Shown here one piece after another: positions 1 to 64,000 of a stretch of DNA of 64,000 nucleotides (position 1 is its first letter; every line of letters begins with the position of its first letter). The translations under genes were made by a program, and so were the position numbers. The stretch is from positions 104,479 through 168,478 of IMG/VR virus record IMGVR_UViG_3300028571_002266; one strand, given 5' to 3'. Origin of the DNA: a virus. The notes below the pieces were generated by a model. The model ran no database searches and was not told where the DNA came from. It was given only the letters and a program-made list of their open reading frames with translations.

Positions 1-2
1 AT

Positions 3-587
3 TGTAGGTTTTGGCATAATGGTATAAGCGACCACATGAAGGTCAAGAAAGAATTTTATATTGATTTGGTTAATTTCTTGTCCAATAAGGATGTTACTTG
101 TGTTTTGTGGCAAAATGCATTTTCTTATGATCTTGCTGATTCTCTTGAAGAAAAGTGTGTGTTTTTGAGAGAGCAGGACGTAACAAAGGCTTTGGCAGCG
201 ATGCGTGCTTGTGGTTGTGTTCTTGACACGTTCAATGGTTTGTCGAGGTTGTCTTTGCTGGCAAGAACTCCCTTTTTGTCTATTGATGAAAGGTCGAGGT
301 TTTCAGGAACGAAGGAATTCGAGATTGATCATTTGAGTGGCAATCAAATTCCGTATCAGTATATTTTTTCATTTTCTACTATCATAACTGATGGCGATGC
401 TGGTTTGTGGAAGAGTGATATTTTTCCAAGTATTTATCGAAAGCTTGAGGAATTTTTACCTAGCCTAAACCGTGATGAATGGCCTTCTACTGCGGAGAGT
501 ATTGAAAATTTACCTTATGAAGATTTTGTGCAACCGCAGAAAAAAAAGAAACTTGGCACAAGATTTATCAAGGTAGCAAAAGAATAA
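3..587 (+). CDS. C-terminal part of a possible glycosyltransferase, cut by the window edge
   Basis: The frame has no stop between base 3 and its first ATG at 36. The residues before that ATG (CRFWHNGISDH) look like protein, so the gene probably starts left of the window and only its C-terminal 194 residues are here. A stretch with GLSRLSLLARTPFLSIDERSR followed by an acidic patch and IFSFST resembles the nucleotide-sugar half of GT-B glycosyltransferases, but I see no diagnostic catalytic motif. The C-terminus is basic (QKKKKLGTRF). bS21 follows 10 bases downstream in the same direction. The function is a guess; that it is coding is more certain. Confidence 0.6.
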   Translation, partial: CRFWHNGISDHMKVKKEFYIDLVNFLSNKDVTCVLWQNAFSYDLADSLEEKCVFLREQDVTKALAAMRACGCVLDTFNGLSRLSLLARTPFLSIDERSRFSGTKEFEIDHLSGNQIPYQYIFSFSTIITDGDAGLWKSDIFPSIYRKLEEFLPSLNRDEWPSTAESIENLPYEDFVQPQKKKKLGTRFIKVAKE

Positions 588-597
588 GGAATAAAGT

Positions 598-885
598 ATG
601 GCTTGTAAAGTTGAATTGCGTGATCTTCCTATGAATCCAAGTTGGTATGAAAAGGAGATTGCATTCAAAAAAATGTTTACTGCTTTCAAAAAGCAGGTTG
701 CGGAAGCTGGTATTCTGCATGATTTTAAGAAGAGAGAGTACTATGAGACTCCCGGTCAAATTCGTCGCCGTAAGAGTCGTGAGGCGGAAAATGTGCGTTT
801 GAAGGAAAAGCTGCGTGAGAATTTCCCAGAAAGACGTAAGCCGAAGAAGTCTGATAACAAGAAAACAAAAGCCAAGGGTGAATAA
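598..885 (+). CDS. rpsU: Ribosomal protein bS21 homologue
   Basis: bS21 sits on the 30S platform near the anti-Shine-Dalgarno end of 16S rRNA and helps start-site selection. Residues 22-75 of this 95-residue protein match the family pattern: FKKQVAEAGILHDFKKREYYE, then an Arg/Lys-rich helix (IRRRKSREAENVRLKEKL), then a basic tail. It is longer than bacterial bS21 (about 70 residues) because of an N-terminal extension and a Lys-rich C-terminus. An AAGGA lies before the ATG. It overlaps the next gene as TAATG and sits close to peptide deformylase, with IF-3 4 kb away. Phage-encoded bS21 is known from huge and marine phages; incorporation into host 30S subunits is inference. Confidence 0.85.
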   Translation: MACKVELRDLPMNPSWYEKEIAFKKMFTAFKKQVAEAGILHDFKKREYYETPGQIRRRKSREAENVRLKEKLRENFPERRKPKKSDNKKTKAKGE

Positions 886-1148
886 TGCCATCTAAAAAAG
901 GTACGATCATGAGCCTGAATGTTGATCCCAGCATTCAGGAAAAGATGAAGGCAGTTGCCAAGAGGCGAAACATTAGTGTTTCCAAGCTTGTTCGTGATTT
1001 GGTTGACAATAATCTTCCAGATGCTGACGAGGAAGTAGATGTTGTGATCTTTAAGATTCCAACTGCCATGAGGACAACTCCTGATTCTCTTAAGCAATGG
1101 CTGCAAAATCGTATTGATGCTGTAGTAAGGGCTTTGACAACATCATGA
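885..1148 (+). CDS. Ribbon-helix-helix DNA-binding protein
   Basis: This 87-residue protein opens with a strand-helix-helix pattern typical of the Arc/MetJ/CopG fold: TIMSLNVDPSIQEKMKAVAKRR, then NISVSKLVRDLVDNNL (residues 7-44). Such proteins bind operators as dimers through the N-terminal strand. The C-terminal half (VVIFKIPTAMR, then a helix) is not recognised and may hold a partner. Translation is coupled to both neighbours: TAATG with bS21 upstream and ATGA with peptide deformylase downstream. It could autoregulate this translation-gene operon or be the DNA-binding half of an antitoxin, but no toxin is adjacent. GC content (about 48% in a 60-base sample) is above most neighbours. Confidence 0.75.
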   Translation: MPSKKGTIMSLNVDPSIQEKMKAVAKRRNISVSKLVRDLVDNNLPDADEEVDVVIFKIPTAMRTTPDSLKQWLQNRIDAVVRALTTS

Positions 1149-1639
1149 AATTCAAAGAACCTCTGAAAATTGTTCCAGTTGCTGATATCCCTAAGGCAAA
1201 AGATGTTCCTCTTGAAAGCCTTATGGATATATTCCGTCTTTGCACAAAGATGGAAAAAATTTGCGATGAAAATGATGGAATAGGTTTATCAGCAGTTCAA
1301 GTTGGAGTTCCATGGAATCTTTTCATTGTTAAGCGCAATCGTCATTTTGAATATTATGTCAATTGCGAGTATACAGGCCATGGAGACAAGATAAAGTCAG
1401 TTGAGGGCTGCTTGTCTCTTAGGAATGAGGATGGCACTTTTAGAAGGTTTGAGGTTGAGAGATTTTCTAAGACACGAATAAAAGGCAAGCAACTTGTTGT
1501 TTCAGGGATGCCTTCTCTTGTTTTGAATGATGTTGATCGTGAAGAGATTAATCTTTTCAGTATTGTTTTTCAGCATGAATGCGATCACAGTCGAGATGTA
1601 CTCGTTTCGCAAATAGGTCGTGAGGTGGAATTGGCCTAA
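1145..1639 (+). CDS. def: Peptide deformylase
   Basis: The enzyme removes the formyl group from N-terminal methionine of nascent proteins and needs a bound metal. All three family motifs are present in its 164 residues: GIGLSAVQ at 45-52, EGCLS at 87-91 (metal ligand Cys89) and QHECDH at 143-148 (ligands His144 and His148, catalytic Glu145). The length matches bacterial enzymes. The start overlaps the preceding stop as ATGA, so it is translated with the ribbon-helix-helix gene. Phages of cyanobacteria and other hosts carry this gene, where it is thought to speed maturation of phage or photosystem proteins. Here it belongs with bS21, IF-3 and the tRNA machinery. Confidence 0.93.
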   Translation: MKFKEPLKIVPVADIPKAKDVPLESLMDIFRLCTKMEKICDENDGIGLSAVQVGVPWNLFIVKRNRHFEYYVNCEYTGHGDKIKSVEGCLSLRNEDGTFRRFEVERFSKTRIKGKQLVVSGMPSLVLNDVDREEINLFSIVFQHECDHSRDVLVSQIGREVELA

Positions 1640-1666
1640 GAAATCCGTCTTCCGTTAAAGGACGGA
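1640..1666 (+). promoter_or_regulatory. Leader stem-loop of the GAAATCCG family, copy 1
   Basis: It begins directly after the deformylase stop codon with GAAATCCGTC. TCCGTC (1644-1649) pairs with GACGGA (1661-1666) across an 11-base loop, then TAAGGG lies before the ATG at 1683. Unlike most other copies I see no convincing promoter upstream, so this one may act inside a read-through transcript. Confidence 0.6.
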
Positions 1667-1682
1667 GCTAAGGGAATGAATT

Positions 1683-1961
1683 ATGTTAAGTCTCAAACAA
1701 TTAGAAGATGTGTGTCTGAATTCAGATGCGACTTCTCAAAAATGTCGATATATTTGTCAAGATGAAGTTGACAAAAATAAGTTTTACTGCTTAAAACTTT
1801 CTGCTAAAGCTAGCAAAATAGATAATGAAATTGAAAATTATATCAAAGTAATTAGCTTAAAAGGCAGAGATCCTTCTGATGAAAATTTACCATTAGGGGA
1901 CAATTGTTCTGGTTATCCTTTTCTTAGGCATATCGAACAAGGTTACGACAAGAAAAATTAG
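1683..1961 (+). CDS. Hypothetical protein, 92 aa
   Basis: Not recognised. It is a small soluble protein with four cysteines in its first half (CLNSDATSQKCRYIC and CLKL) and a fifth near the end. It has no signal peptide or membrane segment. The start is set by AAGGG 10 bases upstream, immediately after leader stem-loop copy 1, so expression may depend on that element. Its stop overlaps the end of the convergent lipoprotein gene by four bases. Confidence 0.6.
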   Translation: MLSLKQLEDVCLNSDATSQKCRYICQDEVDKNKFYCLKLSAKASKIDNEIENYIKVISLKGRDPSDENLPLGDNCSGYPFLRHIEQGYDKKN

Positions 1962-2458
1962 AGACTTTCTAGTCTCTCTCTGATTATCTGGTAGATATCC
2001 TTTCCTTTGTTTTCTTCAACAGCAGAGGAAAGGATATTTGCTTCTAGCTCATTACTGTTAAATCTTGCTATCTCTCTTACCATTAGTTCGTTCGTCTTTT
2101 CGCTGCTTATAGCTCTGTTTCGATAGTAGAACAATAGCATTGCTATGACAACTAATGCGAAGATGAAGATTAGTGCTCCATCGCCTTGGATTATTTGAAC
2201 TCCTGTGTTTTCGTTTCGTGAAATTGCGCCGTTTATGTTGACTAGGCCGCTTTGTATTTCTTTCAGAAGACTATTTTGGGCTGATAGATCTTGCCTAGTC
2301 TTCATGAGTTCGGCCATTACCCCATTTTGGTTTGTGCGTATATCCTCTATTTTACCATTTTGATTTTGTATTTTGGGGTTGTTTCTTGGGTTGAAGTTTG
2401 CACATCCTACCAAGTTTAACAAGGTTGCGGCTGCAATAATCAACAAAAATTTGTACAT
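1958..2458 (-). CDS. Lipoprotein with C-terminal membrane anchor
   Basis: The start is placed at 2458 because GGAGG lies just upstream and the product then begins with a lipoprotein signal (MYKFLLIIAAATLLNLVGC, lipobox LVGC). A polar region follows, rich in Asn and Gln with coiled-coil character, then a hydrophobic segment (ALIFIFALVVIAMLLFYY) and a charged C-terminal helix. A lipidated N-terminus plus an inner-membrane segment could span the envelope, as phage spanins or superinfection-exclusion lipoproteins do. I see no lysis gene beside it. Function is unassigned; the envelope location is fairly sure. Confidence 0.7.
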   Translation of the reverse strand: MYKFLLIIAAATLLNLVGCANFNPRNNPKIQNQNGKIEDIRTNQNGVMAELMKTRQDLSAQNSLLKEIQSGLVNINGAISRNENTGVQIIQGDGALIFIFALVVIAMLLFYYRNRAISSEKTNELMVREIARFNSNELEANILSSAVEENKGKDIYQIIRERLESL

Positions 2459-2477
2459 ACATCCTCCACAATATGTA

Positions 2478-2537
2478 TTTACAAGTGGGGAATTTCTTTG
2501 TACACTATGCTGAGAAATCCGTTTCATGTTGACGGAT
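2478..2537 (+). promoter_or_regulatory. Sigma70-like promoter plus leader stem-loop, copy 2
   Basis: TTTACA (2478-2483), a 17-base spacer and TACACT (2501-2506) form a good promoter. Seven bases later GAAATCCGT begins; ATCCGT (2517-2522) pairs with ACGGAT (2532-2537) across a 9-base loop. The transcript would therefore start at or just before the hairpin. GGAGG and GTG follow at 2550-2564. Confidence 0.7.
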
Positions 2538-2561
2538 GATCAACCCGCTGGAGGATTTGGC

Positions 2562-2972
2562 GTGGCTCAAGGCAAGGATGTTTTTTTCTTTGGTGATGAA
2601 TTTGATGATGAAAATTCATCAAGTGAAAGCGCACAGATTGCAAATGAATTTAAGCAGAATGCTAATTCATTAGTTGTACATCATTTGTCAAATTACTTCA
2701 AGGACAAGATGTTGCACACAGGAGGAAATGTTCCTGATCAATTACTAAATAGTCATAAAAGAATATCTATGGTTTTGAACTACACTGTTTCTAATGGTGT
2801 AGATCATGCTCATGAAAGACTAGAATTTTCTGAGGGGAGAAACAATGATGATGAGAATTCAGAGCTTATCGTCACTGTTCTTCATGGAATAGCCAAAAGT
2901 GGTGTTCCGAAGGAATTTGCTGGTGGTATGCTTTGTCTGCACTTGGAATTAATAGAAGGGATAGATTTTTGA
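2562..2972 (+). CDS. Hypothetical acidic protein, 136 aa
   Basis: Not recognised. GTG at 2562 is chosen because GGAGG sits 7 bases before it. An upstream in-frame ATG at 2526 falls inside leader stem-loop copy 2, which would make the stem coding. The N-terminus is acidic (GDEFDDENSSSESAQ) and the middle has VVHHLSNYFKDK and KRISMVLNYTVSNG. No membrane segment. It has its own promoter and conserved leader, which suggests early or regulated expression. Confidence 0.6.
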   Translation: MAQGKDVFFFGDEFDDENSSSESAQIANEFKQNANSLVVHHLSNYFKDKMLHTGGNVPDQLLNSHKRISMVLNYTVSNGVDHAHERLEFSEGRNNDDENSELIVTVLHGIAKSGVPKEFAGGMLCLHLELIEGIDF

Positions 2973-3283
2973 ATCTTGATTTATTATTGTTGTCAAGGCA
3001 ATTTGAGACTGTCGAATTGCCGAAGGAAAAGAAATACCTCCTGAGATATTTTGAAAATCCAGTTCAGGAGGCTTTTCTTAAATATTTCTTTGTATTTGGT
3101 AATTATGTTAATTTTTGTGACCACACTGGTCATTTCGTGCAGAAAAAATGGTTAAAACATCTGCATGAAAAATTAAAAACAATTGAAAAAGCCCACAAAG
3201 ATGCCAGATCTAACTTTGACATGGCTGGACTTGTTGAAATTGAAAAAGGTGAATTCAAATTCAGTCGTCATCTTCCTAAATAG
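2933..3283 (+). CDS. Hypothetical protein, up to 116 aa
   Basis: Not recognised. The frame overlaps the preceding gene. The start is uncertain: TTG at 2933 gives 116 residues, and TTG at 2969, preceded by AGAAGGG, gives 104 and looks better for ribosome binding. The protein has an aromatic-rich centre (KYFFVFGNYVNFCDHTGHF) followed by a Lys-rich helix (KKWLKHLHEKLKTIEKAHKDA). No signal peptide. Its function is not visible. Confidence 0.5.
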   Translation: MSALGINRRDRFLNLDLLLLSRQFETVELPKEKKYLLRYFENPVQEAFLKYFFVFGNYVNFCDHTGHFVQKKWLKHLHEKLKTIEKAHKDARSNFDMAGLVEIEKGEFKFSRHLPK

Positions 3284-3286
3284 TGT

Positions 3287-3529
3287 ATGGCACTAATATC
3301 ATTCGGCGATTGGCGTAAAAAATTTGATGAAGCAAGCCCTACTACAAGATTAAGGGCTGGAATTGAGGCGGGTAATTATCCCATGTCTGCTGGGGTGGCT
3401 ATGTCTCGATCCACACCAAGCCCATCTTTTGTAAAGAAGGCAATTGAAGAATTAGGATCACCTGAACATCCTAAAAGGAAAAATAAGACTAAAAAGAAAC
3501 GTAGGAATTCCAAGAAAAGGGAAAAATGA
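3287..3529 (+). CDS. Small basic protein with ISFGDW N-terminus
   Basis: An 80-residue protein with a Lys/Arg tail (KRKNKTKKKRRNSKKREK). Its N-terminus (ALISFGDWRKKFDEA) resembles that of the next gene (MIFFNEWMQERFDEA) although the rest differs. Similar short aromatic/acidic N-termini mark capsid-packaged proteins in T4-like phages, so this could be a DNA-binding internal virion protein; that is inference. Its end overlaps the next start as ATGA. No domain is recognised. Confidence 0.6.
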   Translation: MALISFGDWRKKFDEASPTTRLRAGIEAGNYPMSAGVAMSRSTPSPSFVKKAIEELGSPEHPKRKNKTKKKRRNSKKREK

Positions 3530-3924
3530 TTTTTTTCAATGAATGGATGCAGGAAAGATTCGATGAGGCTAAAAAGTCTCGTCGCACCCCTGTTCCTCAT
3601 TCTGATGTTGAAAAATGGATGCGTTCTTTAGAGCTTCTCAAGAAAGATCTTGAGGAATTGCAGAAAGCCAAGAAGAATGCTGCCCAAAGATTTGCTAGAG
3701 AAGCAAAAATCAAGAAGGAAAAAGAAAAGAAGGCTAAAGATGCCAAGAAGTTAAAAAAGAAAAAAGATTCAGAAATAGATAAAAAATCTGAAAAAGAACC
3801 TGAAGTTGAGAAGAAAGATAAAAAACCTGAAGTCAAAAAATATGATTCCAAGAAAAATGTTGTATCTGATAAGTTCAGACAGATTAAGAGTCAAAGGCGT
3901 AAAAATAATAAGCCTAGAGACTAA
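3526..3924 (+). CDS. Lysine-rich coiled-coil protein
   Basis: This 132-residue protein is almost a quarter to a third lysine from residue 40 on, arranged as a long charged helix with alternating K and E (VEKKDKKPEVKKYDSKK). It probably binds nucleic acid or forms a coiled coil. The N-terminus FFNEWMQERFDEA matches the neighbour's ISFGDWRKKFDEA, so the two may share a targeting signal. It is translationally coupled (ATGA) to that neighbour. A 50-base gap with a TATAAT follows. Confidence 0.6.
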   Translation: MIFFNEWMQERFDEAKKSRRTPVPHSDVEKWMRSLELLKKDLEELQKAKKNAAQRFAREAKIKKEKEKKAKDAKKLKKKKDSEIDKKSEKEPEVEKKDKKPEVKKYDSKKNVVSDKFRQIKSQRRKNNKPRD

Positions 3925-3974
3925 TTATTTTTAAGTTGGCAGTCTCCACTATAATTAAATAGCGGAGATAGATC

Positions 3975-4421
3975 ATGAGTACTGAAAATATTTGCAACGA
4001 TGATTCCTTAGATCAATCTAAGGCAAAAAATGCCAGAGATGTTCTGAAAGGCATTATTGTTTCAGAATCAAATCTTGAAACATATTTAATTGCAGTAGCT
4101 GTTCATAAAGATTCATCCAAGAATTTTATCAATAGAATAAGTTGTAAGAAGGGCATACCTCTTGATGGATATGTTTATGATGCTCAATCAGACAGTTATT
4201 TCATAGAATGCACTGATTTTTTGCATGTAGGGGTAATTCCTGTTTCTTTTGTTGCTACTGCTAAAGATTCTTATTTTTGGAAAATGAATATACCTTTGCC
4301 TGAAGCTGTCATTAAAAAGTATTTGACTGAGATCCAAAAGAAGGATTTGAAAAACTTTAAGAGTCATTTTAGCTCTCAAGATTACATGATTAATTATGTT
4401 CAAATGGTTAATCCAAACTGA
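3975..4421 (+). CDS. Hypothetical protein, 148 aa
   Basis: Not recognised. GGAGA lies before the ATG, and a TATAAT (3950-3955) upstream could be its promoter, though the -35 region is weak. The sequence is mixed alpha/beta with no membrane segment: a Ser/Thr-poor N-terminal helix, GIPLDGYVYDAQSDSYFIEC in the middle and a helical C-terminus (KYLTEIQKKDLKNF). Nothing around it fixes a role. Confidence 0.55.
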   Translation: MSTENICNDDSLDQSKAKNARDVLKGIIVSESNLETYLIAVAVHKDSSKNFINRISCKKGIPLDGYVYDAQSDSYFIECTDFLHVGVIPVSFVATAKDSYFWKMNIPLPEAVIKKYLTEIQKKDLKNFKSHFSSQDYMINYVQMVNPN

Positions 4422-4448
4422 ATTCATGTTTTTCTGGTTCTTCTGCCA

Positions 4449-4454
4449 TAAATA
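4449..4454 (+). promoter_or_regulatory. TAAATA box 5 bases before ATG
   Basis: TAAATA is followed by five bases and the ATG at 4460, with no Shine-Dalgarno. This matches the T4 late promoter (TATAAATA) in sequence. Transcription would begin about at the start codon. Confidence 0.5.
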
Positions 4455-4459
4455 ATTTC

Positions 4460-5287
4460 ATGGCATGCTCATCTACTGGAATAGGCTGTACTACTACAAC
4501 TGCAAAAAGTTGTCCTGACGAATATGGATGCGTTAGCGGCGTATGTGCCGATTTCATCATTCGTAGGCATGATACTAAACCATCTTTCAAGGTTAAGATC
4601 GAAGATTGCGATGGACCTCTTGATCTTACAGATCTTGTTCTTGAGGCCACAATGTGGGCCAAGGGGAAGCTTAAGGTTTCTCTTGATCAGAATGATTCAG
4701 TTATTGGTTTGGCTGATAATATTGGCTTTAATCAAGTAATGCAGGGCGATGTGATTATCATGGATCAGGCTAGATTGCCTGAGAAGATGCTTGTTGTTGG
4801 ATTTGATGAAGTAAATCGCCTCATTCGTGTCCAGAGAGGTTATCATGGAACCCCAGTGCAAAACTGGAGACGTGGCACAGGATTGAAAATCATTAAGTTT
4901 TCTAACGCAACTGCTACAACTGAAATGTTGTATCAGGACATCATTAACATTGATGGAACAACGACTAAGGATGTTTTAGTCGATAGTTTTTTAATTTATG
5001 ATTGGCAGAGTGAAGACACATGTCTTCCGGGTTGTTATTATTTGGAATTTAAGCTTTTGAAAATGGTGGTTTCTTTTGCTCTTGCTTATGATTCTTCTGT
5101 CCCAAGCAATCAAATTCCTAGTAATCTTTTGCCTGATGGAGTTATTCCGAGTTTTACTGATCCAAGTTTTATACCTTCCGATTTTGGTTGTTCTATGAAT
5201 CCACTTGTTGAATGGATAAGAAGGTTTCCTATTGATAAAGAAGGCTTTATAATTAAAATAACGAATACTTTTACGGCTGATGATTGA
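4460..5287 (+). CDS. Probable virion protein with baseplate-type N-terminal domain
   Basis: The 275-residue product begins with a Cys-rich segment (CSSTGIGC, CPDEYGCVSGVC), then RRHDTKPSFKVKIEDCDGPLDLTDL. That pattern, a disordered lead into a beta sandwich with the phrase DGxPxDLTD, is common in phage baseplate and fibre-attachment proteins (BppU-like N-terminal domains). A second part has RVQRGYHGTPVQNW and a C-terminal loop region rich in Pro and Ser. There is no Shine-Dalgarno; a TAAATA box lies 5 bases before ATG, as expected for a late gene. The exact virion position is unknown. Confidence 0.6.
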   Translation: MACSSTGIGCTTTTAKSCPDEYGCVSGVCADFIIRRHDTKPSFKVKIEDCDGPLDLTDLVLEATMWAKGKLKVSLDQNDSVIGLADNIGFNQVMQGDVIIMDQARLPEKMLVVGFDEVNRLIRVQRGYHGTPVQNWRRGTGLKIIKFSNATATTEMLYQDIINIDGTTTKDVLVDSFLIYDWQSEDTCLPGCYYLEFKLLKMVVSFALAYDSSVPSNQIPSNLLPDGVIPSFTDPSFIPSDFGCSMNPLVEWIRRFPIDKEGFIIKITNTFTADD

Positions 5288-5312
5288 CATCATAGAATTT
5301 AAGTCGTATTTT
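5284..5312 (+). promoter_or_regulatory. Sigma70-like promoter for IF-3
   Basis: TTGACA (5284-5289), 17 bases, then TATTTT (5307-5312). The first base of the transcript would be near 5319, about 11 bases before the chosen ATG at 5330, leaving room for the AGGG just upstream of it. Confidence 0.6.
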
Positions 5313-5329
5313 TGTATAGGGTCTTTTTT

Positions 5330-5899
5330 ATGTTGGAGCATGGATTTCACAAGATGCAGCAAAACAAATTTCCTAGAGAGCGAAGCGAAGATCAAAACAG
5401 AGTTAACTGGCAGATAAGAGTGCCACAAGTTAGGGTTGTTCGTGAAGAAGAGCAACTTGGCATTATGGCTACTGATGAGGCAAGAAAACTTGCCATGGAC
5501 AATGGTCTTGATCTAGTAGAGATCGCTCCTACTGCGAAGCCTCCTGTTTGTAGGATTATGGATTATGGTCGTTATAAATACGAACTGAAAATCAAGAAAA
5601 AAGAAGCTGCAAAGAAGCAGCGTGAGTCACAAGTCCAGATAAAGGAAATTAGACTTCGTCCTGCTATTCAAGATCATGATATTGAAACAAAAATTAATCA
5701 GGCGAAGAATTTTCTTGAAGAAGGTTGTAAGGTTCAATTTTACCTTCAATTCAAGGGTTACCGTGAATTGAATCATAAAGAGCAGGGTTTCGCTGTTATG
5801 AAAAAAATTGTTGAAACAATGGAGCAATTTGGAGTCGTAGAGAAAAGACCTGCGATGGAAGGCAATCGAATTACATGCTTTTTTACTCCCAAAGTATAG
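5330..5899 (+). CDS. infC: Translation initiation factor IF-3
   Basis: IF-3 binds the 30S subunit, keeps subunits apart and checks initiator tRNA pairing. The 189-residue product covers both domains. The N-domain has NRVNWQIRVPQVRVV, EQLGIMATDEA and DLVEIAPTAKPPVCRIMDYGRYKYE (residues 24-85). A Lys-rich linker follows, then the C-domain with IKEIRLRPAIQDHDIETKINQAKNFLEEG and FKGYRE. All are classical IF-3 signatures. I chose ATG 5330, after AGGG; ATG 5354 is possible. A TTGACA promoter lies directly upstream. Together with bS21 this gives the phage two 30S-binding factors that influence start-codon choice. Confidence 0.95.
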   Translation: MLEHGFHKMQQNKFPRERSEDQNRVNWQIRVPQVRVVREEEQLGIMATDEARKLAMDNGLDLVEIAPTAKPPVCRIMDYGRYKYELKIKKKEAAKKQRESQVQIKEIRLRPAIQDHDIETKINQAKNFLEEGCKVQFYLQFKGYRELNHKEQGFAVMKKIVETMEQFGVVEKRPAMEGNRITCFFTPKV

Positions 5900-5910
5900 T
5901 GGGAAACATC

Positions 5911-7119
5911 ATGATTGATAATGTTTTGGCCAAAAAGGTCAACGATGTTCAGAATGAATTCAATCGTCGATTATATCATCATGTTCAACTAAGAGATAAT
6001 TCATCAGGTCCTCCTCTTTTTTTTAGAATGATTCATGATTCCAATCAGGATCTTCTTGAATTTGCATTTGGTCATTTTGGTAAGAATCTTGGTGATTTGA
6101 CTCATGTCCTAGACATGACTCATCCAGACCTTGTAACCATATTTGATGGTAGTTTTTCAGACGAGCATATTTTTTCAAAGCAATGTATAGAATTTTTGGC
6201 GATGGCACAATATGCTAAAAACAATGGAATGAGTCATATTTTCCCGTTATTGGGAAATCTTTTGATCAAAGAATCATTAGATAAAACTATTGTCAAAAAG
6301 ATTGATGGTGCAAATTACAATAAATCTTATGTTCGTCTTATTCTCGATTCAGAAGAGAGAGATGCAATAAGATTTTGCAAGAAAATGCAAGTTATTGATC
6401 TTCAGGCCTTTTATAAAAAAGGCGAAGAATCATGGAATGCACAGCCAGATTCTTTTAAGCAATTTATCAGATATGATTCTGCATATATGCGTGAATTAAA
6501 GCAAGCTGAAAAGAAAATGAAGAGATATGAGGATTTGGGTTGTCAAAGTCTTGCTTCTGAAATTTCTAAGAGTATTGAAGTTTTCCGTGAAAACATGGAA
6601 CAGGCATATTATGGATTCAATCGCATTACAATGACTAATGCTGCTATTATTTTAGCAAAATCAATGTCTTACAACTATAGTCCTTCCTGCCAGATTTCTG
6701 CTGGTGGGCATATAATGAAAATTGAAGCTCAGGTTACAATAAATCGTTCATTCTTCAAAGATATTTATTTTGATTCTTCCCTTGTAGTTGACGCAACTTA
6801 TCATTATGAGCCAAAAGTATATCCTTTCCATGAACTTAAAGATGTGGCTTCGGATGAAGTTCTCCAAACGATAAAAATGCTTGAAAACTTCCCAGAAGCA
6901 AACAATAAACCAATATTCGATCATTTTGGCGTTATTGTGCCTTCAATAGCTTATAGGAATAAAATGTTTAAGAATGAGAAAGGTATATTGCAGGATTATG
7001 CCGTTTTAGAAGATTGTCAAAAAGAAATGGACAAAATGTTCATCAGGAATAAATGTTTTTATCCGATAATTGTTGGCGAGAAAGATGGAAAATGCTTTTT
7101 TATATGTTATTGGACTTGA
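5911..7119 (+). CDS. Hypothetical protein, 402 aa
   Basis: Not recognised. ATG 5911 is preferred over earlier in-frame codons that overlap IF-3, because GTGGGAA lies just upstream. The protein is soluble and mixed alpha/beta. It has a helical centre with KQAEKKMKRYEDLGCQSLASE and a C-terminal half with VDATYHYEPKVYPFHELKDV and HFGVIVPSIAYRNKMF. It ends with IIVGEKDGKCFFICYWT. It is read with IF-3 and the following small gene. The length and lack of repeats suggest an enzyme or morphogenesis factor, but nothing specific can be claimed. Confidence 0.65.
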   Translation: MIDNVLAKKVNDVQNEFNRRLYHHVQLRDNSSGPPLFFRMIHDSNQDLLEFAFGHFGKNLGDLTHVLDMTHPDLVTIFDGSFSDEHIFSKQCIEFLAMAQYAKNNGMSHIFPLLGNLLIKESLDKTIVKKIDGANYNKSYVRLILDSEERDAIRFCKKMQVIDLQAFYKKGEESWNAQPDSFKQFIRYDSAYMRELKQAEKKMKRYEDLGCQSLASEISKSIEVFRENMEQAYYGFNRITMTNAAIILAKSMSYNYSPSCQISAGGHIMKIEAQVTINRSFFKDIYFDSSLVVDATYHYEPKVYPFHELKDVASDEVLQTIKMLENFPEANNKPIFDHFGVIVPSIAYRNKMFKNEKGILQDYAVLEDCQKEMDKMFIRNKCFYPIIVGEKDGKCFFICYWT

Positions 7120-7128
7120 GGTTGCGTA

Positions 7129-7380
7129 ATGATTTATAATTTAACGAAGGAAGAACTTCTGGAATTTGCACATGTGATTTACGAGCAATCTGTGAATGGT
7201 TATTTAGATCTGAAAGAAAGTACTTGTCACAAGTTGCTAGTAAATTTTTTAGCAAACAAAAAAACTTCTATTCCAGATACTAATGTAAACATGAGTACTA
7301 ATTTTGTGGATACAAATCAGATTTTTAATTCTGATGTTTTCACGGTAACAGAAAGTTTCATCATCAGTCAAACTCAATGA
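7129..7380 (+). CDS. Hypothetical protein, 83 aa
   Basis: Not recognised. A helical N-terminal half (TKEELLEFAHVIYEQSVNGYLDL) is followed by a polar Ser/Thr/Asn-rich tail that may be disordered. It lies 9 bases after the preceding gene and 24 before the GroES-like gene. A short inverted repeat (CAAACTCAATGAGTTTG) covers its stop codon. Confidence 0.5.
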   Translation: MIYNLTKEELLEFAHVIYEQSVNGYLDLKESTCHKLLVNFLANKKTSIPDTNVNMSTNFVDTNQIFNSDVFTVTESFIISQTQ

Positions 7381-7404
7381 GTTTGTAAATTTACGGGGAT
7401 AATT

Positions 7405-7776
7405 ATGTCGAAGAGTAAGATTCTCACTCCTATGGGTTCAGTTTATGATTCTACTATTATTGGTGGTGGATCAAAAGTTCCTAAAATCAAATCTGTCAAG
7501 CCAACTGGTTCGCAGGTTCTAATTGAATTCTTGACATCTCAGGAAATGCTTGGGACAAGTCTAGCTGTCAATGAAAAAACAGATTTGAAAGTTCCTTTGC
7601 AAGGCTATGTTCGCTCTGTAGGCCCTAACTTCAAATCATCAGATTATGGGTTTAATATAGGCGACAGAGTCACTGTTTCAGGTCCCGGTATTCATGTTCC
7701 TAATTGGGACAATATTCACCGTGATCGCTTCCTTATGGAACCTTCTTCAATTAAAGGCGTGATCATAGAAGAATGA
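7405..7776 (+). CDS. GroES-like co-chaperonin
   Basis: The 123-residue product has the GroES beta-barrel pattern: a strand pair around KPTGSQVLIEF, a flexible segment where the mobile loop would lie (SQEMLGTSLAVNEKTD, roughly residues 47-63), then GYVRSVGP and FNIGDRVTVSG (about 71-98) and a closing strand GVIIEE. An N-terminal extension of about 25 residues is not typical. Phages such as T4 (gp31) replace host GroES to fold a large capsid protein; that role is inferred. The gene overlaps dnaJ by four bases, which supports a chaperone unit. Sequence similarity is modest, so the call is not certain. Confidence 0.65.
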   Translation: MSKSKILTPMGSVYDSTIIGGGSKVPKIKSVKPTGSQVLIEFLTSQEMLGTSLAVNEKTDLKVPLQGYVRSVGPNFKSSDYGFNIGDRVTVSGPGIHVPNWDNIHRDRFLMEPSSIKGVIIEE

Positions 7777-8828
7777 AAGACTACTATGTCGTTCTAGGTA
7801 TTCCTAGAAATGCATCTAAAGAAGATATTGTTAGGGCATACCGCAAGGGTGCCCAAACACATCATCCTGACCGTAATCCCGGCGACTCAGAAGCCGAAAA
7901 GAGATTTCGTGAAATTCAGGAAGCGTATGAGATATTAAACGATCCAGAAAAACGTGCTGAATATGACAGTGGAGGCCACTCCATGCATTTCAGGATGCGT
8001 GGATTTGAGGGTAATCCTTTCAGTGGTTCATTTGGTGATATTTTCCAGAATAGTTCTTATCGTGGAAGAAATCTAACAGTAAGATTAGAAATTGATTTAT
8101 CAGAAGCTTATAACGGTTGTAACAAAGAAATAATTATAAAAGTTAAAAATACATGCACGACATGTAAGGGTCAAGGCCAGATAAGTAATGAATCATGTGC
8201 TAATTGTAATGGTCAAGGATTCACTAAAGTAAATAATGCTCCTTTTGAATTCAGAACAAATTGTCCAATTTGTAATGGTTTGGGAAAGATAAATCCAATC
8301 ACATGCGTTGATTGCAGTGGTTCTGGAATGCTTTCTGGATATAAGGAAAAAAAGATACAGGTTCAAATTCCATGTGGAGTTGACAGTGGAATTAATCTGA
8401 GAATGCCCGGTCAAGGAGAGGAATCAATCAGGGGAGGAAATCCCGGTGATTTAATTATTCATGTCTTGGTTAAAGAACATGAATATTTTCAAAGAGAAGG
8501 AATAGATCTTCTTGTTGATGTCCCTCTTTCCTTTTCCCAGTTGACATTTGGCTGTGAAGTCGAAATACCTACAATTTGCGACGAGACGCTTACTTGTAAA
8601 ATTCCATTGGGAACACAAAGCCACGCCAAGTTTAAGCTTGGAGGCAAAGGAATGAAACTTCCAAATGGTGTTTATGGTGATATGATTGTTACTGTAAAAG
8701 TTGAGATACCAAAAGGAATAACAGGTGAATATAAAGAAGCAATTTTGAAACTACAGGATTTTGAAAAAAATAACTTTGGATCTAGAAGACAAAGATGGCA
8801 AAAAATTGTAGGCAAAAAAGATAAATAA
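7773..8828 (+). CDS. dnaJ: DnaJ-type Hsp40 chaperone
   Basis: A full class A DnaJ of 351 residues. The J-domain is at 1-67 with the HPD tripeptide at 31-33, which stimulates Hsp70 ATPase. A short Gly/Phe-rich linker follows. Four zinc repeats are CTTCKGQG (128-135), CANCNGQG (142-149), CPICNGLG (164-171) and CVDCSGSG (178-185), followed by the two C-terminal substrate-binding barrels. No DnaK is seen here, so it would work with host DnaK. It is translationally coupled (ATGA) to the GroES-like gene. It is slightly shorter than bacterial DnaJ, mainly in the Gly/Phe linker. Confidence 0.95.
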   Translation: MKDYYVVLGIPRNASKEDIVRAYRKGAQTHHPDRNPGDSEAEKRFREIQEAYEILNDPEKRAEYDSGGHSMHFRMRGFEGNPFSGSFGDIFQNSSYRGRNLTVRLEIDLSEAYNGCNKEIIIKVKNTCTTCKGQGQISNESCANCNGQGFTKVNNAPFEFRTNCPICNGLGKINPITCVDCSGSGMLSGYKEKKIQVQIPCGVDSGINLRMPGQGEESIRGGNPGDLIIHVLVKEHEYFQREGIDLLVDVPLSFSQLTFGCEVEIPTICDETLTCKIPLGTQSHAKFKLGGKGMKLPNGVYGDMIVTVKVEIPKGITGEYKEAILKLQDFEKNNFGSRRQRWQKIVGKKDK

Positions 8829-8848
8829 AAGTTAACTAGGAGAAGAAA

Positions 8849-9052
8849 ATGAATGCTTTGCACAATAAGTTTTTTTGGGTAGTCGCCGCTCTTACCGCAG
8901 CACTTTTAATTTTTGGAATTGGCGGTAAGTTATTTGTGGACAAGGTTGCTGATGTTGTTATTGAAAAGCTGAAAAAAGACTATAGCCCTTCTCCTTACGG
9001 TCCCGGTATTGATCCTGATAAGATTGATGTTACTAAAATTAAGAAAAATTAA
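8849..9052 (+). CDS. Small single-pass membrane protein
   Basis: A 67-residue protein with one hydrophobic segment near the N-terminus (FFWVVAALTAALLIFGIGG, residues 8-26), then an amphipathic helix and a polar tail with Pro and Asp. AGGAG lies 6 bases before the ATG. The stop overlaps the end of the convergent gene by four bases. It could be a holin-like or envelope protein, but a single segment is not enough to say. Confidence 0.6.
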   Translation: MNALHNKFFWVVAALTAALLIFGIGGKLFVDKVADVVIEKLKKDYSPSPYGPGIDPDKIDVTKIKKN

Positions 9053-9399
9053 ATAACGTGACAGCTTTTTATTTGAGAAGGAGCGAGGCTGTTGTCATGC
9101 GACAGCCTTAACATTTTTATTACCATTGTTTTTCCAGTTTCTGGTTGGCCCTTTATCCTTCTAAATTCATCATGTGTAAAATAAAGTTTTGTCCCATCAC
9201 CTAGTTGAATATAAATAGGGTTCTTTTTTCGTATGATGATGTGAATTTTTGCTCTTTTTTCTATTACTGGTAAGTCTAAATCAATATTTGGCAAAATATA
9301 AGATTTTGCCCAATCAAAATTTTCTGAAACAGAAAAAGCCCCAATTCTATCTAGGCAATCTCTTATATTGATAAATTCTTGAAAATTACTGCTCATCAT
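9049..9399 (-). CDS. Hypothetical protein, 116 aa
   Basis: Not recognised. It starts with a double ATG (9399 and 9396), has no Shine-Dalgarno, and has TAAATA four bases upstream on this strand. The product has an RDCLDRIG helix near the N-terminus, a beta-rich centre (KIHIIIRKKNPIYIQLGDGTKLYF) and a short helix with FRRIKGQPETGKTMVIKML. The GQPETGKT stretch is not a Walker A motif. It is divergent from the gene at 9417, and the two share an 17-base intergenic region. Confidence 0.55.
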   Translation of the reverse strand: MMSSNFQEFINIRDCLDRIGAFSVSENFDWAKSYILPNIDLDLPVIEKRAKIHIIIRKKNPIYIQLGDGTKLYFTHDEFRRIKGQPETGKTMVIKMLRLSHDNSLAPSQIKSCHVI

Positions 9400-9403
9400 T
9401 ACT

Positions 9404-9409
9404 TATTTA
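9404..9409 (-). promoter_or_regulatory. TAAATA box 4 bases before ATG (minus strand)
   Basis: On the minus strand TAAATA is followed by AGTA and the ATG at 9399. No ribosome binding site is present. It sits between two divergent genes only 17 bases apart. Confidence 0.45.
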
Positions 9410-9416
9410 GTTTACT

Positions 9417-9719
9417 ATGTCTGGAAAATACAAGATTGTTTCATCTTCCAATATTATCACGATGGTCATCAATTTCAAGGATGAGAATGATGAAAATAGA
9501 ACTGTTAATGTTGGAGTTGATTATTTGATGAGCAAAGTATATTTTTTCGACGAAATTTCAAAAAAAATAGATTATGATGAACTAGAAAAGACTATTCTAA
9601 ATCATATCATTCCTGATATATGCGATTTACCTGAAATACCAGAAGATTTATTGATCAAGGTTGATGAAATTCGTCAGGGCAAGTTTGACAATGAAAGTCT
9701 TTTTAACATGCAAGGATAA
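9417..9719 (+). CDS. Hypothetical protein, 100 aa
   Basis: Not recognised. It begins with a beta-rich part (KIVSSSNIITMVINFKDENDENRTVNVGVDYL) and ends with a helical acidic part containing PDICDLPEIPEDLLIKV. No Shine-Dalgarno is seen in the 17 bases shared with the divergent gene. It is followed after two bases by the next start, so the three genes 9417-10571 form one unit ending in dUTPase. Confidence 0.5.
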   Translation: MSGKYKIVSSSNIITMVINFKDENDENRTVNVGVDYLMSKVYFFDEISKKIDYDELEKTILNHIIPDICDLPEIPEDLLIKVDEIRQGKFDNESLFNMQG

Positions 9720-9721
9720 AG

Positions 9722-10096
9722 ATGGCAAATAATAATACAGAAAGATTTGGATTTAGTGTATCTGCTGGAAACAATAGGCCAGATCCATGTAACTTGAGAA
9801 TTATGACTTTGGAGCGTGTCAATAAAATCATAGAAAATAAAAGATACGAGCCAAAACTAACTTCTCAACTTAAGAAAATGGCATCTTTGTATCCACAACA
9901 AGCATTGGAAAATTTTGTTCAAAATTTTGATCATCATTTACTAAAGGCAAGACAAGCGATAAGAATAAGTAAGCCAACTACATCGCCTGTAGAAGTCACT
10001 GAGGTTGCTGAAATAACTGAAGTCACTGAGGTTGCTGTAGAAGAAATTGTCACTCACGAGAATTCACATGCCCCGTCAGTCGAAGAATTTGAGTAA
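9722..10096 (+). CDS. Hypothetical protein with Val/Thr/Glu repeat tail
   Basis: Not recognised. The 124-residue product has an N-terminal part with CNLRIMTLERVNKIIENKRYE and a helical part (LKKMASLYPQQALENFVQNF). The acidic tail holds repeats (EVTEVAEITEVTEVA). The tail is encoded by an 18-base direct repeat (9991-10008 and 10018-10035, period 27), which could expand or contract by slippage. AAGGA precedes the ATG. Its last 29 bases overlap the chosen start of dUTPase. Confidence 0.55.
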   Translation: MANNNTERFGFSVSAGNNRPDPCNLRIMTLERVNKIIENKRYEPKLTSQLKKMASLYPQQALENFVQNFDHHLLKARQAIRISKPTTSPVEVTEVAEITEVTEVAVEEIVTHENSHAPSVEEFE

Positions 10097-10571
10097 AGAA
10101 CTACCTTTGCCGGGATCAAAAATTCCAGTAAAGATTGTAGCAGATAGCCCACAGTTTGTGCCGAAATATAAAACTTCTGGTGCGGCAGCAGCAGACTTAG
10201 TTGCTAATATTCCCACAAATGATGCTGGTCATAATTTTGTCAGTGTCATGCCAAGCCAGACAGAAGTGATCGATTGTGGATTCAGCATGTCTCTTCCTCA
10301 AGGCTGGGAAGCGCAAATCAGAGCAAGAAGCGGTCTTGCAGTTCAAGGTCTACAAGTAACCAATGGACCCGGAACTATCGATAGTGATTTTACCGGAAGA
10401 ATCAAAGTAATTGTCAATAGTGCAAGCAAAAACATCATCAGGATCACTCATGGTGATCGTGTAGCACAGATTTTAATAAAACCTGTGTGGCAAATTGATT
10501 GGGTTGAAGTTGATTCTTTAGAAGTTACTGAGCGTGGTGATAAAGGTTTTGGTTCAACAGGAAAAAATTGA
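10068..10571 (+). CDS. dut: dUTPase (deoxyuridine triphosphatase)
   Basis: It hydrolyses dUTP to dUMP, keeping uracil out of DNA and feeding dTMP synthesis. The five motifs of trimeric dUTPases are present in 167 residues: SGAAAADL (37-44), RARSGLA (85-91), NGPGTIDSDFTG (99-110, catalytic Asp in the DSD part), GDRVAQ (129-134) and RGDKGFGSTG (156-165, closing lid). ATG 10068 is chosen; an upstream ATG at 10047 would only lengthen the overlap with the preceding gene. Phages commonly carry it. Confidence 0.95.
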   Translation: MPRQSKNLSKELPLPGSKIPVKIVADSPQFVPKYKTSGAAAADLVANIPTNDAGHNFVSVMPSQTEVIDCGFSMSLPQGWEAQIRARSGLAVQGLQVTNGPGTIDSDFTGRIKVIVNSASKNIIRITHGDRVAQILIKPVWQIDWVEVDSLEVTERGDKGFGSTGKN

Positions 10572-10578
10572 GGTTAAA

Positions 10579-10794
10579 ATGAAAATATTTGCTGTAATTA
10601 GCGTTGCCAGACAAGTAGACGGAGAATGGGTCTGTGTCAAAACAGAAAAAGCATTCAAGAGTTCTTCTTCGGCAGAAAAATATGCAAATAATTTAGCAAG
10701 AAATTATGCAGAAAAGATCACTACTGCTAGTGGTGTAATGAATTGTATTTGTGAAAGAGGAGTTTTTGAAATAGATGTTGATGAACAGGAATAA
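10579..10794 (+). CDS. Hypothetical protein, 71 aa
   Basis: Not recognised. ATG 10579 follows GAGG at the end of dUTPase and gives MKIFAVISVARQVDGEW. The fold looks like a small alpha/beta unit: strand, helix (SAEKYANNLARNYAEKI), two strands (NCICERGVFEIDVDE). It is the last gene of the dUTPase unit. A TATAAT at 10811-10816 starts the next transcript. Confidence 0.55.
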   Translation: MKIFAVISVARQVDGEWVCVKTEKAFKSSSSAEKYANNLARNYAEKITTASGVMNCICERGVFEIDVDEQE

Positions 10795-10832
10795 TCAACA
10801 TTAACCCCATTATAATTAACTGAGGAGAATCC

Positions 10833-11570
10833 ATGGCCACACAGAATAATTACAATCCACTTGAAGGCGACCGTCCAGAAATGACGGTAAAGCTTCACGA
10901 AAATTCTGACGATCATATTTCAATTATTGTCGTCCATAGAGATAGACCTGAATATTTGAACATTTGCCTTCAGTCAATTGCAGTCACCAGCTTCAACAAC
11001 AACTACGAAATCATCGTTGTCGATAACGGAAGCGGCAAGGAATCACAAGAATTCCTTAAGGATATCGAAGGGGAAGTCAAGGTCGTAAAGAATGAGAAGA
11101 ATCTTTACTGGTCAGCAGCTTGTAATAAAGGCGTACAGGCTGCTGATAAAAACAGTAAATATTTTATCTTCATGCATTGTGACATCGTAGTAATCAATCC
11201 TGCTTGGATTGACTTGCTTGTAAATGTGTCAGAAGCACAACATTCAGGATTCGTTGGGGTTGACACTCAATCCTATATGATGGGAAATCAAAAGGTTGAT
11301 TTCCTCCAAGATCATATTACCTTGATAACAAGAGAAGCTTGGAGTGATATTGGTCCTTGGCCAGAACAACTTCCACAAATAGGCCCATCTTTCATTCTCA
11401 CAATCAGAGCTCAACAGAAGGGCCATAAGCCTCAGATTATGAAAAATCCAATCATCCATCACTACAAGATTTTTAGCATGGATATTTCAGAATATGAAAG
11501 AATGACAGAGCAGGCGATGACAACATTACCAAAACTAATGACTGATGTTTACTCAAAGGCTGTTTCATGA
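10833..11570 (+). CDS. Family 2-like glycosyltransferase
   Basis: A GT-A fold enzyme that would transfer a sugar from a nucleotide sugar. Visible are the first strand-helix (ISIIVVHRDRPEYLNICLQSI, 29-49), the nucleotide-binding IIVVDNGSG (60-68), the NKG helix and a metal-site-like HCD (115-117). It has 245 residues and no membrane segment. A GAGGAG site and an upstream TATAAT (10811-10816) suggest its own transcript. It overlaps the next gene, a 2OG-Fe(II) oxygenase, by four bases, so the two probably act on the same substrate. The substrate is unknown. Confidence 0.8.
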   Translation: MATQNNYNPLEGDRPEMTVKLHENSDDHISIIVVHRDRPEYLNICLQSIAVTSFNNNYEIIVVDNGSGKESQEFLKDIEGEVKVVKNEKNLYWSAACNKGVQAADKNSKYFIFMHCDIVVINPAWIDLLVNVSEAQHSGFVGVDTQSYMMGNQKVDFLQDHITLITREAWSDIGPWPEQLPQIGPSFILTIRAQQKGHKPQIMKNPIIHHYKIFSMDISEYERMTEQAMTTLPKLMTDVYSKAVS

Positions 11571-12220
11571 AACAGGTCGTAAGGACCGATAAATTCGCAA
11601 TTTTTGATGATGTGTTCAAACAAGATTTGTTTGACACATTGGTTAGACATTTTTGCGAAATTGATTTCGTAAAACATAATCAAAACTTGATTAAAGTTTG
11701 GAAAATAAGCGATGGAGAAATTTTTGGTGGAGAATCTCATAGCTCCAAAAAATTTCCCTTTAACAGTCCTTTGGATTTTGTCCATAATACTGTTTACTAT
11801 CTTGCTAAAAATAATATTCAAGATTTGGTTGGAAAAGAAGGAGAAGAATGGACAGAAATAATTTATCGTCCTTACATTTACCCAGTAGGAACAAAAATAT
11901 CTTGGCATAATGATTCAGGTTATACTGCTGCATGTATTTTTTATTGCCATAGAGAATGGAGTCCTTTTTGGGGTGGCGAATTAATGATTGCAAACACTCC
12001 AAATAGCGAACAATATCCAGAATTGAAATCTAGCCCAGACGATCTTTTTTCTAAAGACTATACTAAACCTTTTTTGAATTACTTTGGATTTGGTCAATAC
12101 ATCACACCTATTCCAAATAGAATGGTTTTCACTAAAGGTGGAGTTTGGCATGGGATTAACAGAGTCGATGTGGCAGCAGGAGATAACCTTAGATTTTCAA
12201 TTGTAGCTTTCTTCAAGTGA
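11567..12220 (+). CDS. 2-oxoglutarate/Fe(II) oxygenase, prolyl-hydroxylase type
   Basis: The C-terminal half has the jelly-roll iron site: H114-x-D116 in SWHNDSGY, a second His195 in GGVWHGINRV, and Arg209 in DNLRFSIVAF to hold 2-oxoglutarate. This is the layout of prolyl 4-hydroxylase-like enzymes, which hydroxylate proteins, sugars or small molecules. It has 217 residues and no signal peptide. Coupling (ATGA) to a glycosyltransferase suggests hydroxylation before glycosylation or decoration of a glycan. A second oxygenase with the same site is at 25764. Confidence 0.8.
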   Translation: MKQVVRTDKFAIFDDVFKQDLFDTLVRHFCEIDFVKHNQNLIKVWKISDGEIFGGESHSSKKFPFNSPLDFVHNTVYYLAKNNIQDLVGKEGEEWTEIIYRPYIYPVGTKISWHNDSGYTAACIFYCHREWSPFWGGELMIANTPNSEQYPELKSSPDDLFSKDYTKPFLNYFGFGQYITPIPNRMVFTKGGVWHGINRVDVAAGDNLRFSIVAFFK

Positions 12221-12224
12221 GAAA

Positions 12225-12704
12225 CTAATCTTTCTTTGTATTTTCTAAATTCTTGACAAAATTAATCCAATCTTCATTAACCCATATAACTGGTGAATGG
12301 GTGCAGTATGCTGCTGCATAACTCATGCAGAAAATTTCTTCTGCATTTTGTTGCAAGGCATGTTTTTGTTCCTTATGTGGGAATTTATCTATTTGCGTTT
12401 GCTTAGTCTTCTTGACTAATTCTTCCCATTTCTTCTTCAAATCTTTGGTCATAATATATTCCCAGACCAAATGAGCAATTTCATGCAATGTTGTGAACGC
12501 TCTGCTGTAGTTCCATGGAGCAGCTACAACGATCCTGTTTTTGAAAATATAACCAATATGATCATTATCGCCGTCTAAAGTGTTGCCACTTGTATATTTG
12601 AATTTATATCCATTGAGAAGATCACGATGTTTCTTAGGAAGAGAAGAAATTAACTTCTCAACATCTTTTTGTTCTTCAGATTCAAGAAAAGTTTTGAATT
12701 CCAT
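12225..12704 (-). CDS. HExxH zinc metalloprotease-like protein
   Basis: The 159-residue product contains TTLHEIAHLVWE (HEIAH at 74-78), a zinc-protease motif, with a possible third ligand among the acidic residues at 122-123 (NAEEIF). The start at 12704 follows GGGAG by six bases. A longer version from 12749 would start right after a TAAATA. The N-terminus MEFKTFLESEEQKDV is almost that of the CCA-adding enzyme (MNFRLWLESEEKQDV), although the proteins are unrelated, which suggests a common targeting tag. It converges with the oxygenase gene. Substrate unknown. Confidence 0.7.
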   Translation of the reverse strand: MEFKTFLESEEQKDVEKLISSLPKKHRDLLNGYKFKYTSGNTLDGDNDHIGYIFKNRIVVAAPWNYSRAFTTLHEIAHLVWEYIMTKDLKKKWEELVKKTKQTQIDKFPHKEQKHALQQNAEEIFCMSYAAAYCTHSPVIWVNEDWINFVKNLENTKKD

Positions 12705-12788
12705 CTTTTTCTCCCAAGATATAAATGATTCAACCATATTATTTAACAATAAATTCGACTATATTGTTTTCAAATTCCTAATACATAA

Positions 12789-13031
12789 CATCACAATGGA
12801 AATGTTCAATATGATACTTCAGCGACATCTTTGGCAAGTGGAAGTGGTACTGATGTCATAGGTGGTTATGTGAATAAACAAGGCAGTTTGGATATTACTA
12901 GCATAAATCAATTCAACTTCCAGATTGGAAGGTTTTTGGATGGCACGAGTGAAGTTATCACAGTTGCTTTTGCCCCAACATCAGCAAACACTAAGGTTTT
13001 GGCTGATTTGGCTTGGTTTGAAATTGTTTGA
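12789..13031 (+). pseudogene. C-terminal remnant of a virion-type protein
   Basis: From a stop at 12786 this frame reads HHNGNVQYDTSATSLASGSG and on to ADLAWFEIV, with only a TTG at 12831 as a possible start and no ribosome site. The reading looks like the last 80 residues of a beta-structured phage surface protein. It is most simply the tail end of a gene whose front was lost, perhaps through insertion or deletion next to the convergent protease gene at 12704. A strong terminator follows directly. It could still be translated as a short protein from TTG. Confidence 0.5.
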
Positions 13032-13040
13032 TAATTTGGT

Positions 13041-13078
13041 AAAAAAAACCACTCAAATATTTTTATTTGAGTGGTTTT
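13041..13078. terminator. Bidirectional terminator
   Basis: A perfect 15-base-pair stem (13045-13059 with 13064-13078) and a TTTT loop, flanked by A and T runs on both strands. It ends the remnant gene on the plus strand and the fibre gene on the minus strand. Confidence 0.85.
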
Positions 13079-13096
13079 ACTGTAAAAAATAAATTT

Positions 13097-14041
13097 TTAG
13101 ACTATTGCAGATGTGTCAACACTCTTCCATGCTCCGCCAACATAGACCTCTATGTTGCCTGTCGCTGTGTTGTAGCAGAACATACCGTTAGTTGCAGTGC
13201 CAGCAGCAGCGTTTCTTGCAGTATTGTCTGCATAGACTGGCATTCTTGGCATAGAATTCAAATAAATATGACCATTTCTACCAGCACCAGAATTAGTGCC
13301 ACAAGTAAGGTTCATATCACCAGCACGATCTGTGCCAACGCTATTACCAGAAATCAAGGTTAAATCGCCACCACGACCATCAACAGTGCCATCTCCAGCT
13401 TCAATAGCAATATCTCCACCATCTATATCTGTAGTGGCTAATGAATTACCAGCATATATAAATATGTCACCTGCTTCTGGATCATCTCCAGTGCTACCAT
13501 CTCCATTGCCACTATCGCCAGCATAGATGTAAACATCACCAGCTTGACCATCATCGCCAGAATCTCCAGCTTCTAATCTAATATCGCCACCATCGCTGTC
13601 GCCAATGCCAGTAGATGCATTGCCACCATATATGAGTACATCTCCTGCATCGGAATTATCGGCAGCATCTGCATTGCCACCTCTAATCGTTACATCTCCA
13701 GCGTTTGCATCTGGACCATCTCCAGTATTGCCAGCTTCGATGTTGATGTTTCCGCCTTCACCATTACCGTTAGCGTGACCACCTTTTATGAAAACACTAC
13801 CACCATCAGCATCGATACCATTAGCCGCTAATGGATATCCATTTCCACCTTTGATAGTAATATTTGAAGCACTAATGGAATTCACTATTCCGTCTGCTGT
13901 GGAAATTGTTATATTCGATGAAAAGTTTTCAAAAATTTTACCCTCTTGTATGTTTACTTTTTTTACTACACCGTTTACAATTTTCGGTAAAGATTTTTCT
14001 GCCGATCCTATTCCTGTTCCTTCTTGACTTGTAGCGCCCAT
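13097..14041 (-). CDS. Glycine-rich repeat fibre protein (beta-helix type)
   Basis: A 314-residue protein. From about residue 60 to 255 it repeats a short unit of the type GGDIxIEAGDSGDG, with alternating hydrophobic residues and GG or GD turns (GGNINIEAGN, AGDVTIRGGN, AGDVYIYAGD, AGDIFIYAGN, GGDLTLISGN). Such repeats form beta-helices in phage fibres and adhesins. The C-terminus (YADNTARNAAAGTATNGMFC, then GGAWKSV) resembles fibre tips. GGAG precedes the ATG, and a TAAATA lies about 45 bases upstream on this strand. The first 35 residues may attach it to the virion. The receptor is unknown. Confidence 0.75.
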   Translation of the reverse strand: MGATSQEGTGIGSAEKSLPKIVNGVVKKVNIQEGKIFENFSSNITISTADGIVNSISASNITIKGGNGYPLAANGIDADGGSVFIKGGHANGNGEGGNINIEAGNTGDGPDANAGDVTIRGGNADAADNSDAGDVLIYGGNASTGIGDSDGGDIRLEAGDSGDDGQAGDVYIYAGDSGNGDGSTGDDPEAGDIFIYAGNSLATTDIDGGDIAIEAGDGTVDGRGGDLTLISGNSVGTDRAGDMNLTCGTNSGAGRNGHIYLNSMPRMPVYADNTARNAAAGTATNGMFCYNTATGNIEVYVGGAWKSVDTSAIV

Positions 14042-14122
14042 ATTTTCTCCTTAATAAAATAAAATAAAACTATTGTCTCTATATTTATTGTTTTGCATTA
14101 AAAAATAAATTACTGCATTGCT

Positions 14123-14128
14123 TAAATA
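14123..14128 (+). promoter_or_regulatory. TAAATA box 4 bases before ATG
   Basis: TAAATA, then AGGC, then the ATG of phoH at 14133. The AAGG between them is too close to the ATG to serve as a normal Shine-Dalgarno. Confidence 0.5.
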
Positions 14129-14132
14129 AGGC

Positions 14133-14867
14133 ATGGCAAAACCAAGAAAAAAACCCGTCAAGAATGAAAAGACCAACACAACACCAGCACAGCATGCTAG
14201 TGGTAAAAAGCCATTTCATGTTGAGTTTATGAATGCTGCTCAAAAAATGGCTTGGGGTGCATTTGATCAGCATGATGTTTTGTTTTTGCTAGGAGCTCCC
14301 GGTACGGGGAAGTCACACCTCGCTTGCGCCTTTGCAATTAGTGAGATTTTAGCTAAAAGAAAAGAAAAAATTATTATAACAAGACCAACCATTGAAGCTG
14401 GTGGCCGAGGACTTGGGTTTTTACCGGGCTCGGCGGAAGAAAAATTAAACCCTTATATGCTTCCTCTTTTTGATTGTATGGATAGGTGTTTGGGAACATT
14501 TTCTCCACAGAGGGACATAATCAATAAGAGTGTAGAGCTTTCTCCTCTTCAGTTTATGCGTGGTAGAAGTTTTCATGATTCAGTTTGTATTCTTGATGAA
14601 GCTCAGAATTGCAATTATGCTGAAATTAAATTGTTTCTTACAAGATTTGGACAGAACAGTAAAGTAATCATTACTGGTGATCCGATGCAAAGCGATTTGC
14701 CTTGGAAGGACAGGGCTTTGATGAATGTTGTTGATAGGTTGTCAAGCTTAAAGGGAGTTGGAATAATAAACTTCAAGGCTAATTCTATTGTTCGACATCC
14801 ATTGATTGCATCGATTCTTGAGAAGTTGGAAGAGGATAAGGAGGAGAGTGGCACTAGTAGTTCCTGA
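14133..14867 (+). CDS. phoH: PhoH-like ATPase
   Basis: PhoH proteins are SF1-helicase-like P-loop ATPases common in phages; their role, probably on RNA, is still unclear. The 244-residue product has Walker A GAPGTGKS (54-61), TRPTIEAGG (83-91), Walker B with ILDEAQN (153-159), the sensor TGDPMQSD, and RHP near the C-terminus. The N-terminal 25 residues are Lys/Pro/Thr-rich and probably disordered. Its end overlaps the next gene by 20 bases. Its start carries a TAAATA box instead of a clear ribosome site, suggesting late expression. Confidence 0.92.
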   Translation: MAKPRKKPVKNEKTNTTPAQHASGKKPFHVEFMNAAQKMAWGAFDQHDVLFLLGAPGTGKSHLACAFAISEILAKRKEKIIITRPTIEAGGRGLGFLPGSAEEKLNPYMLPLFDCMDRCLGTFSPQRDIINKSVELSPLQFMRGRSFHDSVCILDEAQNCNYAEIKLFLTRFGQNSKVIITGDPMQSDLPWKDRALMNVVDRLSSLKGVGIINFKANSIVRHPLIASILEKLEEDKEESGTSSS

Positions 14868-15258
14868 TCTTGGCGAAATTGAACTTTTGACTAAATTGTT
14901 AAAAAACACTGCTGATACAGAGGATTATATTCTTAAGCTTTATAAGAATAATTACACTCCAATTGCAGCAACTGTTGTTGGTAGTTTTACTGAGGCTGAT
15001 TTTACAAATTATGTAGATAAGACCATTGCAAGATCAGATTGGGCCACACCTTCAACTGTAAGTAATAAAGCTGAATCTAGTGTTGCGACACAATCATGGA
15101 CATGTGGTGTTACTACCAACACAATTTATGGTTATTATGTAGTTGGCGCAACTTCTGGTGTTTGTTTGTGGGCGGAAGAATTTGCGGCAGCAAGAGTTCT
15201 TGCAGACGGAGATATTCTTAATCTTACTCCAAAATTTAATCTTTCTAGCGCCAATTAA
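14848..15258 (+). CDS. Probable virion protein, 136 aa
   Basis: GTG 14848 is used because AAGGAGGAG lies just before it, inside the end of phoH. The product begins VALVVPDLGEIELLTKLLKN, then a beta-rich part with NNYTPIAATVVGSFTEADFTNY and a C-terminal LADGDILNLTPKFNLSSAN. This arrangement (a short helix followed by a beta domain that ends with a GDxLNLTPxFxLSSA phrase) is familiar from small conserved structural proteins of marine and other phages. The exact position in the particle is not known. Confidence 0.6.
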   Translation: MALVVPDLGEIELLTKLLKNTADTEDYILKLYKNNYTPIAATVVGSFTEADFTNYVDKTIARSDWATPSTVSNKAESSVATQSWTCGVTTNTIYGYYVVGATSGVCLWAEEFAAARVLADGDILNLTPKFNLSSAN

Positions 15259-15271
15259 TATTCTTAATTAG

Positions 15272-15277
15272 TAAATA
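15272..15277 (+). promoter_or_regulatory. TAAATA box 4 bases before ATG
   Basis: TAAATA, then GGTA, then the ATG at 15282; no ribosome binding site in the usual window. Confidence 0.5.
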
Positions 15278-15281
15278 GGTA

Positions 15282-16064
15282 ATGAGTAATTTAGCATTAT
15301 CTTTTTCTTATAATGGGACTCATCATAAATCAGATGGATCTATAAATCCTATTGAACATTTGAAAATGTTAATTGCGGCAATTGATTGTGCGAATCCGAA
15401 AGGAGAACACGATGTTATTGTTTCTGCAATTTGTTTTGATATTTGGAATATGGATCAAAGAGAAAGAAATATTGCTTTAGAAGTTTATAAGAGGGCAAGA
15501 ATAGTTCTCTCTAACAGTATTCAAAAAAATCATCAAGATGGAGCGGCTACTTCAATAAGGATGGCAACTGAATTTGCTGCTGCAACAGGGAAAGATTATT
15601 TAATTCATCTTGCCGAAGATATAGCAGTTGCTCCTGATTTTGTTGAATATTTTCTTAAACATTTGGTCGATTGTGATTATGTTGGTACTTATTGGAACAT
15701 GTATCCGGGAAAGTCGTTCAATACACAAGTATTTGGTTGTAGAGTTTCTTCTTTTGCTGATTTGTGGAAAAATAATTTTATGATGCCTTTTTCTATTCCT
15801 AGAGAATCAGATATAGAGAGAGAGTTATATAATAATATTACTTCTAATAAATTAATCTATAAAGTTGGAGATCCAAACAGTGATTATAGATTCTCTTATC
15901 CTGATAAAAGAGGATGTCCTCATTTGAATAGCGCACCAGTTCTTTTTCAGCATACACATAATTCAAATAATTTTCGCAAGATAGTAGAAGGTTATGGCGT
16001 GAAATGGTTTGACGAAACAAAAGAAATAAAAAAAACAAACAAAAAAAATATTTCTATGCTTTGA
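15282..16064 (+). CDS. Possible glycosyltransferase (GT-A-like)
   Basis: The 260-residue product has a Rossmann-like opening (strand DVIVSAICFDIW, helix) and a middle with GAATSIRMATEFAAATGKDY, then LIHLAEDIAVAPDFVEYFL. That arrangement, a helix carrying conserved small residues followed by a hydrophobic strand and an acidic ED pair, resembles the donor/metal region of GT-A glycosyltransferases. A late region has FQHTHNSNNF, which could supply a metal or base histidine. No membrane segment. It has a TAAATA box and no Shine-Dalgarno. The sugar and acceptor cannot be told, and confidence in the fold is moderate. Confidence 0.55.
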   Translation: MSNLALSFSYNGTHHKSDGSINPIEHLKMLIAAIDCANPKGEHDVIVSAICFDIWNMDQRERNIALEVYKRARIVLSNSIQKNHQDGAATSIRMATEFAAATGKDYLIHLAEDIAVAPDFVEYFLKHLVDCDYVGTYWNMYPGKSFNTQVFGCRVSSFADLWKNNFMMPFSIPRESDIERELYNNITSNKLIYKVGDPNSDYRFSYPDKRGCPHLNSAPVLFQHTHNSNNFRKIVEGYGVKWFDETKEIKKTNKKNISML

Positions 16065-16082
16065 TTTAATTCATTTGAGCAT

Positions 16083-16088
16083 TAAATA
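16083..16088 (+). promoter_or_regulatory. TAAATA box 4 bases before ATG
   Basis: TAAATA, then TGTT, then the ATG at 16093. It favours 16093 over the earlier in-frame codon at 16075 as the start of the CCA-adding enzyme. Confidence 0.5.
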
Positions 16089-16092
16089 TGTT

Positions 16093-17316
16093 ATGAATTT
16101 TAGATTATGGCTTGAAAGCGAAGAAAAACAAGATGTCATCGATATGGAAATACCGATGCCTGATGACATTGTTTTTTTGAATGAATTATTCAAAAAGCAT
16201 GGTAAAAAGTTGTATGCTGTTGGTGGAGTTATCCGTGACTTCCTGATTAGTCACTTCCATATGAATGGGAAGGGTGGAGGTCCAAAGGATGTTGATTTAA
16301 CAACTGATGCTAGGCCAGAAGACATAACTAAGATTTTATCATCAGAAGAAGCGCAAAGACATGGGATTAGAGTTCTTCCTAAGGGAGAAGCATTTGGTGT
16401 TATTTCAGCTATTATGGATGGAAAAGAATATGAGATAGCAACATTTAGAGAAGAATATTATGATCCTATTCATGGTGATGGTCGAAGACCAGATAGAGTG
16501 AGCTATTCTACGGCAGATAAGGATGCACAGAGAAGAGACTTGACTATGAATGCTCTTTTCTACGACATAGACAAAAAAAGAATTATAGATTACAACACCA
16601 TTGATGGTCGTGGGCAAGGAATTAATGATATTAAAAATCTTGTTGCTAGGCCGGTTGGGAATCCAGAAGAAAGATTTAGAGAAGATAAACTTAGAGTTCT
16701 TCGCCTTGTTCGCTTTTTCAGCAGGTTTAATCCCGGCTTAATCAAGGATAATGTTGACAAGGACACTTTGAATGCAATTAATAAATTCAAATTTTTGGAA
16801 GGTGTTTCAGGAGAAAGGATTGTGGCCGAATTCACGAGTGGTTTTAAGGCAGCGATAAATAAAAATAACTTCTTCAGAAATTATCAAGACTTAGATCTTT
16901 TCCCTGCTGTTTTGCCTAATTTGATTATTGATGTTCAAAACTATGAAGAAAGCAATAGTTTTCCTGCTTCGTTAGCTTTTATTCTAAGAAACAATACGAA
17001 TTCATCAGTAGTAAGAAAACAATTGTCTGCATTAAAATATCCAAATGATATTTCTGATAAAGTGGAATTTTTCTTAAGATTAACAGAATTTGATGGAAGC
17101 GAAATTATTACATTTTTGAGGCGTAGAGATGCTTTGCATGATGTTAAGAAAGATTTACTGGAATTTGCAAAGTTAGAAAAAAATAATTATTTAGTTCATT
17201 TTGCTAATTATAAGCAACAAACTAACAGCAAAGATTTTATGCATCTTAAAGGCCCAGATATAACAAAGGCTATGAATCAGCGAGAAAAAGAAATTTTCTT
17301 GGCCAGTGCTTATTAA
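16093..17316 (+). CDS. cca: CCA-adding tRNA nucleotidyltransferase
   Basis: It adds or repairs the 3' CCA of tRNAs. The class II head domain is clear: YAVGGVIRDFL (41-51), catalytic carboxylates in DVDL (66-69), then FREEYYD and a template-reading region with RRDLTMNALFYD. Neck and body helices follow (EERFREDKLRVLRLVRFFSRF). It has 407 residues, normal for bacterial enzymes. The N-terminal MNFRLWLESEEKQDV is an added segment almost identical to one on the HExxH protein at 12704. The tRNA-Arg gene at 31079 lacks an encoded CCA, so this enzyme (or the host's) must finish it. It could also be a poly(A) polymerase, but the template region favours CCA. Confidence 0.88.
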   Translation: MNFRLWLESEEKQDVIDMEIPMPDDIVFLNELFKKHGKKLYAVGGVIRDFLISHFHMNGKGGGPKDVDLTTDARPEDITKILSSEEAQRHGIRVLPKGEAFGVISAIMDGKEYEIATFREEYYDPIHGDGRRPDRVSYSTADKDAQRRDLTMNALFYDIDKKRIIDYNTIDGRGQGINDIKNLVARPVGNPEERFREDKLRVLRLVRFFSRFNPGLIKDNVDKDTLNAINKFKFLEGVSGERIVAEFTSGFKAAINKNNFFRNYQDLDLFPAVLPNLIIDVQNYEESNSFPASLAFILRNNTNSSVVRKQLSALKYPNDISDKVEFFLRLTEFDGSEIITFLRRRDALHDVKKDLLEFAKLEKNNYLVHFANYKQQTNSKDFMHLKGPDITKAMNQREKEIFLASAY

Positions 17317-17340
17317 TTGTTGGATTTTCTGTTTGGCCAA

Positions 17341-17346
17341 TAAATA
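17341..17346 (+). promoter_or_regulatory. TAAATA box 6 bases before ATG
   Basis: TAAATA, then GTTTAT, then the ATG at 17353; no Shine-Dalgarno. Confidence 0.5.
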
Positions 17347-17352
17347 GTTTAT

Positions 17353-18756
17353 ATGACAATTTACAATGATACAATGTCTGATGGAGTTCTGATTGATGGA
17401 ACGGCAGGTGTTGTACAACAATTTTCGGTTGACTTGCAGGTTTATTACGCTGTAAATGAAGAAATTGAATCTGAGATTTCTTTTTATTGGTCTGTAGGCG
17501 AGTTGCCTTTGTATTGGTGGGTTATAGAAGGATATGTTCATCCTCCTGATGACACAAAGTCTTTAGATGTATCTGTTCCAGAAAAGCAAAATTTTATACA
17601 AACAATTCTTGCAAGAACTCCCAAAGAGGTTGGTGAATATTTTGCTCGTGAGTCTCGAAACTGGGAAATAGTTTACCTTAAGAGGTATAGCCAGCCTGCT
17701 GATATTTACCTCAATGATCCTAGTCTTCCGAATGACTTACAAGTTGTTGATTATAAATTTCCTCAATTTTCTGTAAGCACTAGATCTTTGATAAAGATGG
17801 GCATGACTGTTTCAGTTGTGCAGATTTATCAAAGATATCAAGGAAGTGGAGGTGCTACATTTTACGGAAGTGCAGATGCAGCAATTACAAGTGGAGCAGT
17901 AACTCCGACAACATCTAATTTTGTTTATGATAGTTCTGGTGGTCATGTTTTAACTGGTGGATCAGGTGGAGCGGTTAGTTCATTTGCTACTAGTTTCTTG
18001 ACATATGGTGGAATAAAAACCTTCTTGTTAAGTGATGTTATTTTTGGATTAGGATCTGCTCCTGCTCTTATCGCTCCTACCAACACAGTTGCCACAGCTT
18101 GTGGCTCATGTATAAGTTTCCCATTAGAGTTATTCATAGAAAATAACTTTAGTAATCCCGGTGTTTTAGGTAATTTCTTGCAGCGTAATGCTTATACTTT
18201 CCCGTCAATATTGCCACTTATTTACAGTGGTCGTAGTAATTCATGGTTGGCTTTTAAGCATTTTGAAGGTTCGTCTGGTGATAATGCAAATATTGAAAAT
18301 TGGCGTTTTCAGTTTGAGTGGGCTTGTACAAATAGTCCTTTCGGTCAAGAAAACGCAACAAGCACTCCTGCTTTCAAATTTTCGATTATAGTTACAAGAA
18401 AGAATCTTGGAACAAATATTGCCATTGATACAAGAATTGTAATTATTTTTTCTTCTGACGATGTTTGTGAAACAGTGAGGAATTTCAAAGAAGATTTTAT
18501 TTTCAATTTGAACACGAAAACAAACTATATTAATAATGGGAATGGGATTGTGCCAATTAGCGTTCTATTGAATGATAGAATTGGTATTTTCAAATCTTCA
18601 TATTGGACTGATAATCCTTATTTGAACATAAGGATTTCTAGTACAAATATTTTCAATAAGGGTGAAAACAAGGACATTAGTTCGATTATCCCTAAACCTC
18701 CAACTTTATATCAGTTGGGGACAAGTTTTGCGAGATCTTCGACTGCTGTGATTTAG
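17353..18756 (+). CDS. Probable virion structural protein, 467 aa
   Basis: Not matched to a named family. It is beta-rich, low in charge and full of Ser, Gly, Thr and Asn, with aromatic-rich strands (ISFYWSVGELPLYWWVIEGY), a Gly/Ser-rich centre (SSGGHVLTGGSGGAVSSF) and Cys pairs (ACGSC). This composition fits a phage tail, baseplate or head-decoration protein. It has no signal peptide. A TAAATA box in place of a ribosome site fits late expression. It lies between the CCA-adding enzyme and a small membrane protein. Confidence 0.55.
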   Translation: MTIYNDTMSDGVLIDGTAGVVQQFSVDLQVYYAVNEEIESEISFYWSVGELPLYWWVIEGYVHPPDDTKSLDVSVPEKQNFIQTILARTPKEVGEYFARESRNWEIVYLKRYSQPADIYLNDPSLPNDLQVVDYKFPQFSVSTRSLIKMGMTVSVVQIYQRYQGSGGATFYGSADAAITSGAVTPTTSNFVYDSSGGHVLTGGSGGAVSSFATSFLTYGGIKTFLLSDVIFGLGSAPALIAPTNTVATACGSCISFPLELFIENNFSNPGVLGNFLQRNAYTFPSILPLIYSGRSNSWLAFKHFEGSSGDNANIENWRFQFEWACTNSPFGQENATSTPAFKFSIIVTRKNLGTNIAIDTRIVIIFSSDDVCETVRNFKEDFIFNLNTKTNYINNGNGIVPISVLLNDRIGIFKSSYWTDNPYLNIRISSTNIFNKGENKDISSIIPKPPTLYQLGTSFARSSTAVI

Positions 18757-18765
18757 GAGAAAATT

Positions 18766-19062
18766 GTGGAAGCAATTATTTTGTCGTTGTGTTTTATGAT
18801 TCTTATTATCAATTTGGTTTTTTTGTTTTTCATTGGTATCTTTCTTGTTAGGATGAATGATCGTTTTGACAATATGTTTGCAGAATTGGTTGAAATTATT
18901 TCTGATTCTCCATCGGCTGTTCCTCCTTCTGCTAAAAAATCTCAGACTTGGGATGAAAAATATGAACGTGAGATGGAAATGATTGCAAGGAGAATGAGGG
19001 GAGAGTCGGCTCTTGATGATTTGCCAAATTTGAGATCATACGATGTTCCAGAGCAAACTTAA
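18766..19062 (+). CDS. Small membrane protein, 98 aa
   Basis: It starts at GTG 18766 behind AGGAG. Residues 3-28 form one long hydrophobic segment (IILSLCFMILIINLVFLFFI), followed by a charged cytoplasmic-type helix (EKYEREMEMIARRMRGE). It is probably a single-pass inner-membrane protein with its C-terminus inside. No family is recognised. Confidence 0.6.
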   Translation: MEAIILSLCFMILIINLVFLFFIGIFLVRMNDRFDNMFAELVEIISDSPSAVPPSAKKSQTWDEKYEREMEMIARRMRGESALDDLPNLRSYDVPEQT

Positions 19063-19078
19063 TCAAAAAAAAACAGTC

Positions 19079-19145
19079 TTGTTTTGCCCCTCTGAAAAGT
19101 TTATGATGCTGCTTCATGGAAATCCGTCCTCCGCTGACGGACGGA
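19079..19145 (+). promoter_or_regulatory. Promoter plus leader stem-loop, copy 3
   Basis: TTGTTT (19079-19084), a 17-base spacer and TATGAT (19102-19107) precede GAAATCCG at 19119. TCCGTCC (19123-19129) pairs with GGACGGA (19139-19145), 7 base pairs with a 9-base loop. AAGAGG follows, before the amidoligase ATG. The distance from -10 box to GAAATCC is 11 bases, longer than in most other copies. Confidence 0.65.
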
Positions 19146-19157
19146 AGAGGTATGGTA

Positions 19158-20165
19158 ATGGAACAAAAGAAGTTAAAATATGTCAAGTTTGATAGTCAAA
19201 GGAGATTTGGCGTTGAATTAGAAGTTGGCAATGAGGTCAAAAAGAAAGCTGTTCAATCTGTTATTTCAACTGTTTCCAAGTACAACGCTTATGTTTCTCG
19301 CTATGCTCTTTCCAATAACAATTGTTATTGGCACATAAAGGATGATGCCACCTGTGGATTGAAAGGTCGCAATGGTCCTAAGGGTGTTGAGATTGCTTCT
19401 TTTATAGGAAAAGGAATAGATGATATTGATCATGTATCGTTTGTAAGCTCGAAATTAAACGATATTGGCTGTAAAGCAAATCATAATTGCGGCTTACATG
19501 TTCATGCAGAGGTTTCTGATCTTACCATGGATCAGGTTGCAGTTATTGTTGCTTGTTGGATCAAGATTGAACGATTAATGAGCATGATTTTACCAATAAG
19601 GCGCTATCAAAGTGAACACTGCAAGTTCATGTTTGCGCCATCTTGTAATGATAATGTTTTTGGTTTATGTCGGGAAAAATCATATACTTGTCATGATTTC
19701 TTGGAAGCTGTTTCTCCAAAGAATTTAAGTTATTTCGACAATGATGATAGAAGGTTTAATCTTAATTTGGTTAATTTGGTTCGTGCTGTAAATGACAACA
19801 GTCCAAATCGTCGCACTATTGAATTAAGGTGGCCAGAAGGCACTCTTGAGCCTCGTGACATTCGATGTTGGGTTAAGCTTTTTCTTTTGTTTATTGACAG
19901 TTGCAAAGACAGAAAGATGCCTAAAAATTTGCATCATTGTGGACTTGAAGAGGGATTGCAAATGTTTGGTCTGAGCCATTCAAAAAATATTTTTATTATC
20001 ATGAGCGAATCGATACATGAAACAAAAACATGGTTTTTGGAAAGAATTTTGAATCACAATGGTGACGCTGTTGAATTTTATAAATCTAAAGATGTTTTGA
20101 AGATTGCTAATGAGGCGAAGTTTATTTTGAATCAAATGTGGTCGCCAATTCGCATTTATGAATGA
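19158..20165 (+). CDS. Amidoligase (COOH-NH2 ligase) family enzyme
   Basis: Amidoligases of this glutamine-synthetase-like group are predicted to join carboxyl and amino groups in ATP-dependent modification of peptides or small molecules. Visible markers are FGVELEVG (17-24), WHIKDDAT (58-65), EIAS (78-81) and GLHVHAEV (112-119), which together would hold metal and ATP, and later RTIELRWPEG. The length is 335 residues. ATG 19158 is chosen because AAGAGG lies 7 bases before it, after leader stem-loop copy 3. Such ligases are known to co-occur with gamma-glutamylcyclotransferase-like genes; one is at 46184. The substrate is unknown. Confidence 0.78.
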   Translation: MEQKKLKYVKFDSQRRFGVELEVGNEVKKKAVQSVISTVSKYNAYVSRYALSNNNCYWHIKDDATCGLKGRNGPKGVEIASFIGKGIDDIDHVSFVSSKLNDIGCKANHNCGLHVHAEVSDLTMDQVAVIVACWIKIERLMSMILPIRRYQSEHCKFMFAPSCNDNVFGLCREKSYTCHDFLEAVSPKNLSYFDNDDRRFNLNLVNLVRAVNDNSPNRRTIELRWPEGTLEPRDIRCWVKLFLLFIDSCKDRKMPKNLHHCGLEEGLQMFGLSHSKNIFIIMSESIHETKTWFLERILNHNGDAVEFYKSKDVLKIANEAKFILNQMWSPIRIYE

Positions 20166-20182
20166 TTTTTTCAAAAAAACGG

Positions 20183-20211
20183 TTGAATGATTTTGATTTT
20201 TACTATATAAT
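20183..20211 (+). promoter_or_regulatory. Sigma70-like promoter of the small sigma factor gene
   Basis: TTGAAT (20183-20188), 17 bases, TATAAT (20206-20211). The leader of about 30 bases ends with CGAGG before the ATG at 20250. It holds a direct repeat of AACTTTC but no clear stem. Confidence 0.7.
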
Positions 20212-20249
20212 TTAACTGCTTAACTTTCAAAAACTTTCGAGGTACTACA

Positions 20250-20792
20250 ATGGCACGAAAAAAACTGATAAAAACAAAAGAAGAAATTGAAATTCTTACG
20301 CTTTCTCATATTGATTTGGCTGATAAAATAGCAAGGATGAATCAAAGCAAATATCCTTATTTTAGTTATGACGAGTTGCAATCAGCTGCATATATGGGTC
20401 TAGTTAAAGCTGCTAATGAATATAATAAAAATAAAAATACTAAATTTTCTACTTTTGCGTTTTCTAAAATTAATTGGTCTATAGTGCAATATGCAATGTT
20501 AGAATCAAAGCGTCTTCCCACAGTTCAGATTGATCCAGATTCGGAAGAACTTTCAATATATTCTTGTGATTATGATGAAAAAGAATTTTATGATGTTCTG
20601 TTAAAGTTTATGGACAAGAGAGAGAAAGAGATTTTTCTGGATTACTATGTTAATGGCAAGAGAATGCACCAAATCGCTGATGAATTGCAATTGGATGAAT
20701 CTAGAATCAGCCAGATAATTAAAAAAATAATTGAAAAAATTCGTATGACATGGAAATATTATGAATTTGAATTATACGAAAGAGCGGCTTAA
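20250..20792 (+). CDS. Small sigma70-family factor, possible late sigma
   Basis: A 180-residue sigma factor. Region 2 is YFSYDELQSAAYMGLVKAANE followed by KFSTFAFSKINWSIVQYAM (about 37-92), the part that melts the -10 element. Region 4 is a helix-turn-helix near the C-terminus (KRMHQIADELQLDESRISQII, about 138-160). Size and content resemble T4 gp55 and sigma-F/G type factors. It has a good sigma70 promoter of its own, so the host polymerase could make it early. That it reads the TAAATA boxes in this window is a testable inference. A second sigma-like gene is at 55929. Confidence 0.85.
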   Translation: MARKKLIKTKEEIEILTLSHIDLADKIARMNQSKYPYFSYDELQSAAYMGLVKAANEYNKNKNTKFSTFAFSKINWSIVQYAMLESKRLPTVQIDPDSEELSIYSCDYDEKEFYDVLLKFMDKREKEIFLDYYVNGKRMHQIADELQLDESRISQIIKKIIEKIRMTWKYYEFELYERAA

Positions 20793-20821
20793 ATAATTTA
20801 ATCTATGAGTTGGTGAAAATT

Positions 20822-21685
20822 ATGCTTAAAAATTTGTTCTTTATCTTTTTTTCTTTGCAAAATTTGATGGCGCAAGATCAAGCTACTCCTGTCCAAGTGG
20901 AAGCTATTGATCCTCAGATTAAAAATTTGGAATGGAACAGATATACGTCAAAGAATTTCACTGTTTTAAGCATTGACAATCAAAAGGGTAAGGATCTTTC
21001 GGAAACAATTGATTCTTTGAAGTCATCGGTTTTGACTCGATGGGGTTTTCCAGATGTAAAGTTCACGAAGGAGTGCCGTGTTTTTGTTGTACCAGATTAT
21101 GATCTTCTTAAGAATCTTTTTAATCTAAATGCTGGGAAGGTTCAACTCAGAAAAGAACTTAATGTCATTTGGTGTGTTGGCGATGATAAGCCTAATAAAT
21201 CATTATTGCCTTATTTGACACAAGTTTGTTTATATGAATATGAGGTTGCTGAATCAACAACTTTGCCTGTTTGGTTCAAGAGAGGTTGTATTCTTTTGAA
21301 TGGTTCTGTTACTGATGTTCGTCAGGTTCTAAAATCATTCAATGATATTGCAAGAAAAGAACAGTTTACTAATTCTGCTGATCAAATATTCACAACTTCA
21401 GAAGATGATTATAACAAGCAGACAAATGAAAACAAAAAAATATTTGATCAACAGGCTGCTTGTCTTTGTTTGATGTTGAGAAAAGAGTTTGGCGAAGTAA
21501 AGCTTCAAGGTTTTCTTAGATTACAGTCAAAGAATAAGCCTGAAACTGTTTTGGGAATGATTTATGGGTTTAAGAGCTATTCTCAGTTTGATCGACAGTA
21601 TGTTAGATACATGAAAGATCTTTGTGCTGATCTTGCTGACGATCATACTCCTGATTCTTATTTGGAAATCAAATCGGTGAGGTGA
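20822..21685 (+). CDS. Exported protein of unknown function, 287 aa
   Basis: ATG 20822 gives a signal peptide (LKNLFFIFFSLQNLMAQ) with a likely cleavage after MAQ. The mature part has alternating strands and helices (NFTVLSIDNQKGKDL, CRVFVVPDYDLLKNLF, VWFKRGCILLNGSV) that recall peptidase-like domains of unknown-function families in Planctomycetes and others, but there is no HExxH. It may be secreted or virion-associated. Followed after 4 bases by the membrane protein gene. Confidence 0.55.
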   Translation: MLKNLFFIFFSLQNLMAQDQATPVQVEAIDPQIKNLEWNRYTSKNFTVLSIDNQKGKDLSETIDSLKSSVLTRWGFPDVKFTKECRVFVVPDYDLLKNLFNLNAGKVQLRKELNVIWCVGDDKPNKSLLPYLTQVCLYEYEVAESTTLPVWFKRGCILLNGSVTDVRQVLKSFNDIARKEQFTNSADQIFTTSEDDYNKQTNENKKIFDQQAACLCLMLRKEFGEVKLQGFLRLQSKNKPETVLGMIYGFKSYSQFDRQYVRYMKDLCADLADDHTPDSYLEIKSVR

Positions 21686-21689
21686 TGTC

Positions 21690-21992
21690 ATGTTTTTTAT
21701 AATTTCTTGGATTCTGTTCGGTCTTATTGTTGGTTATATTGCTAAGTCTTTGCACCCCGGAGACGAGCCTATTGGTTATCTTCCAACATTGGGAATTGGA
21801 GTGGCTGGTTCATTTGTTGGTGGTACAATTAATTTCTTGTTAGGAATGGGTCATCAGTCATTCCAGACTTCTGGTTTGATAATGTCGGTTTTGGGCGGTG
21901 TTGTGTGTTGTGCAGCTTGGAGATATTACAAACTTAAAACTTCTTTGTCTGGTCCAAAGAGTTTTATAAGTGGTCGTTCAAAAAACGATTAA
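21690..21992 (+). CDS. YeaQ/YmgE (GlsB) family membrane protein
   Basis: A 100-residue protein with three hydrophobic segments: FFIISWILFGLIVGYIAKSL (2-21), LGIGVAGSFVGGTINFLLG and GLIMSVLGGVVCCAAW. The order ISWIxFGLIxGxxAK, a Pro-Gly turn, then GxxGxxVGG, is that of the transglycosylase-associated/GlsB stress membrane family, small proteins of unknown mechanism in many bacteria. GGTGA is before the ATG. Why a phage carries it is not known. Confidence 0.75.
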   Translation: MFFIISWILFGLIVGYIAKSLHPGDEPIGYLPTLGIGVAGSFVGGTINFLLGMGHQSFQTSGLIMSVLGGVVCCAAWRYYKLKTSLSGPKSFISGRSKND

Positions 21993-22037
21993 GTTTAAGA
22001 GATTTGATTAATGAAAAGCTGATGGATACAATTTATT

Positions 22038-22262
22038 ATGCTTGATGAAAAAATTGTAGATAAGCTTAGAAAAAAATATTCAGATTTGCATCCGCTCCTG
22101 TTTCAGCGTTCAGTTGAGCGTGCAAAGAGTAATGGTGATCTTTTTGACATCGTTGATACGGTGCCTGACAAATATCCTTTGTCATGGGACGAAAAGGAAA
22201 ATAGGTGGTCTTTATTGGTTGACCCCTATATTGTGCAACAATTTCTCAATGACTTTAATTAG
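22038..22262 (+). CDS. Hypothetical protein, 74 aa
   Basis: Not recognised. A short, mostly helical soluble protein (KIVDKLRKKYSDLHPLLFQRS, then VQQFLNDF at the end) with a central WDEKENRWSLLVD. A clear ribosome site is not visible, so the start is uncertain. It sits in a run of same-strand genes from 20250 to 25199. Confidence 0.45.
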   Translation: MLDEKIVDKLRKKYSDLHPLLFQRSVERAKSNGDLFDIVDTVPDKYPLSWDEKENRWSLLVDPYIVQQFLNDFN

Positions 22263-22270
22263 TAAAAAAT

Positions 22271-22933
22271 ATGCGTTTATATGAAGAATATTTCAAAAGG
22301 CATCAAATAAGAGATGTGCCGTTGGTACATCATAATGCAAATTCTTGTGTTTTTTTCAAATGTAGAGATAATCATATTTGGTCAGATATTCTTGGCCAAC
22401 CTTCATTTTATACTGCAAGTAACGCAACTCCATCTTTTGGCATATTTGAAGTAAAATGGGTTTATAGTGATCATCATCCGGGTCATTATGAGGCTGCAAT
22501 ACATTATCAAATTCCTGATGGTCATGTAAAAGATCAGGTTTTTGGAATTCATCATATCACAACAATAAGATGGAGCGAATACGAAAGTTTCGTTTATCAT
22601 TTTTGTAAAAAATTAACTTCAGTCAATCTTATTCGTGATAAAGATTTAGCTTTTATCACAGGATGGGAAATGTTTGTAAGTTCATATGATAGTTTTTTAC
22701 AAAAACAAAGTGGAGATATAAAATATCTTTTATTTCAAACACTCGATGATGAAAATTCAAATGAAACAAGAATTGCATATATTTCTGAAATATTAAGGAA
22801 ATTTTCTTGTTTTAGCCCTATGGTCTTACGGAACTGGAAGAATGAAGTGTTAAATAAGGTGCAGAATCATTCAAATTGGCTTGTGAATATAATTGATAAA
22901 CATGCAAAAGAACTATTGCCCAATAAGGATTAA
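22271..22933 (+). CDS. Hypothetical protein, 220 aa
   Basis: Not recognised. It has several His-rich patches (DVPLVHHNANSC, YSDHHPGHYEAAIHYQ, GIHHITTIRW) in the first half, which could bind metal, and a helical C-terminal half (YISEILRKFSCFSPM). No membrane segment. It overlaps the next gene by about 30 bases and is probably part of the same unit. Confidence 0.55.
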   Translation: MRLYEEYFKRHQIRDVPLVHHNANSCVFFKCRDNHIWSDILGQPSFYTASNATPSFGIFEVKWVYSDHHPGHYEAAIHYQIPDGHVKDQVFGIHHITTIRWSEYESFVYHFCKKLTSVNLIRDKDLAFITGWEMFVSSYDSFLQKQSGDIKYLLFQTLDDENSNETRIAYISEILRKFSCFSPMVLRNWKNEVLNKVQNHSNWLVNIIDKHAKELLPNKD

Positions 22934-23747
22934 AAATCCTAATTCAAAAAATTCTTTGGTTCGCCTTCTTGCGGGTCAAAAAATGCACGTCATATTTAAT
23001 GATAAATCTTTTCAAGATTACAAACTTGATCTGAGTGGTTCATTCTTGTCAGTCGAAGAAGTAACAGAGGTTCCTGATGGATGGATGGTTTCCGTAGCCC
23101 AAAAAACAGAGATTATCAAGTATTTTGAAAGCACTCTTTACCTTGGAGGAGTGAATTTATTTGATGGTAAAAATCAACACAAAGCTTCTCTTTGTGTTGT
23201 CAGCAATAATGAAAATAATGATTATCTTAGAGTCATCAATCCTCGTAACATTACATGCAACATTACACCCGATCAGGTTCTTGATGTAGTCTTTTATGGC
23301 AGCATGAATGAAAGATGGAACGCTTATCCATCAGGAAAAGATATTTGCGTTGAAATGCTTCAACATTACACTAGAGGCAGTAAGAACATTTGTTCTGAAG
23401 GATGTGGTGAAAAGCCATCAATAGAACATTTTTTTCGTTTTAGATTTGATCGCAAAAGCATTAATTATCTTTCTGATTTACCTTATGCAAAACATGATGG
23501 TGGTCATATACTTTTTGTTAATTCAAATAATGAAAGATCAATCCTAAAAATTACATGTAGTTGGCGTGGTAAAAGTTCAATTTATAAAGCTTTGCTTTTG
23601 CCAAGAATACCATTTGCGAATAATAATACAATTGGTAGAAAACAAGCAAAACAATGCCTTCGTTCTTCTGTTGTGATTGAGAAGATAGAATCGAATGTTT
23701 TAGAATCAGGATGCAATGTCTTATTGTCAAAGGTGTCAGAAAAATGA
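22902..23747 (+). CDS. Hypothetical protein with two internal beta repeats
   Basis: Not recognised. The start is uncertain: ATG 22902 overlaps the preceding gene, and ATG 22980 would lose a segment that looks coding. That segment, PIRIKNPNSKNSLVRLLAGQ, resembles a later one, YLRVINPRNITCNITPDQ, so the protein seems to have two related beta units. Seven cysteines include a CSEGCGEKP loop. It is coupled to the next gene by ATGA. Its composition could suit a virion or secreted protein, but there is no signal peptide. Confidence 0.5.
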   Translation: MQKNYCPIRIKNPNSKNSLVRLLAGQKMHVIFNDKSFQDYKLDLSGSFLSVEEVTEVPDGWMVSVAQKTEIIKYFESTLYLGGVNLFDGKNQHKASLCVVSNNENNDYLRVINPRNITCNITPDQVLDVVFYGSMNERWNAYPSGKDICVEMLQHYTRGSKNICSEGCGEKPSIEHFFRFRFDRKSINYLSDLPYAKHDGGHILFVNSNNERSILKITCSWRGKSSIYKALLLPRIPFANNNTIGRKQAKQCLRSSVVIEKIESNVLESGCNVLLSKVSEK

Positions 23748-24415
23748 AGAAACAAGACAAAGATATATTCTTGCCTACTAAAGATATAACTTTGATTTAT
23801 TGCAGCCCTCCTGTTGGAAGCTTTGCTGTTGAAAAAGAAAAGAATAAATTGACACAATGGGATCATTGTCGTGAACAGTTTGCCACAAAATTTGATGATA
23901 AAATAGTTGGTTTTTATTTTTCACACAAGGCCGAAAAAGCAGAAGATGTTGTTGCATTTGTTCATAAGTTTGAAAACATTGTTCAAAAAAGCAAGACTTG
24001 TCCAAACCTGAAATTCTCTGATTTTGGCTTGACATCTGTTCCCCATATTTTATACATTGAACCATCAAATTTTTGGAAAGATTGTTTTTTCAAAAGATCA
24101 TTGTTTACTTTGGTATTGCGCTGTGGACAAAACTATTCAATCAAAGATGATAATTTCGATGATGCTCTTTTTGGATATCAACATAAAGAATCAAATTTAA
24201 TGATAGAGACAAAACCTGCTGTCATGAGGTTTATGTTCGGTTTCACAAAATACACAGGTATAAGTCCAGTTATTGGACAAGCAAATATAATGAAACATGG
24301 ATGGAAAGAAGAATTTCATAAGCTCGATGAAGCAGAAATAAAAAACAGACTTGTATTGCCTGATGGAGTCAAGAAATCTTCTAACATAGTCGGATCTGAA
24401 TCTATTTGGAATTAG
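23744..24415 (+). CDS. Hypothetical protein, 223 aa
   Basis: Not recognised. ATG 23744 overlaps the preceding stop as ATGA. The product is alpha/beta with DITLIYCSPPVGSFAVEKEK near the front, a long helix (HKAEKAEDVVAFVHKFENIV) and a region VMRFMFGFTKYTGISPVIGQ that might be a hairpin. It belongs to a four-gene run with the metallophosphoesterase downstream. No catalytic motif stands out. Confidence 0.5.
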   Translation: MKKQDKDIFLPTKDITLIYCSPPVGSFAVEKEKNKLTQWDHCREQFATKFDDKIVGFYFSHKAEKAEDVVAFVHKFENIVQKSKTCPNLKFSDFGLTSVPHILYIEPSNFWKDCFFKRSLFTLVLRCGQNYSIKDDNFDDALFGYQHKESNLMIETKPAVMRFMFGFTKYTGISPVIGQANIMKHGWKEEFHKLDEAEIKNRLVLPDGVKKSSNIVGSESIWN

Positions 24416-24428
24416 AGGCAATCAAAAA

Positions 24429-25199
24429 ATGTGGCACTTTATTGCAGATCCCCATTTTGGTCATTCCAACATAATTAAGTATTGCAAAAGACCATTCCTT
24501 TCAGAAGAAGAAATGAATGTTTGCGAAATGATTAATCATGGAACTATACCTCATACAGATTTCAAGGTAAGTAAGTCATCTGTTGATCTTATGGACGCAA
24601 CCATAATTCACAACATCAATGCTGTTGTCGAAAAAAATGATAATCTTGTCATCCTTGGTGACTTCACATGTAATTCTGACAAGAAAGAAATTAAGGATTA
24701 TCGTGAAAGAATTAAATGTAAGAATGTTTATTTGATTCTTGGCAATCACGATGAAAGAAAAGAATGTTCTGATTTTTTTACTGCCTGTTACGAAAATTAT
24801 CTTTTCAATATCAATGGACAAAATATTTTTACAAGTCATTATCCGGCAAGATCATGGAATAAGGCTAATCGTGGATCATGGATGCTTTACGGTCATGTTC
24901 ATAATGGTTTTTACAACGAAGATCATGGAATGCTTTCAAGATATGATGAAAAAGTTTATACAGAAGGATTTTCCTCAGTATTGAAAAGATATGGAATCAA
25001 AAATCAAAAAATTGTTGAGGATTTGCTTGCAGTCTCATCTTCGACAAAAGGCATAGATCTGACTCTTGATGTTGGAGTCGATCATATTCGTAAGAATGTT
25101 CCTTTTGGAACACCATGGAACATGAATGACATCAGAAAATATATGCAAGACAAATTGACATCTTGGTCTGCAAGAAAAGCAATGTATAAGATGCTATAA
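24429..25199 (+). CDS. Calcineurin-like metallophosphoesterase
   Basis: All family metal-binding motifs are present in 256 residues: D7-x-H9 in IADPHFGH, GD at 77-78, GNHD at 105-108, His137 in SHYPAR and GHVH at 155-158. Such enzymes cleave phosphomono- or diesters, including nucleic acids and cyclic nucleotides. The first 160 residues hold the core; the last 60 (VDHIRKNVPFGTPWNMNDI) are an extension. GAGG precedes the ATG. Phages carry similar genes; the substrate is open. Confidence 0.88.
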   Translation: MWHFIADPHFGHSNIIKYCKRPFLSEEEMNVCEMINHGTIPHTDFKVSKSSVDLMDATIIHNINAVVEKNDNLVILGDFTCNSDKKEIKDYRERIKCKNVYLILGNHDERKECSDFFTACYENYLFNINGQNIFTSHYPARSWNKANRGSWMLYGHVHNGFYNEDHGMLSRYDEKVYTEGFSSVLKRYGIKNQKIVEDLLAVSSSTKGIDLTLDVGVDHIRKNVPFGTPWNMNDIRKYMQDKLTSWSARKAMYKML

Positions 25200-25218
25200 A
25201 AATATAATTTGTTTGGAC

Positions 25219-25298
25219 TTTACATTCACATTTTTTCCATGTAGGATTCTGAGCGTGCTTCAAAAGCACAGGGTTGTTGCGATCCTGATACTCGCAAC
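25219..25298 (+). promoter_or_regulatory. Promoter with a two-hairpin leader
   Basis: TTTACA (25219-25224), 17 bases, TAGGAT (25242-25247). Transcription would start near 25254, at the base of a hairpin GTGCTT-CAA-AAGCAC (25255-25269). A second hairpin GTTGCG/CGCAAC follows (25276-25298). The leader is about 66 bases long. Confidence 0.55.
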
Positions 25299-25319
25299 TT
25301 TCTGGTAAGGAAATGCCAC

Positions 25320-25667
25320 ATGTCTAGGAACTTGATTGTTTTGGTTCTTGTCTTGGTTGTTGGTTCAAGTGTTGAAGCTGGACCTTTCGGCGTTTTTAGC
25401 CGTAAAACAAATAGTCGTCCAGCCACAACAACCAATCGTCCTATTGTCAATGCATTTTTGGGAAGCGCACAGGGAGTCGCCAACCATATGGCCTCAATAG
25501 GAAGAATAGGGCATTTTGGCGGAAACAGCGGCAAAGAAGGAGTAGGCATGGCTTCTAGTCCTCAAGCTGCTATTCGCAACTGCTGCTATTACGGCCAGTA
25601 CCCAGTTCGTGATCATGGTGTCGCACAAGGATCTAATGGCATGTGGTATGCTTGCTGCCGCTATTGA
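25320..25667 (+). CDS. Exported Cys-rich protein, 115 aa
   Basis: A signal peptide (RNLIVLVLVLVVGSSVEAG) is followed by a Ser/Thr/Arg-rich linker. The C-terminal part has AQGVANHMASIGRIGHFGG and EGVGMASSPQAAIRNCCYYG, ending GMWYACCRY. The phrase AAIRNCCYYG-x-PVRD-GVAxGxNGMWYACC is, as far as I remember, seen in small exported proteins of Planctomycetes; that recollection is not checked. The paired cysteines could form disulfides. It has its own promoter and a structured leader, and a strong terminator follows, so it is a single-gene transcript. Confidence 0.6.
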   Translation: MSRNLIVLVLVLVVGSSVEAGPFGVFSRKTNSRPATTTNRPIVNAFLGSAQGVANHMASIGRIGHFGGNSGKEGVGMASSPQAAIRNCCYYGQYPVRDHGVAQGSNGMWYACCRY

Positions 25668-25690
25668 TCTATATCAATAATAATTAATTT

Positions 25691-25725
25691 GAAACCGGAA
25701 CAGTAATTGTTCCGGTTTCTTTTTT
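25691..25725 (+). terminator. Rho-independent terminator
   Basis: GAAACCGGAACA pairs with TGTTCCGGTTTC (12 base pairs, 5-base loop), followed by TTTTTT. It ends the Cys-rich protein transcript. Confidence 0.9.
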
Positions 25726-25763
25726 CTCCCACTATATTATCATGTTGGTCAAAGGGAGAAAAA

Positions 25764-26573
25764 ATGGAACCTAGATTTTTTGTTAATCAGAGAGTTGTAT
25801 TTCAAAACCAGAATGCTGTTATTCTATCTCACATTGCAAATTCTGATGGTACAAATAAATATTACTGTCAAGTTGGAGAAGCTGAACTCACAATGTGGAT
25901 TCTTGAAAAGGACTTGAGCGAGGGAATTCCGAAAGGATCGCCACCTCTCAACTTCAACAGGAGAACACCTCATTTAATTATTGTCGATGATTTTTATAAA
26001 AATCCTGATGAAATTCGTGCTTTTGCTATGGAACAAGATTTTGTTGCTGATAATAGATTTTATAAGGGCAAGAGAACTAAAGAAAGATTCCTTTGGCCTT
26101 TCGTTAAAGAAGAATTTGAGCGTGTTTTAGGAAGACCAATTGTCGATTGGCTCAATCAGCCTGCCAATGGTTGCTTCCAAATAACAGGCTATAATGATCC
26201 ACTTGTCTATCACAGCGATGCTCAAAGCTATGCAGCAGCAATTTACTTGACTCCATTTGCGCCACCATCTGCTGGCACAAGCTTCTGGAGAGACAATAAA
26301 TATCATTCTCGTCGCCCAACAAATCATCCTTTGGAATTTGATAGATTCCAAAACGATGAACAACGCAGAGCGGCTAATGAAGAAATTTATAATGACTACA
26401 ACATCCTACATCCAGATAACTGGGAATTAGTTGATAAGGTTGGAGCCATTTATAACAGATTGGCAATTTGGGACGCAAAGATGATTCACTCAGCAAGTAC
26501 CTATGAAGGACTTCAAAGTGATGTTGTTGACAAAGCAAGAATGGTTCAACTTTTCTTCTTTACTGTTAAGTAA
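25764..26573 (+). CDS. 2-oxoglutarate/Fe(II) oxygenase-like protein
   Basis: The 269-residue product has the iron triad of this superfamily: H150-x-D152 in VYHSDAQSY, His242 in KMIHSAS, and Arg259 (ARMVQLFFF) for 2-oxoglutarate. It is preceded by a lead-in common in such proteins (HLIIVDDFYKNPDEIRAFAM, residues 70-89). The N-terminal 60 residues form a separate small domain with alternating strands. ATG 25764 is preferred because GGGAG lies just before it. A TATATT is upstream and a terminator follows, so it is transcribed alone. The target may be a protein, glycan or nucleic acid. Confidence 0.75.
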   Translation: MEPRFFVNQRVVFQNQNAVILSHIANSDGTNKYYCQVGEAELTMWILEKDLSEGIPKGSPPLNFNRRTPHLIIVDDFYKNPDEIRAFAMEQDFVADNRFYKGKRTKERFLWPFVKEEFERVLGRPIVDWLNQPANGCFQITGYNDPLVYHSDAQSYAAAIYLTPFAPPSAGTSFWRDNKYHSRRPTNHPLEFDRFQNDEQRRAANEEIYNDYNILHPDNWELVDKVGAIYNRLAIWDAKMIHSASTYEGLQSDVVDKARMVQLFFFTVK

Positions 26574-26597
26574 AGCTTTTGGTAATATTTTTATATT

Positions 26598-26631
26598 AAA
26601 ATATCTCTCTTTGCGGAGAGATATTTTTTTT
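26598..26631 (+). terminator. Rho-independent terminator
   Basis: ATATCTCTC pairs with GAGAGATAT (extendable by A-T pairs), 6-base loop, then a run of eight T. It isolates the oxygenase gene from the lectin-like operon. Confidence 0.88.
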
Positions 26632-26674
26632 ATCATATATAATATAAGATAAAATTTTCCGTAGAGGAGTTTTC

Positions 26675-27388
26675 GTGGAAAATAAAGAAGAAGTCATTGC
26701 ACAAGTTGAACTAATTCATTCTGACACATTAGCAGATCAGAGCATTGGAGACACGCCAATTAAATGGGATAGTTGCATGGGCGATCCCACAGCAGTTGTA
26801 AATGCCGAATTTGATGGCGATAATTTTACTGCATATTATGATTCCATAAATAATGGTGTTTATTTAACAGAAGCCACGGCTGATACAAAAGGCTCCCTTT
26901 ATTGGGATAAAGATTTTGATTATACCAAAAACATTTATATTTCTGGTACATTTCTTGCTGGAGGAGAAGGATCAGTAGAGACTGATGGAGACGGAATAAC
27001 TGTTTTTTTTGGTGTAGATGATAGTCTAACAGTTTCAAGTGATGCAACAAATGGAATAGCTGTATTTTTTGATGAATTTAATGACGATGTTGTTAAAGTA
27101 TACAAAAATGGAGTCTTGATTGACACAACATTTTACACAAATTTGACGTTAGATGATCTTCAGTGGAGAAAATTTGAAATTATTTATGAATATGTAAGTG
27201 ATTCAAGCGCCTTTGTTCAAGTCCAAATAGATAATGTATATGTTTGTCGTGTTGATGTTGGGTCTTGGGTAGGTGACGCAGGAACATATGTCGGCGCAAG
27301 CGGTTGGTGTGGTACAGCAGATAATGAACACCTATGCAAATCATTTGATGTGAAAAGCGCAACTCCTTGGCTAAAACTAAATAGATAA
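26675..27388 (+). CDS. Lectin-like adhesin, paralogue 1
   Basis: GTG 26675 follows GAGGAG. The 237 residues form one jelly-roll-like domain: SIGDTPIKWDSCMGDPTAVV, then SLYWDKDFDYTKNIYISGTF, a Gly-rich loop, FEIIYEYVSDSSAFVQVQID, and the closing CKSFDVKSATPWLKLN. The layout recalls L-type or concanavalin A-like lectin sandwiches. Two related genes follow in tandem, so these are probably duplicated receptor-binding or fibre-tip proteins. There is no signal peptide, as expected for a virion component. The lectin assignment rests on pattern, not on a search. Confidence 0.65.
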   Translation: MENKEEVIAQVELIHSDTLADQSIGDTPIKWDSCMGDPTAVVNAEFDGDNFTAYYDSINNGVYLTEATADTKGSLYWDKDFDYTKNIYISGTFLAGGEGSVETDGDGITVFFGVDDSLTVSSDATNGIAVFFDEFNDDVVKVYKNGVLIDTTFYTNLTLDDLQWRKFEIIYEYVSDSSAFVQVQIDNVYVCRVDVGSWVGDAGTYVGASGWCGTADNEHLCKSFDVKSATPWLKLNR

Positions 27389-27407
27389 TTCGATAAAGGA
27401 ATAAATT

Positions 27408-28739
27408 ATGGAAAATAATCAAGAAGTCACTGCTCAAGGCGGCAGAATTGGTCATCGCAGTGGAAAAAGCAATCGTGATCCGCTTCTTTCTGTCAATATT
27501 GGAGCACCAAAAATATTTTGGAATGCTTGCCAAGGCGCTCCTTCGGATGCATTCTCTCAAGGAGATGCATCATACGATGATCATAATACAGGTTTAATTC
27601 TTACTCCTAATAGTGCCGACCAATCTGGTACGGTTTACTGGAATAGACCATATGATCTGACAAAAGATGTTTATATTAAAGGAACATTTCTAGCTGGACT
27701 TGGAACTGGTGGCAATAATTGTGGAATTTATTTCTGCGGCGTTTATGTTTATTTTAATGACACAGATAATTCCATATATGTAGAAACAAGTGAATTTACT
27801 AGCGAGGGTTATGTTTCTGGTGATATTCTTGGCGATGCCACTTGGCGTACTTTTGAAGTTATTTATGAATACAAGACAAGCGATGTGAGATATGTAACAG
27901 TTTTAATGAACGGAAAACATATTTGCAGAGTAGATATTGGTGGCGGATATATCACTGATGCTAATATTGGAGTATTTGCCAACACAGCAGTTTTAACCAA
28001 TATTCATTATTGCAAGTCTTTTGAAGTAAGAAGCGCAATTCCTTGGCTGACAATAAATGTACCAAAAATTCTAAAGAAAAGAGATGGAATTTACATACTC
28101 ATCAATGACACTTATGTTGACTATGTTGCTGATCCTATGGGCGGTAATGCTTATGAAGCCAATAATATTATGGCATACTTGGATGCTAACACCATCGCTT
28201 ATGAAACATTTTCAGATATATCAGAATCTGGATGGAATAGTGTGGTTTATGAAATCAGTTATGGCTATGTTGTTATTCCCGAAATTGAAAAGGCTGACAT
28301 TTTGCCAGACATGAGTGCAGGCGCTAAAAGTGCAGTAAATAATTTTGTTTCTAATGGCGGCAGACTGTTAATGTTTGCCCCTGACAATGGAGATGTGATT
28401 CCTTTCTTGAACGATATATTTAGCTTTAGTATCATCAGTGGTGGAGAGGGTGGCGTTAGTGAGCCAATAAGTCTCACAGTCGCTGGTTCTGCTCTTTTCC
28501 CAAGTGAAAGCCCTACTATTCCAAATTCAAATAATACTAGTTATTTGGAAACCTCTACTTTGCCAGCAGAGTCTGTGACAATTTACGAAGGAAGTGGTGC
28601 GAATGAATCTGTAGTGACAATGATTCCATATGGTTCTGGAAAAATATATGTCCTTGGTTGGGATTGGTATGATGCTTCTCCGCTAGGTGGCGAAGATGGT
28701 GGTTGGCTAAGTTTGCTTGAGTCTATTTTGCAATCTTGA
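27408..28739 (+). CDS. Lectin-like adhesin with ThuA/glutaminase-like C-domain, paralogue 2
   Basis: Residues 1-220 are the lectin-like domain shared with its neighbours (GTVYWNRPYDLTKDVYIKGT, FEVIYEYKTSD, CKSFEVRSAIPWLTIN). Residues 225-443 are an added alpha/beta domain: GIYILINDTYVDY, YGYVVIPEIEKADILPD, VNNFVSNGGRLLMFAPDNGD and IYVLGWDWYDA. That order of strands, with NGGRLLMF, resembles glutaminase-like (ThuA or class I amidotransferase-like) folds, which in surface proteins often bind sugars without catalysis. It lies 19 bases after paralogue 1 with AAAGGA before the ATG. Confidence 0.65.
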   Translation: MENNQEVTAQGGRIGHRSGKSNRDPLLSVNIGAPKIFWNACQGAPSDAFSQGDASYDDHNTGLILTPNSADQSGTVYWNRPYDLTKDVYIKGTFLAGLGTGGNNCGIYFCGVYVYFNDTDNSIYVETSEFTSEGYVSGDILGDATWRTFEVIYEYKTSDVRYVTVLMNGKHICRVDIGGGYITDANIGVFANTAVLTNIHYCKSFEVRSAIPWLTINVPKILKKRDGIYILINDTYVDYVADPMGGNAYEANNIMAYLDANTIAYETFSDISESGWNSVVYEISYGYVVIPEIEKADILPDMSAGAKSAVNNFVSNGGRLLMFAPDNGDVIPFLNDIFSFSIISGGEGGVSEPISLTVAGSALFPSESPTIPNSNNTSYLETSTLPAESVTIYEGSGANESVVTMIPYGSGKIYVLGWDWYDASPLGGEDGGWLSLLESILQS

Positions 28740-28747
28740 GGAGTGAA

Positions 28748-29590
28748 ATGTTAAATCTTGATGTATCAACGGATAAACTTGCAGATTTGAAAAAGCTTTT
28801 CAACGGCGCTAATGTTCATCATCGAATAGTCGGTAAAAGTTCTGACGGTTTGACTACCACTTTGAAATTCAACAAAAAAGTTGATTTTGAAAAAGCCAAA
28901 GAAATAATCGATGGCAAGGTAGTTGCTCAAGCAACTTTGATTCACGCAAGACCAGTTTCAAATGTTAGCATTGGTGATAGCACAATCAACTGGTGTGCCG
29001 ATCAGGGAGATCCATCCATTGTTGCTGGTGCAACTATATCTGACGATGCTTTTTATGACACTATAAATAATGGTGTTGTATTAACAGAAAATGTTGATGA
29101 ACAGCTTGGATATCTTTATTGGGAAAAAAATTATGATTACAATAAAAATGTCTACATAAGGGCTACAACTTATTCTGGTGAAGGGGATGGCGCAGACAAC
29201 ATTACAATTTTTATGGGATCAAGCAGTGCTGGAGGTGGCAGTAATGGCTCAATATCTGTATACATCGATGATGAAGATGATGATGTTAAGGTTTATAAAA
29301 ATGGCTCTTTAATTGAAGACGCAATCTTAACCAATCAAGAACTTGATGATGCGACTTTTAGAGTTTGGGAAGTTATTTACGAATATGCTTCTGCAACCGA
29401 ACAATATCTTCATGTTTATATGAATAATGTTAAAGTCCTAAGATACAACATGTATCTTTTTGGCGGTGTGTGGATTCCCGGTGGTAGTTATATTGGAATT
29501 TATGGCGTTACTGGTGTAGATAACAACTATCATATTTGCAGGTCATTCAAGGTAATGAGCGCAAATCCTTGGCTTGCAATCAATGGCTGA
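28748..29590 (+). CDS. Lectin-like adhesin, paralogue 3
   Basis: ATG 28748 follows AGGAG just beyond the preceding stop. An N-terminal part of about 60 residues (MLNLDVSTDKLADLKKLFNG) is unlike paralogues 1 and 2 and could be an attachment segment. Then comes the shared domain: LIHARPVSNVSIGDSTINW, GYLYWEKNYDYNKNVYIRAT, WEVIYEYASATEQYLHVYMN, CRSFKVMSANPWLAING. It is closer to paralogue 1 than to 2 (SIGD, INNGV and NKNVYI are shared). The transcript ends at the strong hairpin 25 bases downstream. Confidence 0.65.
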   Translation: MLNLDVSTDKLADLKKLFNGANVHHRIVGKSSDGLTTTLKFNKKVDFEKAKEIIDGKVVAQATLIHARPVSNVSIGDSTINWCADQGDPSIVAGATISDDAFYDTINNGVVLTENVDEQLGYLYWEKNYDYNKNVYIRATTYSGEGDGADNITIFMGSSSAGGGSNGSISVYIDDEDDDVKVYKNGSLIEDAILTNQELDDATFRVWEVIYEYASATEQYLHVYMNNVKVLRYNMYLFGGVWIPGGSYIGIYGVTGVDNNYHICRSFKVMSANPWLAING

Positions 29591-29592
29591 TT

Positions 29593-30462
29593 TTAATCGA
29601 TTTTGAATTGTTGTAATCCGCCTTCGCAAGGCGGATTTTCTTTTTTAATTCTTTCTTCTGCCATGATGCAATAATCAGGATTAAGATCTATCCCAATAAA
29701 ATTTCTTTTAAGTTTATTTGCAACTGCTCCTGTTGTCCCTGAGCCGACAAATGGGTCTAAAACAAGATCACCTTCTTTGCTTCCTGCCAGCATGCAAGTT
29801 TTGACTAGTTCTTCTGGGAACACGGCAAAGTGAGCTCCTGCGTATGGTTTTTGATTTATTTTCCAAACTGATCTTTTATTTCTTTTGTTGGCTCCTTCTG
29901 TTTTTTCTTCTTTTATGGCTTCAGAATTATAAAAATAATGTGGATTTTTAGTAAGTAAAAAAACATATTCATGGCATCTTGTAGGTCTATCTTTGACTGC
30001 TTCAGGCATTCCATTGGATTTTTCCCAAATAATATCAGCTCTGAGATACCAACCTTCTGATCTTAAAGCCATTGCTACCATCCAAGGTATGCCAACTAAA
30101 TCTTTAGCTTTGAATCCGGGAGGAACTGGTCTTGGCTTTGCTTTGACTCCACGATTAGTGGATTGTTTACTTCCAGCTTGATTTGATGGTGCTGTAGGAC
30201 AATATCCTCCTCCTCCACAAAATGTATCACCAAGATTGATCCAGATTGTTCCGTCATCACGGAGAACATCACGAACTTCTCTGAATATCTGTACCATTCT
30301 TGCGACGAACTCTTCTGGGGTCTTCTCTGTTCCGAGTTGATCTTTCTGGCCATAATCTCTTAATTGCCAGTAAGGAGGAGATGTTATGCATGTTTGTACA
30401 CTATTGCGCTCGATTTGTTTTAATCCTTCGATGCAATCTGAATTTATAATTTTTGATTCCAT
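29593..30462 (-). CDS. DNA methyltransferase, beta class (N6-adenine or N4-cytosine)
   Basis: The catalytic SPPY (28-31) comes before the AdoMet-binding DPFVGSGTTG (about 236-245), the order of beta-class amino-methyltransferases. A middle part with YLRADIIWEKSNGMPEAVKDRP and a RxxCHEYVFLLTK stretch is also typical. No restriction endonuclease is adjacent, so it is probably a solitary enzyme protecting phage DNA or altering regulation. ATG 30462 is used; there is no ribosome site. Its last 16 codons contain the terminator hairpin of the opposite-strand lectin operon, read here as NPPCEGG. Confidence 0.92.
   Translation of the reverse strand: MESKIINSDCIEGLKQIERNSVQTCITSPPYWQLRDYGQKDQLGTEKTPEEFVARMVQIFREVRDVLRDDGTIWINLGDTFCGGGGYCPTAPSNQAGSKQSTNRGVKAKPRPVPPGFKAKDLVGIPWMVAMALRSEGWYLRADIIWEKSNGMPEAVKDRPTRCHEYVFLLTKNPHYFYNSEAIKEEKTEGANKRNKRSVWKINQKPYAGAHFAVFPEELVKTCMLAGSKEGDLVLDPFVGSGTTGAVANKLKRNFIGIDLNPDYCIMAEERIKKENPPCEGGLQQFKID
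29615..29646 (+). terminator. Terminator embedded in the end of the methyltransferase gene
   Basis: AATCCGCCTT pairs with AAGGCGGATT (10 base pairs, 3-base loop), followed by a T-rich tract. It serves the plus-strand lectin operon but lies inside the coding region of the convergent methyltransferase. Confidence 0.88.
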
Positions 30463-30540
30463 CAAATATTAAAGTTACATTTATAAATATTTCAGAGCAT
30501 TCGTGCTTCGACACGCCAATGACAACCAGTTTGAGGATTC

Positions 30541-31017
30541 TTAAATTGTTTGCACTTCGGTGCTAAACAAGCTGGTCGAGGCGGTCTTTTCTTGATAGTT
30601 TCCAAGAATTGGTAATATTAAATTTGTATTGTCATTTAGACTCCAAACAACATTCATCAAATTAGATTTTTGCAATGCGATTTCGCATTTGTAACATGGT
30701 TTTGCCATTCTAAATTTTCCATGTCTATTTATTTTCATGCTTAGTATTGTTGTTTTCCTGTTATAAAACTTTTCATCAAGTTTGAGGAGAAGGTCTGCTT
30801 CAGCATGAAGGAATGGATATTTTTTCCAGTGTGCAATATTAAATTTTTGAGCTAATTTATATGCTTTCGCTGACATCATAACAGGATTGTTTTTTCCCAT
30901 TTCTATGATTCTATTTTTTCTTATTGCAAATGCATAGTGAAAACCAGAACGGCTTTTGTCTTCGTCCCAATCCTCTAACATGAGGCAAACACATTTGTGG
31001 AGAGTTGAGGATTTCAT
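30541..31017 (-). CDS. Cytidine/deoxycytidylate deaminase-fold protein
   Basis: The zinc site of nucleoside deaminases is visible in 158 residues: HAE at 71-73 (FLHAEADLLLKL) and PCYKC at 107-111. Such enzymes deaminate dCMP, cytidine or other bases; phage T4 uses dCMP deaminase to feed dTMP synthesis. Here the N-terminal half is unusual (HKCVCLMLEDWDEDKSRSGF) and the spacing between HAE and PCxxC (33 residues) is within the family range. The C-terminal tail is polar. Together with dUTPase it may serve dUMP supply, but a tRNA or DNA base-editing role cannot be excluded. Confidence 0.75.
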   Translation of the reverse strand: MKSSTLHKCVCLMLEDWDEDKSRSGFHYAFAIRKNRIIEMGKNNPVMMSAKAYKLAQKFNIAHWKKYPFLHAEADLLLKLDEKFYNRKTTILSMKINRHGKFRMAKPCYKCEIALQKSNLMNVVWSLNDNTNLILPILGNYQEKTASTSLFSTEVQTI

Positions 31018-31030
31018 GTAAAATTATAGC

Positions 31031-31076
31031 CACATTCAATTGACATGGCCAATAATTCTTTGTAAAATTGAATGTG
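31031..31076 (+). promoter_or_regulatory. tRNA promoter framed by an 11-base inverted repeat
   Basis: TTGACA (31040-31045), 17 bases, TAAAAT (31063-31068) directly upstream of tRNA-Arg. CACATTCAATT (31031-31041) and AATTGAATGTG (31066-31076) are perfect inverted copies, overlapping the -35 end and the -10/start region. This looks like an operator or a dyad able to block the promoter. Confidence 0.65.
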
Positions 31077-31078
31077 TT

Positions 31079-31152
31079 GCCCCCGTAACTCAGGTGAATA
31101 GAGTAGCGTTTTTCTAAAGCGCAAGTCGTTGGTTTGAATCCAACCGGGGGTA
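31079..31152 (+). tRNA. tRNA-Arg (anticodon UCU)
   Basis: A full cloverleaf can be drawn. The acceptor stem is GCCCCCG with CGGGGGT (first pair G-U), D stem ACTC/GAGT, anticodon stem GCGTT/AGCGC with loop TTTCTAA (anticodon TCT, reading AGA), a 5-base variable loop, T stem GTTGG/CCAAC with loop TTTGAAT, and discriminator A at 31152. CCA is not encoded. AGA is frequent in this AT-rich window (many Arg codons are AGA), so the tRNA would help if the host is GC-richer and uses AGA rarely. A dedicated promoter lies just upstream. Confidence 0.93.
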
Positions 31153-31191
31153 TTATTTTAGATCATATTACCAACCTATTCTGGTGACACG

Positions 31192-31443
31192 ATGAAAAAA
31201 GACATGGATGAAGACGATAAGATTGAAAAGATTCTTACTCCAGCAGGATCTTTTGTAATTGGCATTATTGCTGTTTTCTGTATGGCTTGTATTATGGCTT
31301 TCCCTTTTCAATATGCTTGGAATAATATTTGCGTTGAAGTTTTGACTTGTTGTAAAGAAATAAATTACTGGCAAAGCACAGGAATGATTTTTTTGATTTT
31401 CTTTACAGGAAGAATATTTAATTTCCCAATAGCTAAAGATTAG
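31192..31443 (+). CDS. Two-segment membrane protein, 83 aa
   Basis: Two hydrophobic segments are visible (SFVIGIIAVFCMACIMAFPF and TGMIFLIFFTGRIF), with an acidic N-terminus (KKDMDEDDKIEKI) and a Cys-containing loop between them (EVLTCCKEINYW). It follows the tRNA gene by 39 bases. Its last bases overlap the end of the convergent FkbM gene. Function not recognised. Confidence 0.55.
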   Translation: MKKDMDEDDKIEKILTPAGSFVIGIIAVFCMACIMAFPFQYAWNNICVEVLTCCKEINYWQSTGMIFLIFFTGRIFNFPIAKD

Positions 31444-32179
31444 TTCTAGGATAAAGTATTACATCACAAGAACTATGGTAAGGATATTGCTTAATCATTC
31501 TTTCTTTAGATATAGGGAGATTTTTTTGATCAAAAACATCGTAACCAAGTTGATATATGTGATCAATAAATAAAGGTATATCTCCATTTTCAATATGATC
31601 AATGTAGAGAGAAAGTTCTAAGAGAATGATTGGCTTAAATTTATGAATTGTTTCTTTTGCGCCGAGAAGTACTTTGTATTCATAACCTTCAACATCAATT
31701 TTCAATAAATCTACACGATTTAGATCCTTACAGTAATCGTCAAGTGTAATTAATTCTGTATCAAAAACAGTTGGTTGCAATTCAAGAGCACCGGGACTTA
31801 CTGGAAGATTTATTTCTTGTCCATCTCCACACATTACCCATGAATTGAGCAATTTAACATTTTTAAGAGAACTCTTTGAATCGCTAATTCCAACTTGATT
31901 ATAAACACATTTATCTCCAAATGATTCCAATAATTTTTTACTGCTTTCGATCATACATGGAGATGGCTCAAATAAATGAACTTTTGAATATCCTAGTAGA
32001 AGAAAAGAATGAGCCATTACTCCTATGTTTGATCCTACGTCTAAAACAACACTTTCATTGTCTTTGAGTGCTTTTTCCATAGCTTGTTGAAAAGCTGGAC
32101 CATTTGAAGCCATTGATTGATTTTCAAGTGGTTGCTGTGGTGGTTTATTTTTTGGAGGATTGTTGCTTGAATATGCCAT
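31433..32179 (-). CDS. FkbM-family methyltransferase
   Basis: The AdoMet-binding strand VVLDVGSNIGVM (44-55) and the family-specific LLKIDVEGYEYKVLLGAKETI later on identify an FkbM-type O-methyltransferase, which usually methylates sugars of glycans. It has 248 residues, with a Pro/Gln-rich N-terminal 25 residues likely disordered. ATG 32179 is chosen over GTG 32194. Two further methyltransferase genes follow upstream on the same strand, so this is a three-gene methylation cluster, probably for a virion or host-surface sugar. Confidence 0.85.
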   Translation of the reverse strand: MAYSSNNPPKNKPPQQPLENQSMASNGPAFQQAMEKALKDNESVVLDVGSNIGVMAHSFLLLGYSKVHLFEPSPCMIESSKKLLESFGDKCVYNQVGISDSKSSLKNVKLLNSWVMCGDGQEINLPVSPGALELQPTVFDTELITLDDYCKDLNRVDLLKIDVEGYEYKVLLGAKETIHKFKPIILLELSLYIDHIENGDIPLFIDHIYQLGYDVFDQKNLPISKERMIKQYPYHSSCDVILYPRTNL

Positions 32180-32258
32180 TGTTTTATCTTTCACAATATA
32201 TTAAAATGATTTATGAATATAATTATATACAATAATTCACTCTCTTATTAAAGAGTGG

Positions 32259-33026
32259 TTATGATTTTTTCCAGAAAACCCCACATCCATCTATTGTTAT
32301 GATTTGATCATTAATATTCTTTCTATTTCTAAAATCAACTGTTGCTTTTTGTGCTCCTTTTAAGCACCAATCATCAACAATTGCAAATCCTCCTTTGACA
32401 AGTTTTTCCCAACAAGATTCATAGACATCCATTGTTGATTTATACATGTCTCCATCCATGCGTAATATGCAAAGTTTTTCAATTTCTTTATTGTTTGGAA
32501 GTGTATCGGAAAACCATCCTTTAAGGAATATGACATTTTCATCTAAAGCACGATATATTGAAAAATTGTTTTTTACTTCTTCTAAGCCAACTCTTAGAAT
32601 AGCTACTCCGTGATGATGATCTCCCTCATCTTCAGGATGTTCAGGTTTTGGCAATCCTGCGAATGAATCGGCTATAAACACTTTTTTATTCATTTCATAA
32701 AGGTCAAGATATTTTTTCATAAAAATACAAGCCCCTCCACGCCAAACTCCTGTTTCAATGATGTCTCCATCAATTTTTTTCTCTCTTATTTCGTCAAGAC
32801 ATTTATGTAAATTGTTGAGTCGAATCATGCCTATCATCGTGTGTGCTCTTTCAGGCCAGTCAAATCCTGTTTCACGAATTTTGTCTATTGGGCTTGAAAT
32901 AACTTTTTGCATTTCATCCTTAGATGGATATTCGCCATTTTCAAAAAACTTTTCTCTTATTTTTTCATCATTGGCGCTATCTGTAAGAATTCTTTTGAGA
33001 AAATTTAGTTTAAGGCTATTTGGCAT
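32259..33026 (-). CDS. TylF/MycF-type sugar O-methyltransferase
   Basis: ETGVWRGGACIFM (91-103), VFIADSFAGLPKP (117-129), RMDGDMYKSTMD (189-200) and FAIVDDWCLKGAQKA are the ordered signatures of the macrocin O-methyltransferase family, where the acidic residues bind a metal near the sugar hydroxyl. It has 255 residues. It overlaps the start of the next gene in the cluster by 22 bases, indicating coupled translation. Confidence 0.88.
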   Translation of the reverse strand: MPNSLKLNFLKRILTDSANDEKIREKFFENGEYPSKDEMQKVISSPIDKIRETGFDWPERAHTMIGMIRLNNLHKCLDEIREKKIDGDIIETGVWRGGACIFMKKYLDLYEMNKKVFIADSFAGLPKPEHPEDEGDHHHGVAILRVGLEEVKNNFSIYRALDENVIFLKGWFSDTLPNNKEIEKLCILRMDGDMYKSTMDVYESCWEKLVKGGFAIVDDWCLKGAQKATVDFRNRKNINDQIITIDGCGVFWKKS

Positions 33027-33607
33027 TTTTTTCTTTCAATTATTGTAAGTCCGTTGTTGTTAGTGAAAACTTCTTTAATCGTCCAATTTTTACCTTCTTC
33101 GCTTATCATAAATTCTTCTAAAGCAGGAACTAGTCCTTGTTTTTCTGAATTAATGTTAATTAACTTGCAATTTGGTTGATAAATGGGTTCATCTATTGTT
33201 CCAAATGTAGTTGTGTCGTGCATTATTATATATTTATTTACATTTGATGCATGAGCTTCTAGTTCTTTTTTCAATTGTAAATATCTGTGAAGTGTATCGA
33301 TGAAAAGTAAATCTGTTTTTTCGATTGAGAGTGTAAGAACATCTGCGTTAATGAAAATAAATTCAATTCCATCTTCTTCGGCGGCTTTCTTAGGTTCAGA
33401 AACATTAATGTTTGACACATCGTAACAAACAATTTTTTTTGGTTTGGCTGCGAGCAAAGCCCAAGTAGATATTATTCCTCTGACTCCCATCTCAGTTACA
33501 TGTTCACATTCTGATGCGTATTTTTTAATTGTTTCTAAATGCTGATTTATATCTGTTCCATTATTTTTTTCTTTTTCAAATTTTTCCAGAATGAAGTTTT
33601 TGACCAT
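33005..33607 (-). CDS. AdoMet-dependent methyltransferase-like protein
   Basis: ATG 33607 follows AAGGA. The 200-residue product has a Rossmann-type pattern: HVTEMGVRGIISTWALLAAK, KKIVCYDVSN (acidic ribose-binding residue), EFIFINADVL, TDLLFIDTLHRYLQLKKEL and YIIMHDTTTFG. It resembles the cephalosporin-hydroxylase-like/Mt24-type methyltransferases found in polysaccharide clusters. It is the first gene of the three-methyltransferase unit. Upstream on this strand is TATATAAAT, a possible late-type promoter. Confidence 0.75.
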   Translation of the reverse strand: MVKNFILEKFEKEKNNGTDINQHLETIKKYASECEHVTEMGVRGIISTWALLAAKPKKIVCYDVSNINVSEPKKAAEEDGIEFIFINADVLTLSIEKTDLLFIDTLHRYLQLKKELEAHASNVNKYIIMHDTTTFGTIDEPIYQPNCKLININSEKQGLVPALEEFMISEEGKNWTIKEVFTNNNGLTIIERKKCQIALN

Positions 33608-33653
33608 ATTTGTTTCCTTGGTAATTATTTGATTTACATTTATATATAACTTC

Positions 33654-34070
33654 ATGGAAAGACTATGTTCTTTTAATGATTTTTTTTTGCTTAAAGAAGG
33701 TAATAGCCGCACGGCATTGAAGTCTTTGCTTTACCCACTTTCTTATGGTGGGCTGGGTAATTATCCTCCTGCTCACTATCTTCCTCAAGCTGCTGATGCC
33801 ATTCTATATGTATCGCAGGATGAGAGGTTATGGTGTAATGGAGATGGAGCACCTTGGGACATCACACATCTACCCGGACATAAGCAATATGGCGATAAAA
33901 TAAATAATGGCGAAGGCGATCCATGGGATATTAATATGGTTCCCGGTAAATCTAAAGAACCATTAGATCATGATGTTCCCGGTAAAGAAGTGCCATATAA
34001 GGGATTTTTAAGGCTTGTGACTAAGATCAAATGTATAAGTCCTGAATATTCAAATTTGCCACCAATTTGA
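33654..34070 (+). CDS. Hypothetical protein with SFNDFF N-terminus
   Basis: Not recognised. The 138-residue product begins ERLCSFNDFFLLKEG, reminiscent of the short aromatic N-terminal tags of T4-like packaged proteins and of other proteins in this window. The rest is loop-rich, with Gly, Pro and Trp (YPLSYGGLGNYPPAHYLPQA; two similar phrases GAPWDITHLPG and GDPWDINMVPG). TATATA lies 5 bases before ATG instead of a ribosome site. It is probably a virion component. Confidence 0.55.
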   Translation: MERLCSFNDFFLLKEGNSRTALKSLLYPLSYGGLGNYPPAHYLPQAADAILYVSQDERLWCNGDGAPWDITHLPGHKQYGDKINNGEGDPWDINMVPGKSKEPLDHDVPGKEVPYKGFLRLVTKIKCISPEYSNLPPI

Positions 34071-34114
34071 CTTTGATTTATAATTCCCCAATAATTGATT
34101 TAAGGGGAAAAACT

Positions 34115-34342
34115 ATGAACGATAAGCATATTCGCACAATTGCTGCATTTGAACAGGTTGGAGCATTTCTCAATATCTTTGCTAATTTCCTTTATTCGTA
34201 TCATAAGGATTTGGTTAATGCTGGATTCCAGCGTGATGAAGCTCTGAAGCTTGTTCGAGAACTTCAAGCTACGATTTTTAAGGAATCTTTCAACAGCAGC
34301 GCATCACCTGAAAATAATGATATTGAAAATGATGAAGAATAG
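34115..34342 (+). CDS. Hypothetical protein, 75 aa
   Basis: Not recognised. ATG 34115 follows AAGGGG. That ribosome site can pair with CCCC about 20 bases upstream, which might regulate it. The protein is helical (HIRTIAAFEQVGAFLNIFANFL, then EALKLVRELQATIFKE) with an acidic, disordered C-terminus. Confidence 0.55.
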   Translation: MNDKHIRTIAAFEQVGAFLNIFANFLYSYHKDLVNAGFQRDEALKLVRELQATIFKESFNSSASPENNDIENDEE

Positions 34343-34429
34343 TGCTTTTGGGAAAAATGTTTCTGTAGGCATCAAACATCTAAAAATAGTTCGCCTTCAA
34401 TATCTTAGATAGATTAAGCGGAGGTGCTT

Positions 34430-35017
34430 GTGTTGGCCGAGAGAAAAGTTCTTGTCCTTAACAAATCATGGCGTGCTATTGCGATTATTACTCTTGAGAA
34501 GGCCCTTAGCAAGGTTTTCTCGACATATGATGATGGAACACCAAAAGCAAAAATTATTGATCCTAGCAATGATTTTATGATGTTTGAATGGCATGAGTGG
34601 TCACAGATCATGCCAAGTGATGATGAATTGAAGATTAGGACTGTAAGTGCCTCTTACAGAGTTCCTGAGGTCATACAATATACGAAGTATGATAAAGTCC
34701 CATGCACCAAGGCCCAGTTCAACAGAAGAAGCATTTACAGAAGAGACAATAGCACTTGCCAATATTGTGGCGAGAAAAAAAAGAGTGATGAATTATCTTT
34801 AGACCATATTGTTCCTCGTTGTCAGGGAGGCAAAACTAATTGGGAAAACATTGTTGTTGCCTGTGTTGGTTGCAATTCCCAAAAAGCTGGCAGGACTCCA
34901 AAACAAGCAGGCATGAAACTTCTCCGTGAGCCTAGAAAGCCTTTGTCCAATTTATATCTGGATGATTCAAGGGTTGAATCTTGGGTTCATTTTCTTGTCG
35001 CAGAAGATGTTGCTTGA
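34430..35017 (+). CDS. HNH endonuclease
   Basis: The 195-residue product has a zinc-binding HNH core near its C-terminus: CQYCG, then LSLDHIVPRCQGGKTNWENI, then CVGCNSQKAG. The N-terminal half (VLVLNKSWRAIAIITLEKALS) is typical of a bacterial and phage HNH group with a DNA-binding lead domain. GTG 34430 follows GGAGG by 5 bases; TTG 34433 is also possible. It might nick host DNA, act in packaging or be mobile; it is not inserted in a recognisable gene. GC is higher than in neighbours at the front. Confidence 0.85.
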   Translation: MLAERKVLVLNKSWRAIAIITLEKALSKVFSTYDDGTPKAKIIDPSNDFMMFEWHEWSQIMPSDDELKIRTVSASYRVPEVIQYTKYDKVPCTKAQFNRRSIYRRDNSTCQYCGEKKKSDELSLDHIVPRCQGGKTNWENIVVACVGCNSQKAGRTPKQAGMKLLREPRKPLSNLYLDDSRVESWVHFLVAEDVA

Positions 35018-35030
35018 TTAAATTCTTATT

Positions 35031-35095
35031 TTGACTACAATTGATTTGTTCGTTAATTTTTATTTCTTCAAAGAAATTCGTCGTCTGTTGACGGG
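35031..35095 (+). promoter_or_regulatory. Promoter plus leader stem-loop, copy 4
   Basis: TTGACT (35031-35036), 17 bases, TAATTT (35054-35059). GAAATTCGTC follows at 35073; CGTC (35079-35082) pairs with GACG (35090-35093), extended by two T-G pairs. The most divergent copy in the stem. Confidence 0.55.
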
Positions 35096-35109
35096 AAAGC
35101 AGTTTTTAT

Positions 35110-35346
35110 ATGTGGTTGAAATTGTCGAATCAATGGATTAATATGTCTCATATTGTCAGAGTTGAATTTAAGGTTGAAGGCAATACTAAGATAGCCACTT
35201 TTTATTCTACAAAAACAGGTGGTCAGGATCGAACATTTGTACAAGGTCCAGATGCAGATCTTGTAGAAAAATGGCTTAATGATCAGATTGCACCTCCTGT
35301 AGAAATCAAGGCTGTCAAGGCCAAGACCAAGTCTGTCAAAAAGTGA
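35110..35346 (+). CDS. Hypothetical protein, 78 aa
   Basis: Not recognised. A beta-rich start (WLKLSNQWINMSHIVRVEFK, KIATFYST) is followed by a helix (PDADLVEKWLNDQ) and a Lys-rich tail (KAVKAKTKSVKK). It lies behind leader stem-loop copy 4 and before copy 5, so it forms a single-gene transcript unless read through. The basic tail may bind nucleic acid. Confidence 0.6.
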   Translation: MWLKLSNQWINMSHIVRVEFKVEGNTKIATFYSTKTGGQDRTFVQGPDADLVEKWLNDQIAPPVEIKAVKAKTKSVKK

Positions 35347-35357
35347 TTGGATTCTTG

Positions 35358-35420
35358 TTGATTTTTGGGTTTTTTCGTCTATGATTCCTAGAGAAATCCG
35401 TTCATCAGTTGGTGGGCGGA
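35358..35420 (+). promoter_or_regulatory. Promoter plus leader stem-loop, copy 5
   Basis: TTGATT (35358-35363), 16 bases, TATGAT (35380-35385), then 7 bases and GAAATCCG. TCCGTTCATC (35397-35406) pairs with GGTGGGCGGA (35411-35420), 10 pairs including three G-T. The promoter and the first bases of the leader are nearly identical to copy 6 at 40683. Confidence 0.7.
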
Positions 35421-35442
35421 GGGAAAAGACGAGACATCAAAG

Positions 35443-36618
35443 ATGTTTTCCACTATTTTGACTTTAGCAGCATCTTTTTTTGGAATATGGGCTTTTTGTA
35501 AATATGTTGTTTTTATTGAAATAAGAGTAGACGGGAACACATTCAAGACTCTTTATGATTATTTCAAGAATGACAATAAATTTGTCTTGTATGAGGAATT
35601 CACTTCAGAAGCTCAATATCCTGTTTTCTATTCTGTTTTTTGTTTTCCAAAGTCAATTCCATGTTTTTTCCTAACTCGTAATGAGCGTCTTTTTCAAGCT
35701 GGCTGGCAAAGCAAAGATTACTTAACAGTGATCACCTGTTTCAGGTGGGATTATAATAGATTCAAGATTTTTTTGAATGTTGGTTTGAAAGATGCCAGTT
35801 TCAGAACTAGTGGTGTTCCAATAAGACTTCTTTTGCCTTTTGGAACGGATAAGATTGGTTCTTTGAAAATAAGAATGAATGAGCCAATGATAGATCCTGT
35901 TTTGTGGCGTGACTTCGACAATGAAGTTGGAGAAATGGTTTCTGGCAAGAGGATCAAGACAAGTGCTCTTCTTCATGGTTTGCCCGGAACTGGCAAGACA
36001 TCTTTAGTCAAATATTTGTCAACGAAATATGAATTGCCGATTATGATTTTCACTTTGAACCCAGAGTGGAACAACCATGACCTTTTGTTTATGTTTTCAA
36101 ACATTCCATCAAAATGCATAGTTCTTATGGAAGATTTTGATAATTATTTTGATAAAAGACAATGCACTATGGGCAATGACAGGAATTATATTAAATTTAC
36201 TTTTGATATAATTCTTAATGGTTTAGATGGTGTTTACAACACTTATGATAAAGTCGTTTTCATTATGACTGTTAATGATATTGACAAGGTTGATGATGCT
36301 TTGAAGGATAGACCGAGTCGTTTCAAATTCGTCAAGCATTTTGACAATCCATCTTTTGAGGCTAGGAGCAGGATATTGGGAGAAGATTGGGCTGATTTGA
36401 CAGCAGGAATGAATTTGGATCAAATCTATCGGATTAAGGAGTACCAAGATCAAGGACTGACTTTCAAAGAAGCTATGCTAAAATTAGGGAAAAATATTGA
36501 TTGTACTCAAATCAATAGAATTGCTGAAAATATTTATCGGCGTAGAATTGCATCTAACTTGCCCGGAAACGACAGAGACGATTGGTTTACTGCTGAGAAT
36601 ATAATCACATCAAAGTAA
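35443..36618 (+). CDS. Membrane-anchored AAA ATPase, BCS1-like
   Basis: An N-terminal hydrophobic segment (STILTLAASFFGIWAFCKYVVF, residues 3-24) anchors the 391-residue protein. A beta-rich middle domain follows, then an AAA module: Walker A GLPGTGKT (179-186), Walker B IVLMEDFD (226-233), sensor-like FIMTVNDIDKVDDAL and DRPSRFKF as arginine region. The order resembles mitochondrial BCS1, which moves folded protein across a membrane. Bacterial and phage relatives exist with unknown roles. It is expressed from stem-loop promoter copy 5. Confidence 0.85.
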   Translation: MFSTILTLAASFFGIWAFCKYVVFIEIRVDGNTFKTLYDYFKNDNKFVLYEEFTSEAQYPVFYSVFCFPKSIPCFFLTRNERLFQAGWQSKDYLTVITCFRWDYNRFKIFLNVGLKDASFRTSGVPIRLLLPFGTDKIGSLKIRMNEPMIDPVLWRDFDNEVGEMVSGKRIKTSALLHGLPGTGKTSLVKYLSTKYELPIMIFTLNPEWNNHDLLFMFSNIPSKCIVLMEDFDNYFDKRQCTMGNDRNYIKFTFDIILNGLDGVYNTYDKVVFIMTVNDIDKVDDALKDRPSRFKFVKHFDNPSFEARSRILGEDWADLTAGMNLDQIYRIKEYQDQGLTFKEAMLKLGKNIDCTQINRIAENIYRRRIASNLPGNDRDDWFTAENIITSK

Positions 36619-37543
36619 AATCTACATATTGGATTTCAAGATGTTCTCTTGGGAAAGCTGTTCCATTGGCATATTCTGGAATTTCGCTGTTTTTCCATCT
36701 TTCTTTAATTCGTCTCAATAGTATTGGATTTTGAGTGAAGAATAGTTCTACATCTCTTTTTGCTATGTTTTCTCGAATAATAGAAAGGCCAGCAGCTTGA
36801 AACATTCTTCTATAACTGGCAATTGGATTAAGAAGAGCAACTGTTTTAACTGGTTTTATCCCCATTGCGAAAAGTTCGTCTTCAGTATGTACAAGATGTA
36901 GATATGCTTTATTGAGAGTTGAGTGGATGTGGCATCCGTCACGACTGCACCATGGATGGCATCTGACGAATATTCTACAACTATCTGATTTTAATTTAAT
37001 TATTTTTTGAAGACTCTTTTCAAATTCTTGTGAATGATCGATAATATCATTGATAACAACTATATCATAAGAACCGTTTGATACTACTTCATCCCAATTT
37101 TTTGTGTAAATTAAATTTTTATCTTTTTCAAAATGATCCCAGTTATTGTCTTCGATATCATAACACACAACTTTTTTGGGTCCGAACAGTTGACTTGACA
37201 CAAAACCAATATGTCCTTCCTTGCATCCAAATACCAATATCTTTTTGTCTACAATATCGGTTGTGATCAAGTTGCTTATAATCATTGCAGCTTCATGAAG
37301 TTTCTCTTCCTCTGTGGAGACAATGTCTTCTGGACGTAAAGATTCGGGCCAGTGGTCGCTTTTTGCAAGAAGTCTTAAATCGGTAATTTCACGAATTTTA
37401 TCATTTGAATTTTTAGGTGCTTCAAAAATTGCATTTTCCTGATCAAGCAATCTTTGCATGAACATTTTCATAGAATCAAGTGTCATCATGAAACTTTTAA
37501 TTGTCATAATTTCGTTTTGTGTATTTTGATTATTAAATTGCAT
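36605..37543 (-). CDS. AdoMet-dependent methyltransferase-like protein
   Basis: A 312-residue protein. The N-terminal 80 residues are helical. Then KKILVFGCKEGHIGFVSSQL, KKVVCYDIEDNNW, YDIVVINDIIDHSQEFEKSL and SDSCRIFVRCHPWCSRDGCH form a Rossmann methyltransferase core with a Cys/His-containing insertion that might hold metal. A C-terminal part follows (AKRDVELFFTQNPILLRR). It resembles methyltransferases of sugar biosynthesis clusters in huge phages; substrate unknown. It converges with the AAA gene, overlapping by 14 bases. Confidence 0.65.
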   Translation of the reverse strand: MQFNNQNTQNEIMTIKSFMMTLDSMKMFMQRLLDQENAIFEAPKNSNDKIREITDLRLLAKSDHWPESLRPEDIVSTEEEKLHEAAMIISNLITTDIVDKKILVFGCKEGHIGFVSSQLFGPKKVVCYDIEDNNWDHFEKDKNLIYTKNWDEVVSNGSYDIVVINDIIDHSQEFEKSLQKIIKLKSDSCRIFVRCHPWCSRDGCHIHSTLNKAYLHLVHTEDELFAMGIKPVKTVALLNPIASYRRMFQAAGLSIIRENIAKRDVELFFTQNPILLRRIKERWKNSEIPEYANGTAFPREHLEIQYVDFTLM

Positions 37544-37577
37544 TTTTCAAACTCATTTAATTTGGTTAACATTTTAT

Positions 37578-37856
37578 ATGAGTGTTTATATGAAAAAATT
37601 AGAAGTAATAGAGGCTTTTGACGATGAAATTGGAATGATAAAAGTCCTTAAGGTTGAAGGCGAGGTTTTTGATTGGGGTTTGGATTTAGAAAGTTTTGAA
37701 CAAGCTAGAAAAAACATATTGAATCATCAAGAGCTTGCTGAATCAGTGGCTCTTTCTATAATAAATCATTTTCTTGAAAGTTTTTCAGATTTCTTGGGAA
37801 GGACAGTAACTTTACAAGAACTTAATGAGGCAATTGTTAAAGGAAATATTGAATGA
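37578..37856 (+). CDS. Hypothetical protein, 92 aa
   Basis: Not recognised. The first ATG at 37578 and a second at 37590 are both possible; neither has a ribosome site. The protein has a small beta front (LEVIEAFDDEIGMIKVLKVEGEVF) and a helical back (AESVALSIINHFLESFSDFLG). It is coupled by ATGA to the SET-domain gene, which suggests a shared role. Confidence 0.55.
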   Translation: MSVYMKKLEVIEAFDDEIGMIKVLKVEGEVFDWGLDLESFEQARKNILNHQELAESVALSIINHFLESFSDFLGRTVTLQELNEAIVKGNIE

Positions 37857-38392
37857 TTACCATTGAAGAAAACGATGACAGATTTTATATTAAAGAATCA
37901 ACTATGAAATTGGCCGGTAAGGGATTATTTGCCAAAAGAAAAATTAAAAAGGATGAATTTTTACCAATAACTGGGGTTATGGTTAAAAGAGGTTCTACTG
38001 CTGATGAGTGTACATATTTTTTTAACTCATATAAATTTGCAGCAAGTATAAAAGTAAAAAATGATCTTGTGAACATTGGCGACTATCTTATTTTGCCTCT
38101 TGGATATGCTGGGATTGTAAATCACACTGATGATGTTGCGATTCAAAGTGTGGAAATAAGATATGTTGGAGATCAGTATCCTCAGACAAGTATACATCAT
38201 GGTAAGGCTTTTTATTGGTTTTTAAGGGATGTTGAGCAAGACGAAGAGATATTTGGCAATTACGGACATAAGTGGAATGATGTTCTTGATTGGGTGAATG
38301 AGCAGCACAGCAACGCTAAATGTGAAAAAAAGGATTGGCAGCAATTCTTGGATTTTGATCTTTATGGACTTAAGAAATTGTTGCCAAGGTGA
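37853..38392 (+). CDS. SET-domain protein (possible lysine methyltransferase)
   Basis: The 179-residue product has the SET signatures in order: AGKGLFAKRKIKKDEFL (21-37), GIVNHTDDV (NH at 90-91, the AdoMet pocket) and EEIFGNYGHKW (131-141, ending YG). SET enzymes methylate protein lysines, in viruses often histone-like or host proteins. Phage SET genes are uncommon but known from huge phage surveys. Candidate substrates here are the Lys-rich proteins at 3287 and 3526 or host chromatin proteins; this is inference. It follows a coupled small gene and precedes a vWA-like gene by 4 bases. Confidence 0.82.
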   Translation: MITIEENDDRFYIKESTMKLAGKGLFAKRKIKKDEFLPITGVMVKRGSTADECTYFFNSYKFAASIKVKNDLVNIGDYLILPLGYAGIVNHTDDVAIQSVEIRYVGDQYPQTSIHHGKAFYWFLRDVEQDEEIFGNYGHKWNDVLDWVNEQHSNAKCEKKDWQQFLDFDLYGLKKLLPR

Positions 38393-38396
38393 ACAT

Positions 38397-38930
38397 ATGG
38401 AAAAATTTGATTTCGGTAGAAAAAAGTTACTTGGCATTGTTTTCGATCTATCTATTAGACATGACAAGCAAGGCGGAAGAATAATTGATATGGTTAAAAA
38501 GCAACTTGTTTCAAGAATTGCTTCTTCTGATGAGAATCTTCTTGTTGTTGTAAGTGATGCTGATAATAAAGTACCAAGAATGTGTGGCGGAGGAATACAT
38601 CAAATTGATTCTTATATAGATCCTGTTGATTTCAGGATAGGAGAAGCAACTCGAAGAATTGCTTCTGTTGTTGGAGATTCAGTTGAGGACTCTGATAAGT
38701 ACATAGTTATTATTACTGATCGTTTTAACGGGAAATTCAAAGGTCACTATAGAGCTTTGTTTGATGCCAAGAAGAATAAAAATTATGAATATAAAGTTGG
38801 AGTAATTGCAATAGGTGATCATTGTGATTTTTCATTGCTTAAAGATATGGTAAATGAAAACAACGGCATCTTCTTAAGCTCCAACAACATGGATGAATTT
38901 AATTCTGCCTTGACAGAAATCGGGGTGTGA
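38397..38930 (+). CDS. von Willebrand A-like domain protein
   Basis: ATG 38397 follows AAGGTG. The 177 residues show the vWA/Rossmann order: KKLLGIVFDLSIRHDKQGG (metal-site-like DLS), a helix, NLLVVVSDADNKV, DKYIVIITDRFNGKF and YKVGVIAIGDHCDFSLLKDM. The first metal motif is DxS instead of DxSxS, so metal binding is doubtful. Proteins like this act as binding modules in complexes with AAA ATPases; a BCS1-like ATPase is 2 kb upstream. Confidence 0.68.
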   Translation: MEKFDFGRKKLLGIVFDLSIRHDKQGGRIIDMVKKQLVSRIASSDENLLVVVSDADNKVPRMCGGGIHQIDSYIDPVDFRIGEATRRIASVVGDSVEDSDKYIVIITDRFNGKFKGHYRALFDAKKNKNYEYKVGVIAIGDHCDFSLLKDMVNENNGIFLSSNNMDEFNSALTEIGV

Positions 38931-38931
38931 A

Positions 38932-39711
38932 ATGGAAGAAAAAATTTTCCTAAATAAAACTATTGAGGCAAAACCATTTTATCTTTCATCTGTAGAAATA
39001 ATTATTCCATTTTATAACGAACAAGCAAAAGTTATCAATTTGGTAAATGATATTTTCAATACTGTTCAAAAGAACAGGTATCTTATTACTCTTGTCGATG
39101 ATGGTTCTGTGAATAAAAGTTTTGTAGAGCAATTGCAGAAGAAAAAGGTAGAAGGATTGAGGTTTTTGAAGAATGATAAGTGCAAGGGATTTGGAGCATC
39201 GGTCAATAATGCGCTGAAGAATCCTTTTCGTAAAGACATTCCTTTCGTTGCTATTTTACATTCCGATGTTCGTGTTCAGGATCAAAATTGGCTTTTTAAT
39301 CTTGGTCAATCTCTTGCAATTATGAAAGAGAATAATGTAAAAATGGTTTCAGCGATGACAGATAATCCAACAGTTGATTCTTCTGATCTAAAGGCCCAAA
39401 AGGGCCAAACAAGAGAAGATAAAATATTAGAAGATGGTTTCTTGCCGATGTATTGTGTTTTGGCAAATCGTGAATTATTTAATAGAGTTGGATTTTTGCA
39501 TGAATGTCCTTATGCAGGTGTAGAGACAGAAGAATTTGCAATCAGAATGGCAAAAAGTGGCTATAAACAGGGAGTTTGTGGGAAAAGCTGGGTTCAACAT
39601 GAAGGAAGAGGCACTTTGAAACAATTAGACAAAAATAAGAAAGCACAAGAAATATTGCGAAATGTACGAAGTCAGTTCGACGAAATTTATAAAAATAATC
39701 AACAGGTATAA
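38932..39711 (+). CDS. Family 2 glycosyltransferase
   Basis: A 259-residue GT-A enzyme: VEIIIPFYNEQAKVINLV (21-38), LITLVDDGSVNKS (51-63), CKGFGASVNNAL (84-95), AILHSDVRV (107-115, metal site) and VETEEFAIRMAKSGYK with the ED-like acid pair. All signatures of family 2 are present. It follows the vWA gene after one base, in the same unit as SET. Substrate unknown. Confidence 0.88.
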   Translation: MEEKIFLNKTIEAKPFYLSSVEIIIPFYNEQAKVINLVNDIFNTVQKNRYLITLVDDGSVNKSFVEQLQKKKVEGLRFLKNDKCKGFGASVNNALKNPFRKDIPFVAILHSDVRVQDQNWLFNLGQSLAIMKENNVKMVSAMTDNPTVDSSDLKAQKGQTREDKILEDGFLPMYCVLANRELFNRVGFLHECPYAGVETEEFAIRMAKSGYKQGVCGKSWVQHEGRGTLKQLDKNKKAQEILRNVRSQFDEIYKNNQQV

Positions 39712-39741
39712 TATATAATTTGTGTACAATAAGGAGGTTTT

Positions 39742-39903
39742 ATGGGCTTTCGTTGCAAAAATGTCGATAACACTTATACAACTACTACTTGGAAATTTTT
39801 TACCGCTCAGTGTACTAAGAACCAGCAGGCTCTTGGAATCTGTTCTGGTGTTTCTGGCGCTTGGGTTCCAGCAATAACAGTTTGTAACTTACGTCTCTAT
39901 TAA
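39742..39903 (+). CDS. Small Cys/Thr-rich protein ending VPAITVCNLRLY
   Basis: A 53-residue open frame with AAGGAGG 5 bases before the ATG and TATAAT-like boxes (39706-39716) upstream. It reads MGFRCKNVDNTYTTTTW to GVSGAWVPAITVCNLRLY. Four cysteines and a Thr run suggest a small virion or surface protein. Its last 12 residues recur almost exactly (VPAITVCNSRLF) at the end of a short frame at 56951. A terminator follows within 25 bases, so it is a single-gene transcript. Confidence 0.7.
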   Translation: MGFRCKNVDNTYTTTTWKFFTAQCTKNQQALGICSGVSGAWVPAITVCNLRLY

Positions 39904-39924
39904 TTTAATTTAATTTAATTCAGG

Positions 39925-39950
39925 AAGGCTGGCTGATTGCCAGCCTTTTT
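39925..39950 (+). terminator. Rho-independent terminator
   Basis: AAGGCTGGC pairs with GCCAGCCTT (9 pairs, 5-base loop), then TTTTT. Just before it TAATT is repeated four times (39901-39920), including the stop codon. Confidence 0.88.
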
Positions 39951-40012
39951 CGTTGGTTGACAAATTTCTTTCTGATTGTTATGATGATCTTTCCTAATTT
40001 GGAGATCAGGTC

Positions 40013-40660
40013 ATGATTGCCAGCATCAACAGTGTTTTTTCCATTTTCAACAGATTGTTTTTTGATTCCAATCTCTCTGCTCCAGAGATTATTGTTGATG
40101 TGAGTAAAAAAGTTTCATTAAGGTGGCAATCTGACGAAAATATTATTGTTATGGGTTCTGGTTTTGTAAATATAAATAAAGAAATTATTTGCGTCAACTT
40201 GCTTCATGAAATGATACATTTATCAAATTATAAAAATAAAGTTATAGATGTTAATGATAATCAGTATCATAACTCAAAATTTATGAAGCTTGCCGTAAAG
40301 TGCGGTTTGGTTGTTTATAAAGATAAGAATCAAGGTTGGTCAAACACAACATTGGAAATTGATAACAGTTTTTCGACTAAAGATTTTAAGATTGAACTTG
40401 ATAAAAATCAAAATCTCAAGTCAATTATTTCTAACATACATATTGATAATGAATTATTGAATGAGAACGAAAAGTCTTTAGTTTTAGCAATCAATAATTT
40501 GAAACCATCAAAAATTTTCTTCTTGAAATACGAATGTTCTTGTCCTCCTCCTCACAATAGTATCAGATCAGGTCGCCGACCAGATGGAAGTAATGCCCCA
40601 GATATAATTTGCGATAGGTGTAAAACAAAGTTTAATTGTGTTTCTCCTTTGTATGATTGA
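40013..40660 (+). CDS. SprT-like zinc metalloprotease
   Basis: HEMIH (65-69) with a further His86 in YHNSKFM forms a SprT-type zinc site, and a C-terminal zinc ribbon follows (Cys about 175, 177, 200, 203; CDRCKTKF). SprT/Spartan proteases clear DNA-protein crosslinks in eukaryotes; bacterial and phage forms are less known. The middle part (residues 115-165) is an insertion of charged helices. 215 residues. The promoter region has no strong site; GGAG lies 9 bases before ATG. Confidence 0.8.
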   Translation: MIASINSVFSIFNRLFFDSNLSAPEIIVDVSKKVSLRWQSDENIIVMGSGFVNINKEIICVNLLHEMIHLSNYKNKVIDVNDNQYHNSKFMKLAVKCGLVVYKDKNQGWSNTTLEIDNSFSTKDFKIELDKNQNLKSIISNIHIDNELLNENEKSLVLAINNLKPSKIFFLKYECSCPPPHNSIRSGRRPDGSNAPDIICDRCKTKFNCVSPLYD

Positions 40661-40678
40661 TTTTTTTGATCTTTTGGA

Positions 40679-41119
40679 TTAGTTGATTTTTGGGTTTTTT
40701 TCGTCTATGATTCCTAGAGAAATCCGTCCGGCGTTGACGGTATGATTAGCATGAGGAATTTCCAGTTCTGCATTAGGATCAAATCTTTTGATGATTTTTT
40801 GAAAGATCAAGTATAGCATTGCTGTAACAATCGTGAATTCAAGGAAGGCGTTGACTAGATTTCCAATTTCAAGTTCAAGTCCTTTTGTTGGCGTAAAAAC
40901 TAGATTGCGCCAGTTGCCATTAGTTGCTGATATCAAGTAATTGATGATTGGCATAACAAGTGACTCTGTCATAGAAGAAGCAAACTTTTGTGTTTGAGTT
41001 GCTAGAACAAGAGCTAAGGCCATGACAAAGAAATTTTTCTTGTAAGCAAATTTCTTGTATTCTTCAAATTCTTCTTTGATTCTTTCGGATTTGATGAAAT
41101 TTCTTTCTTCGTCATTCAT
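40679..41119 (-). CDS. MscL-like mechanosensitive channel protein
   Basis: ATG 41119 follows AAAGGT; an upstream ATG at 41152 would add 11 residues. A helical N-terminus leads to FFVMALALVLATQTQKFASSMTESLVMPI (30-58) and a second segment FLEFTIVTAMLYLIFQKIIKR (92-112), with a loop between. That is the MscL plan: an amphipathic start, pore helix TM1, loop, TM2. The Gly pattern of the MscL pore is not conserved, so gating may differ. Its last 20 residues are coded by the complement of stem-loop promoter copy 6, an unusual overlap. Confidence 0.6.
   Translation of the reverse strand: MNDEERNFIKSERIKEEFEEYKKFAYKKNFFVMALALVLATQTQKFASSMTESLVMPIINYLISATNGNWRNLVFTPTKGLELEIGNLVNAFLEFTIVTAMLYLIFQKIIKRFDPNAELEIPHANHTVNAGRISLGIIDEKNPKIN
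40683..40740 (+). promoter_or_regulatory. Promoter plus leader stem-loop, copy 6 (antisense to the channel gene)
   Basis: TTGATT (40683-40688), 17 bases, TATGAT (40706-40711), then 7 bases and GAAATCCGTC; CCGTC (40724-40728) pairs with GACGG (40736-40740). Its transcript would run antisense through the MscL-like gene toward the ParB-like gene. Confidence 0.65.
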
Positions 41120-41145
41120 TGTTTTGACCTTTTGGTTTAGTGGTG

Positions 41146-41174
41146 TTGACATTTTAACTGAGTCTGCTTACTTT
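41146..41174 (+). promoter_or_regulatory. Sigma70-like promoter of the ParB-like gene
   Basis: TTGACA (41146-41151), 17 bases, TACTTT (41169-41174). The leader is about 50 bases and ends with GAGG before the ATG at 41232. Confidence 0.65.
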
Positions 41175-41231
41175 ATTTGTGCTTCTGCTTTTTTGGAAAC
41201 AAGTTACTCTTTGACGGAATGAGGTTAAGAC

Positions 41232-42449
41232 ATGTCAGTGAAGACACAAGACTTGGTGATGAGTGGTTTGCCAGAAGGAAGTAGGCATTTGACTGGGAAC
41301 CTTTTTATGGTTCCTTTTTCAAGTATTATTGCTCCTAAGAACAATCCACGTCTTTTGACTGAACGTGGTCAGTCTGACATTGTTGACAAGAACTTGTCAT
41401 CTCAACTCCGTGAGAGCATCAAGAAGAACACTCTTCTCAACCCTTTAGTCTGTAGGTGGGTAAAGGATGGAGACAAATTCCTTCCGATGGTTGTAGGTGG
41501 AGACAGGCGTTATCGTTCTCTTGATTTCTTGATTCGCAAGAAGGAAATGGTTGCTGACCCAAGGACTCCTAAGGTCAATGAAAAGGGCGAATTTATCAGC
41601 AGAACTGCTTCTGCTGATGAAGCTTATGAATTTGTTCCTTGTCAAATTTTCATGTGCAGAGACGATCTTGACGCTCTTGTTTTGGCATGGGCAGAAAACA
41701 AGACTCGCATCAATCTGACAGATGGTCATGAGATAGTTGAAGTAATTCAGCTTCGTGACAATGGGGCCAGTGACGCAAAGATCATGGAAGTCCTGCAACA
41801 GGATTCAAAATGGCTTTCCGACACTGACCGTCTGATTGCTTCTTTGGATTCTCATACACTTGCTGATTTGATTGAAGGCAGATTGGATCGCAACTCTGCT
41901 GTCGAGTTGGCAGCAATTGAGGACGAGAAGGTCCGTAATCAGGTAAGAGTTGCAGCGCATGAATCTGCAAATGAAACATCTGGTCGTCGTATTGCAAGGC
42001 TTGTTCGACGTGCAGAGCAGGCTGAGGCGAATGAAGACATTGCTAAGGGCGAAGTTGTGTTGGCTCAAAGCCCTCAACAGCAGGATCAAGCCAGAAGCAA
42101 TTTGGCCAGAGCGGAAGTAGAATCTCGTGCAGTTCGTCGCAAGATAGAGGAAACCACTAATCCTGTTACGACTACGAGGGAAATTAGGGAAGCAAGTCAG
42201 CAAATTGCTGGCGAAATACCTCGAACTTCAAACAAGCGTGGTCCCAAGGGTGGACCTAGAAAGATGAGAGAGTCAAAAATCATTGAGGGACGTGATTTCT
42301 TTGCCAATTTGGTGAGGAATAATGGTGAGGGAGATGACTTCACTGCTCATGTTGATGCCTTGAAGTTGGTAGTGAAAATATTTAATGACAACATTCTTGT
42401 GAATAACCCTGATTGGATTAGCACTTTGAAACGTCATTATTCAGCTTGA
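41232..42449 (+). CDS. ParB-like nuclease/CTPase domain protein
   Basis: A 405-residue protein. Residues 28-100 form a ParB N-terminal domain: VPFSSIIAPKNNPR, LRESIKKNTLLNPLVCRWV and MVVGGDRRYRSLDFL with the GxRRYR motif. A helical DNA-binding-like middle follows (NGASDAKIMEVLQQD), then a long charged helix (about 245-325) and a Lys/Arg-rich linker. It could act in phage genome segregation, DNA binding or as a regulator. Composition is GC-richer (about 47% in a 60-base sample) than most neighbours. Its transcript ends at a strong terminator. Confidence 0.85.
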   Translation: MSVKTQDLVMSGLPEGSRHLTGNLFMVPFSSIIAPKNNPRLLTERGQSDIVDKNLSSQLRESIKKNTLLNPLVCRWVKDGDKFLPMVVGGDRRYRSLDFLIRKKEMVADPRTPKVNEKGEFISRTASADEAYEFVPCQIFMCRDDLDALVLAWAENKTRINLTDGHEIVEVIQLRDNGASDAKIMEVLQQDSKWLSDTDRLIASLDSHTLADLIEGRLDRNSAVELAAIEDEKVRNQVRVAAHESANETSGRRIARLVRRAEQAEANEDIAKGEVVLAQSPQQQDQARSNLARAEVESRAVRRKIEETTNPVTTTREIREASQQIAGEIPRTSNKRGPKGGPRKMRESKIIEGRDFFANLVRNNGEGDDFTAHVDALKLVVKIFNDNILVNNPDWISTLKRHYSA

Positions 42450-42464
42450 TTTATGAAATTAAAG

Positions 42465-42500
42465 CCGTCCCATACAAAATATGGGACGGTTTTATTTTTT
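42465..42500 (+). terminator. Rho-independent terminator
   Basis: CCGTCCCATA pairs with TATGGGACGG (10 pairs, 5-base loop), then TTTTATTTTTT. It separates the ParB-like gene from the next, which therefore needs its own promoter. Confidence 0.92.
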
Positions 42501-42506
42501 CGTGCA

Positions 42507-42512
42507 TAAATA
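42507..42512 (+). promoter_or_regulatory. TAAATA box 5 bases before ATG, directly after a terminator
   Basis: TAAATA, CATTA, then the ATG at 42518. Only 6 bases lie between the T tract of the terminator and this box, so the gene behind it can hardly be read from upstream. Confidence 0.55.
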
Positions 42513-42517
42513 CATTA

Positions 42518-42820
42518 ATGATTCATTTATGCCCTTTTTGCGGTCACGAACTACAAGAGCAACTTTCAGATGGGTTGATTTCTTGTTCTATCTGTAGTCA
42601 AGTTTTTGATTCAAGTGATATCAACCAGTTGCTTTCGGCTGGATGGCTTGTCAGAAAAAACCATTTCAATCATGAGCAATTGAAATGGCATACAAAGCTT
42701 GATGAAGACATGATTATTCTTGTTTTGGCATATGTTGCTGACAATGAATATTCACATCAAGAATTCCTGCAAGTTCTTAAAAAGTTGGGTGTTGCCAACA
42801 AATCTTATATAAAATACTGA
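42518..42820 (+). CDS. Zinc-ribbon protein, 100 aa
   Basis: Two Cys pairs at the N-terminus, CPFC (5-8) and CSIC (23-26), form a zinc ribbon like that of transcription or RNA-binding proteins. A helical part follows (LDEDMIILVLAYVADN, HQEFLQVLKKLGV). ATG 42518 is chosen because the terminator of the preceding gene and the TAAATA box lie just before it. It has no ribosome site. It converges with csrA, leaving five bases between the stops. Specific function unknown. Confidence 0.68.
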   Translation: MIHLCPFCGHELQEQLSDGLISCSICSQVFDSSDINQLLSAGWLVRKNHFNHEQLKWHTKLDEDMIILVLAYVADNEYSHQEFLQVLKKLGVANKSYIKY

Positions 42821-42825
42821 ATTTT

Positions 42826-43056
42826 CTATTTAGTATCATCAGTTATTGCTGAGATCTGGCCTTTGGGGGCACGGGGGTCAATTTCCATGGCGTTTGCTGC
42901 GAGTTCCTTACGCAGCACTGTCACACTCTTATTGGCTTCAATCCCGATCCTGACCTTGTTGCGGTTATCGATCCTCACAACCGTCAGGACTATGTCCTGC
43001 ATACCGGGGACCTGTAGAATGATCTGTTCGTCCTTCTTGCGACTAAGTACCAGCAT
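42826..43056 (-). CDS. csrA: CsrA-family post-transcriptional regulator
   Basis: The 76-residue product is a clear CsrA: MLVLSRKKDEQIILQVPG, then VLTVVRIDNRNKVRIGIEANKSVTVLRKEL, with the RNA-contacting first strand and Arg/Leu residues near 44-50 conserved. CsrA dimers bind GGA in mRNA leaders and block or change translation. AAGGAAG precedes the ATG, itself a possible binding site, and a GGA-containing hairpin lies 25 bases further up. GC is about 52% over 180 bases counted by hand, far above neighbours (about 33%), so it looks recently acquired. It may redirect host or phage translation. Confidence 0.93.
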   Translation of the reverse strand: MLVLSRKKDEQIILQVPGMQDIVLTVVRIDNRNKVRIGIEANKSVTVLRKELAANAMEIDPRAPKGQISAITDDTK

Positions 43057-43080
43057 TTAACTTCCTTTCTTTGCTTTCCA

Positions 43081-43096
43081 TGTGTCCTCTGACACA
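43081..43096 (-). promoter_or_regulatory. Small hairpin in the csrA leader
   Basis: On the minus strand TGTGTC-AGAG-GACACA forms a 6-pair stem with AGAGGA at the loop, and AAGGAAG follows before the ATG. Both contain GGA, the core of CsrA sites, which fits autoregulation. Confidence 0.4.
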
Positions 43097-43157
43097 ATAT
43101 TAAGCGAGTAAGTTTGCTGAAATTTTACAATTTTTACTTTTTTTTCTGCAACATGGC

Positions 43158-43220
43158 TTTACAACAAAAAAAAATTCGTATATTAATTACTTACTGGCTT
43201 TCATTTACTAACACGCCAGT
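43158..43220 (+). promoter_or_regulatory. Promoter with 5'-terminal stem-loop
   Basis: TTTACA (43158-43163), 17 bases, TATTAA (43181-43186). The expected start is near 43193, where ACTGGC (43193-43198) begins; it pairs with GCCAGT (43215-43220). AAGGAG and GTG follow. The stem sequence differs from the GAAATCCG family but the layout is the same. Confidence 0.65.
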
Positions 43221-43238
43221 ATATTAAGGAGCAAAGAC

Positions 43239-43679
43239 GTGAAGACATCTTGGGCAAACGAATTGGTAGCACTTAAGGCACAGCAAGATAAGATTGCTAA
43301 GAAGATTAACTGTATCGAGGAGCTTGTCAGGCTCGAAGAAGAGCATACTATTGATACAGATATTCCGACCAGTCATGAAGACCCAGTAATTTTTCGTGGT
43401 GACAACTCTGTTAAGGTTCGTCGCACTCGTATTGCTTCTCCTGTTTCCAGCGGTAAGTCAATGAAACTGCCCAATCTTTTGGAAACAATTGGTCAGCAGC
43501 ATCCTCATTTCATGAGGTATGAGAAAATTGCTGAACTCGTTCTTGAAACCGGCTATAAGACTAACAGTGGTAATTTGAGCAACATGGTTTATCAGTGTTT
43601 GCAGAAACTTTGCAAGAAGGGCGTTTTCACGAAAAATGATATGACCCGTGAATATCAGTTTTCTGGCAAGATTGACTAG
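43239..43679 (+). CDS. Helix-turn-helix-like protein, 146 aa
   Basis: GTG 43239 follows AAGGAG. An N-terminal coiled coil (LVALKAQQDKIAKKINCIEEL) is followed by a disordered middle with KVRRTRIASPVSSGKS. The C-terminal domain (LPNLLETIGQQHPHFMRYEK to YQFSGKID) has two or three helices and a wing, resembling a winged-helix or HARE-HTH module: a helix, KIAELVLETGYKTNSGNLSNM, then VYQCLQKLCKKGVF. Proteins with this tail (AGYKTxSxNFxNxVYQxLxK) are, to my recollection, frequent in Planctomycetes. It has its own promoter, leader stem and terminator. Confidence 0.7.
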   Translation: MKTSWANELVALKAQQDKIAKKINCIEELVRLEEEHTIDTDIPTSHEDPVIFRGDNSVKVRRTRIASPVSSGKSMKLPNLLETIGQQHPHFMRYEKIAELVLETGYKTNSGNLSNMVYQCLQKLCKKGVFTKNDMTREYQFSGKID

Positions 43680-43715
43680 TTTTTACGATTTGAAACAATA
43701 AACTTGATTTAGCAC

Positions 43716-43744
43716 ACCCCGTTCACATACGAACGGGGTTTTTT
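43716..43744 (+). terminator. Rho-independent terminator
   Basis: ACCCCGTTC pairs with GAACGGGGT (9 pairs, 6-base loop), then TTTTTT. Confidence 0.92.
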
Positions 43745-43751
43745 GATTTTG

Positions 43752-43851
43752 ATGGCTGTTGCATAGCGGACAACACTTAATCTTTGCTTCTGCATAAACA
43801 GATACCGGGTCAGGAAAGTGTGAAAACGACCTCCATTATCTGACCAGCCAT
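43752..43851 (+). ncRNA. Candidate structured RNA before clpX
   Basis: The region between terminator and clpX has no frame. ATGGCT (43752-43757) can pair with AGCCAT (43846-43851), closing a domain that contains GTTG/CAAC (43758-43761 with 43771-43774) and GGTCAG/CTGACC (43808-43813 with 43840-43845). GC is higher than the surroundings. It may be a separate small RNA or a leader; no known family is recognised. Confidence 0.35.
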
Positions 43852-43936
43852 TAATATATAATAGTTGTTTCTTGTTAAATTAATCAAGAATTACTGTATA
43901 ATGATTTTGGCAAGTTGAAACTAAGGAGTTTGATTC

Positions 43937-45205
43937 ATGGCGAAAAAGAAGGGTCCTTTCTGTGACTACTGTGGAATGTCTAGTTCTCAGGCAGGGATGT
44001 TAGTTGAAGGTCCAAATATCAGCCGTGAACAGAATGGTAGACCTGCTGGGAGCAAGGTTTACATATGTGCAGAGTGCATCGAAATTTGTCAAACCATGGT
44101 GAGTAAGAACAGCAAAGCTGCAAACATGAGTGCAAAAAAGATGATTCCTTCTCCAAAGCAAATTGTTGAACATCTTGACAAGAGCATCATTGGCCAAGAT
44201 AAGGCCAAGCGTTGTTTGGCAGTTGCTGTCACTAATCATTATAAAAGATTGACTCAGAATTTTTGCATCACTGATGATAATCCATTCTCTGATGTTAATA
44301 TCGAAAAGTCAAATATCCTGTTGATAGGGCCAACTGGATCAGGAAAGACTTCTTTGGCTAGGACTCTTGCAAAGATTCTTGAAGTTCCATTCGCAATTGG
44401 CGATGCAACAACCCTTACAGAAGCTGGGTATGTTGGAGAAGATGTCGAGAATTTAATTCTTAAGATTGTAAGGGAAGCTGATTTTAACATTGAATTGGCT
44501 CAGACTGGAATTATTTTCCTTGATGAGATCGATAAGATTGGTAAGACAAGCCAAAGTGTTAGTATCACTCGTGATGTATCAGGGGAAGGAGTTCAACAGG
44601 CTCTACTGAAAATGCTTGAAGGTACTGTTTGCAATGTGCCTCCCGGTGGTGGCCGTAAACATCCAGAGCAGCAGTTCCTTCAGGTTGATACTACTAACGT
44701 ACTATTCATCTGTGGTGGTGCTTTTAATGGCCTAGAAGACATTATTAAGCGTAGAATAGGTAAAAATCAAATGGGGTTCGGAAGTGCTTCATCGAATCTT
44801 GATGAAGAATGGATTCTTCAGCATGTCACTCAGGATGACCTTATCGAGTTTGGAATGATCCCAGAACTAGTTGGTCGTCTTCCTGTTGTGACACCTTTGA
44901 AAGGTCTTGACGAAGAAAGCCTTATGAAGATTCTTACCGATCCTAAAGATGCTCTCGTGAAACAATATCAGAAAATGTGTTGGCAAGATAATGTAAAGTT
45001 GTCATTCACTGACGAAGCTTTACGAGAAATTGCCAAGAAAGCCTTGAGTGTTGGAACTGGAGCTCGTGGACTAAGGACTGTCATGGAAGAATTCATGATT
45101 GACATCATGTACCATTTGACAGATCATGGTGGAGAAACAGTAGTAGTTACCAAGGATGTCGTTTTGGGTCAAACTGCTCTTTTTCAAAAAAGCCTAGCAG
45201 CTTAA
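43937..45205 (+). CDS. clpX: ClpX ATPase (unfoldase)
   Basis: ClpX unfolds tagged proteins and feeds them to ClpP. All parts are in 422 residues: zinc-binding domain with Cys 9, 12, 44, 47; Walker A GPTGSGKT (131-138); pore loop GYVGED (164-169); Walker B FLDEID (194-199); RKH-type loop GGGRKHPEQ (237-245); the ClpP-docking loop near 273-283, here MGFG instead of IGFG; and sensor GARGLR. The upstream region has TGTATAAT and AAGGAG. No clpP is in the window, so it probably works with host ClpP or alone, for example to redirect host degradation. Confidence 0.95.
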
Positions 45206-45219
45206 ATTTTTAAGATCTA

Positions 45220-45280
45220 TTGACCTTTTGGTTCATTAGGATTATCATTATTTTGGAAATCCGCCTTCCGTTGATGAAAC
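45220..45280 (+). promoter_or_regulatory. Promoter plus leader stem-loop, copy 7
   Basis: TTGACC (45220-45225), 17 bases, TATCAT (45243-45248), 7 bases, then GAAATCCGCC. TCCGCCTTCCGTT (45260-45272) pairs with AACGGAGGGCGGA (45278-45290), 13 pairs and a 5-base loop, the longest stem of the family. The 3' arm runs into the GGAGGGC repeats. Confidence 0.75.
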
Positions 45281-45307
45281 GGAGGGCGGAGGGCGGAGGG
45301 CGGAGGG
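45281..45307 (+). repeat. Four tandem GGAGGGC heptamers
   Basis: GGAGGGC occurs three times and GGAGGGT once, back to back, in an AT-rich region. Four GGG runs 4 bases apart could form a G-quadruplex; GGAGG also mimics ribosome binding sites. The next start codon is 124 bases downstream. Confidence 0.85.
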
Positions 45308-45430
45308 TGTGATGTTTCGATGAATATCAGCTAAAATATTGTCTTTTTGGCTGTCAATGTAACTATCATAATAAATGAAAACTAATTTTCTTGTTTTGAG
45401 AGACTTCACATGCCAAGAGGGTTGAGCTAA

Positions 45431-46051
45431 ATGAGTTATATTGTTTCTACTTTTTTCAATGAGAACAGTTGGAATAAGTTTGGCCTCAATTGGGTCCGTA
45501 ATACCAAATCTGCATCACTCGATGCTCTAATTATAGGCAAAGATTTGCCAGAAGAAGCAATCACAAAGATTGCTGAACTTAATTTTCGTTATGTTCCTGT
45601 TTTGAATAAATTCAAGACAGATTGTAATGTGGATTACACTTTGGTTCAAAATTTAGAAAAAAATCAAAGATGTCTTTGGACTCAGCCTGAGATTTTGCCT
45701 AAAGCTGGAATTTATTCTAGAAATACGTCATCTGTTGACGGAGAATCTGATTTGATTTGTGGATTAAGTTCTTTTAATGTGCAGGATTTGACTCAGTCTG
45801 TAGTCAATTTATATGACAGGGCTGCAATGATAGAATCTTTGAAGCAGAAAATTGAAAATGTACATGGCAAATACTTGTCTAGCGATTATATGCTTGGAAC
45901 ATATGATTTTTGGAATGGATTTTTTGGTTGCAAGGCCTACCTCTTTGAAAGAGGATATCTACAAGGTTCTGTGCAAAGCGATGATCTTGTCTTGAATTTC
46001 TTTGTTTCCTTCGCTAATTCTTTTTCTTTACAAATAAAGGATTACTCTTAA
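45431..46051 (+). CDS. Hypothetical protein, 206 aa
   Basis: Not recognised. GAGGG lies 9 bases before the ATG. The front has a strand-helix pattern (SYIVSTFFNENSWNKFGLNW, DALIIGKDLPEEAITKIAEL) that could be part of a sugar-nucleotide binding fold. The rear has SDYMLGTYDFWNGFFGCKAYLF and SDDLVLNFFVSFANSF. A glycosyltransferase-related protein is possible but not shown. It is expressed from stem-loop promoter copy 7 with a leader of about 180 bases. Confidence 0.55.
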   Translation: MSYIVSTFFNENSWNKFGLNWVRNTKSASLDALIIGKDLPEEAITKIAELNFRYVPVLNKFKTDCNVDYTLVQNLEKNQRCLWTQPEILPKAGIYSRNTSSVDGESDLICGLSSFNVQDLTQSVVNLYDRAAMIESLKQKIENVHGKYLSSDYMLGTYDFWNGFFGCKAYLFERGYLQGSVQSDDLVLNFFVSFANSFSLQIKDYS

Positions 46052-46052
46052 A

Positions 46053-46187
46053 ATGATTTACAGCACACTATCTCATTTAGGTTCTTTTGTGTTTTTTATG
46101 CTAAGTGCTTTTGTAATTTGCACTTTCATTATTGCTATTACAAGAACTAATGAAGATGAGACAACAAGAATTAAGGAAGATGAATGA
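46053..46187 (+). CDS. Small membrane protein, 44 aa
   Basis: A short frame with one hydrophobic segment (GSFVFFMLSAFVICTFIIAI) and an acidic tail (TNEDETTRIKEDE). It starts one base after the preceding stop and overlaps the next gene as ATGA, so it is probably translated by coupling. Compact single-pass proteins like this can be toxins, holins or membrane regulators; no family is recognised. Confidence 0.6.
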   Translation: MIYSTLSHLGSFVFFMLSAFVICTFIIAITRTNEDETTRIKEDE

Positions 46188-46612
46188 GCGTATTGCTTTT
46201 TGTTTACGGAACTCTAAAAATAGGGTTTACTAGAAATTATGCTTTGCAGGGACAGATCTATTTGGGAACTGCTAAAACAAAGCCTGAATATAGCATGCAT
46301 GCAACAGGAGGATATCCCGCCCTTCTCAATAAAAAACTTGCCGAACAAAATAATATCAAGGCAGATAAATCTATTTTTGGTGAAATTTGGGAAGTTGATG
46401 AGGATTGTCTTGTAAGATTGGATAAAATAGAAGGCGTAGAAATTAATTTGTTTGAAAGATCAACCATAAATATCGAAGAGTTTACTCTTAGTCGTTTGCC
46501 TATTGACAAAACAGTTTGGAATGATGTACAAGAAAATAAAGCTTATGCTTATTTGTACAAACAGCCGATAAATGGAGCGGCATGCTGTGGATCTTTTTGG
46601 CATAGAAAGTAA
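46184..46612 (+). CDS. Gamma-glutamylcyclotransferase-fold enzyme
   Basis: The GGCT/AIG2 fold is shown by VYGTLKIG (7-14), GYPALL (43-48), FGEIWEV and LDKIEGV with the catalytic Glu83. These enzymes cyclise gamma-glutamyl amines to pyroglutamate (5-oxoproline) and release the amine. The length is 142 residues. AAGGA precedes the ATG, which overlaps the small membrane protein stop. In known bacterial and phage neighbourhoods this family is linked to amidoligases; an amidoligase is at 19158. It may remove or trim such peptide links. Confidence 0.85.
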   Translation: MSVLLFVYGTLKIGFTRNYALQGQIYLGTAKTKPEYSMHATGGYPALLNKKLAEQNNIKADKSIFGEIWEVDEDCLVRLDKIEGVEINLFERSTINIEEFTLSRLPIDKTVWNDVQENKAYAYLYKQPINGAACCGSFWHRK

Positions 46613-46620
46613 GGAATTTT

Positions 46621-47010
46621 ATGGATTATCTCTTTCTCTTATCAATATTCATCGCAGGATTTACTTTAGCTACATTTATATTTTTGTTTTATCGCATCTA
46701 TATGCTGAGACACATTAAATTAATTCAATCTCAATATTTGCTTGAAGATCTCGAATTAGCAACTAAAGAACAACTTTTGACTGAATTTCGCAATAGACCA
46801 AACAATTCTTATATTCTCTTAATGCCAATGTCCAGCAAAGAAGAAATGGGAATGAAAATTGAGTTGAATAGCTTCAAGCCTTATGATAGCGTTAATCTTT
46901 TGCATCTGGCCACAACCCTTATTTTCAGAGAAATGAAAAATAAAGGTATGTCAGTCCCAGAATTACCTGCAATAGATGTTCCTTCGACAGAAGACGGATC
47001 ACAACGGTAA
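46621..47010 (+). CDS. Single-pass membrane protein, 129 aa
   Basis: An N-terminal hydrophobic segment (DYLFLLSIFIAGFTLATFIFLFY, residues 2-24) is followed by a charged cytoplasmic domain with LLEDLELATKEQLLTEF and SYILLMPMSSKEEMGMKIEL. It follows the GGCT gene by 8 bases with AAGGA before the ATG. Function unknown. Confidence 0.6.
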   Translation: MDYLFLLSIFIAGFTLATFIFLFYRIYMLRHIKLIQSQYLLEDLELATKEQLLTEFRNRPNNSYILLMPMSSKEEMGMKIELNSFKPYDSVNLLHLATTLIFREMKNKGMSVPELPAIDVPSTEDGSQR

Positions 47011-47038
47011 TCATCATTTGTCGCTTTAAGAGGTTAAG

Positions 47039-48181
47039 ATGGAACCCAAAAGGTCTAGAATCTGCTTGAATACTATGGTCGCCAATGAAGCCCATGTAAT
47101 CAAAAGGATGCTTGAATCTTGTTATAATTATATTGACTATTGGATTATTCAGGACAATGGCTCCACTGACGGAACACAAGAAATAATTCGTAACTTCTTT
47201 CAGGATAAGAACATACCCGGATTTCTTTATGAAATTTCTTGGCAGTATCCCGGATATAATCGTGATCATGCTTTACAAACAGCTTTGCAAGCTTCACACA
47301 ACTGTGATTGGATATTGAGAATCGACGCTGATGAGATTTTGCAGGTCGATGATGAACTTGATTGGAAGCTAATCAACGATACAACTATCGAAAGCTTCAA
47401 TATAGTTGCGCTGCAAGGTCAATGCAGTTATCAACGCTGTTGGCTATGGAACTCTAAGCTTCCTTGGAAATTCAAGCATGATAAGCGTCATGAAACCATT
47501 TATATGGACAAAGATAATATAGGCGAAGGATTCCAGAGGGTTTCTCTTTCTCCAAAATTCAAACACTTAATCATGGGTGACGGCAGGACTTGGTTCAATC
47601 CCACTAAGTTTTATTCCGATGCTTTAGAGATAGAGAAGGATCTTTTGTCTGACAGTAAGATGTCTAATGACACATATCATCTTTTCTATATTGGCAAAAG
47701 CTATAGAGATGCAGTTCTTGATCCAAGAACAAAGTGGCCTTTTGGAACAAATCATTTACATGAATGTGCAAGAAGAGCTATATTCTTTTTTGAGCAATAT
47801 TTGAATGTTGTTCATCAATACTCAGAAACTAAAAAGCCGAAGCACATGGATGAAATGGCCTACATGGTTCTAGTTTTCATGGCAGAGTGCCAAAGAATAA
47901 TCAAAGATGATGAGGCTGCTATTTCATTATTGATGCAGGCAGAGCCATTTTGCCCAGAAAGAAACGAACATCTTCTTGAAATTGCACAAATTTATTCTGA
48001 TCATGGTCAAAGAATAGGTTTGCTTAACGCAACAACAAGACTTGTTGGTCAATCAAGAAAGAATCCATTCCCAAGATTTTGTTTCTTCATAAATAATGAA
48101 GCTTATTACGACACAGGAAAATATGTGAAACACCTTCACAGTATTGCTTGTTCTTTCAACAATATTTTGCCAGTAGATTGA
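47039..48181 (+). CDS. Family 2 glycosyltransferase with helical C-terminus
   Basis: The first 230 residues are a GT-A domain: ICLNTMVANEAHVIKRML (8-25), IIQDNGSTDGT (36-46), GYNRDHALQTAL and WILRIDADEIL (91-101, metal site). The last 130 residues are helical with FMAECQRIIKDDEAAISLL and EPFCPERNEHLLEIAQIY, resembling TPR repeats. The TTGxxxxR and MVANE start are typical of a group common in cyanobacteria and phages. GAGG lies 7 bases before the ATG. 380 residues. Confidence 0.88.
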   Translation: MEPKRSRICLNTMVANEAHVIKRMLESCYNYIDYWIIQDNGSTDGTQEIIRNFFQDKNIPGFLYEISWQYPGYNRDHALQTALQASHNCDWILRIDADEILQVDDELDWKLINDTTIESFNIVALQGQCSYQRCWLWNSKLPWKFKHDKRHETIYMDKDNIGEGFQRVSLSPKFKHLIMGDGRTWFNPTKFYSDALEIEKDLLSDSKMSNDTYHLFYIGKSYRDAVLDPRTKWPFGTNHLHECARRAIFFFEQYLNVVHQYSETKKPKHMDEMAYMVLVFMAECQRIIKDDEAAISLLMQAEPFCPERNEHLLEIAQIYSDHGQRIGLLNATTRLVGQSRKNPFPRFCFFINNEAYYDTGKYVKHLHSIACSFNNILPVD

Positions 48182-48655
48182 TTAGAATGCCTTTCTAAGC
48201 TCATTGATTGTTCTCTCAGCATCAACGTGTAATATTCCAGTTCCTCCCCAGTCATGCCATTCTTGGATGTTACTGGGGAGATCGTCTATTAGTATTTTTC
48301 CTGAACTAGCGTAATATTTTTTCAACTTGCTTTTCTCAACACAGATAATTCTATTTCCAGAAACGCCAATATGATTCTGGCACCATATATTTTTACCTTC
48401 ACATGCTTCTTTTGACTCTGAACATGATGTCAGGATATAAGGTTTATATTCTTTGATAAAATCCCATAGGATTTGACAGTCTTTTGTTTCAGGTAGATTT
48501 GCCCAAAATTCAATTTTTTCTTTGCTTGTGAGCTTGTCGATATAACTGTTGAAGTAGTCTATGAATGTTTCTCCGTTGCTAAGATGAAATCCATATATAT
48601 CACTTAGTTTTCCAGCTAAATCAACAAGAACACCATCTAAATCACAATATATCAT
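48182..48655 (-). CDS. HAD-superfamily phosphatase (5'-nucleotidase-like)
   Basis: The catalytic DLDGVLVDL (5-13, nucleophile Asp5, acid Asp7), a Thr-Ser switch in YILTSCSES, and KILIDDLPSNIQEW with the second acid pair give all HAD motifs in 157 residues. Such phage proteins often hydrolyse deoxynucleoside monophosphates or sugar phosphates. It is convergent with the glycosyltransferase, the stops abutting. There is no obvious ribosome site. Confidence 0.85.
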   Translation of the reverse strand: MIYCDLDGVLVDLAGKLSDIYGFHLSNGETFIDYFNSYIDKLTSKEKIEFWANLPETKDCQILWDFIKEYKPYILTSCSESKEACEGKNIWCQNHIGVSGNRIICVEKSKLKKYYASSGKILIDDLPSNIQEWHDWGGTGILHVDAERTINELRKAF

Positions 48656-48742
48656 AATTTTTTTTTATTCTCTGTTTACAAATTACCTTAAATTCTATAA
48701 GTTATTATAGGATAAAGCAAATTTTTGAAAGGAATCGATGAG

Positions 48743-49003
48743 ATGAAAAACCCATTAGGCAAAAACGTCGATCTTAGACTATGTGTGGTCGATAGCACAT
48801 ATGACAATGAATTGGACGAATGGATGATTGATAAGATTTCTGCAACGGATTCAGTCTTGAAAATTGCAAGTCCAAGTCAAGAAGAAATATGCAGCAAGGT
48901 TAAGCTTTGCAGGAAGAAGCATATTGCTTATGTTTCCAAGAATGACATATTTGTTGTACATCGTGATACCAAACAGCCAATAGTATGCTTGAAAAAAGTT
49001 TGA
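48743..49003 (+). CDS. Hypothetical protein, 86 aa
   Basis: Not recognised. ATG 48743 follows AAAGGA. A first half with VDLRLCVVDSTYDNELDEWMI and a second half alternating charged helices and strands (KVKLCRKKHIAYVSKNDIFVV) suggest a compact alpha/beta protein. A TATAGG box is upstream. Confidence 0.5.
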   Translation: MKNPLGKNVDLRLCVVDSTYDNELDEWMIDKISATDSVLKIASPSQEEICSKVKLCRKKHIAYVSKNDIFVVHRDTKQPIVCLKKV

Positions 49004-49042
49004 TTTTTTATCTGAAGAGTTTTCTGAAATAACTGAGATTCG

Positions 49043-49882
49043 ATGCGAATAAGAGATGTGGAGATCAGAGTCACAGACGGAGAACTGGGAATGAACGTCA
49101 AGAAAGTTTGGTTTTACATCCATCGTTTCGATGCCGCTAAAACTGCACATGTAGCCAGAATAATTCTCAAAAAGTACCCTTTCATCAAGCCTACTGTTGA
49201 AGGTGACAAGTGCATCCTTTTGTGCAGCGATATGGGTAAAGATCCATCTTCTTGGGTCATTGAGAAGCTTGTTGAAAATAAAAGGTTTTTGGGGCATTTC
49301 CATTCAGAAAGCAAGAGATATAATGCCGAAAGGCATGAATATCTGACAGAAATGCATCATGCTGCTGTCTGTCGTTTTGGTTTTTTTGACTTATATGACG
49401 TTCCTGACGATTTAGAATTTGCCAATTTTATTGTTGGGAAGTTACAAAACACTCTTTCAGGTCAGCCAGCTTATCTTGCTGAAGAGAATGCTTCTATCAG
49501 CAGTGGTCATAAATTGAATTTTTCAAATGAGATTAAAGTGGAAAGGAGGAAGATGTATATCTATAACCTCGTGAGATTCCACAATTACTCTAAGGAATTG
49601 GCAACATTAACAATTGACCGAAAGTTTCCAGAATGGAAAGATATAAAAATCGAGAAGAAAAAGATCAGTCCTCGTGAGGAAAGAAAAAGGGCTAGAGATG
49701 AGTACAAGAAAGCTTTGGAACTTGCCAAGAAGTTAGCTTTCATGTCGGCGAAAGATAGAAAGAATCATCTCAGTCAAAATAACAACTTGTTTGAATTTTT
49801 ACTTTTCGTTAAGCTTTGCAAGGTAAAGGGCAGAGAGTGGATTTTGGAAAATGTTGGACCTGTTCCCGGAATTGTCGAGTAA
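49043..49882 (+). CDS. Hypothetical protein, 279 aa
   Basis: Not recognised. The start at ATG 49043 is plausible, ATG 49091 is an alternative. A His-rich stretch (LTEMHHAAVCRFGFFDLYDV, and FLGHFHSESKRYNAERHEYL before it) could bind metal. The last third is a long Lys-rich helix (KKISPREERKRARDEYKKAL to KKLAFMSAKDRKNHL) that may form a coiled coil. Basic overall. Confidence 0.55.
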   Translation: MRIRDVEIRVTDGELGMNVKKVWFYIHRFDAAKTAHVARIILKKYPFIKPTVEGDKCILLCSDMGKDPSSWVIEKLVENKRFLGHFHSESKRYNAERHEYLTEMHHAAVCRFGFFDLYDVPDDLEFANFIVGKLQNTLSGQPAYLAEENASISSGHKLNFSNEIKVERRKMYIYNLVRFHNYSKELATLTIDRKFPEWKDIKIEKKKISPREERKRARDEYKKALELAKKLAFMSAKDRKNHLSQNNNLFEFLLFVKLCKVKGREWILENVGPVPGIVE

Positions 49883-49913
49883 AAAATTAGGTCTGTGATT
49901 GCTTAGACCTGTC

Positions 49914-50093
49914 TTAATTTGATGGGTTTAAGCAATCTGACCTTCTTTGAAGGCGGCTTATAGTTACTTTAAGAAATCCGTTTTCTTTTGATGGAATACC
50001 AAACTTATATTTTATGGCTAGAATGGCTTCAAGATATTTTTTAATTTCATCTGTTTTTTTGGAGGATAAGTCCAGTTTATTGTCTATAATCAT
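49914..50093 (-). CDS. Small basic protein, 59 aa
   Basis: ATG 50093 is preceded by AAGGG at 5 bases. The product (DLSSKKTDEIKKYLEAILAI, then KYKFGIPSKENGFLKVTISR) is a helix plus a short basic sheet. The bases coding its last 20 residues contain, on the other strand, stem-loop promoter copy 8, as happens with the MscL-like gene and copy 6. It may be real or a chance frame; the ribosome site favours real. Confidence 0.4.
   Translation of the reverse strand: MIIDNKLDLSSKKTDEIKKYLEAILAIKYKFGIPSKENGFLKVTISRLQRRSDCLNPSN
49937..49995 (+). promoter_or_regulatory. Promoter plus leader stem-loop, copy 8
   Basis: CTGACC (49937-49942), 16 bases, TATAGT (49959-49964), 8 bases, then GAAATCCG. TCCGTT (49977-49982) pairs with GATGGA (49990-49995), six pairs including two G-T. 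The weakest promoter of the set. The first plus-strand gene downstream is at 50189. Confidence 0.5.
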
Positions 50094-50188
50094 CAAAACC
50101 CTTGTTTTTTGTGCTTGCCTTTTCAAGCACAAATGTTATGTATTATTTTGGAAATATTTTTCAATACAAAAGGAACTATAATTAAATT

Positions 50189-50881
50189 ATGGAAAGAGTC
50201 AGTATTATCGAAGGTAATATTCCAGTTATCGTAGTCGCTCCTCATGGCTATAAGGGAGACGATGAAAATACTGATGTGATGGTTGAAGCCATTGCTTCCA
50301 CTATTGGCTCTTATGCAGTGATTAACAGAGGATGGGAAAGAGGAGAAACTGTAGATATCTTCAAAGATATTGCAGATTGCAACAACATCTATCATTGTCA
50401 AGAAGATGTTGTTCGTGAAGAGTTTTTAGATCCAATCATTAGATTCAAAAACAAAATTCTCAAAACTAATCAAATAGCATATGTTTTTTATATTCACGGC
50501 ATGGGAAATAGACATAGGATAATATCAAAAGATCCTTATCTTGATGTTGTAGTTGGATATGGATCTGGTAAGCCAAATAGTTATTCATGTGATGTGTGGC
50601 AGAAAAATCTTTTCTTGCATTTTATGAATCAATCAGGAATAACTTCTTACGAAGGTAAAGCTGGTGGGCAAATGAGTGGTTGGTCTAGAAACAACCTCAA
50701 TCAGTATTTTCGTAAATGGGATTATGATCCAAATGTTAGTTCAATGCAGGTTGAGGTTGTTTATGATTTAAGACATGATAAGGAATTAGCACTTATTACG
50801 GCAGATTACATTGCTAATGCAATCATGGATTTGTCTACATCAAATGGTTATACTGGAACCGAAGTCTACAGATCTTACTGA
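50189..50881 (+). CDS. N-formylglutamate amidohydrolase-like protein
   Basis: IPVIVVAPHGYKGDDENTD (11-29) has the PHG and acidic residues that hold zinc in N-formylglutamate amidohydrolases, and INRGWERG, VFYIHGMGN and SSMQVEVVYDL match later family strands. Such enzymes cut an N-acyl amino acid bond. 230 residues. TATAAT lies 7 bases before the ATG (50176-50181), leaving no room for a leader. This is the third enzyme in the window that acts on glutamate-type amide bonds. Confidence 0.6.
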   Translation: MERVSIIEGNIPVIVVAPHGYKGDDENTDVMVEAIASTIGSYAVINRGWERGETVDIFKDIADCNNIYHCQEDVVREEFLDPIIRFKNKILKTNQIAYVFYIHGMGNRHRIISKDPYLDVVVGYGSGKPNSYSCDVWQKNLFLHFMNQSGITSYEGKAGGQMSGWSRNNLNQYFRKWDYDPNVSSMQVEVVYDLRHDKELALITADYIANAIMDLSTSNGYTGTEVYRSY

Positions 50882-51477
50882 TTTTTTCTTATAAATTTTT
50901 TAAGATATTCTTTATCATCTTCTGTCATTTCGATGTATTTTGGCATTCTGTCCAATGTCCAATCACGATTAAAGAAAATGAAATCACTTGCATCTTTGCC
51001 GTTCATGATCATAGTGAAATTTTCGTTTATAAGTAAACCCATTAACCCAATTTTTGATGAGTTTGAATTTAATTTTGCTTGAATTGCATCAATAGCTGTT
51101 TTATTTTCTGATCTAAATTTTTCTAATTCATTTTTTAATTTGCCAACTTCAGCATCAGATATCAATTCTTTTTCTTCAGGCTGAACATTTTCTTTGCTAT
51201 GGAACGTGGACATGATTGAAGACTTTATTTTGCCACCAGTTTTGTCATCATAGATCCAAACTATTGTAATTCCAAGAATTAAAAAAAGAACAAGGAATAG
51301 CCATGTGCCGCTATCTTTAGATTTGTCATCTACAGGTTTGATTTCTACTTTTGGTTCTTCTACTTTTGGTTCTTGCACAGGAACTGGAGTGGATTGGGCT
51401 GATGGTGTAGGTTCAGCCTTAACTTCAGGACTCCCATACTCATTTCTAAGTTCTTTCTCCCAATCTTCTAGTTCCAT
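50875..51477 (-). CDS. Membrane protein with proline-rich and coiled-coil parts
   Basis: A 200-residue protein. The acidic N-terminal 55 residues carry a PVPVQEPKVEEPKVEIKP repeat, followed by one membrane segment (GTWLFLVLFLILGITIVWIY, 57-76) and a helical C-terminal region (SDAEVGKLKNELEKFRSEN and later). The layout, with a short cytoplasmic Pro-rich front, a single helix and an external coiled coil, resembles bacterial envelope scaffolds. It overlaps the FGase-like gene by 7 bases. Confidence 0.6.
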   Translation of the reverse strand: MELEDWEKELRNEYGSPEVKAEPTPSAQSTPVPVQEPKVEEPKVEIKPVDDKSKDSGTWLFLVLFLILGITIVWIYDDKTGGKIKSSIMSTFHSKENVQPEEKELISDAEVGKLKNELEKFRSENKTAIDAIQAKLNSNSSKIGLMGLLINENFTMIMNGKDASDFIFFNRDWTLDRMPKYIEMTEDDKEYLKKFIRKNQ

Positions 51478-51519
51478 AGCACTCCTTTAATTTAACTAAA
51501 GTATTTAGTGTTTGTTTTT

Positions 51520-52416
51520 TCATTTTGTAAGATACTCTTTGGCGATAATCACTACCAAGTCAGATAATTTACATGCGCTCTTATTGTTTATTTCTAGAAT
51601 TTCTTCGAGATATGTATCTTTTTCAATGCATCCTCTTGCAACAATAGATTTTGGTAATTCTTTTTCTGGAACTGCAATCATTTCGTCCCCATCTTCAAAT
51701 ATGACCATGTTAAAAAGGCATTGGACTGCATTTGCTGGTTTGGAATTATTTTTATAAATTAAATGAGGCCATGGCTGTTCAAGTTTCAATCTTTCATTTT
51801 CTATAAGAACATGAAGTTTCTTTTTACCTATTTTTTTTCTATTCTCGTCATATGTTCTTCGTAGTTTAGCCACTGAATCAACTGTGAGATTGCTGTGAGC
51901 CTTCAAAGTATTGCAAGTGCTGCACATGGTCTGGAAGTTATCGAGAGTGTCTTCTCCTCCAAAAGCTTTTGCTGTGATGTGGTCTTTTGTGAAAAGAACA
52001 AGTTTGTTGTCTTCTTCGCCATAAAGATTAAAATGTGGGATCATATCAGCAGGATAACATTCAAGTAATAGTTTTTTCCCTTCCAATCCACATGAAACAC
52101 AAAACATGTTATTTTTGAATACATGATATCTGTCTGTATTCATTTTTACTTGATAGATCGTATTCTTGACTTGGTATTCTTTTCTTTCTGGATCATTTGT
52201 TATGAAAGGCATTACTTCATCAAGCGTAAATTCTCCAAGTTTTATTTTTTCAACCTTTGATTTTAACTTATCGAGTTGGAGAATTGTTCTGATGTCATCG
52301 ATTCCCTCTTTCGTGGGAATATCGTCTAGATGTTGTTTTGCTAGTTCCAAAGCTTGTTCATAAGGCAAATCAGATTCAAAGTTAAATATAATTGTGCAGG
52401 TTGCCCTGTATTTCAT
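51520..52416 (-). CDS. HNH endonuclease-containing protein
   Basis: The 298-residue product carries an HNH core: CVSCGLEG, LFTKDHITAKAFGGEDTLDNF (catalytic DH) and CSTCNTLKAHSN (about 105-178). The N-terminal 100 residues are helical and unlike other parts. A C-terminal part with NAVQCLFNMVIFEDGDEMIA follows. It overlaps the next upstream gene by four bases. It may be a packaging-related, defence or mobile nuclease; no nearby split gene suggests homing. Confidence 0.8.
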   Translation of the reverse strand: MKYRATCTIIFNFESDLPYEQALELAKQHLDDIPTKEGIDDIRTILQLDKLKSKVEKIKLGEFTLDEVMPFITNDPERKEYQVKNTIYQVKMNTDRYHVFKNNMFCVSCGLEGKKLLLECYPADMIPHFNLYGEEDNKLVLFTKDHITAKAFGGEDTLDNFQTMCSTCNTLKAHSNLTVDSVAKLRRTYDENRKKIGKKKLHVLIENERLKLEQPWPHLIYKNNSKPANAVQCLFNMVIFEDGDEMIAVPEKELPKSIVARGCIEKDTYLEEILEINNKSACKLSDLVVIIAKEYLTK

Positions 52417-52820
52417 AATGTCTCTTCGGCCTGAGGCTTCTCTAGAATTTGTTTTATTAGTTGAATTTCCTGTTCTAGTTTTTTATTTGTTTCCAAAACC
52501 TCGTGTTCGAGATTAAGGTCTATTTCTACCAGTTCCTTGATTTCTCTGAATAGAGCCCTGTAAATTGCGTCCTGCTTTACTTCAACTCTTCTTTGAGCCA
52601 TCATGATGAATGGCGCTTGAAAAGCTGCAATCAAGGAAAGAAACAGGTTGAGAAGAATAAATGGATATTCGTCCCAGTGGTAGAATAAATAAATGTTGTT
52701 AGATATAACCCAAATTAGGATTATAAAAAAACCAGATAGAATGAAATTCCAAGAACCTCCGAACTTGGCAACTGCATCACTGACTTTTTCGCCCAAGGTA
52801 CGGCAATCTTGTTCCATCAT
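52413..52820 (-). CDS. DUF1003-like membrane protein
   Basis: Two hydrophobic segments (ILSGFFIILIWVISNNIYLFY and PFILLNLFLSLIAAFQAPFIM, roughly 28-75) with the phrases GEKVSDAVAKFGGSW before and AAFQAPFIMMAQRRxxxKQD after match the DUF1003 group of bacterial membrane proteins. A C-terminal coiled coil follows. A double ATG starts it. The AAGGA just upstream lies partly in a 14-pair hairpin, which may control its translation. Confidence 0.78.
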   Translation of the reverse strand: MMEQDCRTLGEKVSDAVAKFGGSWNFILSGFFIILIWVISNNIYLFYHWDEYPFILLNLFLSLIAAFQAPFIMMAQRRVEVKQDAIYRALFREIKELVEIDLNLEHEVLETNKKLEQEIQLIKQILEKPQAEETL

Positions 52821-52824
52821 GATC

Positions 52825-52862
52825 CTTGGTTAGAGATGATATATTTAGCATCTCTAACCAAG
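52825..52862 (-). promoter_or_regulatory. 14-pair hairpin covering the ribosome site of the DUF1003 gene
   Basis: On the minus strand CTTGGTTAGAGATG (52862-52849) pairs perfectly with CATCTCTAACCAAG (52838-52825). The AAGGA that serves the ATG at 52820 starts inside the 3' arm. No T run follows, so it is not an ordinary terminator. Confidence 0.6.
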
Positions 52863-52867
52863 AAAAA

Positions 52868-53122
52868 TCAAAGCATCTCATTCATGAAATCTGCTTCAAA
52901 CTGACTTTCAATAAGACGATAAACAATAAGAGCGCATGCCATCGCTCCCATCTTGTCTTTTGTCTTTTTAGACCATTCTCTGATCCATACCGCAACTATT
53001 GGGTTCTTCCTCTTTATTTGCTTGTAAAGCTTCTTGACTAGGGCTGTGTCGTCTTGATTGACGCACTCACCCTCAATCGCAAAACAAGTTTCAGGTTGCA
53101 CAATAGGTAATTCACAAAACAT
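52868..53122 (-). CDS. Hypothetical protein, 84 aa
   Basis: Not recognised. It begins MFCELPIVQPETCFAIEGEC (three Cys) and continues with a basic helix (LVKKLYKQIKRKNPIVAVWI) and another helix (MACALIVYRLIESQF). It is followed by the 14-pair hairpin within two bases of its stop. AGGAG precedes the ATG. Confidence 0.55.
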   Translation of the reverse strand: MFCELPIVQPETCFAIEGECVNQDDTALVKKLYKQIKRKNPIVAVWIREWSKKTKDKMGAMACALIVYRLIESQFEADFMNEML

Positions 53123-53137
53123 CAGTTCAATCCTCCT

Positions 53138-53596
53138 TTAGCAGCAGTTTGTTCCACATTTTTGTGGCTTTAGACCACACTTATCAGGGGCAAGACAATT
53201 AGTCGAAGTCCTCTTCAACTGGAAAACAATAGCCTGACTTTTCATGGAATTAAAGCCTCCATAAACTATAGCTTCTTCAATTTCATATAGTCCAATTGTA
53301 CTTTCCTCCAACTCAACGAGAACTTCTAAATTTATTGCGGATTTATCATCCAAATGACCAATAATTTTGGAAAGAGTATTTGTCGTTAAACGATGATCGA
53401 AATCATCACCATGCCACAACTGAAGAGTTACATATTCCTTGCTTCTTTTTACGCCACCACAATCAGTAAATGCCTTCTGCACCTTGGCAACTTCCGTGAC
53501 ATGAAAATGAGGACTCACATACTTGCCAGAAGGCAAAAGGAAACTCACATTCACATCTTCATTAGTCAAAAGATTAGACAAAAAATCAAGTTTCAT
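53138..53596 (-). CDS. DUF6428-like protein
   Basis: The 152-residue product has VSPHFHVTEVAKVQKAFTDCGG, RSKEYVTLQLWHGDDFDHRL and a later IGLYEIEEA, the order seen in DUF6428 proteins, small bacterial proteins of unknown role that sometimes sit with metal genes. A C-terminal CGLKPQKCGTNCC tail adds a possible metal site. GGAGG lies before the ATG. TATAAT is about 50 bases upstream on this strand. Confidence 0.7.
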   Translation of the reverse strand: MKLDFLSNLLTNEDVNVSFLLPSGKYVSPHFHVTEVAKVQKAFTDCGGVKRSKEYVTLQLWHGDDFDHRLTTNTLSKIIGHLDDKSAINLEVLVELEESTIGLYEIEEAIVYGGFNSMKSQAIVFQLKRTSTNCLAPDKCGLKPQKCGTNCC

Positions 53597-53751
53597 AATT
53601 TTTCCTCCATTAAAGTTTAAGAAAAAAATAAGTATCAGGCAAATTATAGGTTTTTTGCTCAGAGAAATTTAATTCTGCATCTTTACGAATTTAGGAAAAA
53701 ATAATATAATAAGAAGTGTAGATCTAAAAATCATTCTTGATTTGAGAAACA

Positions 53752-54096
53752 ATGCAATATTTAATTCTTCTTGTAGCAGCATTGTTTAATGCTATATCAT
53801 GTTTTATCAGTTACAAGAAAGAATTACATGCTTTCTGGTGGTATGTCCCACTTGGAATATTAGTAGGAAGTGTTTGCAACTATCTTTGGTTTAGCGGCAC
53901 AAAAGTAATTTCAGAGCAAAAGGAAATATATGCCTTTAGCATGATGTATGACTTCACTTTGGTTTTAGTCTATTATTTTTTACCAATATTAATATTTGGA
54001 ATCAAATTCAATAAAATTGGTTTAATCGGAATCAGCATGATGTTCATAGGAATCATGCTGATTAAATTTTCTTCAGCACAAATCAATGGACAATAA
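53752..54096 (+). CDS. Four-segment membrane protein, EmrE/DMT-like
   Basis: About 114 residues with four hydrophobic helices (YLILLVAALFNAISCFISY, YVPLGILVGSVCNYLWF, FTLVLVYYFLPILIFGI and IGLIGISMMFIGIMLIKF). The size and topology are those of small drug/metabolite transporters, but I do not see the membrane Glu of the SMR group. A single transcription unit on the plus strand between two minus-strand runs. Confidence 0.6.
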   Translation: MQYLILLVAALFNAISCFISYKKELHAFWWYVPLGILVGSVCNYLWFSGTKVISEQKEIYAFSMMYDFTLVLVYYFLPILIFGIKFNKIGLIGISMMFIGIMLIKFSSAQINGQ

Positions 54097-54110
54097 TTAA
54101 AATTCTGTTT

Positions 54111-54293
54111 TTAATTTTTTTTGACTTTTTTCACAAAGTGATTTTTTTCGTTTATTCTTACAAAACGAATTTTTTCTAAACCATCATATAAAAATTTATA
54201 AGAAACAAGTATAGACTTGCCTTTATCGAAATAGTCAAGAATATCATCGTTGCAAATCTCAGTCATTTCTTGACTCCATCTGTTGTTTTCCAT
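54111..54293 (-). CDS. Hypothetical protein, 60 aa
   Basis: Not recognised. A short charged protein (RWSQEMTEICNDDILDYFDK, then YDGLEKIRFVRINEKNHF) of one helix and a small sheet, ending KKVKKN. It begins 7 bases after the preceding gene's stop on this strand. Confidence 0.5.
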   Translation of the reverse strand: MENNRWSQEMTEICNDDILDYFDKGKSILVSYKFLYDGLEKIRFVRINEKNHFVKKVKKN

Positions 54294-54300
54294 GATGCCC

Positions 54301-54831
54301 TCATCGTGGTTGTTCTTCTACGATCTCGACTAACTGATTGAGATACAAAGCTGGTCCAATACAATTTTTTGAATCTAGACCAAATTGTTTTTCCAAGTTA
54401 TAAGCTAACCAAATCGTATCTGGTATTTTGGGGTCAAATGATTTGTAAAGATCTGGAGGAACTGTTCTTTTTACCGCAACCCATTTGTTTCCTAAATCAG
54501 TCACAGCATCAGGTTCTTTTCTTCCCATGAATATCCATGTCGGAGTTCCAATCTTCCATCCTTGATGCATAATACGAATTGGACTTTTCGGCACATTAGG
54601 CATGGACAGAACTTCAGTTCCATCTGGCATTAAATGACTACGAATAACTTCATGAAGAATGCCCATTTCTTCTTTTGGCAATTTATCATCAAGATAATGT
54701 TGTGCGATTTCATAAGCTCTATGAATCCACATCGGCTCAAGATTGTTGTCGAGCCTTTTTGATTTATAAAAGTCGCAAATAATAGCAACTTTTTCTTTTA
54801 TTGATGTGGCAGCAATTAAAGATTCTAACAT
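54301..54831 (-). CDS. Hypothetical protein, 176 aa
   Basis: Not recognised. A helical N-terminal half (SIKEKVAIICDFYKSKRLDN, RAYEIAQHYLDDKLPKEEM) is followed by a beta-containing part with RIMHQGWKIGTPTWIFMGRK and WVAVKRTVPPDLYKSF. The terminator at 54847-54880 lies before its start, so transcription begins in the short gap after it or comes by read-through. Confidence 0.5.
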   Translation of the reverse strand: MLESLIAATSIKEKVAIICDFYKSKRLDNNLEPMWIHRAYEIAQHYLDDKLPKEEMGILHEVIRSHLMPDGTEVLSMPNVPKSPIRIMHQGWKIGTPTWIFMGRKEPDAVTDLGNKWVAVKRTVPPDLYKSFDPKIPDTIWLAYNLEKQFGLDSKNCIGPALYLNQLVEIVEEQPR

Positions 54832-54846
54832 TTTATCATTGCACCT

Positions 54847-54880
54847 AAAAAAAGGGGGAAAGCATTGAGCCTTCCCCCTT
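54847..54880 (-). terminator. Rho-independent terminator (minus strand)
   Basis: On the minus strand AAGGGGGAA pairs with TTCCCCCTT (9 pairs, 11-base loop), followed by a run of seven T. It ends the GC-rich gene at 54903. Confidence 0.85.
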
Positions 54881-54902
54881 ATATTAACAACTTTAGGTTT
54901 TA

Positions 54903-55796
54903 TTATCCACCCAAAATTTCCGCAGCCGCTGCGATTTTTCGCTGAGCCTGTACTGTCACAGAATCATTTGTGGCGAACTTTGCGTAGGCTGGATAGACTA
55001 CAGGTTGAATCAAGCCTAAAACGGCCACAACCTGCTCCACAGAACGGCAATAGGTGGATAGACGATCATAGAATCCAGCCTTGATTTTCACAGAAGCTGA
55101 ACTCACAACCACCAAGGCCTTCTCTTCGTCCGTTAGAGCAGCAGGAGCCTTCCCTTGTCCGTTCCAAAGGACAAGTGCAGTCATTTTTTCACCTGCTAAC
55201 TTTTCTGCTGGAGTGGACTCAATCCACTCCCTGTTTTCACCGTAACGGCCCGAAGTCAATTCCTTGGGACTGCGGAATTCGATGCTTGGCGAAAGATCGA
55301 GTTCGCTTTCAACCAAATTGTTTGCGTCATGAGGATGCAAACCTAAATCAGAAAATATGGTAGCGTAAAATTCTGCTGCATCTTCATCAACTGGAGCTTC
55401 TGGTAGCTTCACCTTGAACTTGTCTGTCATCAAGAACTGAAAAGTGCTATCGATGCTCCCATCCTCTTTGCGGAGGACAACAAGGGGGTTTGAAGGTTTG
55501 CTCTTGTTATCAAACAGCTTCTGGGCCATGACGCTCATAGCATATTGGACGAATTCATCCTTGCTGTTCTCGACACGAGCCATCACTGGTTCGAGGACAG
55601 TCTTGGCAGCAATCCATCTTTGAGCCTGCAATTGAGACTCAGGAGTCAAAGGCATTTCCCATTTCTGGGGCTTGTTGTTTGGCGACGATGACTTACTGGC
55701 AATTTTGGCAAGACCAGCCAAACCAGTTTTCTTGACACCCACAGAGGCAACAGTAGAGGAAATCTGTTGCGAAGAAACAGCACGCTTAGTTGACAT
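54903..55796 (-). CDS. GC-rich unknown protein, 297 aa
   Basis: Not recognised. ATG 55796 follows AAAGGG. An N-terminal 40 residues rich in Ser, Lys and Ala look disordered; helices follow (QLQAQRWIAAKTVLEPVMAR, EFVQYAMSVMAQKLFDNKSK) and a C-terminal helical half with AKFATNDSVTVQAQRKIAAA. GC is about 50% in two 60-base samples, far above the surroundings, with many GCC, AAG and CTG-type codons. Own strong promoter, structured leader and terminator suggest an abundant early protein such as a nucleic-acid binder, but that is inference. Confidence 0.65.
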   Translation of the reverse strand: MSTKRAVSSQQISSTVASVGVKKTGLAGLAKIASKSSSPNNKPQKWEMPLTPESQLQAQRWIAAKTVLEPVMARVENSKDEFVQYAMSVMAQKLFDNKSKPSNPLVVLRKEDGSIDSTFQFLMTDKFKVKLPEAPVDEDAAEFYATIFSDLGLHPHDANNLVESELDLSPSIEFRSPKELTSGRYGENREWIESTPAEKLAGEKMTALVLWNGQGKAPAALTDEEKALVVVSSASVKIKAGFYDRLSTYCRSVEQVVAVLGLIQPVVYPAYAKFATNDSVTVQAQRKIAAAAEILGG

Positions 55797-55837
55797 GTTA
55801 TCTAACCCTTTGCTGGCACATACTTTGTGAAGGTTGA

Positions 55838-55920
55838 CCTGACTTACCACACATTGTGAGTCAGGACCACATCGTTTGCGTCAGCAAAGTGAGTATACTC
55901 GTCTTTTTATTGAATGTAAA
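55838..55920 (-). promoter_or_regulatory. Strong promoter and structured leader of the GC-rich gene
   Basis: On the minus strand TTTACA (55920-55915), 17 bases, TATACT (55897-55892). The leader of about 90 bases contains CCTGACT (55865-55859) pairing with AGTCAGG (55844-55838). A second pairing, CTTTGCTG with CAGCAAAG near the ribosome site, would need a start a few bases upstream of the expected one. Confidence 0.65.
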
Positions 55921-55928
55921 GCAAAAAT

Positions 55929-56831
55929 CTAATCATCAATGGAAAGTCCTAATTCTTCGACTTTTTCCCTGATCCATTCCAACCCTTTTTCCTTGAGTTG
56001 TCGGACTCTTTCTTTCGTCACTCCCACCTCATCACTGATTTGTTCGAGTGTCATTTTGTCACGTCCATTTACGCCGAAATATTTTTCGAGTACATATGCT
56101 TGCCTTACTCGATCAGTGCCTATATTCTCACGGACGAGCATTCCAATCAGTCTCTTAATCAGACATTGTCTTGATTCATGGTCCTTTTCATCAGCCTCTC
56201 CAGTGCCTCTATCTTCGATCATTTCTGCACGAGAATCATCAAGAAATGAAACTTTTTCAGATTGATTCATCTTGGTCTTAGCGTCTCTGAAGAAATTCTT
56301 CTTCACGACCCAAGTTGCATATGTGCTGAATCTATGTCCAAGTGTCCAGTTGAAATAGTCAACAGCCTTCAAAACATCGAAATAAGCATCGCTTAACATT
56401 TGTTCAGTGCTGTTTCCATCTTGCATTACATTTTTATGTTTCATGATTTGAGTTGCTAGTCGGAAATTGCATTCAGCGATTTGGTTCCTGACAGCAAGAG
56501 CTTTTCGGTATAAGTGATTGGCAAGTTTATGTTTTGCTTCTAAATGTTTGCAATTGACATTGGAAAATAAATTTTTTGCACGATATTTCAAAAAATTAAG
56601 CTTTTTGAAGAGATGTTGTTCTTGTTGGAAATTGAGGAGAGCAGATTGGTAGCAAGGAAGCATTTCTGGGTTTATTTTATCGGTTTTAATTTTTTGGACT
56701 TTGCTTAGACTTTTCTGAAATTCTTTGTATTCTGGAATTCTTTCCATGATTTTATTACGCTGATTGATATCATCGAAGCTGGCATGGTGAAAGAATTTAA
56801 TTTTTTCATGAACACAATCAGAATTATTCAT
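55929..56831 (-). CDS. Sigma70-family factor
   Basis: A 300-residue sigma factor. A helical N-terminal 115 residues (region 1.2 or non-conserved part) precedes region 2: NFRLATQIMKHKN, then MLSDAYFDVLKAVDYFNWTL and RFSTYATWVVKKNFFR. Region 4 is at the C-terminus (KMTLEQISDEVGVTKERVRQ, then LKEKGLEWIREKVEEL), like host RpoD. The presence of regions 2 and 4 without a full region 3 fits alternative sigma factors. It could compete for host RNA polymerase. It is the second sigma gene in the window. Confidence 0.85.
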   Translation of the reverse strand: MNNSDCVHEKIKFFHHASFDDINQRNKIMERIPEYKEFQKSLSKVQKIKTDKINPEMLPCYQSALLNFQQEQHLFKKLNFLKYRAKNLFSNVNCKHLEAKHKLANHLYRKALAVRNQIAECNFRLATQIMKHKNVMQDGNSTEQMLSDAYFDVLKAVDYFNWTLGHRFSTYATWVVKKNFFRDAKTKMNQSEKVSFLDDSRAEMIEDRGTGEADEKDHESRQCLIKRLIGMLVRENIGTDRVRQAYVLEKYFGVNGRDKMTLEQISDEVGVTKERVRQLKEKGLEWIREKVEELGLSIDD

Positions 56832-56950
56832 AACTGCCTCTGATTAAAAATAAATAACCATATAGATAAAATATTACCAATCAATGATGTTGTCAAATTA
56901 AATTTGGTAAAAATTTTATAAATACATAGATGATTTTTGATATACATTTA

Positions 56951-57019
56951 ATGTTAAAGCATAAATTAAAAAATTTATTTGTACCAGCTATCACAGTTTG
57001 CAATTCAAGACTTTTTTAA
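56951..57019 (+). other. 22-codon frame ending VPAITVCNSRLF
   Basis: A short open frame (ATG 56951, stop 57017-57019) directly before the methyltransferase gene. Its last 12 residues match the end of the small protein at 39742 in 10 positions. Upstream bases do not continue the match, so this is a duplicated 3' fragment or a tiny peptide. No ribosome site is seen. Confidence 0.45.
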
Positions 57020-57027
57020 GGAGTATT

Positions 57028-57606
57028 ATGGATAAAAATAAATTACATCAATATAGCGGTATAACAAGAAAGAATCGTTATCCTGATCTTTTCGATTACT
57101 GTTCAAAATTAAAAACAGGGAATATCCGAATTATGTCTTTCGGATGTTCAATTGGACTAGAATGCAAGACTCTAGTAAATTATTTTCCTGAATCAGAAAT
57201 TGTTGGAATTGATATTAATGAAAGGTTTATAAAAATAGCCAACTATATGAAAAATAGTGATAAAATATCTTATGATACAACGGCTGAAGGCCATGGTACA
57301 TTTGATTTTATTTTTGCTTTGTCTGTTTTCTGTCGATATCCGCAATTGCAAAACAGAAAAGATTGTAGTGAAATTTATCCTTTCTCTAAATTTGAGGAAT
57401 CTGTTGTTGAATTGTCCAATAAGCTCAACAAAGATGGTTATTTTGTAATTTATAATTCAAATTTCAAGATGACAGATACAAGTGTTGCTGATTCTTTTGA
57501 ACCATTATCATTAAAAAATGATAGTGGAAAATTCGCCAAATTTGAAAAAGACAATATGAAATCCAATGAAAATTATCCATATTCTGTTTTCAAGAAAATA
57601 AAGTGA
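57028..57606 (+). CDS. AdoMet-dependent methyltransferase-like protein
   Basis: ATG 57028 follows AAGGAG. The Rossmann pattern is RIMSFGCSIGLECKTLVNYF (motif I), then SEIVGIDINERFIKIANYM with the ribose-binding Asp, then FDFIFALSVFCR, and a strand pair later (GYFVIYNSNF). 192 residues, shorter than most, with no target domain. Its substrate may be a small molecule or sugar. It lies between the second sigma factor and the RCC1 gene. Confidence 0.72.
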   Translation: MDKNKLHQYSGITRKNRYPDLFDYCSKLKTGNIRIMSFGCSIGLECKTLVNYFPESEIVGIDINERFIKIANYMKNSDKISYDTTAEGHGTFDFIFALSVFCRYPQLQNRKDCSEIYPFSKFEESVVELSNKLNKDGYFVIYNSNFKMTDTSVADSFEPLSLKNDSGKFAKFEKDNMKSNENYPYSVFKKIK

Positions 57607-57673
57607 ATTAACATTATCTTCTTTTAAGTATTAACTACTTATTTCGACTTAAAAATTTTTAAGTTTTAAGTCA

Positions 57674-57700
57674 AAAACATAAATATTATGTTTTAATTTT
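57674..57700 (+). terminator. AT-rich hairpin, probable terminator
   Basis: AAAACATAA pairs with TTATGTTTT (9 pairs, 3-base loop), then AATTTT. Just before it an 18-base palindrome, ACTTAAAAATTTTTAAGT, lies at 57647-57664. The stems hold few G-C pairs. Confidence 0.5.
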
Positions 57701-57760
57701 GGTAGTTTTTGTGGGGTAAATAATAATTACATAAATTTACACTTTGTGGAAAGTAGTGTT

Positions 57761-59074
57761 ATGGCAGGCAATGAACTTTGGGCGTGGGGAAGTAACGGTT
57801 ACGGTGTATTAGGAGATAACGACACAATTGATAGATCTTCTCCAGTACAAAACATAATATCTGGAAGCGTTTGGGAAAAAGTTTCTACCAGTGGCACTCA
57901 TTCTCTTGCCATTAAAAAAGATGGAACTCTATGGGCATGGGGTGAAGGTAGCAATGGATCAATCGGAAATGGCACTACTAACGCACAGTCATCTCCAGTT
58001 CAGATAGGTAATCTTTTATGGAAAGAAGTTTCAGCAGGGGTTTTTAGTAATTCTGCTATTCGATCAGATGGTACATTGTGGACATGGGGTAGCAATTTTT
58101 TTGGAATTCTTGGACTAAATGATGAAAATTCAAGATCTTCTCCAGTTCAAGTGGGATCTGATAATAATTGGGAGCAAATTTCAAAAGCACTTGCACACAC
58201 TTTGGCAATAAAAACAGATGGAACACTCTGGGGATGGGGAGAAGGAAGTGATGGAGAATTGGGACAAAACGACATACTTGATTACTCCTCACCAGTTCAA
58301 ATAACAACAGATAGTGATTGGAAACAAGTCTCTAATTCTTCTTCATCTTCATTTGCAATTAAAAACAATGGAACTCTTTGGTCTTGGGGAAATGGTAGTT
58401 TTGGTGTTTTAGGAAATAACGACACGATTGATTTGTCTTCGCCTGCTCAAGTAGGAAGCTCAAGTGATTGGTCAAGTGTTTCTTCTACTGCCTCCAATGT
58501 AGTAGCATTAAAAACAAATGGAACTCTATGGGCGTGGGGAGAAGGAGACTCTGGAGCATTAGGAAATGGCTATACGGCAACAATATCATCTCCAGTTCAA
58601 GTCGGAACTGATTCTAATTGGGCAAGTGCCTATGCTGGAATTGGCAATGTTGTCGCATTGAAATCCAATGGTACTTTATGGGGATGGGGTAATAATTATG
58701 CTGGCGTATTAGGAGATGTAACCACTAATGACAGATCTTCTCCATTACAAATTGCTTCAGACAAAAAATGGAACTTTTTTTCCTTAGGTGGAAGTAATAT
58801 TCAAGCCATAACGGATGAAATTACTATAAATTATCCATTGCCAGTTTACACATTTAGAGTTAATGTTATAGATTACACATCTATATTCAGTCAAAATATT
58901 CCAGACAGTCTAGAACATATTATTCTTAATCTTGAAAATCAAACTGTTTATGTTTCTTATGTTGATAAACCTTTGAAGCATGGCGATACATTTACTTTGT
59001 ATGGACAAAAAGCAATTAAATGTTATCAGCAATATATTGGCAAATTGCCAAAAATATTAGAGATAGTTGACTAA
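57761..59074 (+). CDS. RCC1-type beta-propeller adhesin
   Basis: Seven repeats of a roughly 50-residue blade (ELWAWGSNGYGV, TLWAWGEG, TLWTWGSN, TLWGWGEG, TLWSWGNG, TLWAWGEG, TLWGWGNN) give a closed 7-bladed RCC1 propeller over about 350 residues. In each, GTLWxWG follows a strand ending in AIK or ALK and precedes LGxxxxxxxSSPVQV. A 75-residue C-terminal domain follows, shared with the next gene. ATG 57761 is used; GTG 57746 is an alternative. RCC1-like propellers occur in phage fibres, where they probably bind a host surface ligand. 437 residues, no signal peptide. Confidence 0.8.
   Translation: MAGNELWAWGSNGYGVLGDNDTIDRSSPVQNIISGSVWEKVSTSGTHSLAIKKDGTLWAWGEGSNGSIGNGTTNAQSSPVQIGNLLWKEVSAGVFSNSAIRSDGTLWTWGSNFFGILGLNDENSRSSPVQVGSDNNWEQISKALAHTLAIKTDGTLWGWGEGSDGELGQNDILDYSSPVQITTDSDWKQVSNSSSSSFAIKNNGTLWSWGNGSFGVLGNNDTIDLSSPAQVGSSSDWSSVSSTASNVVALKTNGTLWAWGEGDSGALGNGYTATISSPVQVGTDSNWASAYAGIGNVVALKSNGTLWGWGNNYAGVLGDVTTNDRSSPLQIASDKKWNFFSLGGSNIQAITDEITINYPLPVYTFRVNVIDYTSIFSQNIPDSLEHIILNLENQTVYVSYVDKPLKHGDTFTLYGQKAIKCYQQYIGKLPKILEIVD
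58850..59074 (+). repeat. 225-base repeat, copy A (C-terminal adhesin domain)
   Basis: Encodes TFRVNVIDYTSIFSQNIPDS to GKLPKILEIVD. Copy B at 59934-60158 has the same length with about 15 differences by eye (about 93% identity), many of them silent. Both end at the stop codon. Confidence 0.9.
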
Positions 59075-59147
59075 TATCATAAATTATTCATGCTTGCAAA
59101 AAATATTGAGACAGTGAATTTGTAAATCACATTGAAAAAGGAACATT

Positions 59148-60158
59148 ATGGGTATTGAAGCAGTTTTGACAAAATTAAATCTTGGATATGAAACAATTAC
59201 CGAAAACATTATCAATCCATATTATTTTAGTGATGAACCAGATGATGAGGGAGTCAACACCAACATTGAGGATGGTGGAGACGATATGTATGATGGTGGA
59301 AATTGCCTGAATACAAATCTAACTCAGCTTTATGTTAATGTAGATAATGATGGTTCTGACAATGATACTGCCCGTGCTAATTCTATTCCCTACACTCACA
59401 GTGTTTCTGGCTCAGAAGGAAACGGAGATTACACCAATCCCCCCATGGATGGAATAATTGCCGATGGCAGTTCATATTTTGGTGCTGGAAGTCAATATTT
59501 TACAAATATGTATCCAGACATGTTTGTAATGGTAGCAACTGGTATTGATATTGAAGAATTTTCAATCACAGGGGATATTGGTGCTGATGACAGTGGTAGT
59601 TATGAAGTTAATGTGTTCACCTTGACAAGTAAAGGTCGCCAATTTACATGCTTTAATAAGCAAGTTTATGACTCTGGCGATCCTTCAATTAATCATTTTA
59701 TTTTTGTGCCCGGAAACGGAAGTGGAATTGTTCATCTTTATGATACTGGCAATGAGTTTGACGATCATTGTTTGCAAAATTTAACTGGAATTGATGAAAT
59801 TTATTTTATAGTAATTTCCAAGCAAGATCCCGAATACATGGGATCTTCTGAGCGTCAAATTATTGCTCAAGCATTTTTAGATGTCGCTGCTGATGAAGGC
59901 TCAAAAGGACTAACTTATATAAATCCAACAATTACATTTAGAGTCAATGTTATAGATTACACATCTATAGTCAGTCAAAATCTTCCAGACAGTCTAGAAC
60001 ATATTATTCTTAATCTTGAAAATCAAACTGTTTATGTTCCTTATGTCGATAAGCCTTTGAAGCATGGTGATACATTTACTTTGTATGGGCAAAAAGCAAT
60101 TAAGTGCAGTCAGCAATATATTGGTAAATTACCAAAAATTTTAGAGATAGTTGACTAA
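59148..60158 (+). CDS. Adhesin sharing its C-terminal domain with the RCC1 protein
   Basis: The 336-residue product has an N-terminal segment (GIEAVLTKLNLGYETITENI), an Asp/Asn/Gly-rich loop region, a beta domain with SYEVNVFTLTSKGRQFTCFN and FIFVPGNGSGIVHLYDTGNE, and the 75-residue domain also found in the RCC1 gene. The shared domain probably mounts different receptor-binding heads on the same site of the fibre. AAAGGAAC precedes the ATG. Both genes are read from the plus strand and end convergent with the PaaK-like gene. Confidence 0.65.
   Translation: MGIEAVLTKLNLGYETITENIINPYYFSDEPDDEGVNTNIEDGGDDMYDGGNCLNTNLTQLYVNVDNDGSDNDTARANSIPYTHSVSGSEGNGDYTNPPMDGIIADGSSYFGAGSQYFTNMYPDMFVMVATGIDIEEFSITGDIGADDSGSYEVNVFTLTSKGRQFTCFNKQVYDSGDPSINHFIFVPGNGSGIVHLYDTGNEFDDHCLQNLTGIDEIYFIVISKQDPEYMGSSERQIIAQAFLDVAADEGSKGLTYINPTITFRVNVIDYTSIVSQNLPDSLEHIILNLENQTVYVPYVDKPLKHGDTFTLYGQKAIKCSQQYIGKLPKILEIVD
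59934..60158 (+). repeat. 225-base repeat, copy B
   Basis: Second copy of the C-terminal adhesin domain; see copy A at 58850. The last 18 bases also lie within the end of the convergent ligase gene. Confidence 0.9.
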
Positions 60159-61175
60159 GCTGATGAATTCTTCATGCTTGTAATTTGGGAATGATTCTAC
60201 ATATTTAATTGTCACATTAACTTCTGCTTCAAGCCATTTTTTAACAACGGCTTGAAGTTCTTTTTCTCTTTCTCCAAGATTTTCCGCAATAATATGAAGC
60301 TCTAATTCTTCGATTGATTTTTGAATTACTTTATACTTTTTGATACCAAATTGTTCATAATAGACTTTGCTTCCTATCAATGGCCACTTCTTGTCGCCAT
60401 TTGGTAGAACGAACATATTCCTTACACGACCATTTATTTTTTTAATTGTTTGTAATTTTCTGCCGCAACTACATTCTCCAAGTTCAATGCAATCTCCGTT
60501 TTTATATCTTTTTACATATTTATTTGTCATGGTTGTGATGATCATGTTTCCAGATTCATCCACTTCAACAATTTGATTTTCCATCACATGATGGACAGAA
60601 GGATTGTCAGGGCATTGAATTGAAATAGTCCCACATTCTTCACTGCTAAACATGGTTCCACCGAGTTCGCCTGTACTTTTAACATCAATAAGGTTTGGTA
60701 TTTTAGTCAAATCTAGTTCAGCAAGAATAGATGGTCTGCTGTGAATGTAGTGAGGATTCTTTTCCTCAAGCCAAGATTGGATTTGAGAAATAGGCGCAAA
60801 ATTAATTTGGTATGTGTTCCCTTGTATTGGAGCAATATTTTGTGGAATGCCCCACCCACTCAGGTCTCTTAGTTTTGAATCTGGCCTTATAACAGCAATA
60901 TTTTTTGTGAAATCCCATTTCCTCCAGATCATTTCCCTTACATTCGTAGCCATATACCAAACATAATCTGCATAACTTTTTTGTACTTTAAGAGATTCGC
61001 CCGTTGAACCTGAAGTGCTACAGGCAAACATGCCTTTTTCCATTGGCATATTTCTTAATTCTTCTCTTGTGATAATAGGCAAATGCTTAATTGAATCTAA
61101 ATTTGGACTATAAATCCATTGACTTTTTTCAAATTTGTCTATTATATTCTTAACATCAACATTAGGATTCTGCAT
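60141..61175 (-). CDS. Phenylacetate-CoA ligase-like adenylating enzyme
   Basis: CSTSGSTGESLKVQKS (52-67) is the P-loop-like motif of ANL-superfamily ligases, followed by IHSRPSILAEL, VKSTGELGGTMFSSEECGTI and YKNGDCIELGECSCGRKLQT (domain hinge and AMP-binding region). 344 residues, shorter than PaaK (about 430). The gene is coupled to the methyltransferase-like gene by TAATG. Adenylation could serve ligation of an acyl group to a carrier or sugar. Similar enzymes (CapK) occur in capsule clusters. It ends convergent with, and 18 bases into, the adhesin gene. Confidence 0.78.
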   Translation of the reverse strand: MQNPNVDVKNIIDKFEKSQWIYSPNLDSIKHLPIITREELRNMPMEKGMFACSTSGSTGESLKVQKSYADYVWYMATNVREMIWRKWDFTKNIAVIRPDSKLRDLSGWGIPQNIAPIQGNTYQINFAPISQIQSWLEEKNPHYIHSRPSILAELDLTKIPNLIDVKSTGELGGTMFSSEECGTISIQCPDNPSVHHVMENQIVEVDESGNMIITTMTNKYVKRYKNGDCIELGECSCGRKLQTIKKINGRVRNMFVLPNGDKKWPLIGSKVYYEQFGIKKYKVIQKSIEELELHIIAENLGEREKELQAVVKKWLEAEVNVTIKYVESFPNYKHEEFISLVNYL

Positions 61176-61624
61176 TAGAATCTCCAAACATAAAAATTAT
61201 AATCAATTAGTTGTCTTGAGATATATGGAGTTATCTTAAAATCTTTAGCTTCGGGAAAATAATCTGCAACTCTCATCCAAGATTCTTTTCTTTTGAAACT
61301 TCTGACGACTAAGTTTTTAGAATGTTTTTTTGCCATTTTCAAAAGACCATTTGCTAAATCTTTGGTGAGATTCATAACTCCATCGCCGATAATATTGACA
61401 AAATCTTGATTGTTATCTATCCAATCACCTTTTATGACATTTGGACCTTTGAGCCAAGGATCTAAATCCATCTGATAATCTGATATGCAAACCAGCTTTC
61501 TTGTGCATCCAAGAAGCAATGTAGATCCATCTAACATATATTCTTTATATATTTTTGCATCATGCGTGTTAGGATTAAGGGGATGAGGCTGTTGACTGCG
61601 CCAATATGCTTGATTTGCTTTCAT
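61175..61624 (-). CDS. Methyltransferase-like protein, 149 aa
   Basis: The central part STLLLGCTRKLVCISDYQMDL (34-54), followed by DFVNIIGDGVMNLTKDLANG, matches the AdoMet-binding core of short class I methyltransferases, though the first Gly motif (GCTR) is atypical. It may methylate a small molecule. It directly precedes the PaaK-like gene (TAATG), so the two act together. No ribosome site is obvious. Confidence 0.6.
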   Translation of the reverse strand: MKANQAYWRSQQPHPLNPNTHDAKIYKEYMLDGSTLLLGCTRKLVCISDYQMDLDPWLKGPNVIKGDWIDNNQDFVNIIGDGVMNLTKDLANGLLKMAKKHSKNLVVRSFKRKESWMRVADYFPEAKDFKITPYISRQLIDYNFYVWRF

Positions 61625-61695
61625 AATTTGACCAAAATATTTTTGTTGACAGATACATATATTGTATTGTGAAAACTATAAAAAAGGCAACGAAA

Positions 61696-62112
61696 ATGAG
61701 CAATAACAACCTGATGCCACCTATTGGATATAACGAAGCAGCATCATCGGGTGAAAAATCAATATCAATTCTTTTCAGTAAAATTTTTGAATCTCGTGAT
61801 TTTGCTCATTATGCACATTTGCAATCAAAGTCTTATAGCCAGCACAAAGCACTTGGTGGCTTTTATGAATCAATTGTTGATTTGGCTGATACGATGTTTG
61901 AAACATATTCTGGGAAATATGGACTTCTTTCATTCAAAATGAATTCTGTACCAACTAATCAGGATGTAATATCTTATTTTGAATCATTCGCTAAATTTGT
62001 AGAAGGCTCTCATGATATGATTGATAAGAAAGACACATTTATCCATAATCAATTAGATGAAATTTCTACCGAAGTTTATCATCTTATTTATAAGCTTAAG
62101 AATTTGAAATAA
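61696..62112 (+). CDS. DUF5856-like helical phage protein
   Basis: ATG 61696. The 138-residue product is mostly helical: ISILFSKIFESRDFAHYAHLQ, SYSQHKALGGFYESIVDLAD and a C-terminal helix. The phrase HLQxxSYxxHKALxxFYExIxxLxD is that of a small family common in T4-like and cyanophages, possibly related to ferritin-like or Dps four-helix folds. His residues could bind metal, but that is not shown. A short spacer with AAAGG lies upstream. Confidence 0.65.
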   Translation: MSNNNLMPPIGYNEAASSGEKSISILFSKIFESRDFAHYAHLQSKSYSQHKALGGFYESIVDLADTMFETYSGKYGLLSFKMNSVPTNQDVISYFESFAKFVEGSHDMIDKKDTFIHNQLDEISTEVYHLIYKLKNLK

Positions 62113-63135
62113 TTATTCTACTTCTTGATAATAAACTGTGCGAAGAGGAGTTGGGTTTAATTCTAAATCTGTTGATTCTTTTATGAACAAAAGAATTGCA
62201 GATAAGCTTTTTTCTACAGATGGTCCTACTTCTGCGTATTCAACAAATTGGCGGCTTTTTTTGCCCCACATCATTTTGATACTACAAGATCCAGCTGAGT
62301 AAAACCAATCTGTGTCTGTCCCTGATCCATGTGCGTTTTCAAGTCTTTCAGTTTTATATCCATTCATTCCAACCATTTTGTTTATAAGATCGTTGATTTT
62401 ATTGCCATCTTCCTTTTGGCAAATCTCAGGAGCATAAATCGATTCGCCAAACGTATGCATATTGATTACAGATTTGAATTTCATGTGATTCATCAAACAC
62501 ATTGCAAGCTTAATTGGCGAAGGAGAAGGGTTGTTAGGTCTTTGAGAATATGGAAAACTTGTTGAAGGATTGAACCCTTCAATTTTATCAGATTTTAGAT
62601 ATGTATCTGGAGAAATAACAGGAATAAAGTAAATATCACGATTATCAAGAACCCATGTCATATCATCATTTTTGCCGTATCCATTTAATATCTTTTCCAT
62701 CAAATGCATTGTGGCGAGTATGGCATATTCTTCATCGCCATGTAAACCAGCCTGAATAAGAACTTTTGGTTTGTCTTTTGTACCCATCCTGAAATAATTA
62801 CATTCTGTGCCATTTGCTGTTTTGCCATATGAAACAAAATCAGTAAAGTCAGGAGCTTCTTTATTCCACTTTTTAAGTTGATTGATTATATCGCTTTGAT
62901 TTTTATAATTTTGAGCTACATCACTGATTTGCAGATCTGAAACTTTTTTAGGTAAATACTTATCGATAATTTTTTCAGCAATCTTTTCTATTTTTTCTTT
63001 GGCGTAGTTTTCAGCTTTGTTTTTAATTATTTTTCCAGCAATTTTTTGCAATACATTTTTTTTGTATAAAACAATTCCCTCTACTGCGAAGAGCAGAGTG
63101 ATCAGGGCCAAAGTAATCAACCTGAAATTGCTCAT
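62113..63135 (-). CDS. M14-type zinc carboxypeptidase/deacylase, membrane-anchored
   Basis: An N-terminal hydrophobic segment (LITLALITLLFAVEGIVLY, 6-24), a coiled linker, then the enzyme: IQAGLHGDEEYAIL (H132 and E135, zinc ligands), FIPVISPDTY, NPSPSPIKLAM and VINMHTFGESIYAPE (third ligand), followed by TDTDWFYSAGSC. This matches the M14 carboxypeptidase/aspartoacylase group. 340 residues. It could trim peptide side chains of cell wall or a protein. TATATA lies 4 bases before the ATG on this strand. Its stop abuts the preceding gene's stop. Confidence 0.8.
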   Translation of the reverse strand: MSNFRLITLALITLLFAVEGIVLYKKNVLQKIAGKIIKNKAENYAKEKIEKIAEKIIDKYLPKKVSDLQISDVAQNYKNQSDIINQLKKWNKEAPDFTDFVSYGKTANGTECNYFRMGTKDKPKVLIQAGLHGDEEYAILATMHLMEKILNGYGKNDDMTWVLDNRDIYFIPVISPDTYLKSDKIEGFNPSTSFPYSQRPNNPSPSPIKLAMCLMNHMKFKSVINMHTFGESIYAPEICQKEDGNKINDLINKMVGMNGYKTERLENAHGSGTDTDWFYSAGSCSIKMMWGKKSRQFVEYAEVGPSVEKSLSAILLFIKESTDLELNPTPLRTVYYQEVE

Positions 63136-63145
63136 GCATTATATA

Positions 63146-63358
63146 TCATTGTTGAGTGCCAATTTCCATCAAACAATCTTTTCCTCCTTCAATGAAAGGC
63201 CAAGGATCATGAATACAGCTTGAAATTTCAACTGCTTTATCAGTTTTCCAATCATTTAATTCCATGTCATGTTCTGGCATTTTTGGATGCCAGAACATTC
63301 GACCTTTCAATCCTTTAGTGATGTATCCCGGATAGAGAAAAACAGTTCTTGGCTTCAT
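63146..63358 (-). CDS. Hypothetical protein, 70 aa
   Basis: Not recognised. It has several aromatics and Pro (FLYPGYITKGLKGRMFWHPK, DPWPFIEGG) and two Cys. It lies 10 bases upstream of the M14 gene start on the same strand. Confidence 0.5.
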   Translation of the reverse strand: MKPRTVFLYPGYITKGLKGRMFWHPKMPEHDMELNDWKTDKAVEISSCIHDPWPFIEGGKDCLMEIGTQQ

Positions 63359-63386
63359 GGCAATAGCCCTAATGTTTTACTGATTA

Positions 63387-63998
63387 TCAGTTAGTGTCAT
63401 CTGGCACTGTTCTAGTTTCGATTCTTTTGATTTTGAATCCGGGTATCGTTGTATCATCAATACTTTCAACCGTGATCCTTCTAGTTGGCAATGTGGCTTT
63501 TACTTCAACTGTTTTCTTTGATGTTCCACGACGACTAGCTGAGTTTTGATCTTCATCTTCATTAGGAGAAGATTGAGAATTGGGGACACGATTTCTGGAG
63601 TAGAAAATCCTCCACAAGTTTGCCGAATCAGATTTATGGGCAGGGTCTGAATTTGGGTAAGGTCCAAAATCAACACGCCTATTCAGTTTTACAACAGCAA
63701 TGTGTGTTAAAGCTTCACGAGCAGCTTGTGAAACAAGTGGGTCATTGTCTTCCAAAAGTGTAAAAAGAACTTCGTCTGACTTGTGTGTCATACCTGCCGC
63801 AAAAGCAGCAGCAACCCTGTGAGTGGTATCTCCAGAAACAACTGCTGGCATTAGCATGTCTGAGTTGCTGCTAAGATTCCTAGCTAAACTTGTTGCGTTA
63901 AGCCTCATTTGGGTAATGCTTTCAGGTGTGTTGAAATAACTGGTTTGAGATGGCGAACAATTCGACGAACGACATCTCACAGCCTGATACATGGCATC
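63387..63998 (-). CDS. HEAT-repeat-like protein, probably cut by the right edge
   Basis: The frame has no stop between its first ATG at 63992 and the window end (it reads Asp-Ala before Met), so the gene probably starts outside. Residues 45-100 (MLMPAVVSGDTTHRVAAAFA to AAREALTHIAVVKLNRR) look like HEAT-type paired helices with conserved Ala, Leu and Asp. The second half (KKTVEVKATLPTRRITVESI) is Ser/Thr/Arg-rich and disordered. GC near 45%. Function unknown. Confidence 0.6.
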   Translation of the reverse strand, partial: DAMYQAVRCRSSNCSPSQTSYFNTPESITQMRLNATSLARNLSSNSDMLMPAVVSGDTTHRVAAAFAAGMTHKSDEVLFTLLEDNDPLVSQAAREALTHIAVVKLNRRVDFGPYPNSDPAHKSDSANLWRIFYSRNRVPNSQSSPNEDEDQNSASRRGTSKKTVEVKATLPTRRITVESIDDTTIPGFKIKRIETRTVPDDTN

Positions 63999-64000
63999 CA

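Follow-up and report, generated by a model that had tools for sequence, protein, structure and literature searches.

We note that the eight stem-loops dispersed over the window, by which we mean the whole 64,000-nt stretch analysed here, are very probably (about 0.93) mRNA leaders that reproduce, as solitary mimics, the 23-nt crRNA handle used by the type V-I CRISPR-Cas system of this same phage. This system, of a type also known on huge phages according to the available text of PMC7162821, is encoded by the phage itself 15-20 kb upstream of the window. It comprises a Cas12i gene (PADLOC Cas12i, E=0; Cas12i2, E 3e-90), with the RuvC motifs GLDNNQT, VEGDL and SDVVAAVN, and beside it an array of 13 repeats with spacers that are all unique (G000:88023-88885, outside the window). 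The repeat is 36 nt long and the crRNA handle 23 nt, and the Cas12i gene lies on the same phage record as the window copies, at least 20 kb from them. A sequence-only reading had described eight leader stem-loops belonging to no named family. All eight are present and all fold as 5' stem-loops, but the list was incomplete, as it lacked a further match at 45719, the 13-copy array and the solitary copies in other assemblies and relatives, and the claim of no named family fell once the elements were matched to the Cas12i crRNA repeat handle.

The assignment draws on a covariance model built from the array repeats alone (R2), for which the top nine window matches, all on the + strand, are the eight sites and a ninth at 45719..45741 (20.1 bits) that lies within the coding frame 45431-46051 and may be a chance match. 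Five of the eight sites score 19-34 bits and the other three 12-15 bits; in a control with R2 on 15 relatives without detected Cas12i (2.62 Mb) the best match reached 18.3 bits, and five sites score above every control match while 49973, 35393 and 45256 do not. The similarity of the copies to the 36-nt repeat ends at A(-23) in 18 of 19 copies, a comparison that takes in the phage C site discussed below, and A(-23) is the reported Cas12i2 cut site in pre-crRNA (available text of PMC7567891); an A at -23 is absent in 45256, 19119 and G001:40660. The copies agree with the array repeat in their unpaired GAAAT tail and in GTTGACGG, the loop with the 3' arm, and the motif GAAAT[CT]CG occurs ten times on the + strand of the window and once on the - strand, with neither of the extra + occurrences, at 9666 and 26010, rising above the window noise level with R2. 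Like the type V-I crRNA handle, the elements consist of 23 nt, a tail plus a short stem-loop, in a phage that has a Cas12i gene and array; unlike the array repeats, they stand alone, lack the 5' half of the repeat and lie where mRNAs are predicted to begin. In the window the eight copies are scattered, none of them adjoining another repeat, as solitary repeat units are defined, and a few copies sit between genes within an operon. At the Rfam gathering threshold the only match in the window was a tRNA, and many of the 44 stretches returned by one search look like chance matches.

The earlier reading had taken covariation of the arms as the mark of a selected RNA structure, an argument that did not survive: over five pairs and 26 distinct aligned handles there is one two-sided change, which 167 of 500 shuffles reach. 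In four of the five handle pairs just one of the two bases changes, mostly through G-U, and the only strong departures from the common handle are 35393 (10-bp stem) and 45256 (13-bp stem). These long perfect stems might suggest that the leaders are generic 5' hairpins guarding early mRNAs from decay, with the likeness to the repeat secondary, and different hairpins do stand at orthologous leaders in two relatives, TCCGTTGACAAACGGA in phage B (at the 45256 leader) and GTCCTCAAGAGAGGAC in the sister phage D. We regard this explanation as improbable, since 5'-end protection by itself does not account for a GAAAU tail, loop and 3' arm that match the array repeat; moreover, such a hairpin is missing from most promoter-like sites of the window and the covariation is not significant. 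Nothing in the analysis spoke for the other earlier suggestion, that the stems may mark phage mRNA for phage-modified ribosomes.

The promoters described earlier were confirmed. Five of the eight copies (2514, 35393, 40719, 45256 and 49973) have a -10/-35 pair matching at least 9 of 12 positions, with 7-8 nt between the end of the -10 and GAAAT: a sigma70-like TTTACA-17-TACACT at 2478..2506 before copy 2, TTGATT-16-TATGAT at 35358..35385 before copy 5, TTGATT-17-TATGAT at 40683..40711 before copy 6 (the last two having a 37-nt stretch in common), TTGACC-17-TATCAT at 45220..45248 before copy 7 and CTGACC-16-TATAGT at 49937..49964 before copy 8, all on the + strand. The enrichment has a binomial P of 1.6e-9 against all positions and 1.6e-8 against noncoding + strand positions. 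Two copies have a slightly more distant promoter, as had been noted (19119, best pair 8, with the -10 at 11 nt; 35073, weaker boxes at 12-15 nt), and the site at 1640 alone has none (best pair 7 of 12). The proposal that the stem forms the very 5' end of the transcript is thus supported by promoter spacing in five of the eight copies, whose promoters would start RNA at A(-23), where mature crRNA begins. The spacing of the promoter of cas12i itself likewise places the expected RNA start at A(-23), with AGAAAUCCG as the predicted start of the message.

The copies, all on the + strand, differ in what follows them. Copy 1 (AGAAATCCGTCTTCCGTTAAAGGACGGA, 1639..1667, 25.9 bits with R2) lies between ORF 1145-1639 and ORF 1683-1961, with a start codon 17 nt past the handle. 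Copy 2 (AGAAATCCGTTTCATGTTGACGG, 2513..2535, 19.1 bits) leads a gene whose GTG start at 2562 is 26 nt past the handle; at this locus phage B keeps the promoter and RBS, and the handle is absent. Copy 3 (19118..19145, 29.4 bits) stands 17 nt before the start codon of an amidoligase-like gene (19158-20165, Amidoligase_2); contig L166 has a handle-like element at this position (15.6 bits with R2), and phages B and D have none. Copy 4 (AGAAATTCGTCGTCTGTTGACGG, 35072..35098, 26.1 bits) is the leader of ORF 35110-35346 and has an orthologous handle in phage B, and the handle-like copy 5 with its 10-bp stem (35392..35421, only 13.3 bits) is the leader of an AAA ATPase gene (35443-36618). Copy 6 (AGAAATCCGTCCGGCGTTGACGG, 40718..40740, 34.4 bits) overlaps the last part of ORF 40679-41152 (-) in antisense, has no same-strand start within 250 nt and falls inside a segment, 40659-40741, missing from phage B. 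The handle-like copy 7 (45255..45291, only 12.3 bits), predicted to fold into a 13-bp stem with GGAGGGC repeats, lies 141 nt upstream of the start codon of ORF 45431-46051, and copy 8 (AGAAATCCGTTTTCTTTTGATGG, 49972..49995) lies 194 nt upstream of the nearest start codon (ORF 50189-50881); its 14.9 bits with R2 are within the control background, and it reaches 32.1 bits with R1, a model whose 12 training sequences include both 49973 and the phage C site.

Taking in the phage C site, the start codon follows the end of the handle at a distance of 11-26 nt in 14 of 20 copies (12 of 20 minus two doubtful ORFs), a proximity that is weak when measured against noncoding positions (P 0.004-0.006). This layout leads us to propose, tentatively and at somewhat under even odds, that the handles are leaders to which the phage's Cas12i binds, repressing translation of and/or capping a small set of phage mRNAs, cas12i included, and that they serve also as a sponge. 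The suggestion that the stems bind a phage protein would fit this proposal, the obvious candidate being the Cas12i encoded by the phage, which goes with a repeat sharing this 23-nt handle. Cas12i would bind the handle at the 5' end of the message; transcription starting at A(-23) would give the 5' end of a mature crRNA, and in the promoterless copies Cas12i itself could cut at A(-23). The Cas12i guide channel would then be filled by the following 11-26 nt, where most copies have the RBS and start codon, and the outcome would be a translation block and/or an mRNA cap for a few phage genes, with feedback where cas12i is among the targets. The leaders would also act as a sponge because the handles would compete with array crRNAs. 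In favour of Cas12i-bound leaders is the presence of a Cas12i gene and an array with the same handle in one record. Against them stand the lack of a nearby same-strand start at 40719 and the distances of 141 and 194 nt at 45256 and 49973, the long stems of 35393 and 45256 that are unlike the handle, the absence of handles at three of the genes in phage B, handles without a Cas12i found in the parts examined (B and G007) and Cas12i without a handle found in 57.8 kb (D).

Alternatively, the first ~20 nt past the handle might be guides steering Cas12i to a target promoter, as scaRNA/tracr-L do with Cas9, and the leader RNA would indeed have the form of a mature crRNA with its 5' end at A(-23). 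We hold this to be highly improbable: a comparison of the 25 nt past the handle with ~230 kb (the window, L009, L010 and parts of phages B and D) gave, apart from self matches, nothing that chance or orthology would not explain, and self-targeting by the leaders is unsupported in the same comparison. The array spacers searched against 1.67 Mb of sequence gave nothing beyond 15-nt matches (E about 0.03).

Further solitary copies occur in other assemblies of the phage and in relatives, some on the opposite strand, and at G001:49401 a second, weaker unit lies 33 nt away. Handles turn over: the genes at 2562, 19158 and 35443 have none in phage B. No Cas12i was found in the parts examined of phage B and G007, both of which have handles. 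Phage D has a Cas12i without an array and with two RuvC residues missing, and 57.8 kb of it gave no handle by model, hairpin search or leader 8-mers. A candidate site in phage C (L012 and eight more contigs) scored 15.8 bits with R2, inside the control background, lies antisense in a 484-aa frame and was taken for chance. That handles come and go, and that a full-length solitary repeat (29 of 36) at L106:7648-7683 precedes a stretch differing between two close relatives, might indicate that the elements are inert leftovers, either stray repeats of CRISPR origin or handle copies carried along with promoter modules; this we find very improbable, given that the match is limited to the processed 23-nt part in 18 of 19 copies, that the promoter spacing is non-random and that the nine best window matches are on one strand, though opposite-strand copies exist elsewhere.

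The solitary repeat units and Racr RNAs of PMC10651486 are, in its available text, also single mimics of CRISPR repeats carried by viral genomes, and a promoter often stands directly before them. By analogy, the units might be decoys that trap the Cas12i of a competitor, be it a rival phage or the host, in dead complexes, the leader position just ensuring strong expression. A fragment from another sample that carries the same repeat with different spacers favours such decoys, as do the two handles of G007, one followed by an inverted repeat resembling a terminator, in the parts of which no Cas12i was detected; gain and loss of handles would also fit an arms race. On balance we judge this rather unlikely. 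The available text of PMC10651486 describes SRUs as unassociated with cas genes, whereas here the matching cas gene is on the same phage, so that decoys would strike its own system, and the copies are handle only, several per genome and mostly before start codons. Short start-codon spacing and promoterless operon copies are not needed for a decoy, and one exact pattern found no bacterial genome with such an array. Searching the species genomes with the exact handle pattern gave four single matches, taken for chance, and a few short, non-exhaustive patterns gave no Cas12i relative there. Similar non-exhaustive scans of IMG/VR proteins recovered another assembly of the phage and, in one scan, phage D, which with fragment L107 had first come from a pol III-alpha neighbour scan; INPHARED held no near match to window 15000-39000 and no Cas12i relative by tblastn.

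Returning to Cas12i-bound leaders, autoregulation by ribosomal proteins offers a familiar parallel, in which a protein that binds RNA represses messages carrying a mimic of its usual RNA ligand close to the RBS; in the phage the mimicked ligand would be the crRNA. T4-type phages have promoter/stem-loop (PeSL) cassettes, on which our literature search found no paper. Among engineered systems, CARTRIDGE places crRNA or sgRNA in the 5'-UTR, as crRNA-type elements would be placed here, so that Cas binding represses translation, in the case of AsCas12a even when its RNase activity is removed; it is synthetic and works in mammalian cells, and the text searched of PMC10115826 does not mention Cas12i, whereas the phage layout is natural and bacterial. 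With scaRNA/tracr-L and Cas9 (available text of PMC8616872) a CRISPR effector controls genes, its own operon in the case of tracr-L, through DNA targets, of which none was found for the phage leaders in ~230 kb. The Cas12i of phage D may be compared with TldR, phage-encoded nuclease-dead regulators derived from TnpB, which are RNA-guided on DNA (available text of PMC13418256), whereas that Cas12i has no known guide. The literature searched, which excluded subscription papers, preprints and supplements, turned up no description of Cas12i handles serving naturally as leaders of mRNAs.

More speculatively, and with distinctly less confidence than the leaders themselves, we suggest that Cas12i is put to dual use, as a guide-directed nuclease and as an RNA-binding regulator of phage mRNAs, that of cas12i included, which either start with a crRNA handle as transcribed or are trimmed back to one, and that in phage D the RNA-binding side alone survives in an arrayless Cas12i that has lost RuvC residues. 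Solitary CRISPR repeats in viruses have been read as anti-CRISPR decoys; handle-only copies at predicted mRNA 5' ends, near start codons and with the matching Cas gene aboard, suggest that a Cas effector may control genes with no guide target involved. If the dual-use reading is true, these leaders would be a natural counterpart of engineered Cas-responsive leaders. The copies also have a bearing on the question why phages retain Cas12i, and on how a Cas12i lacking RuvC residues and an array can persist.

The eight sites and stems that the sequence-only reading described in the window are real, and computation establishes their likeness to the 23-nt handle (the processed repeat part of the crRNA of the phage's own type V-I CRISPR-Cas system, Cas12i), the handle boundary and its promoter spacing. 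The window covers G000:C1:104479-168478 of an IMG/VR virus record of 168,478 bases. Thirteen of the 17 strict pattern matches in the whole record form a single CRISPR array (G000:88023-88885, spacing mostly ~72 nt), with a 36-nt repeat CCCACAATACCTGAGAAATCCGTCCTACGTTGACGG and unique spacers. Upstream of it lies an ORF (G000:84741-87881, as read) called as Cas12i by PADLOC (E=0), whose best solved match is Cas12i2 (E 3e-90) and whose RuvC motifs are GLDNNQT, VEGDL and SDVVAAVN. Another assembly of this phage (G001, 225,527 bases) has an identical Cas12i and the array in common, and a 59-kb record (G009) contains copies 40719 and 49973. An IMG/VR fragment of 6.9 kb, taken from a different sample (L028/L105), combines the same repeat and neighbour genes (97-99% protein identity) with spacers that differ by eye, so the array seems to undergo turnover. 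Two array spacers (L009:3013-3888) are short, 19 and 20 nt, the others being 36-41 nt; the phage also carries a tmRNA gene (L009:8214-8568; Rfam RF00023, 100 bits) that ARAGORN did not call, and a long ORF upstream of cas12i (L010:3-2486) resembles, by eye, a terminase-type protein with an intein.

According to PMC7567891, the repeat part of the Cas12i2 crRNA spans 23 nt, A(-23) to G(-1), and consists of a 5' tail of 6 nt plus a stem-loop; Cas12i2 cuts pre-crRNA immediately 5' of A(-23), a step for which A(-23), G(-22) and A(-21) are important. A covariance model trained on array repeats only (R2) was scanned unfiltered across the window, and its top nine matches, every one on the + strand, were the eight sites and a coding match: 40718 (34.4 bits), 19118 (29.4), 35072 (26.1), 1639 (25.9), 45719 (20.1, coding), 2513 (19.1), 49972 (14.9), 35392 (13.3) and 45255 (12.3), the tenth scoring 11.1 bits. 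Control scores peaked at 16.7 bits over 40 relatives' loci (794 kb, default filters) and at 18.3 bits over 2.62 Mb from 15 long records of relatives, for six of which scoring was limited to 150 candidates; none of these 15 records contained a Cas12i match. Five of the eight sites, plus 45719, score above all control matches; 49973, 35393 and 45256 do not, and are assigned by position and promoter. Among 19 copies compared (including 45719, the cas12i leader and phage C), 18 are identical to the repeat at 12-21 of 23 handle positions, a figure biased upward by the partial picking of sites with the motif GAAAT[CT]CG, and at 0-6 of the 13 positions 5' of A(-23), an unbiased figure for which chance gives ~3. 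One copy departs from this pattern: in a close relative, a solitary repeat is present at full length (29/36), at a point where the two genomes cease to match.

Covariation of the stem arms had been offered as the mark of a selected RNA structure, and this argument fails: 26 distinct handles yield 1 two-sided cell change, a value reached in 167 of 500 shuffles. Conservation is mainly at the sequence level, and the idea of an RNA ligand stands on other grounds. One leader stem (window 45281-45308) has tandem GGAGGGC repeats, a possible G-quadruplex former.

Five of the eight copies have a sigma70-like -10 box whose end lies 7-8 nt 5' of GAAAT, the handle start (P 1.6e-9 relative to all positions and 1.6e-8 relative to the noncoding + strand), and the predicted first RNA base of promoter-bearing copies is A(-23), or G in 45256. 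The cas12i gene has the same layout (L010:3671-3745; G000:84670-84744), TTTACA-17-TACACT-7-AGAAATCCG, its predicted RNA beginning AGAAATCCG, although the stem is a different one; the 8-bp inverted repeat CACTGCTC/GAGCAGTG flanks this leader. Spacer F14 of the related L028 array matches 14 nt of this leader directly after AGAAATCCG (L010:3718-3731; E 0.053), perhaps by chance. Copies w1640, L089 and L106 are intergenic, without a clear promoter. From handle end to start codon we count 17, 26, 17, 15 and 23 nt in five window copies, 15 and 15 in two further copies of this phage, 19 and 17 in phage B, 17 in L166, 14 in L106, 12 and 17 in G007 (ORFs doubtful) and 11 in cas12i; the remaining six of 20 copies lie 58, 62, 141 or 194 nt from a start or lack one. 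Within the window, four of eight handles are followed at 10-30 nt by a first start that has a weak SD (P 2e-5 relative to all positions and 0.004 relative to noncoding ones), and three by one that has a stronger SD (2e-4 and 0.006); five handles are noncoding once ORFs of at least 100 aa are masked, and 2514, 19119 and 40719 overlap such frames.

Cas12i would bind these leaders, and there it could occlude the RBS or cap the 5' end, with feedback on cas12i through its own leader; at w1640, L089 and L106, its cut would create the same 5' end as in promoter-started copies. A sister phage, D (L130, G011), carries at the same locus an arrayless Cas12i of 1011 aa (L130:6299-9334, IMGVR_UViG_3300047481_002095), 41% identical to this phage's by alignment and 38% over the tblastn segment. 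In this protein N replaces the RuvC-I aspartate (GLNKNQT) and T replaces the glutamate of RuvC-II (VVTKN). It retains the third aspartate, as well as two histidines and an N-terminal lysine (numbering inexact) that align with Cas12i2 residues reported in PMC7567891 to serve pre-crRNA cutting. There is no array after the gene, and the only repeats seen in 57.8 kb of D were of low complexity or close repeats in two copies. This picture fits selection for a protein that binds RNA but does not cut, although no handle family emerged from these 57.8 kb.

Phage B (G004-G006) is collinear with the window (54,128 of 64,000 bases align, pieces 65-96%) and has three strong handles, one orthologous to w35073. 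Its gene 2562 retains promoter and RBS, with the handle absent; w19119 is present in L166 and absent in B and D, w40719 lies inside an 83-bp segment missing from B, and w35393 sits at a homology break. This turnover, with a 37-nt promoter stretch common to w35393 and w40719, favours mobile promoter-handle modules and argues against a conserved regulon.

The main rival, drawn from PMC10651486, is that solitary repeats serve as RNA anti-CRISPRs (Racrs). With G007 and B aside, the distribution suggests an association of handles with the Cas12i-bearing lineage; because Cas12i was not found in the examined parts of B and G007, a Racr role is possible there. One G007 handle (L118:11647-11720; Cas12i not detected) comes directly after a stop codon, is followed by a terminator-like inverted repeat AGAGTTACAG/CTGTAACTCT, and is a Racr candidate. 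Since a leader that binds Cas12i would also be a sponge, leader regulation and a Racr role may hold simultaneously.
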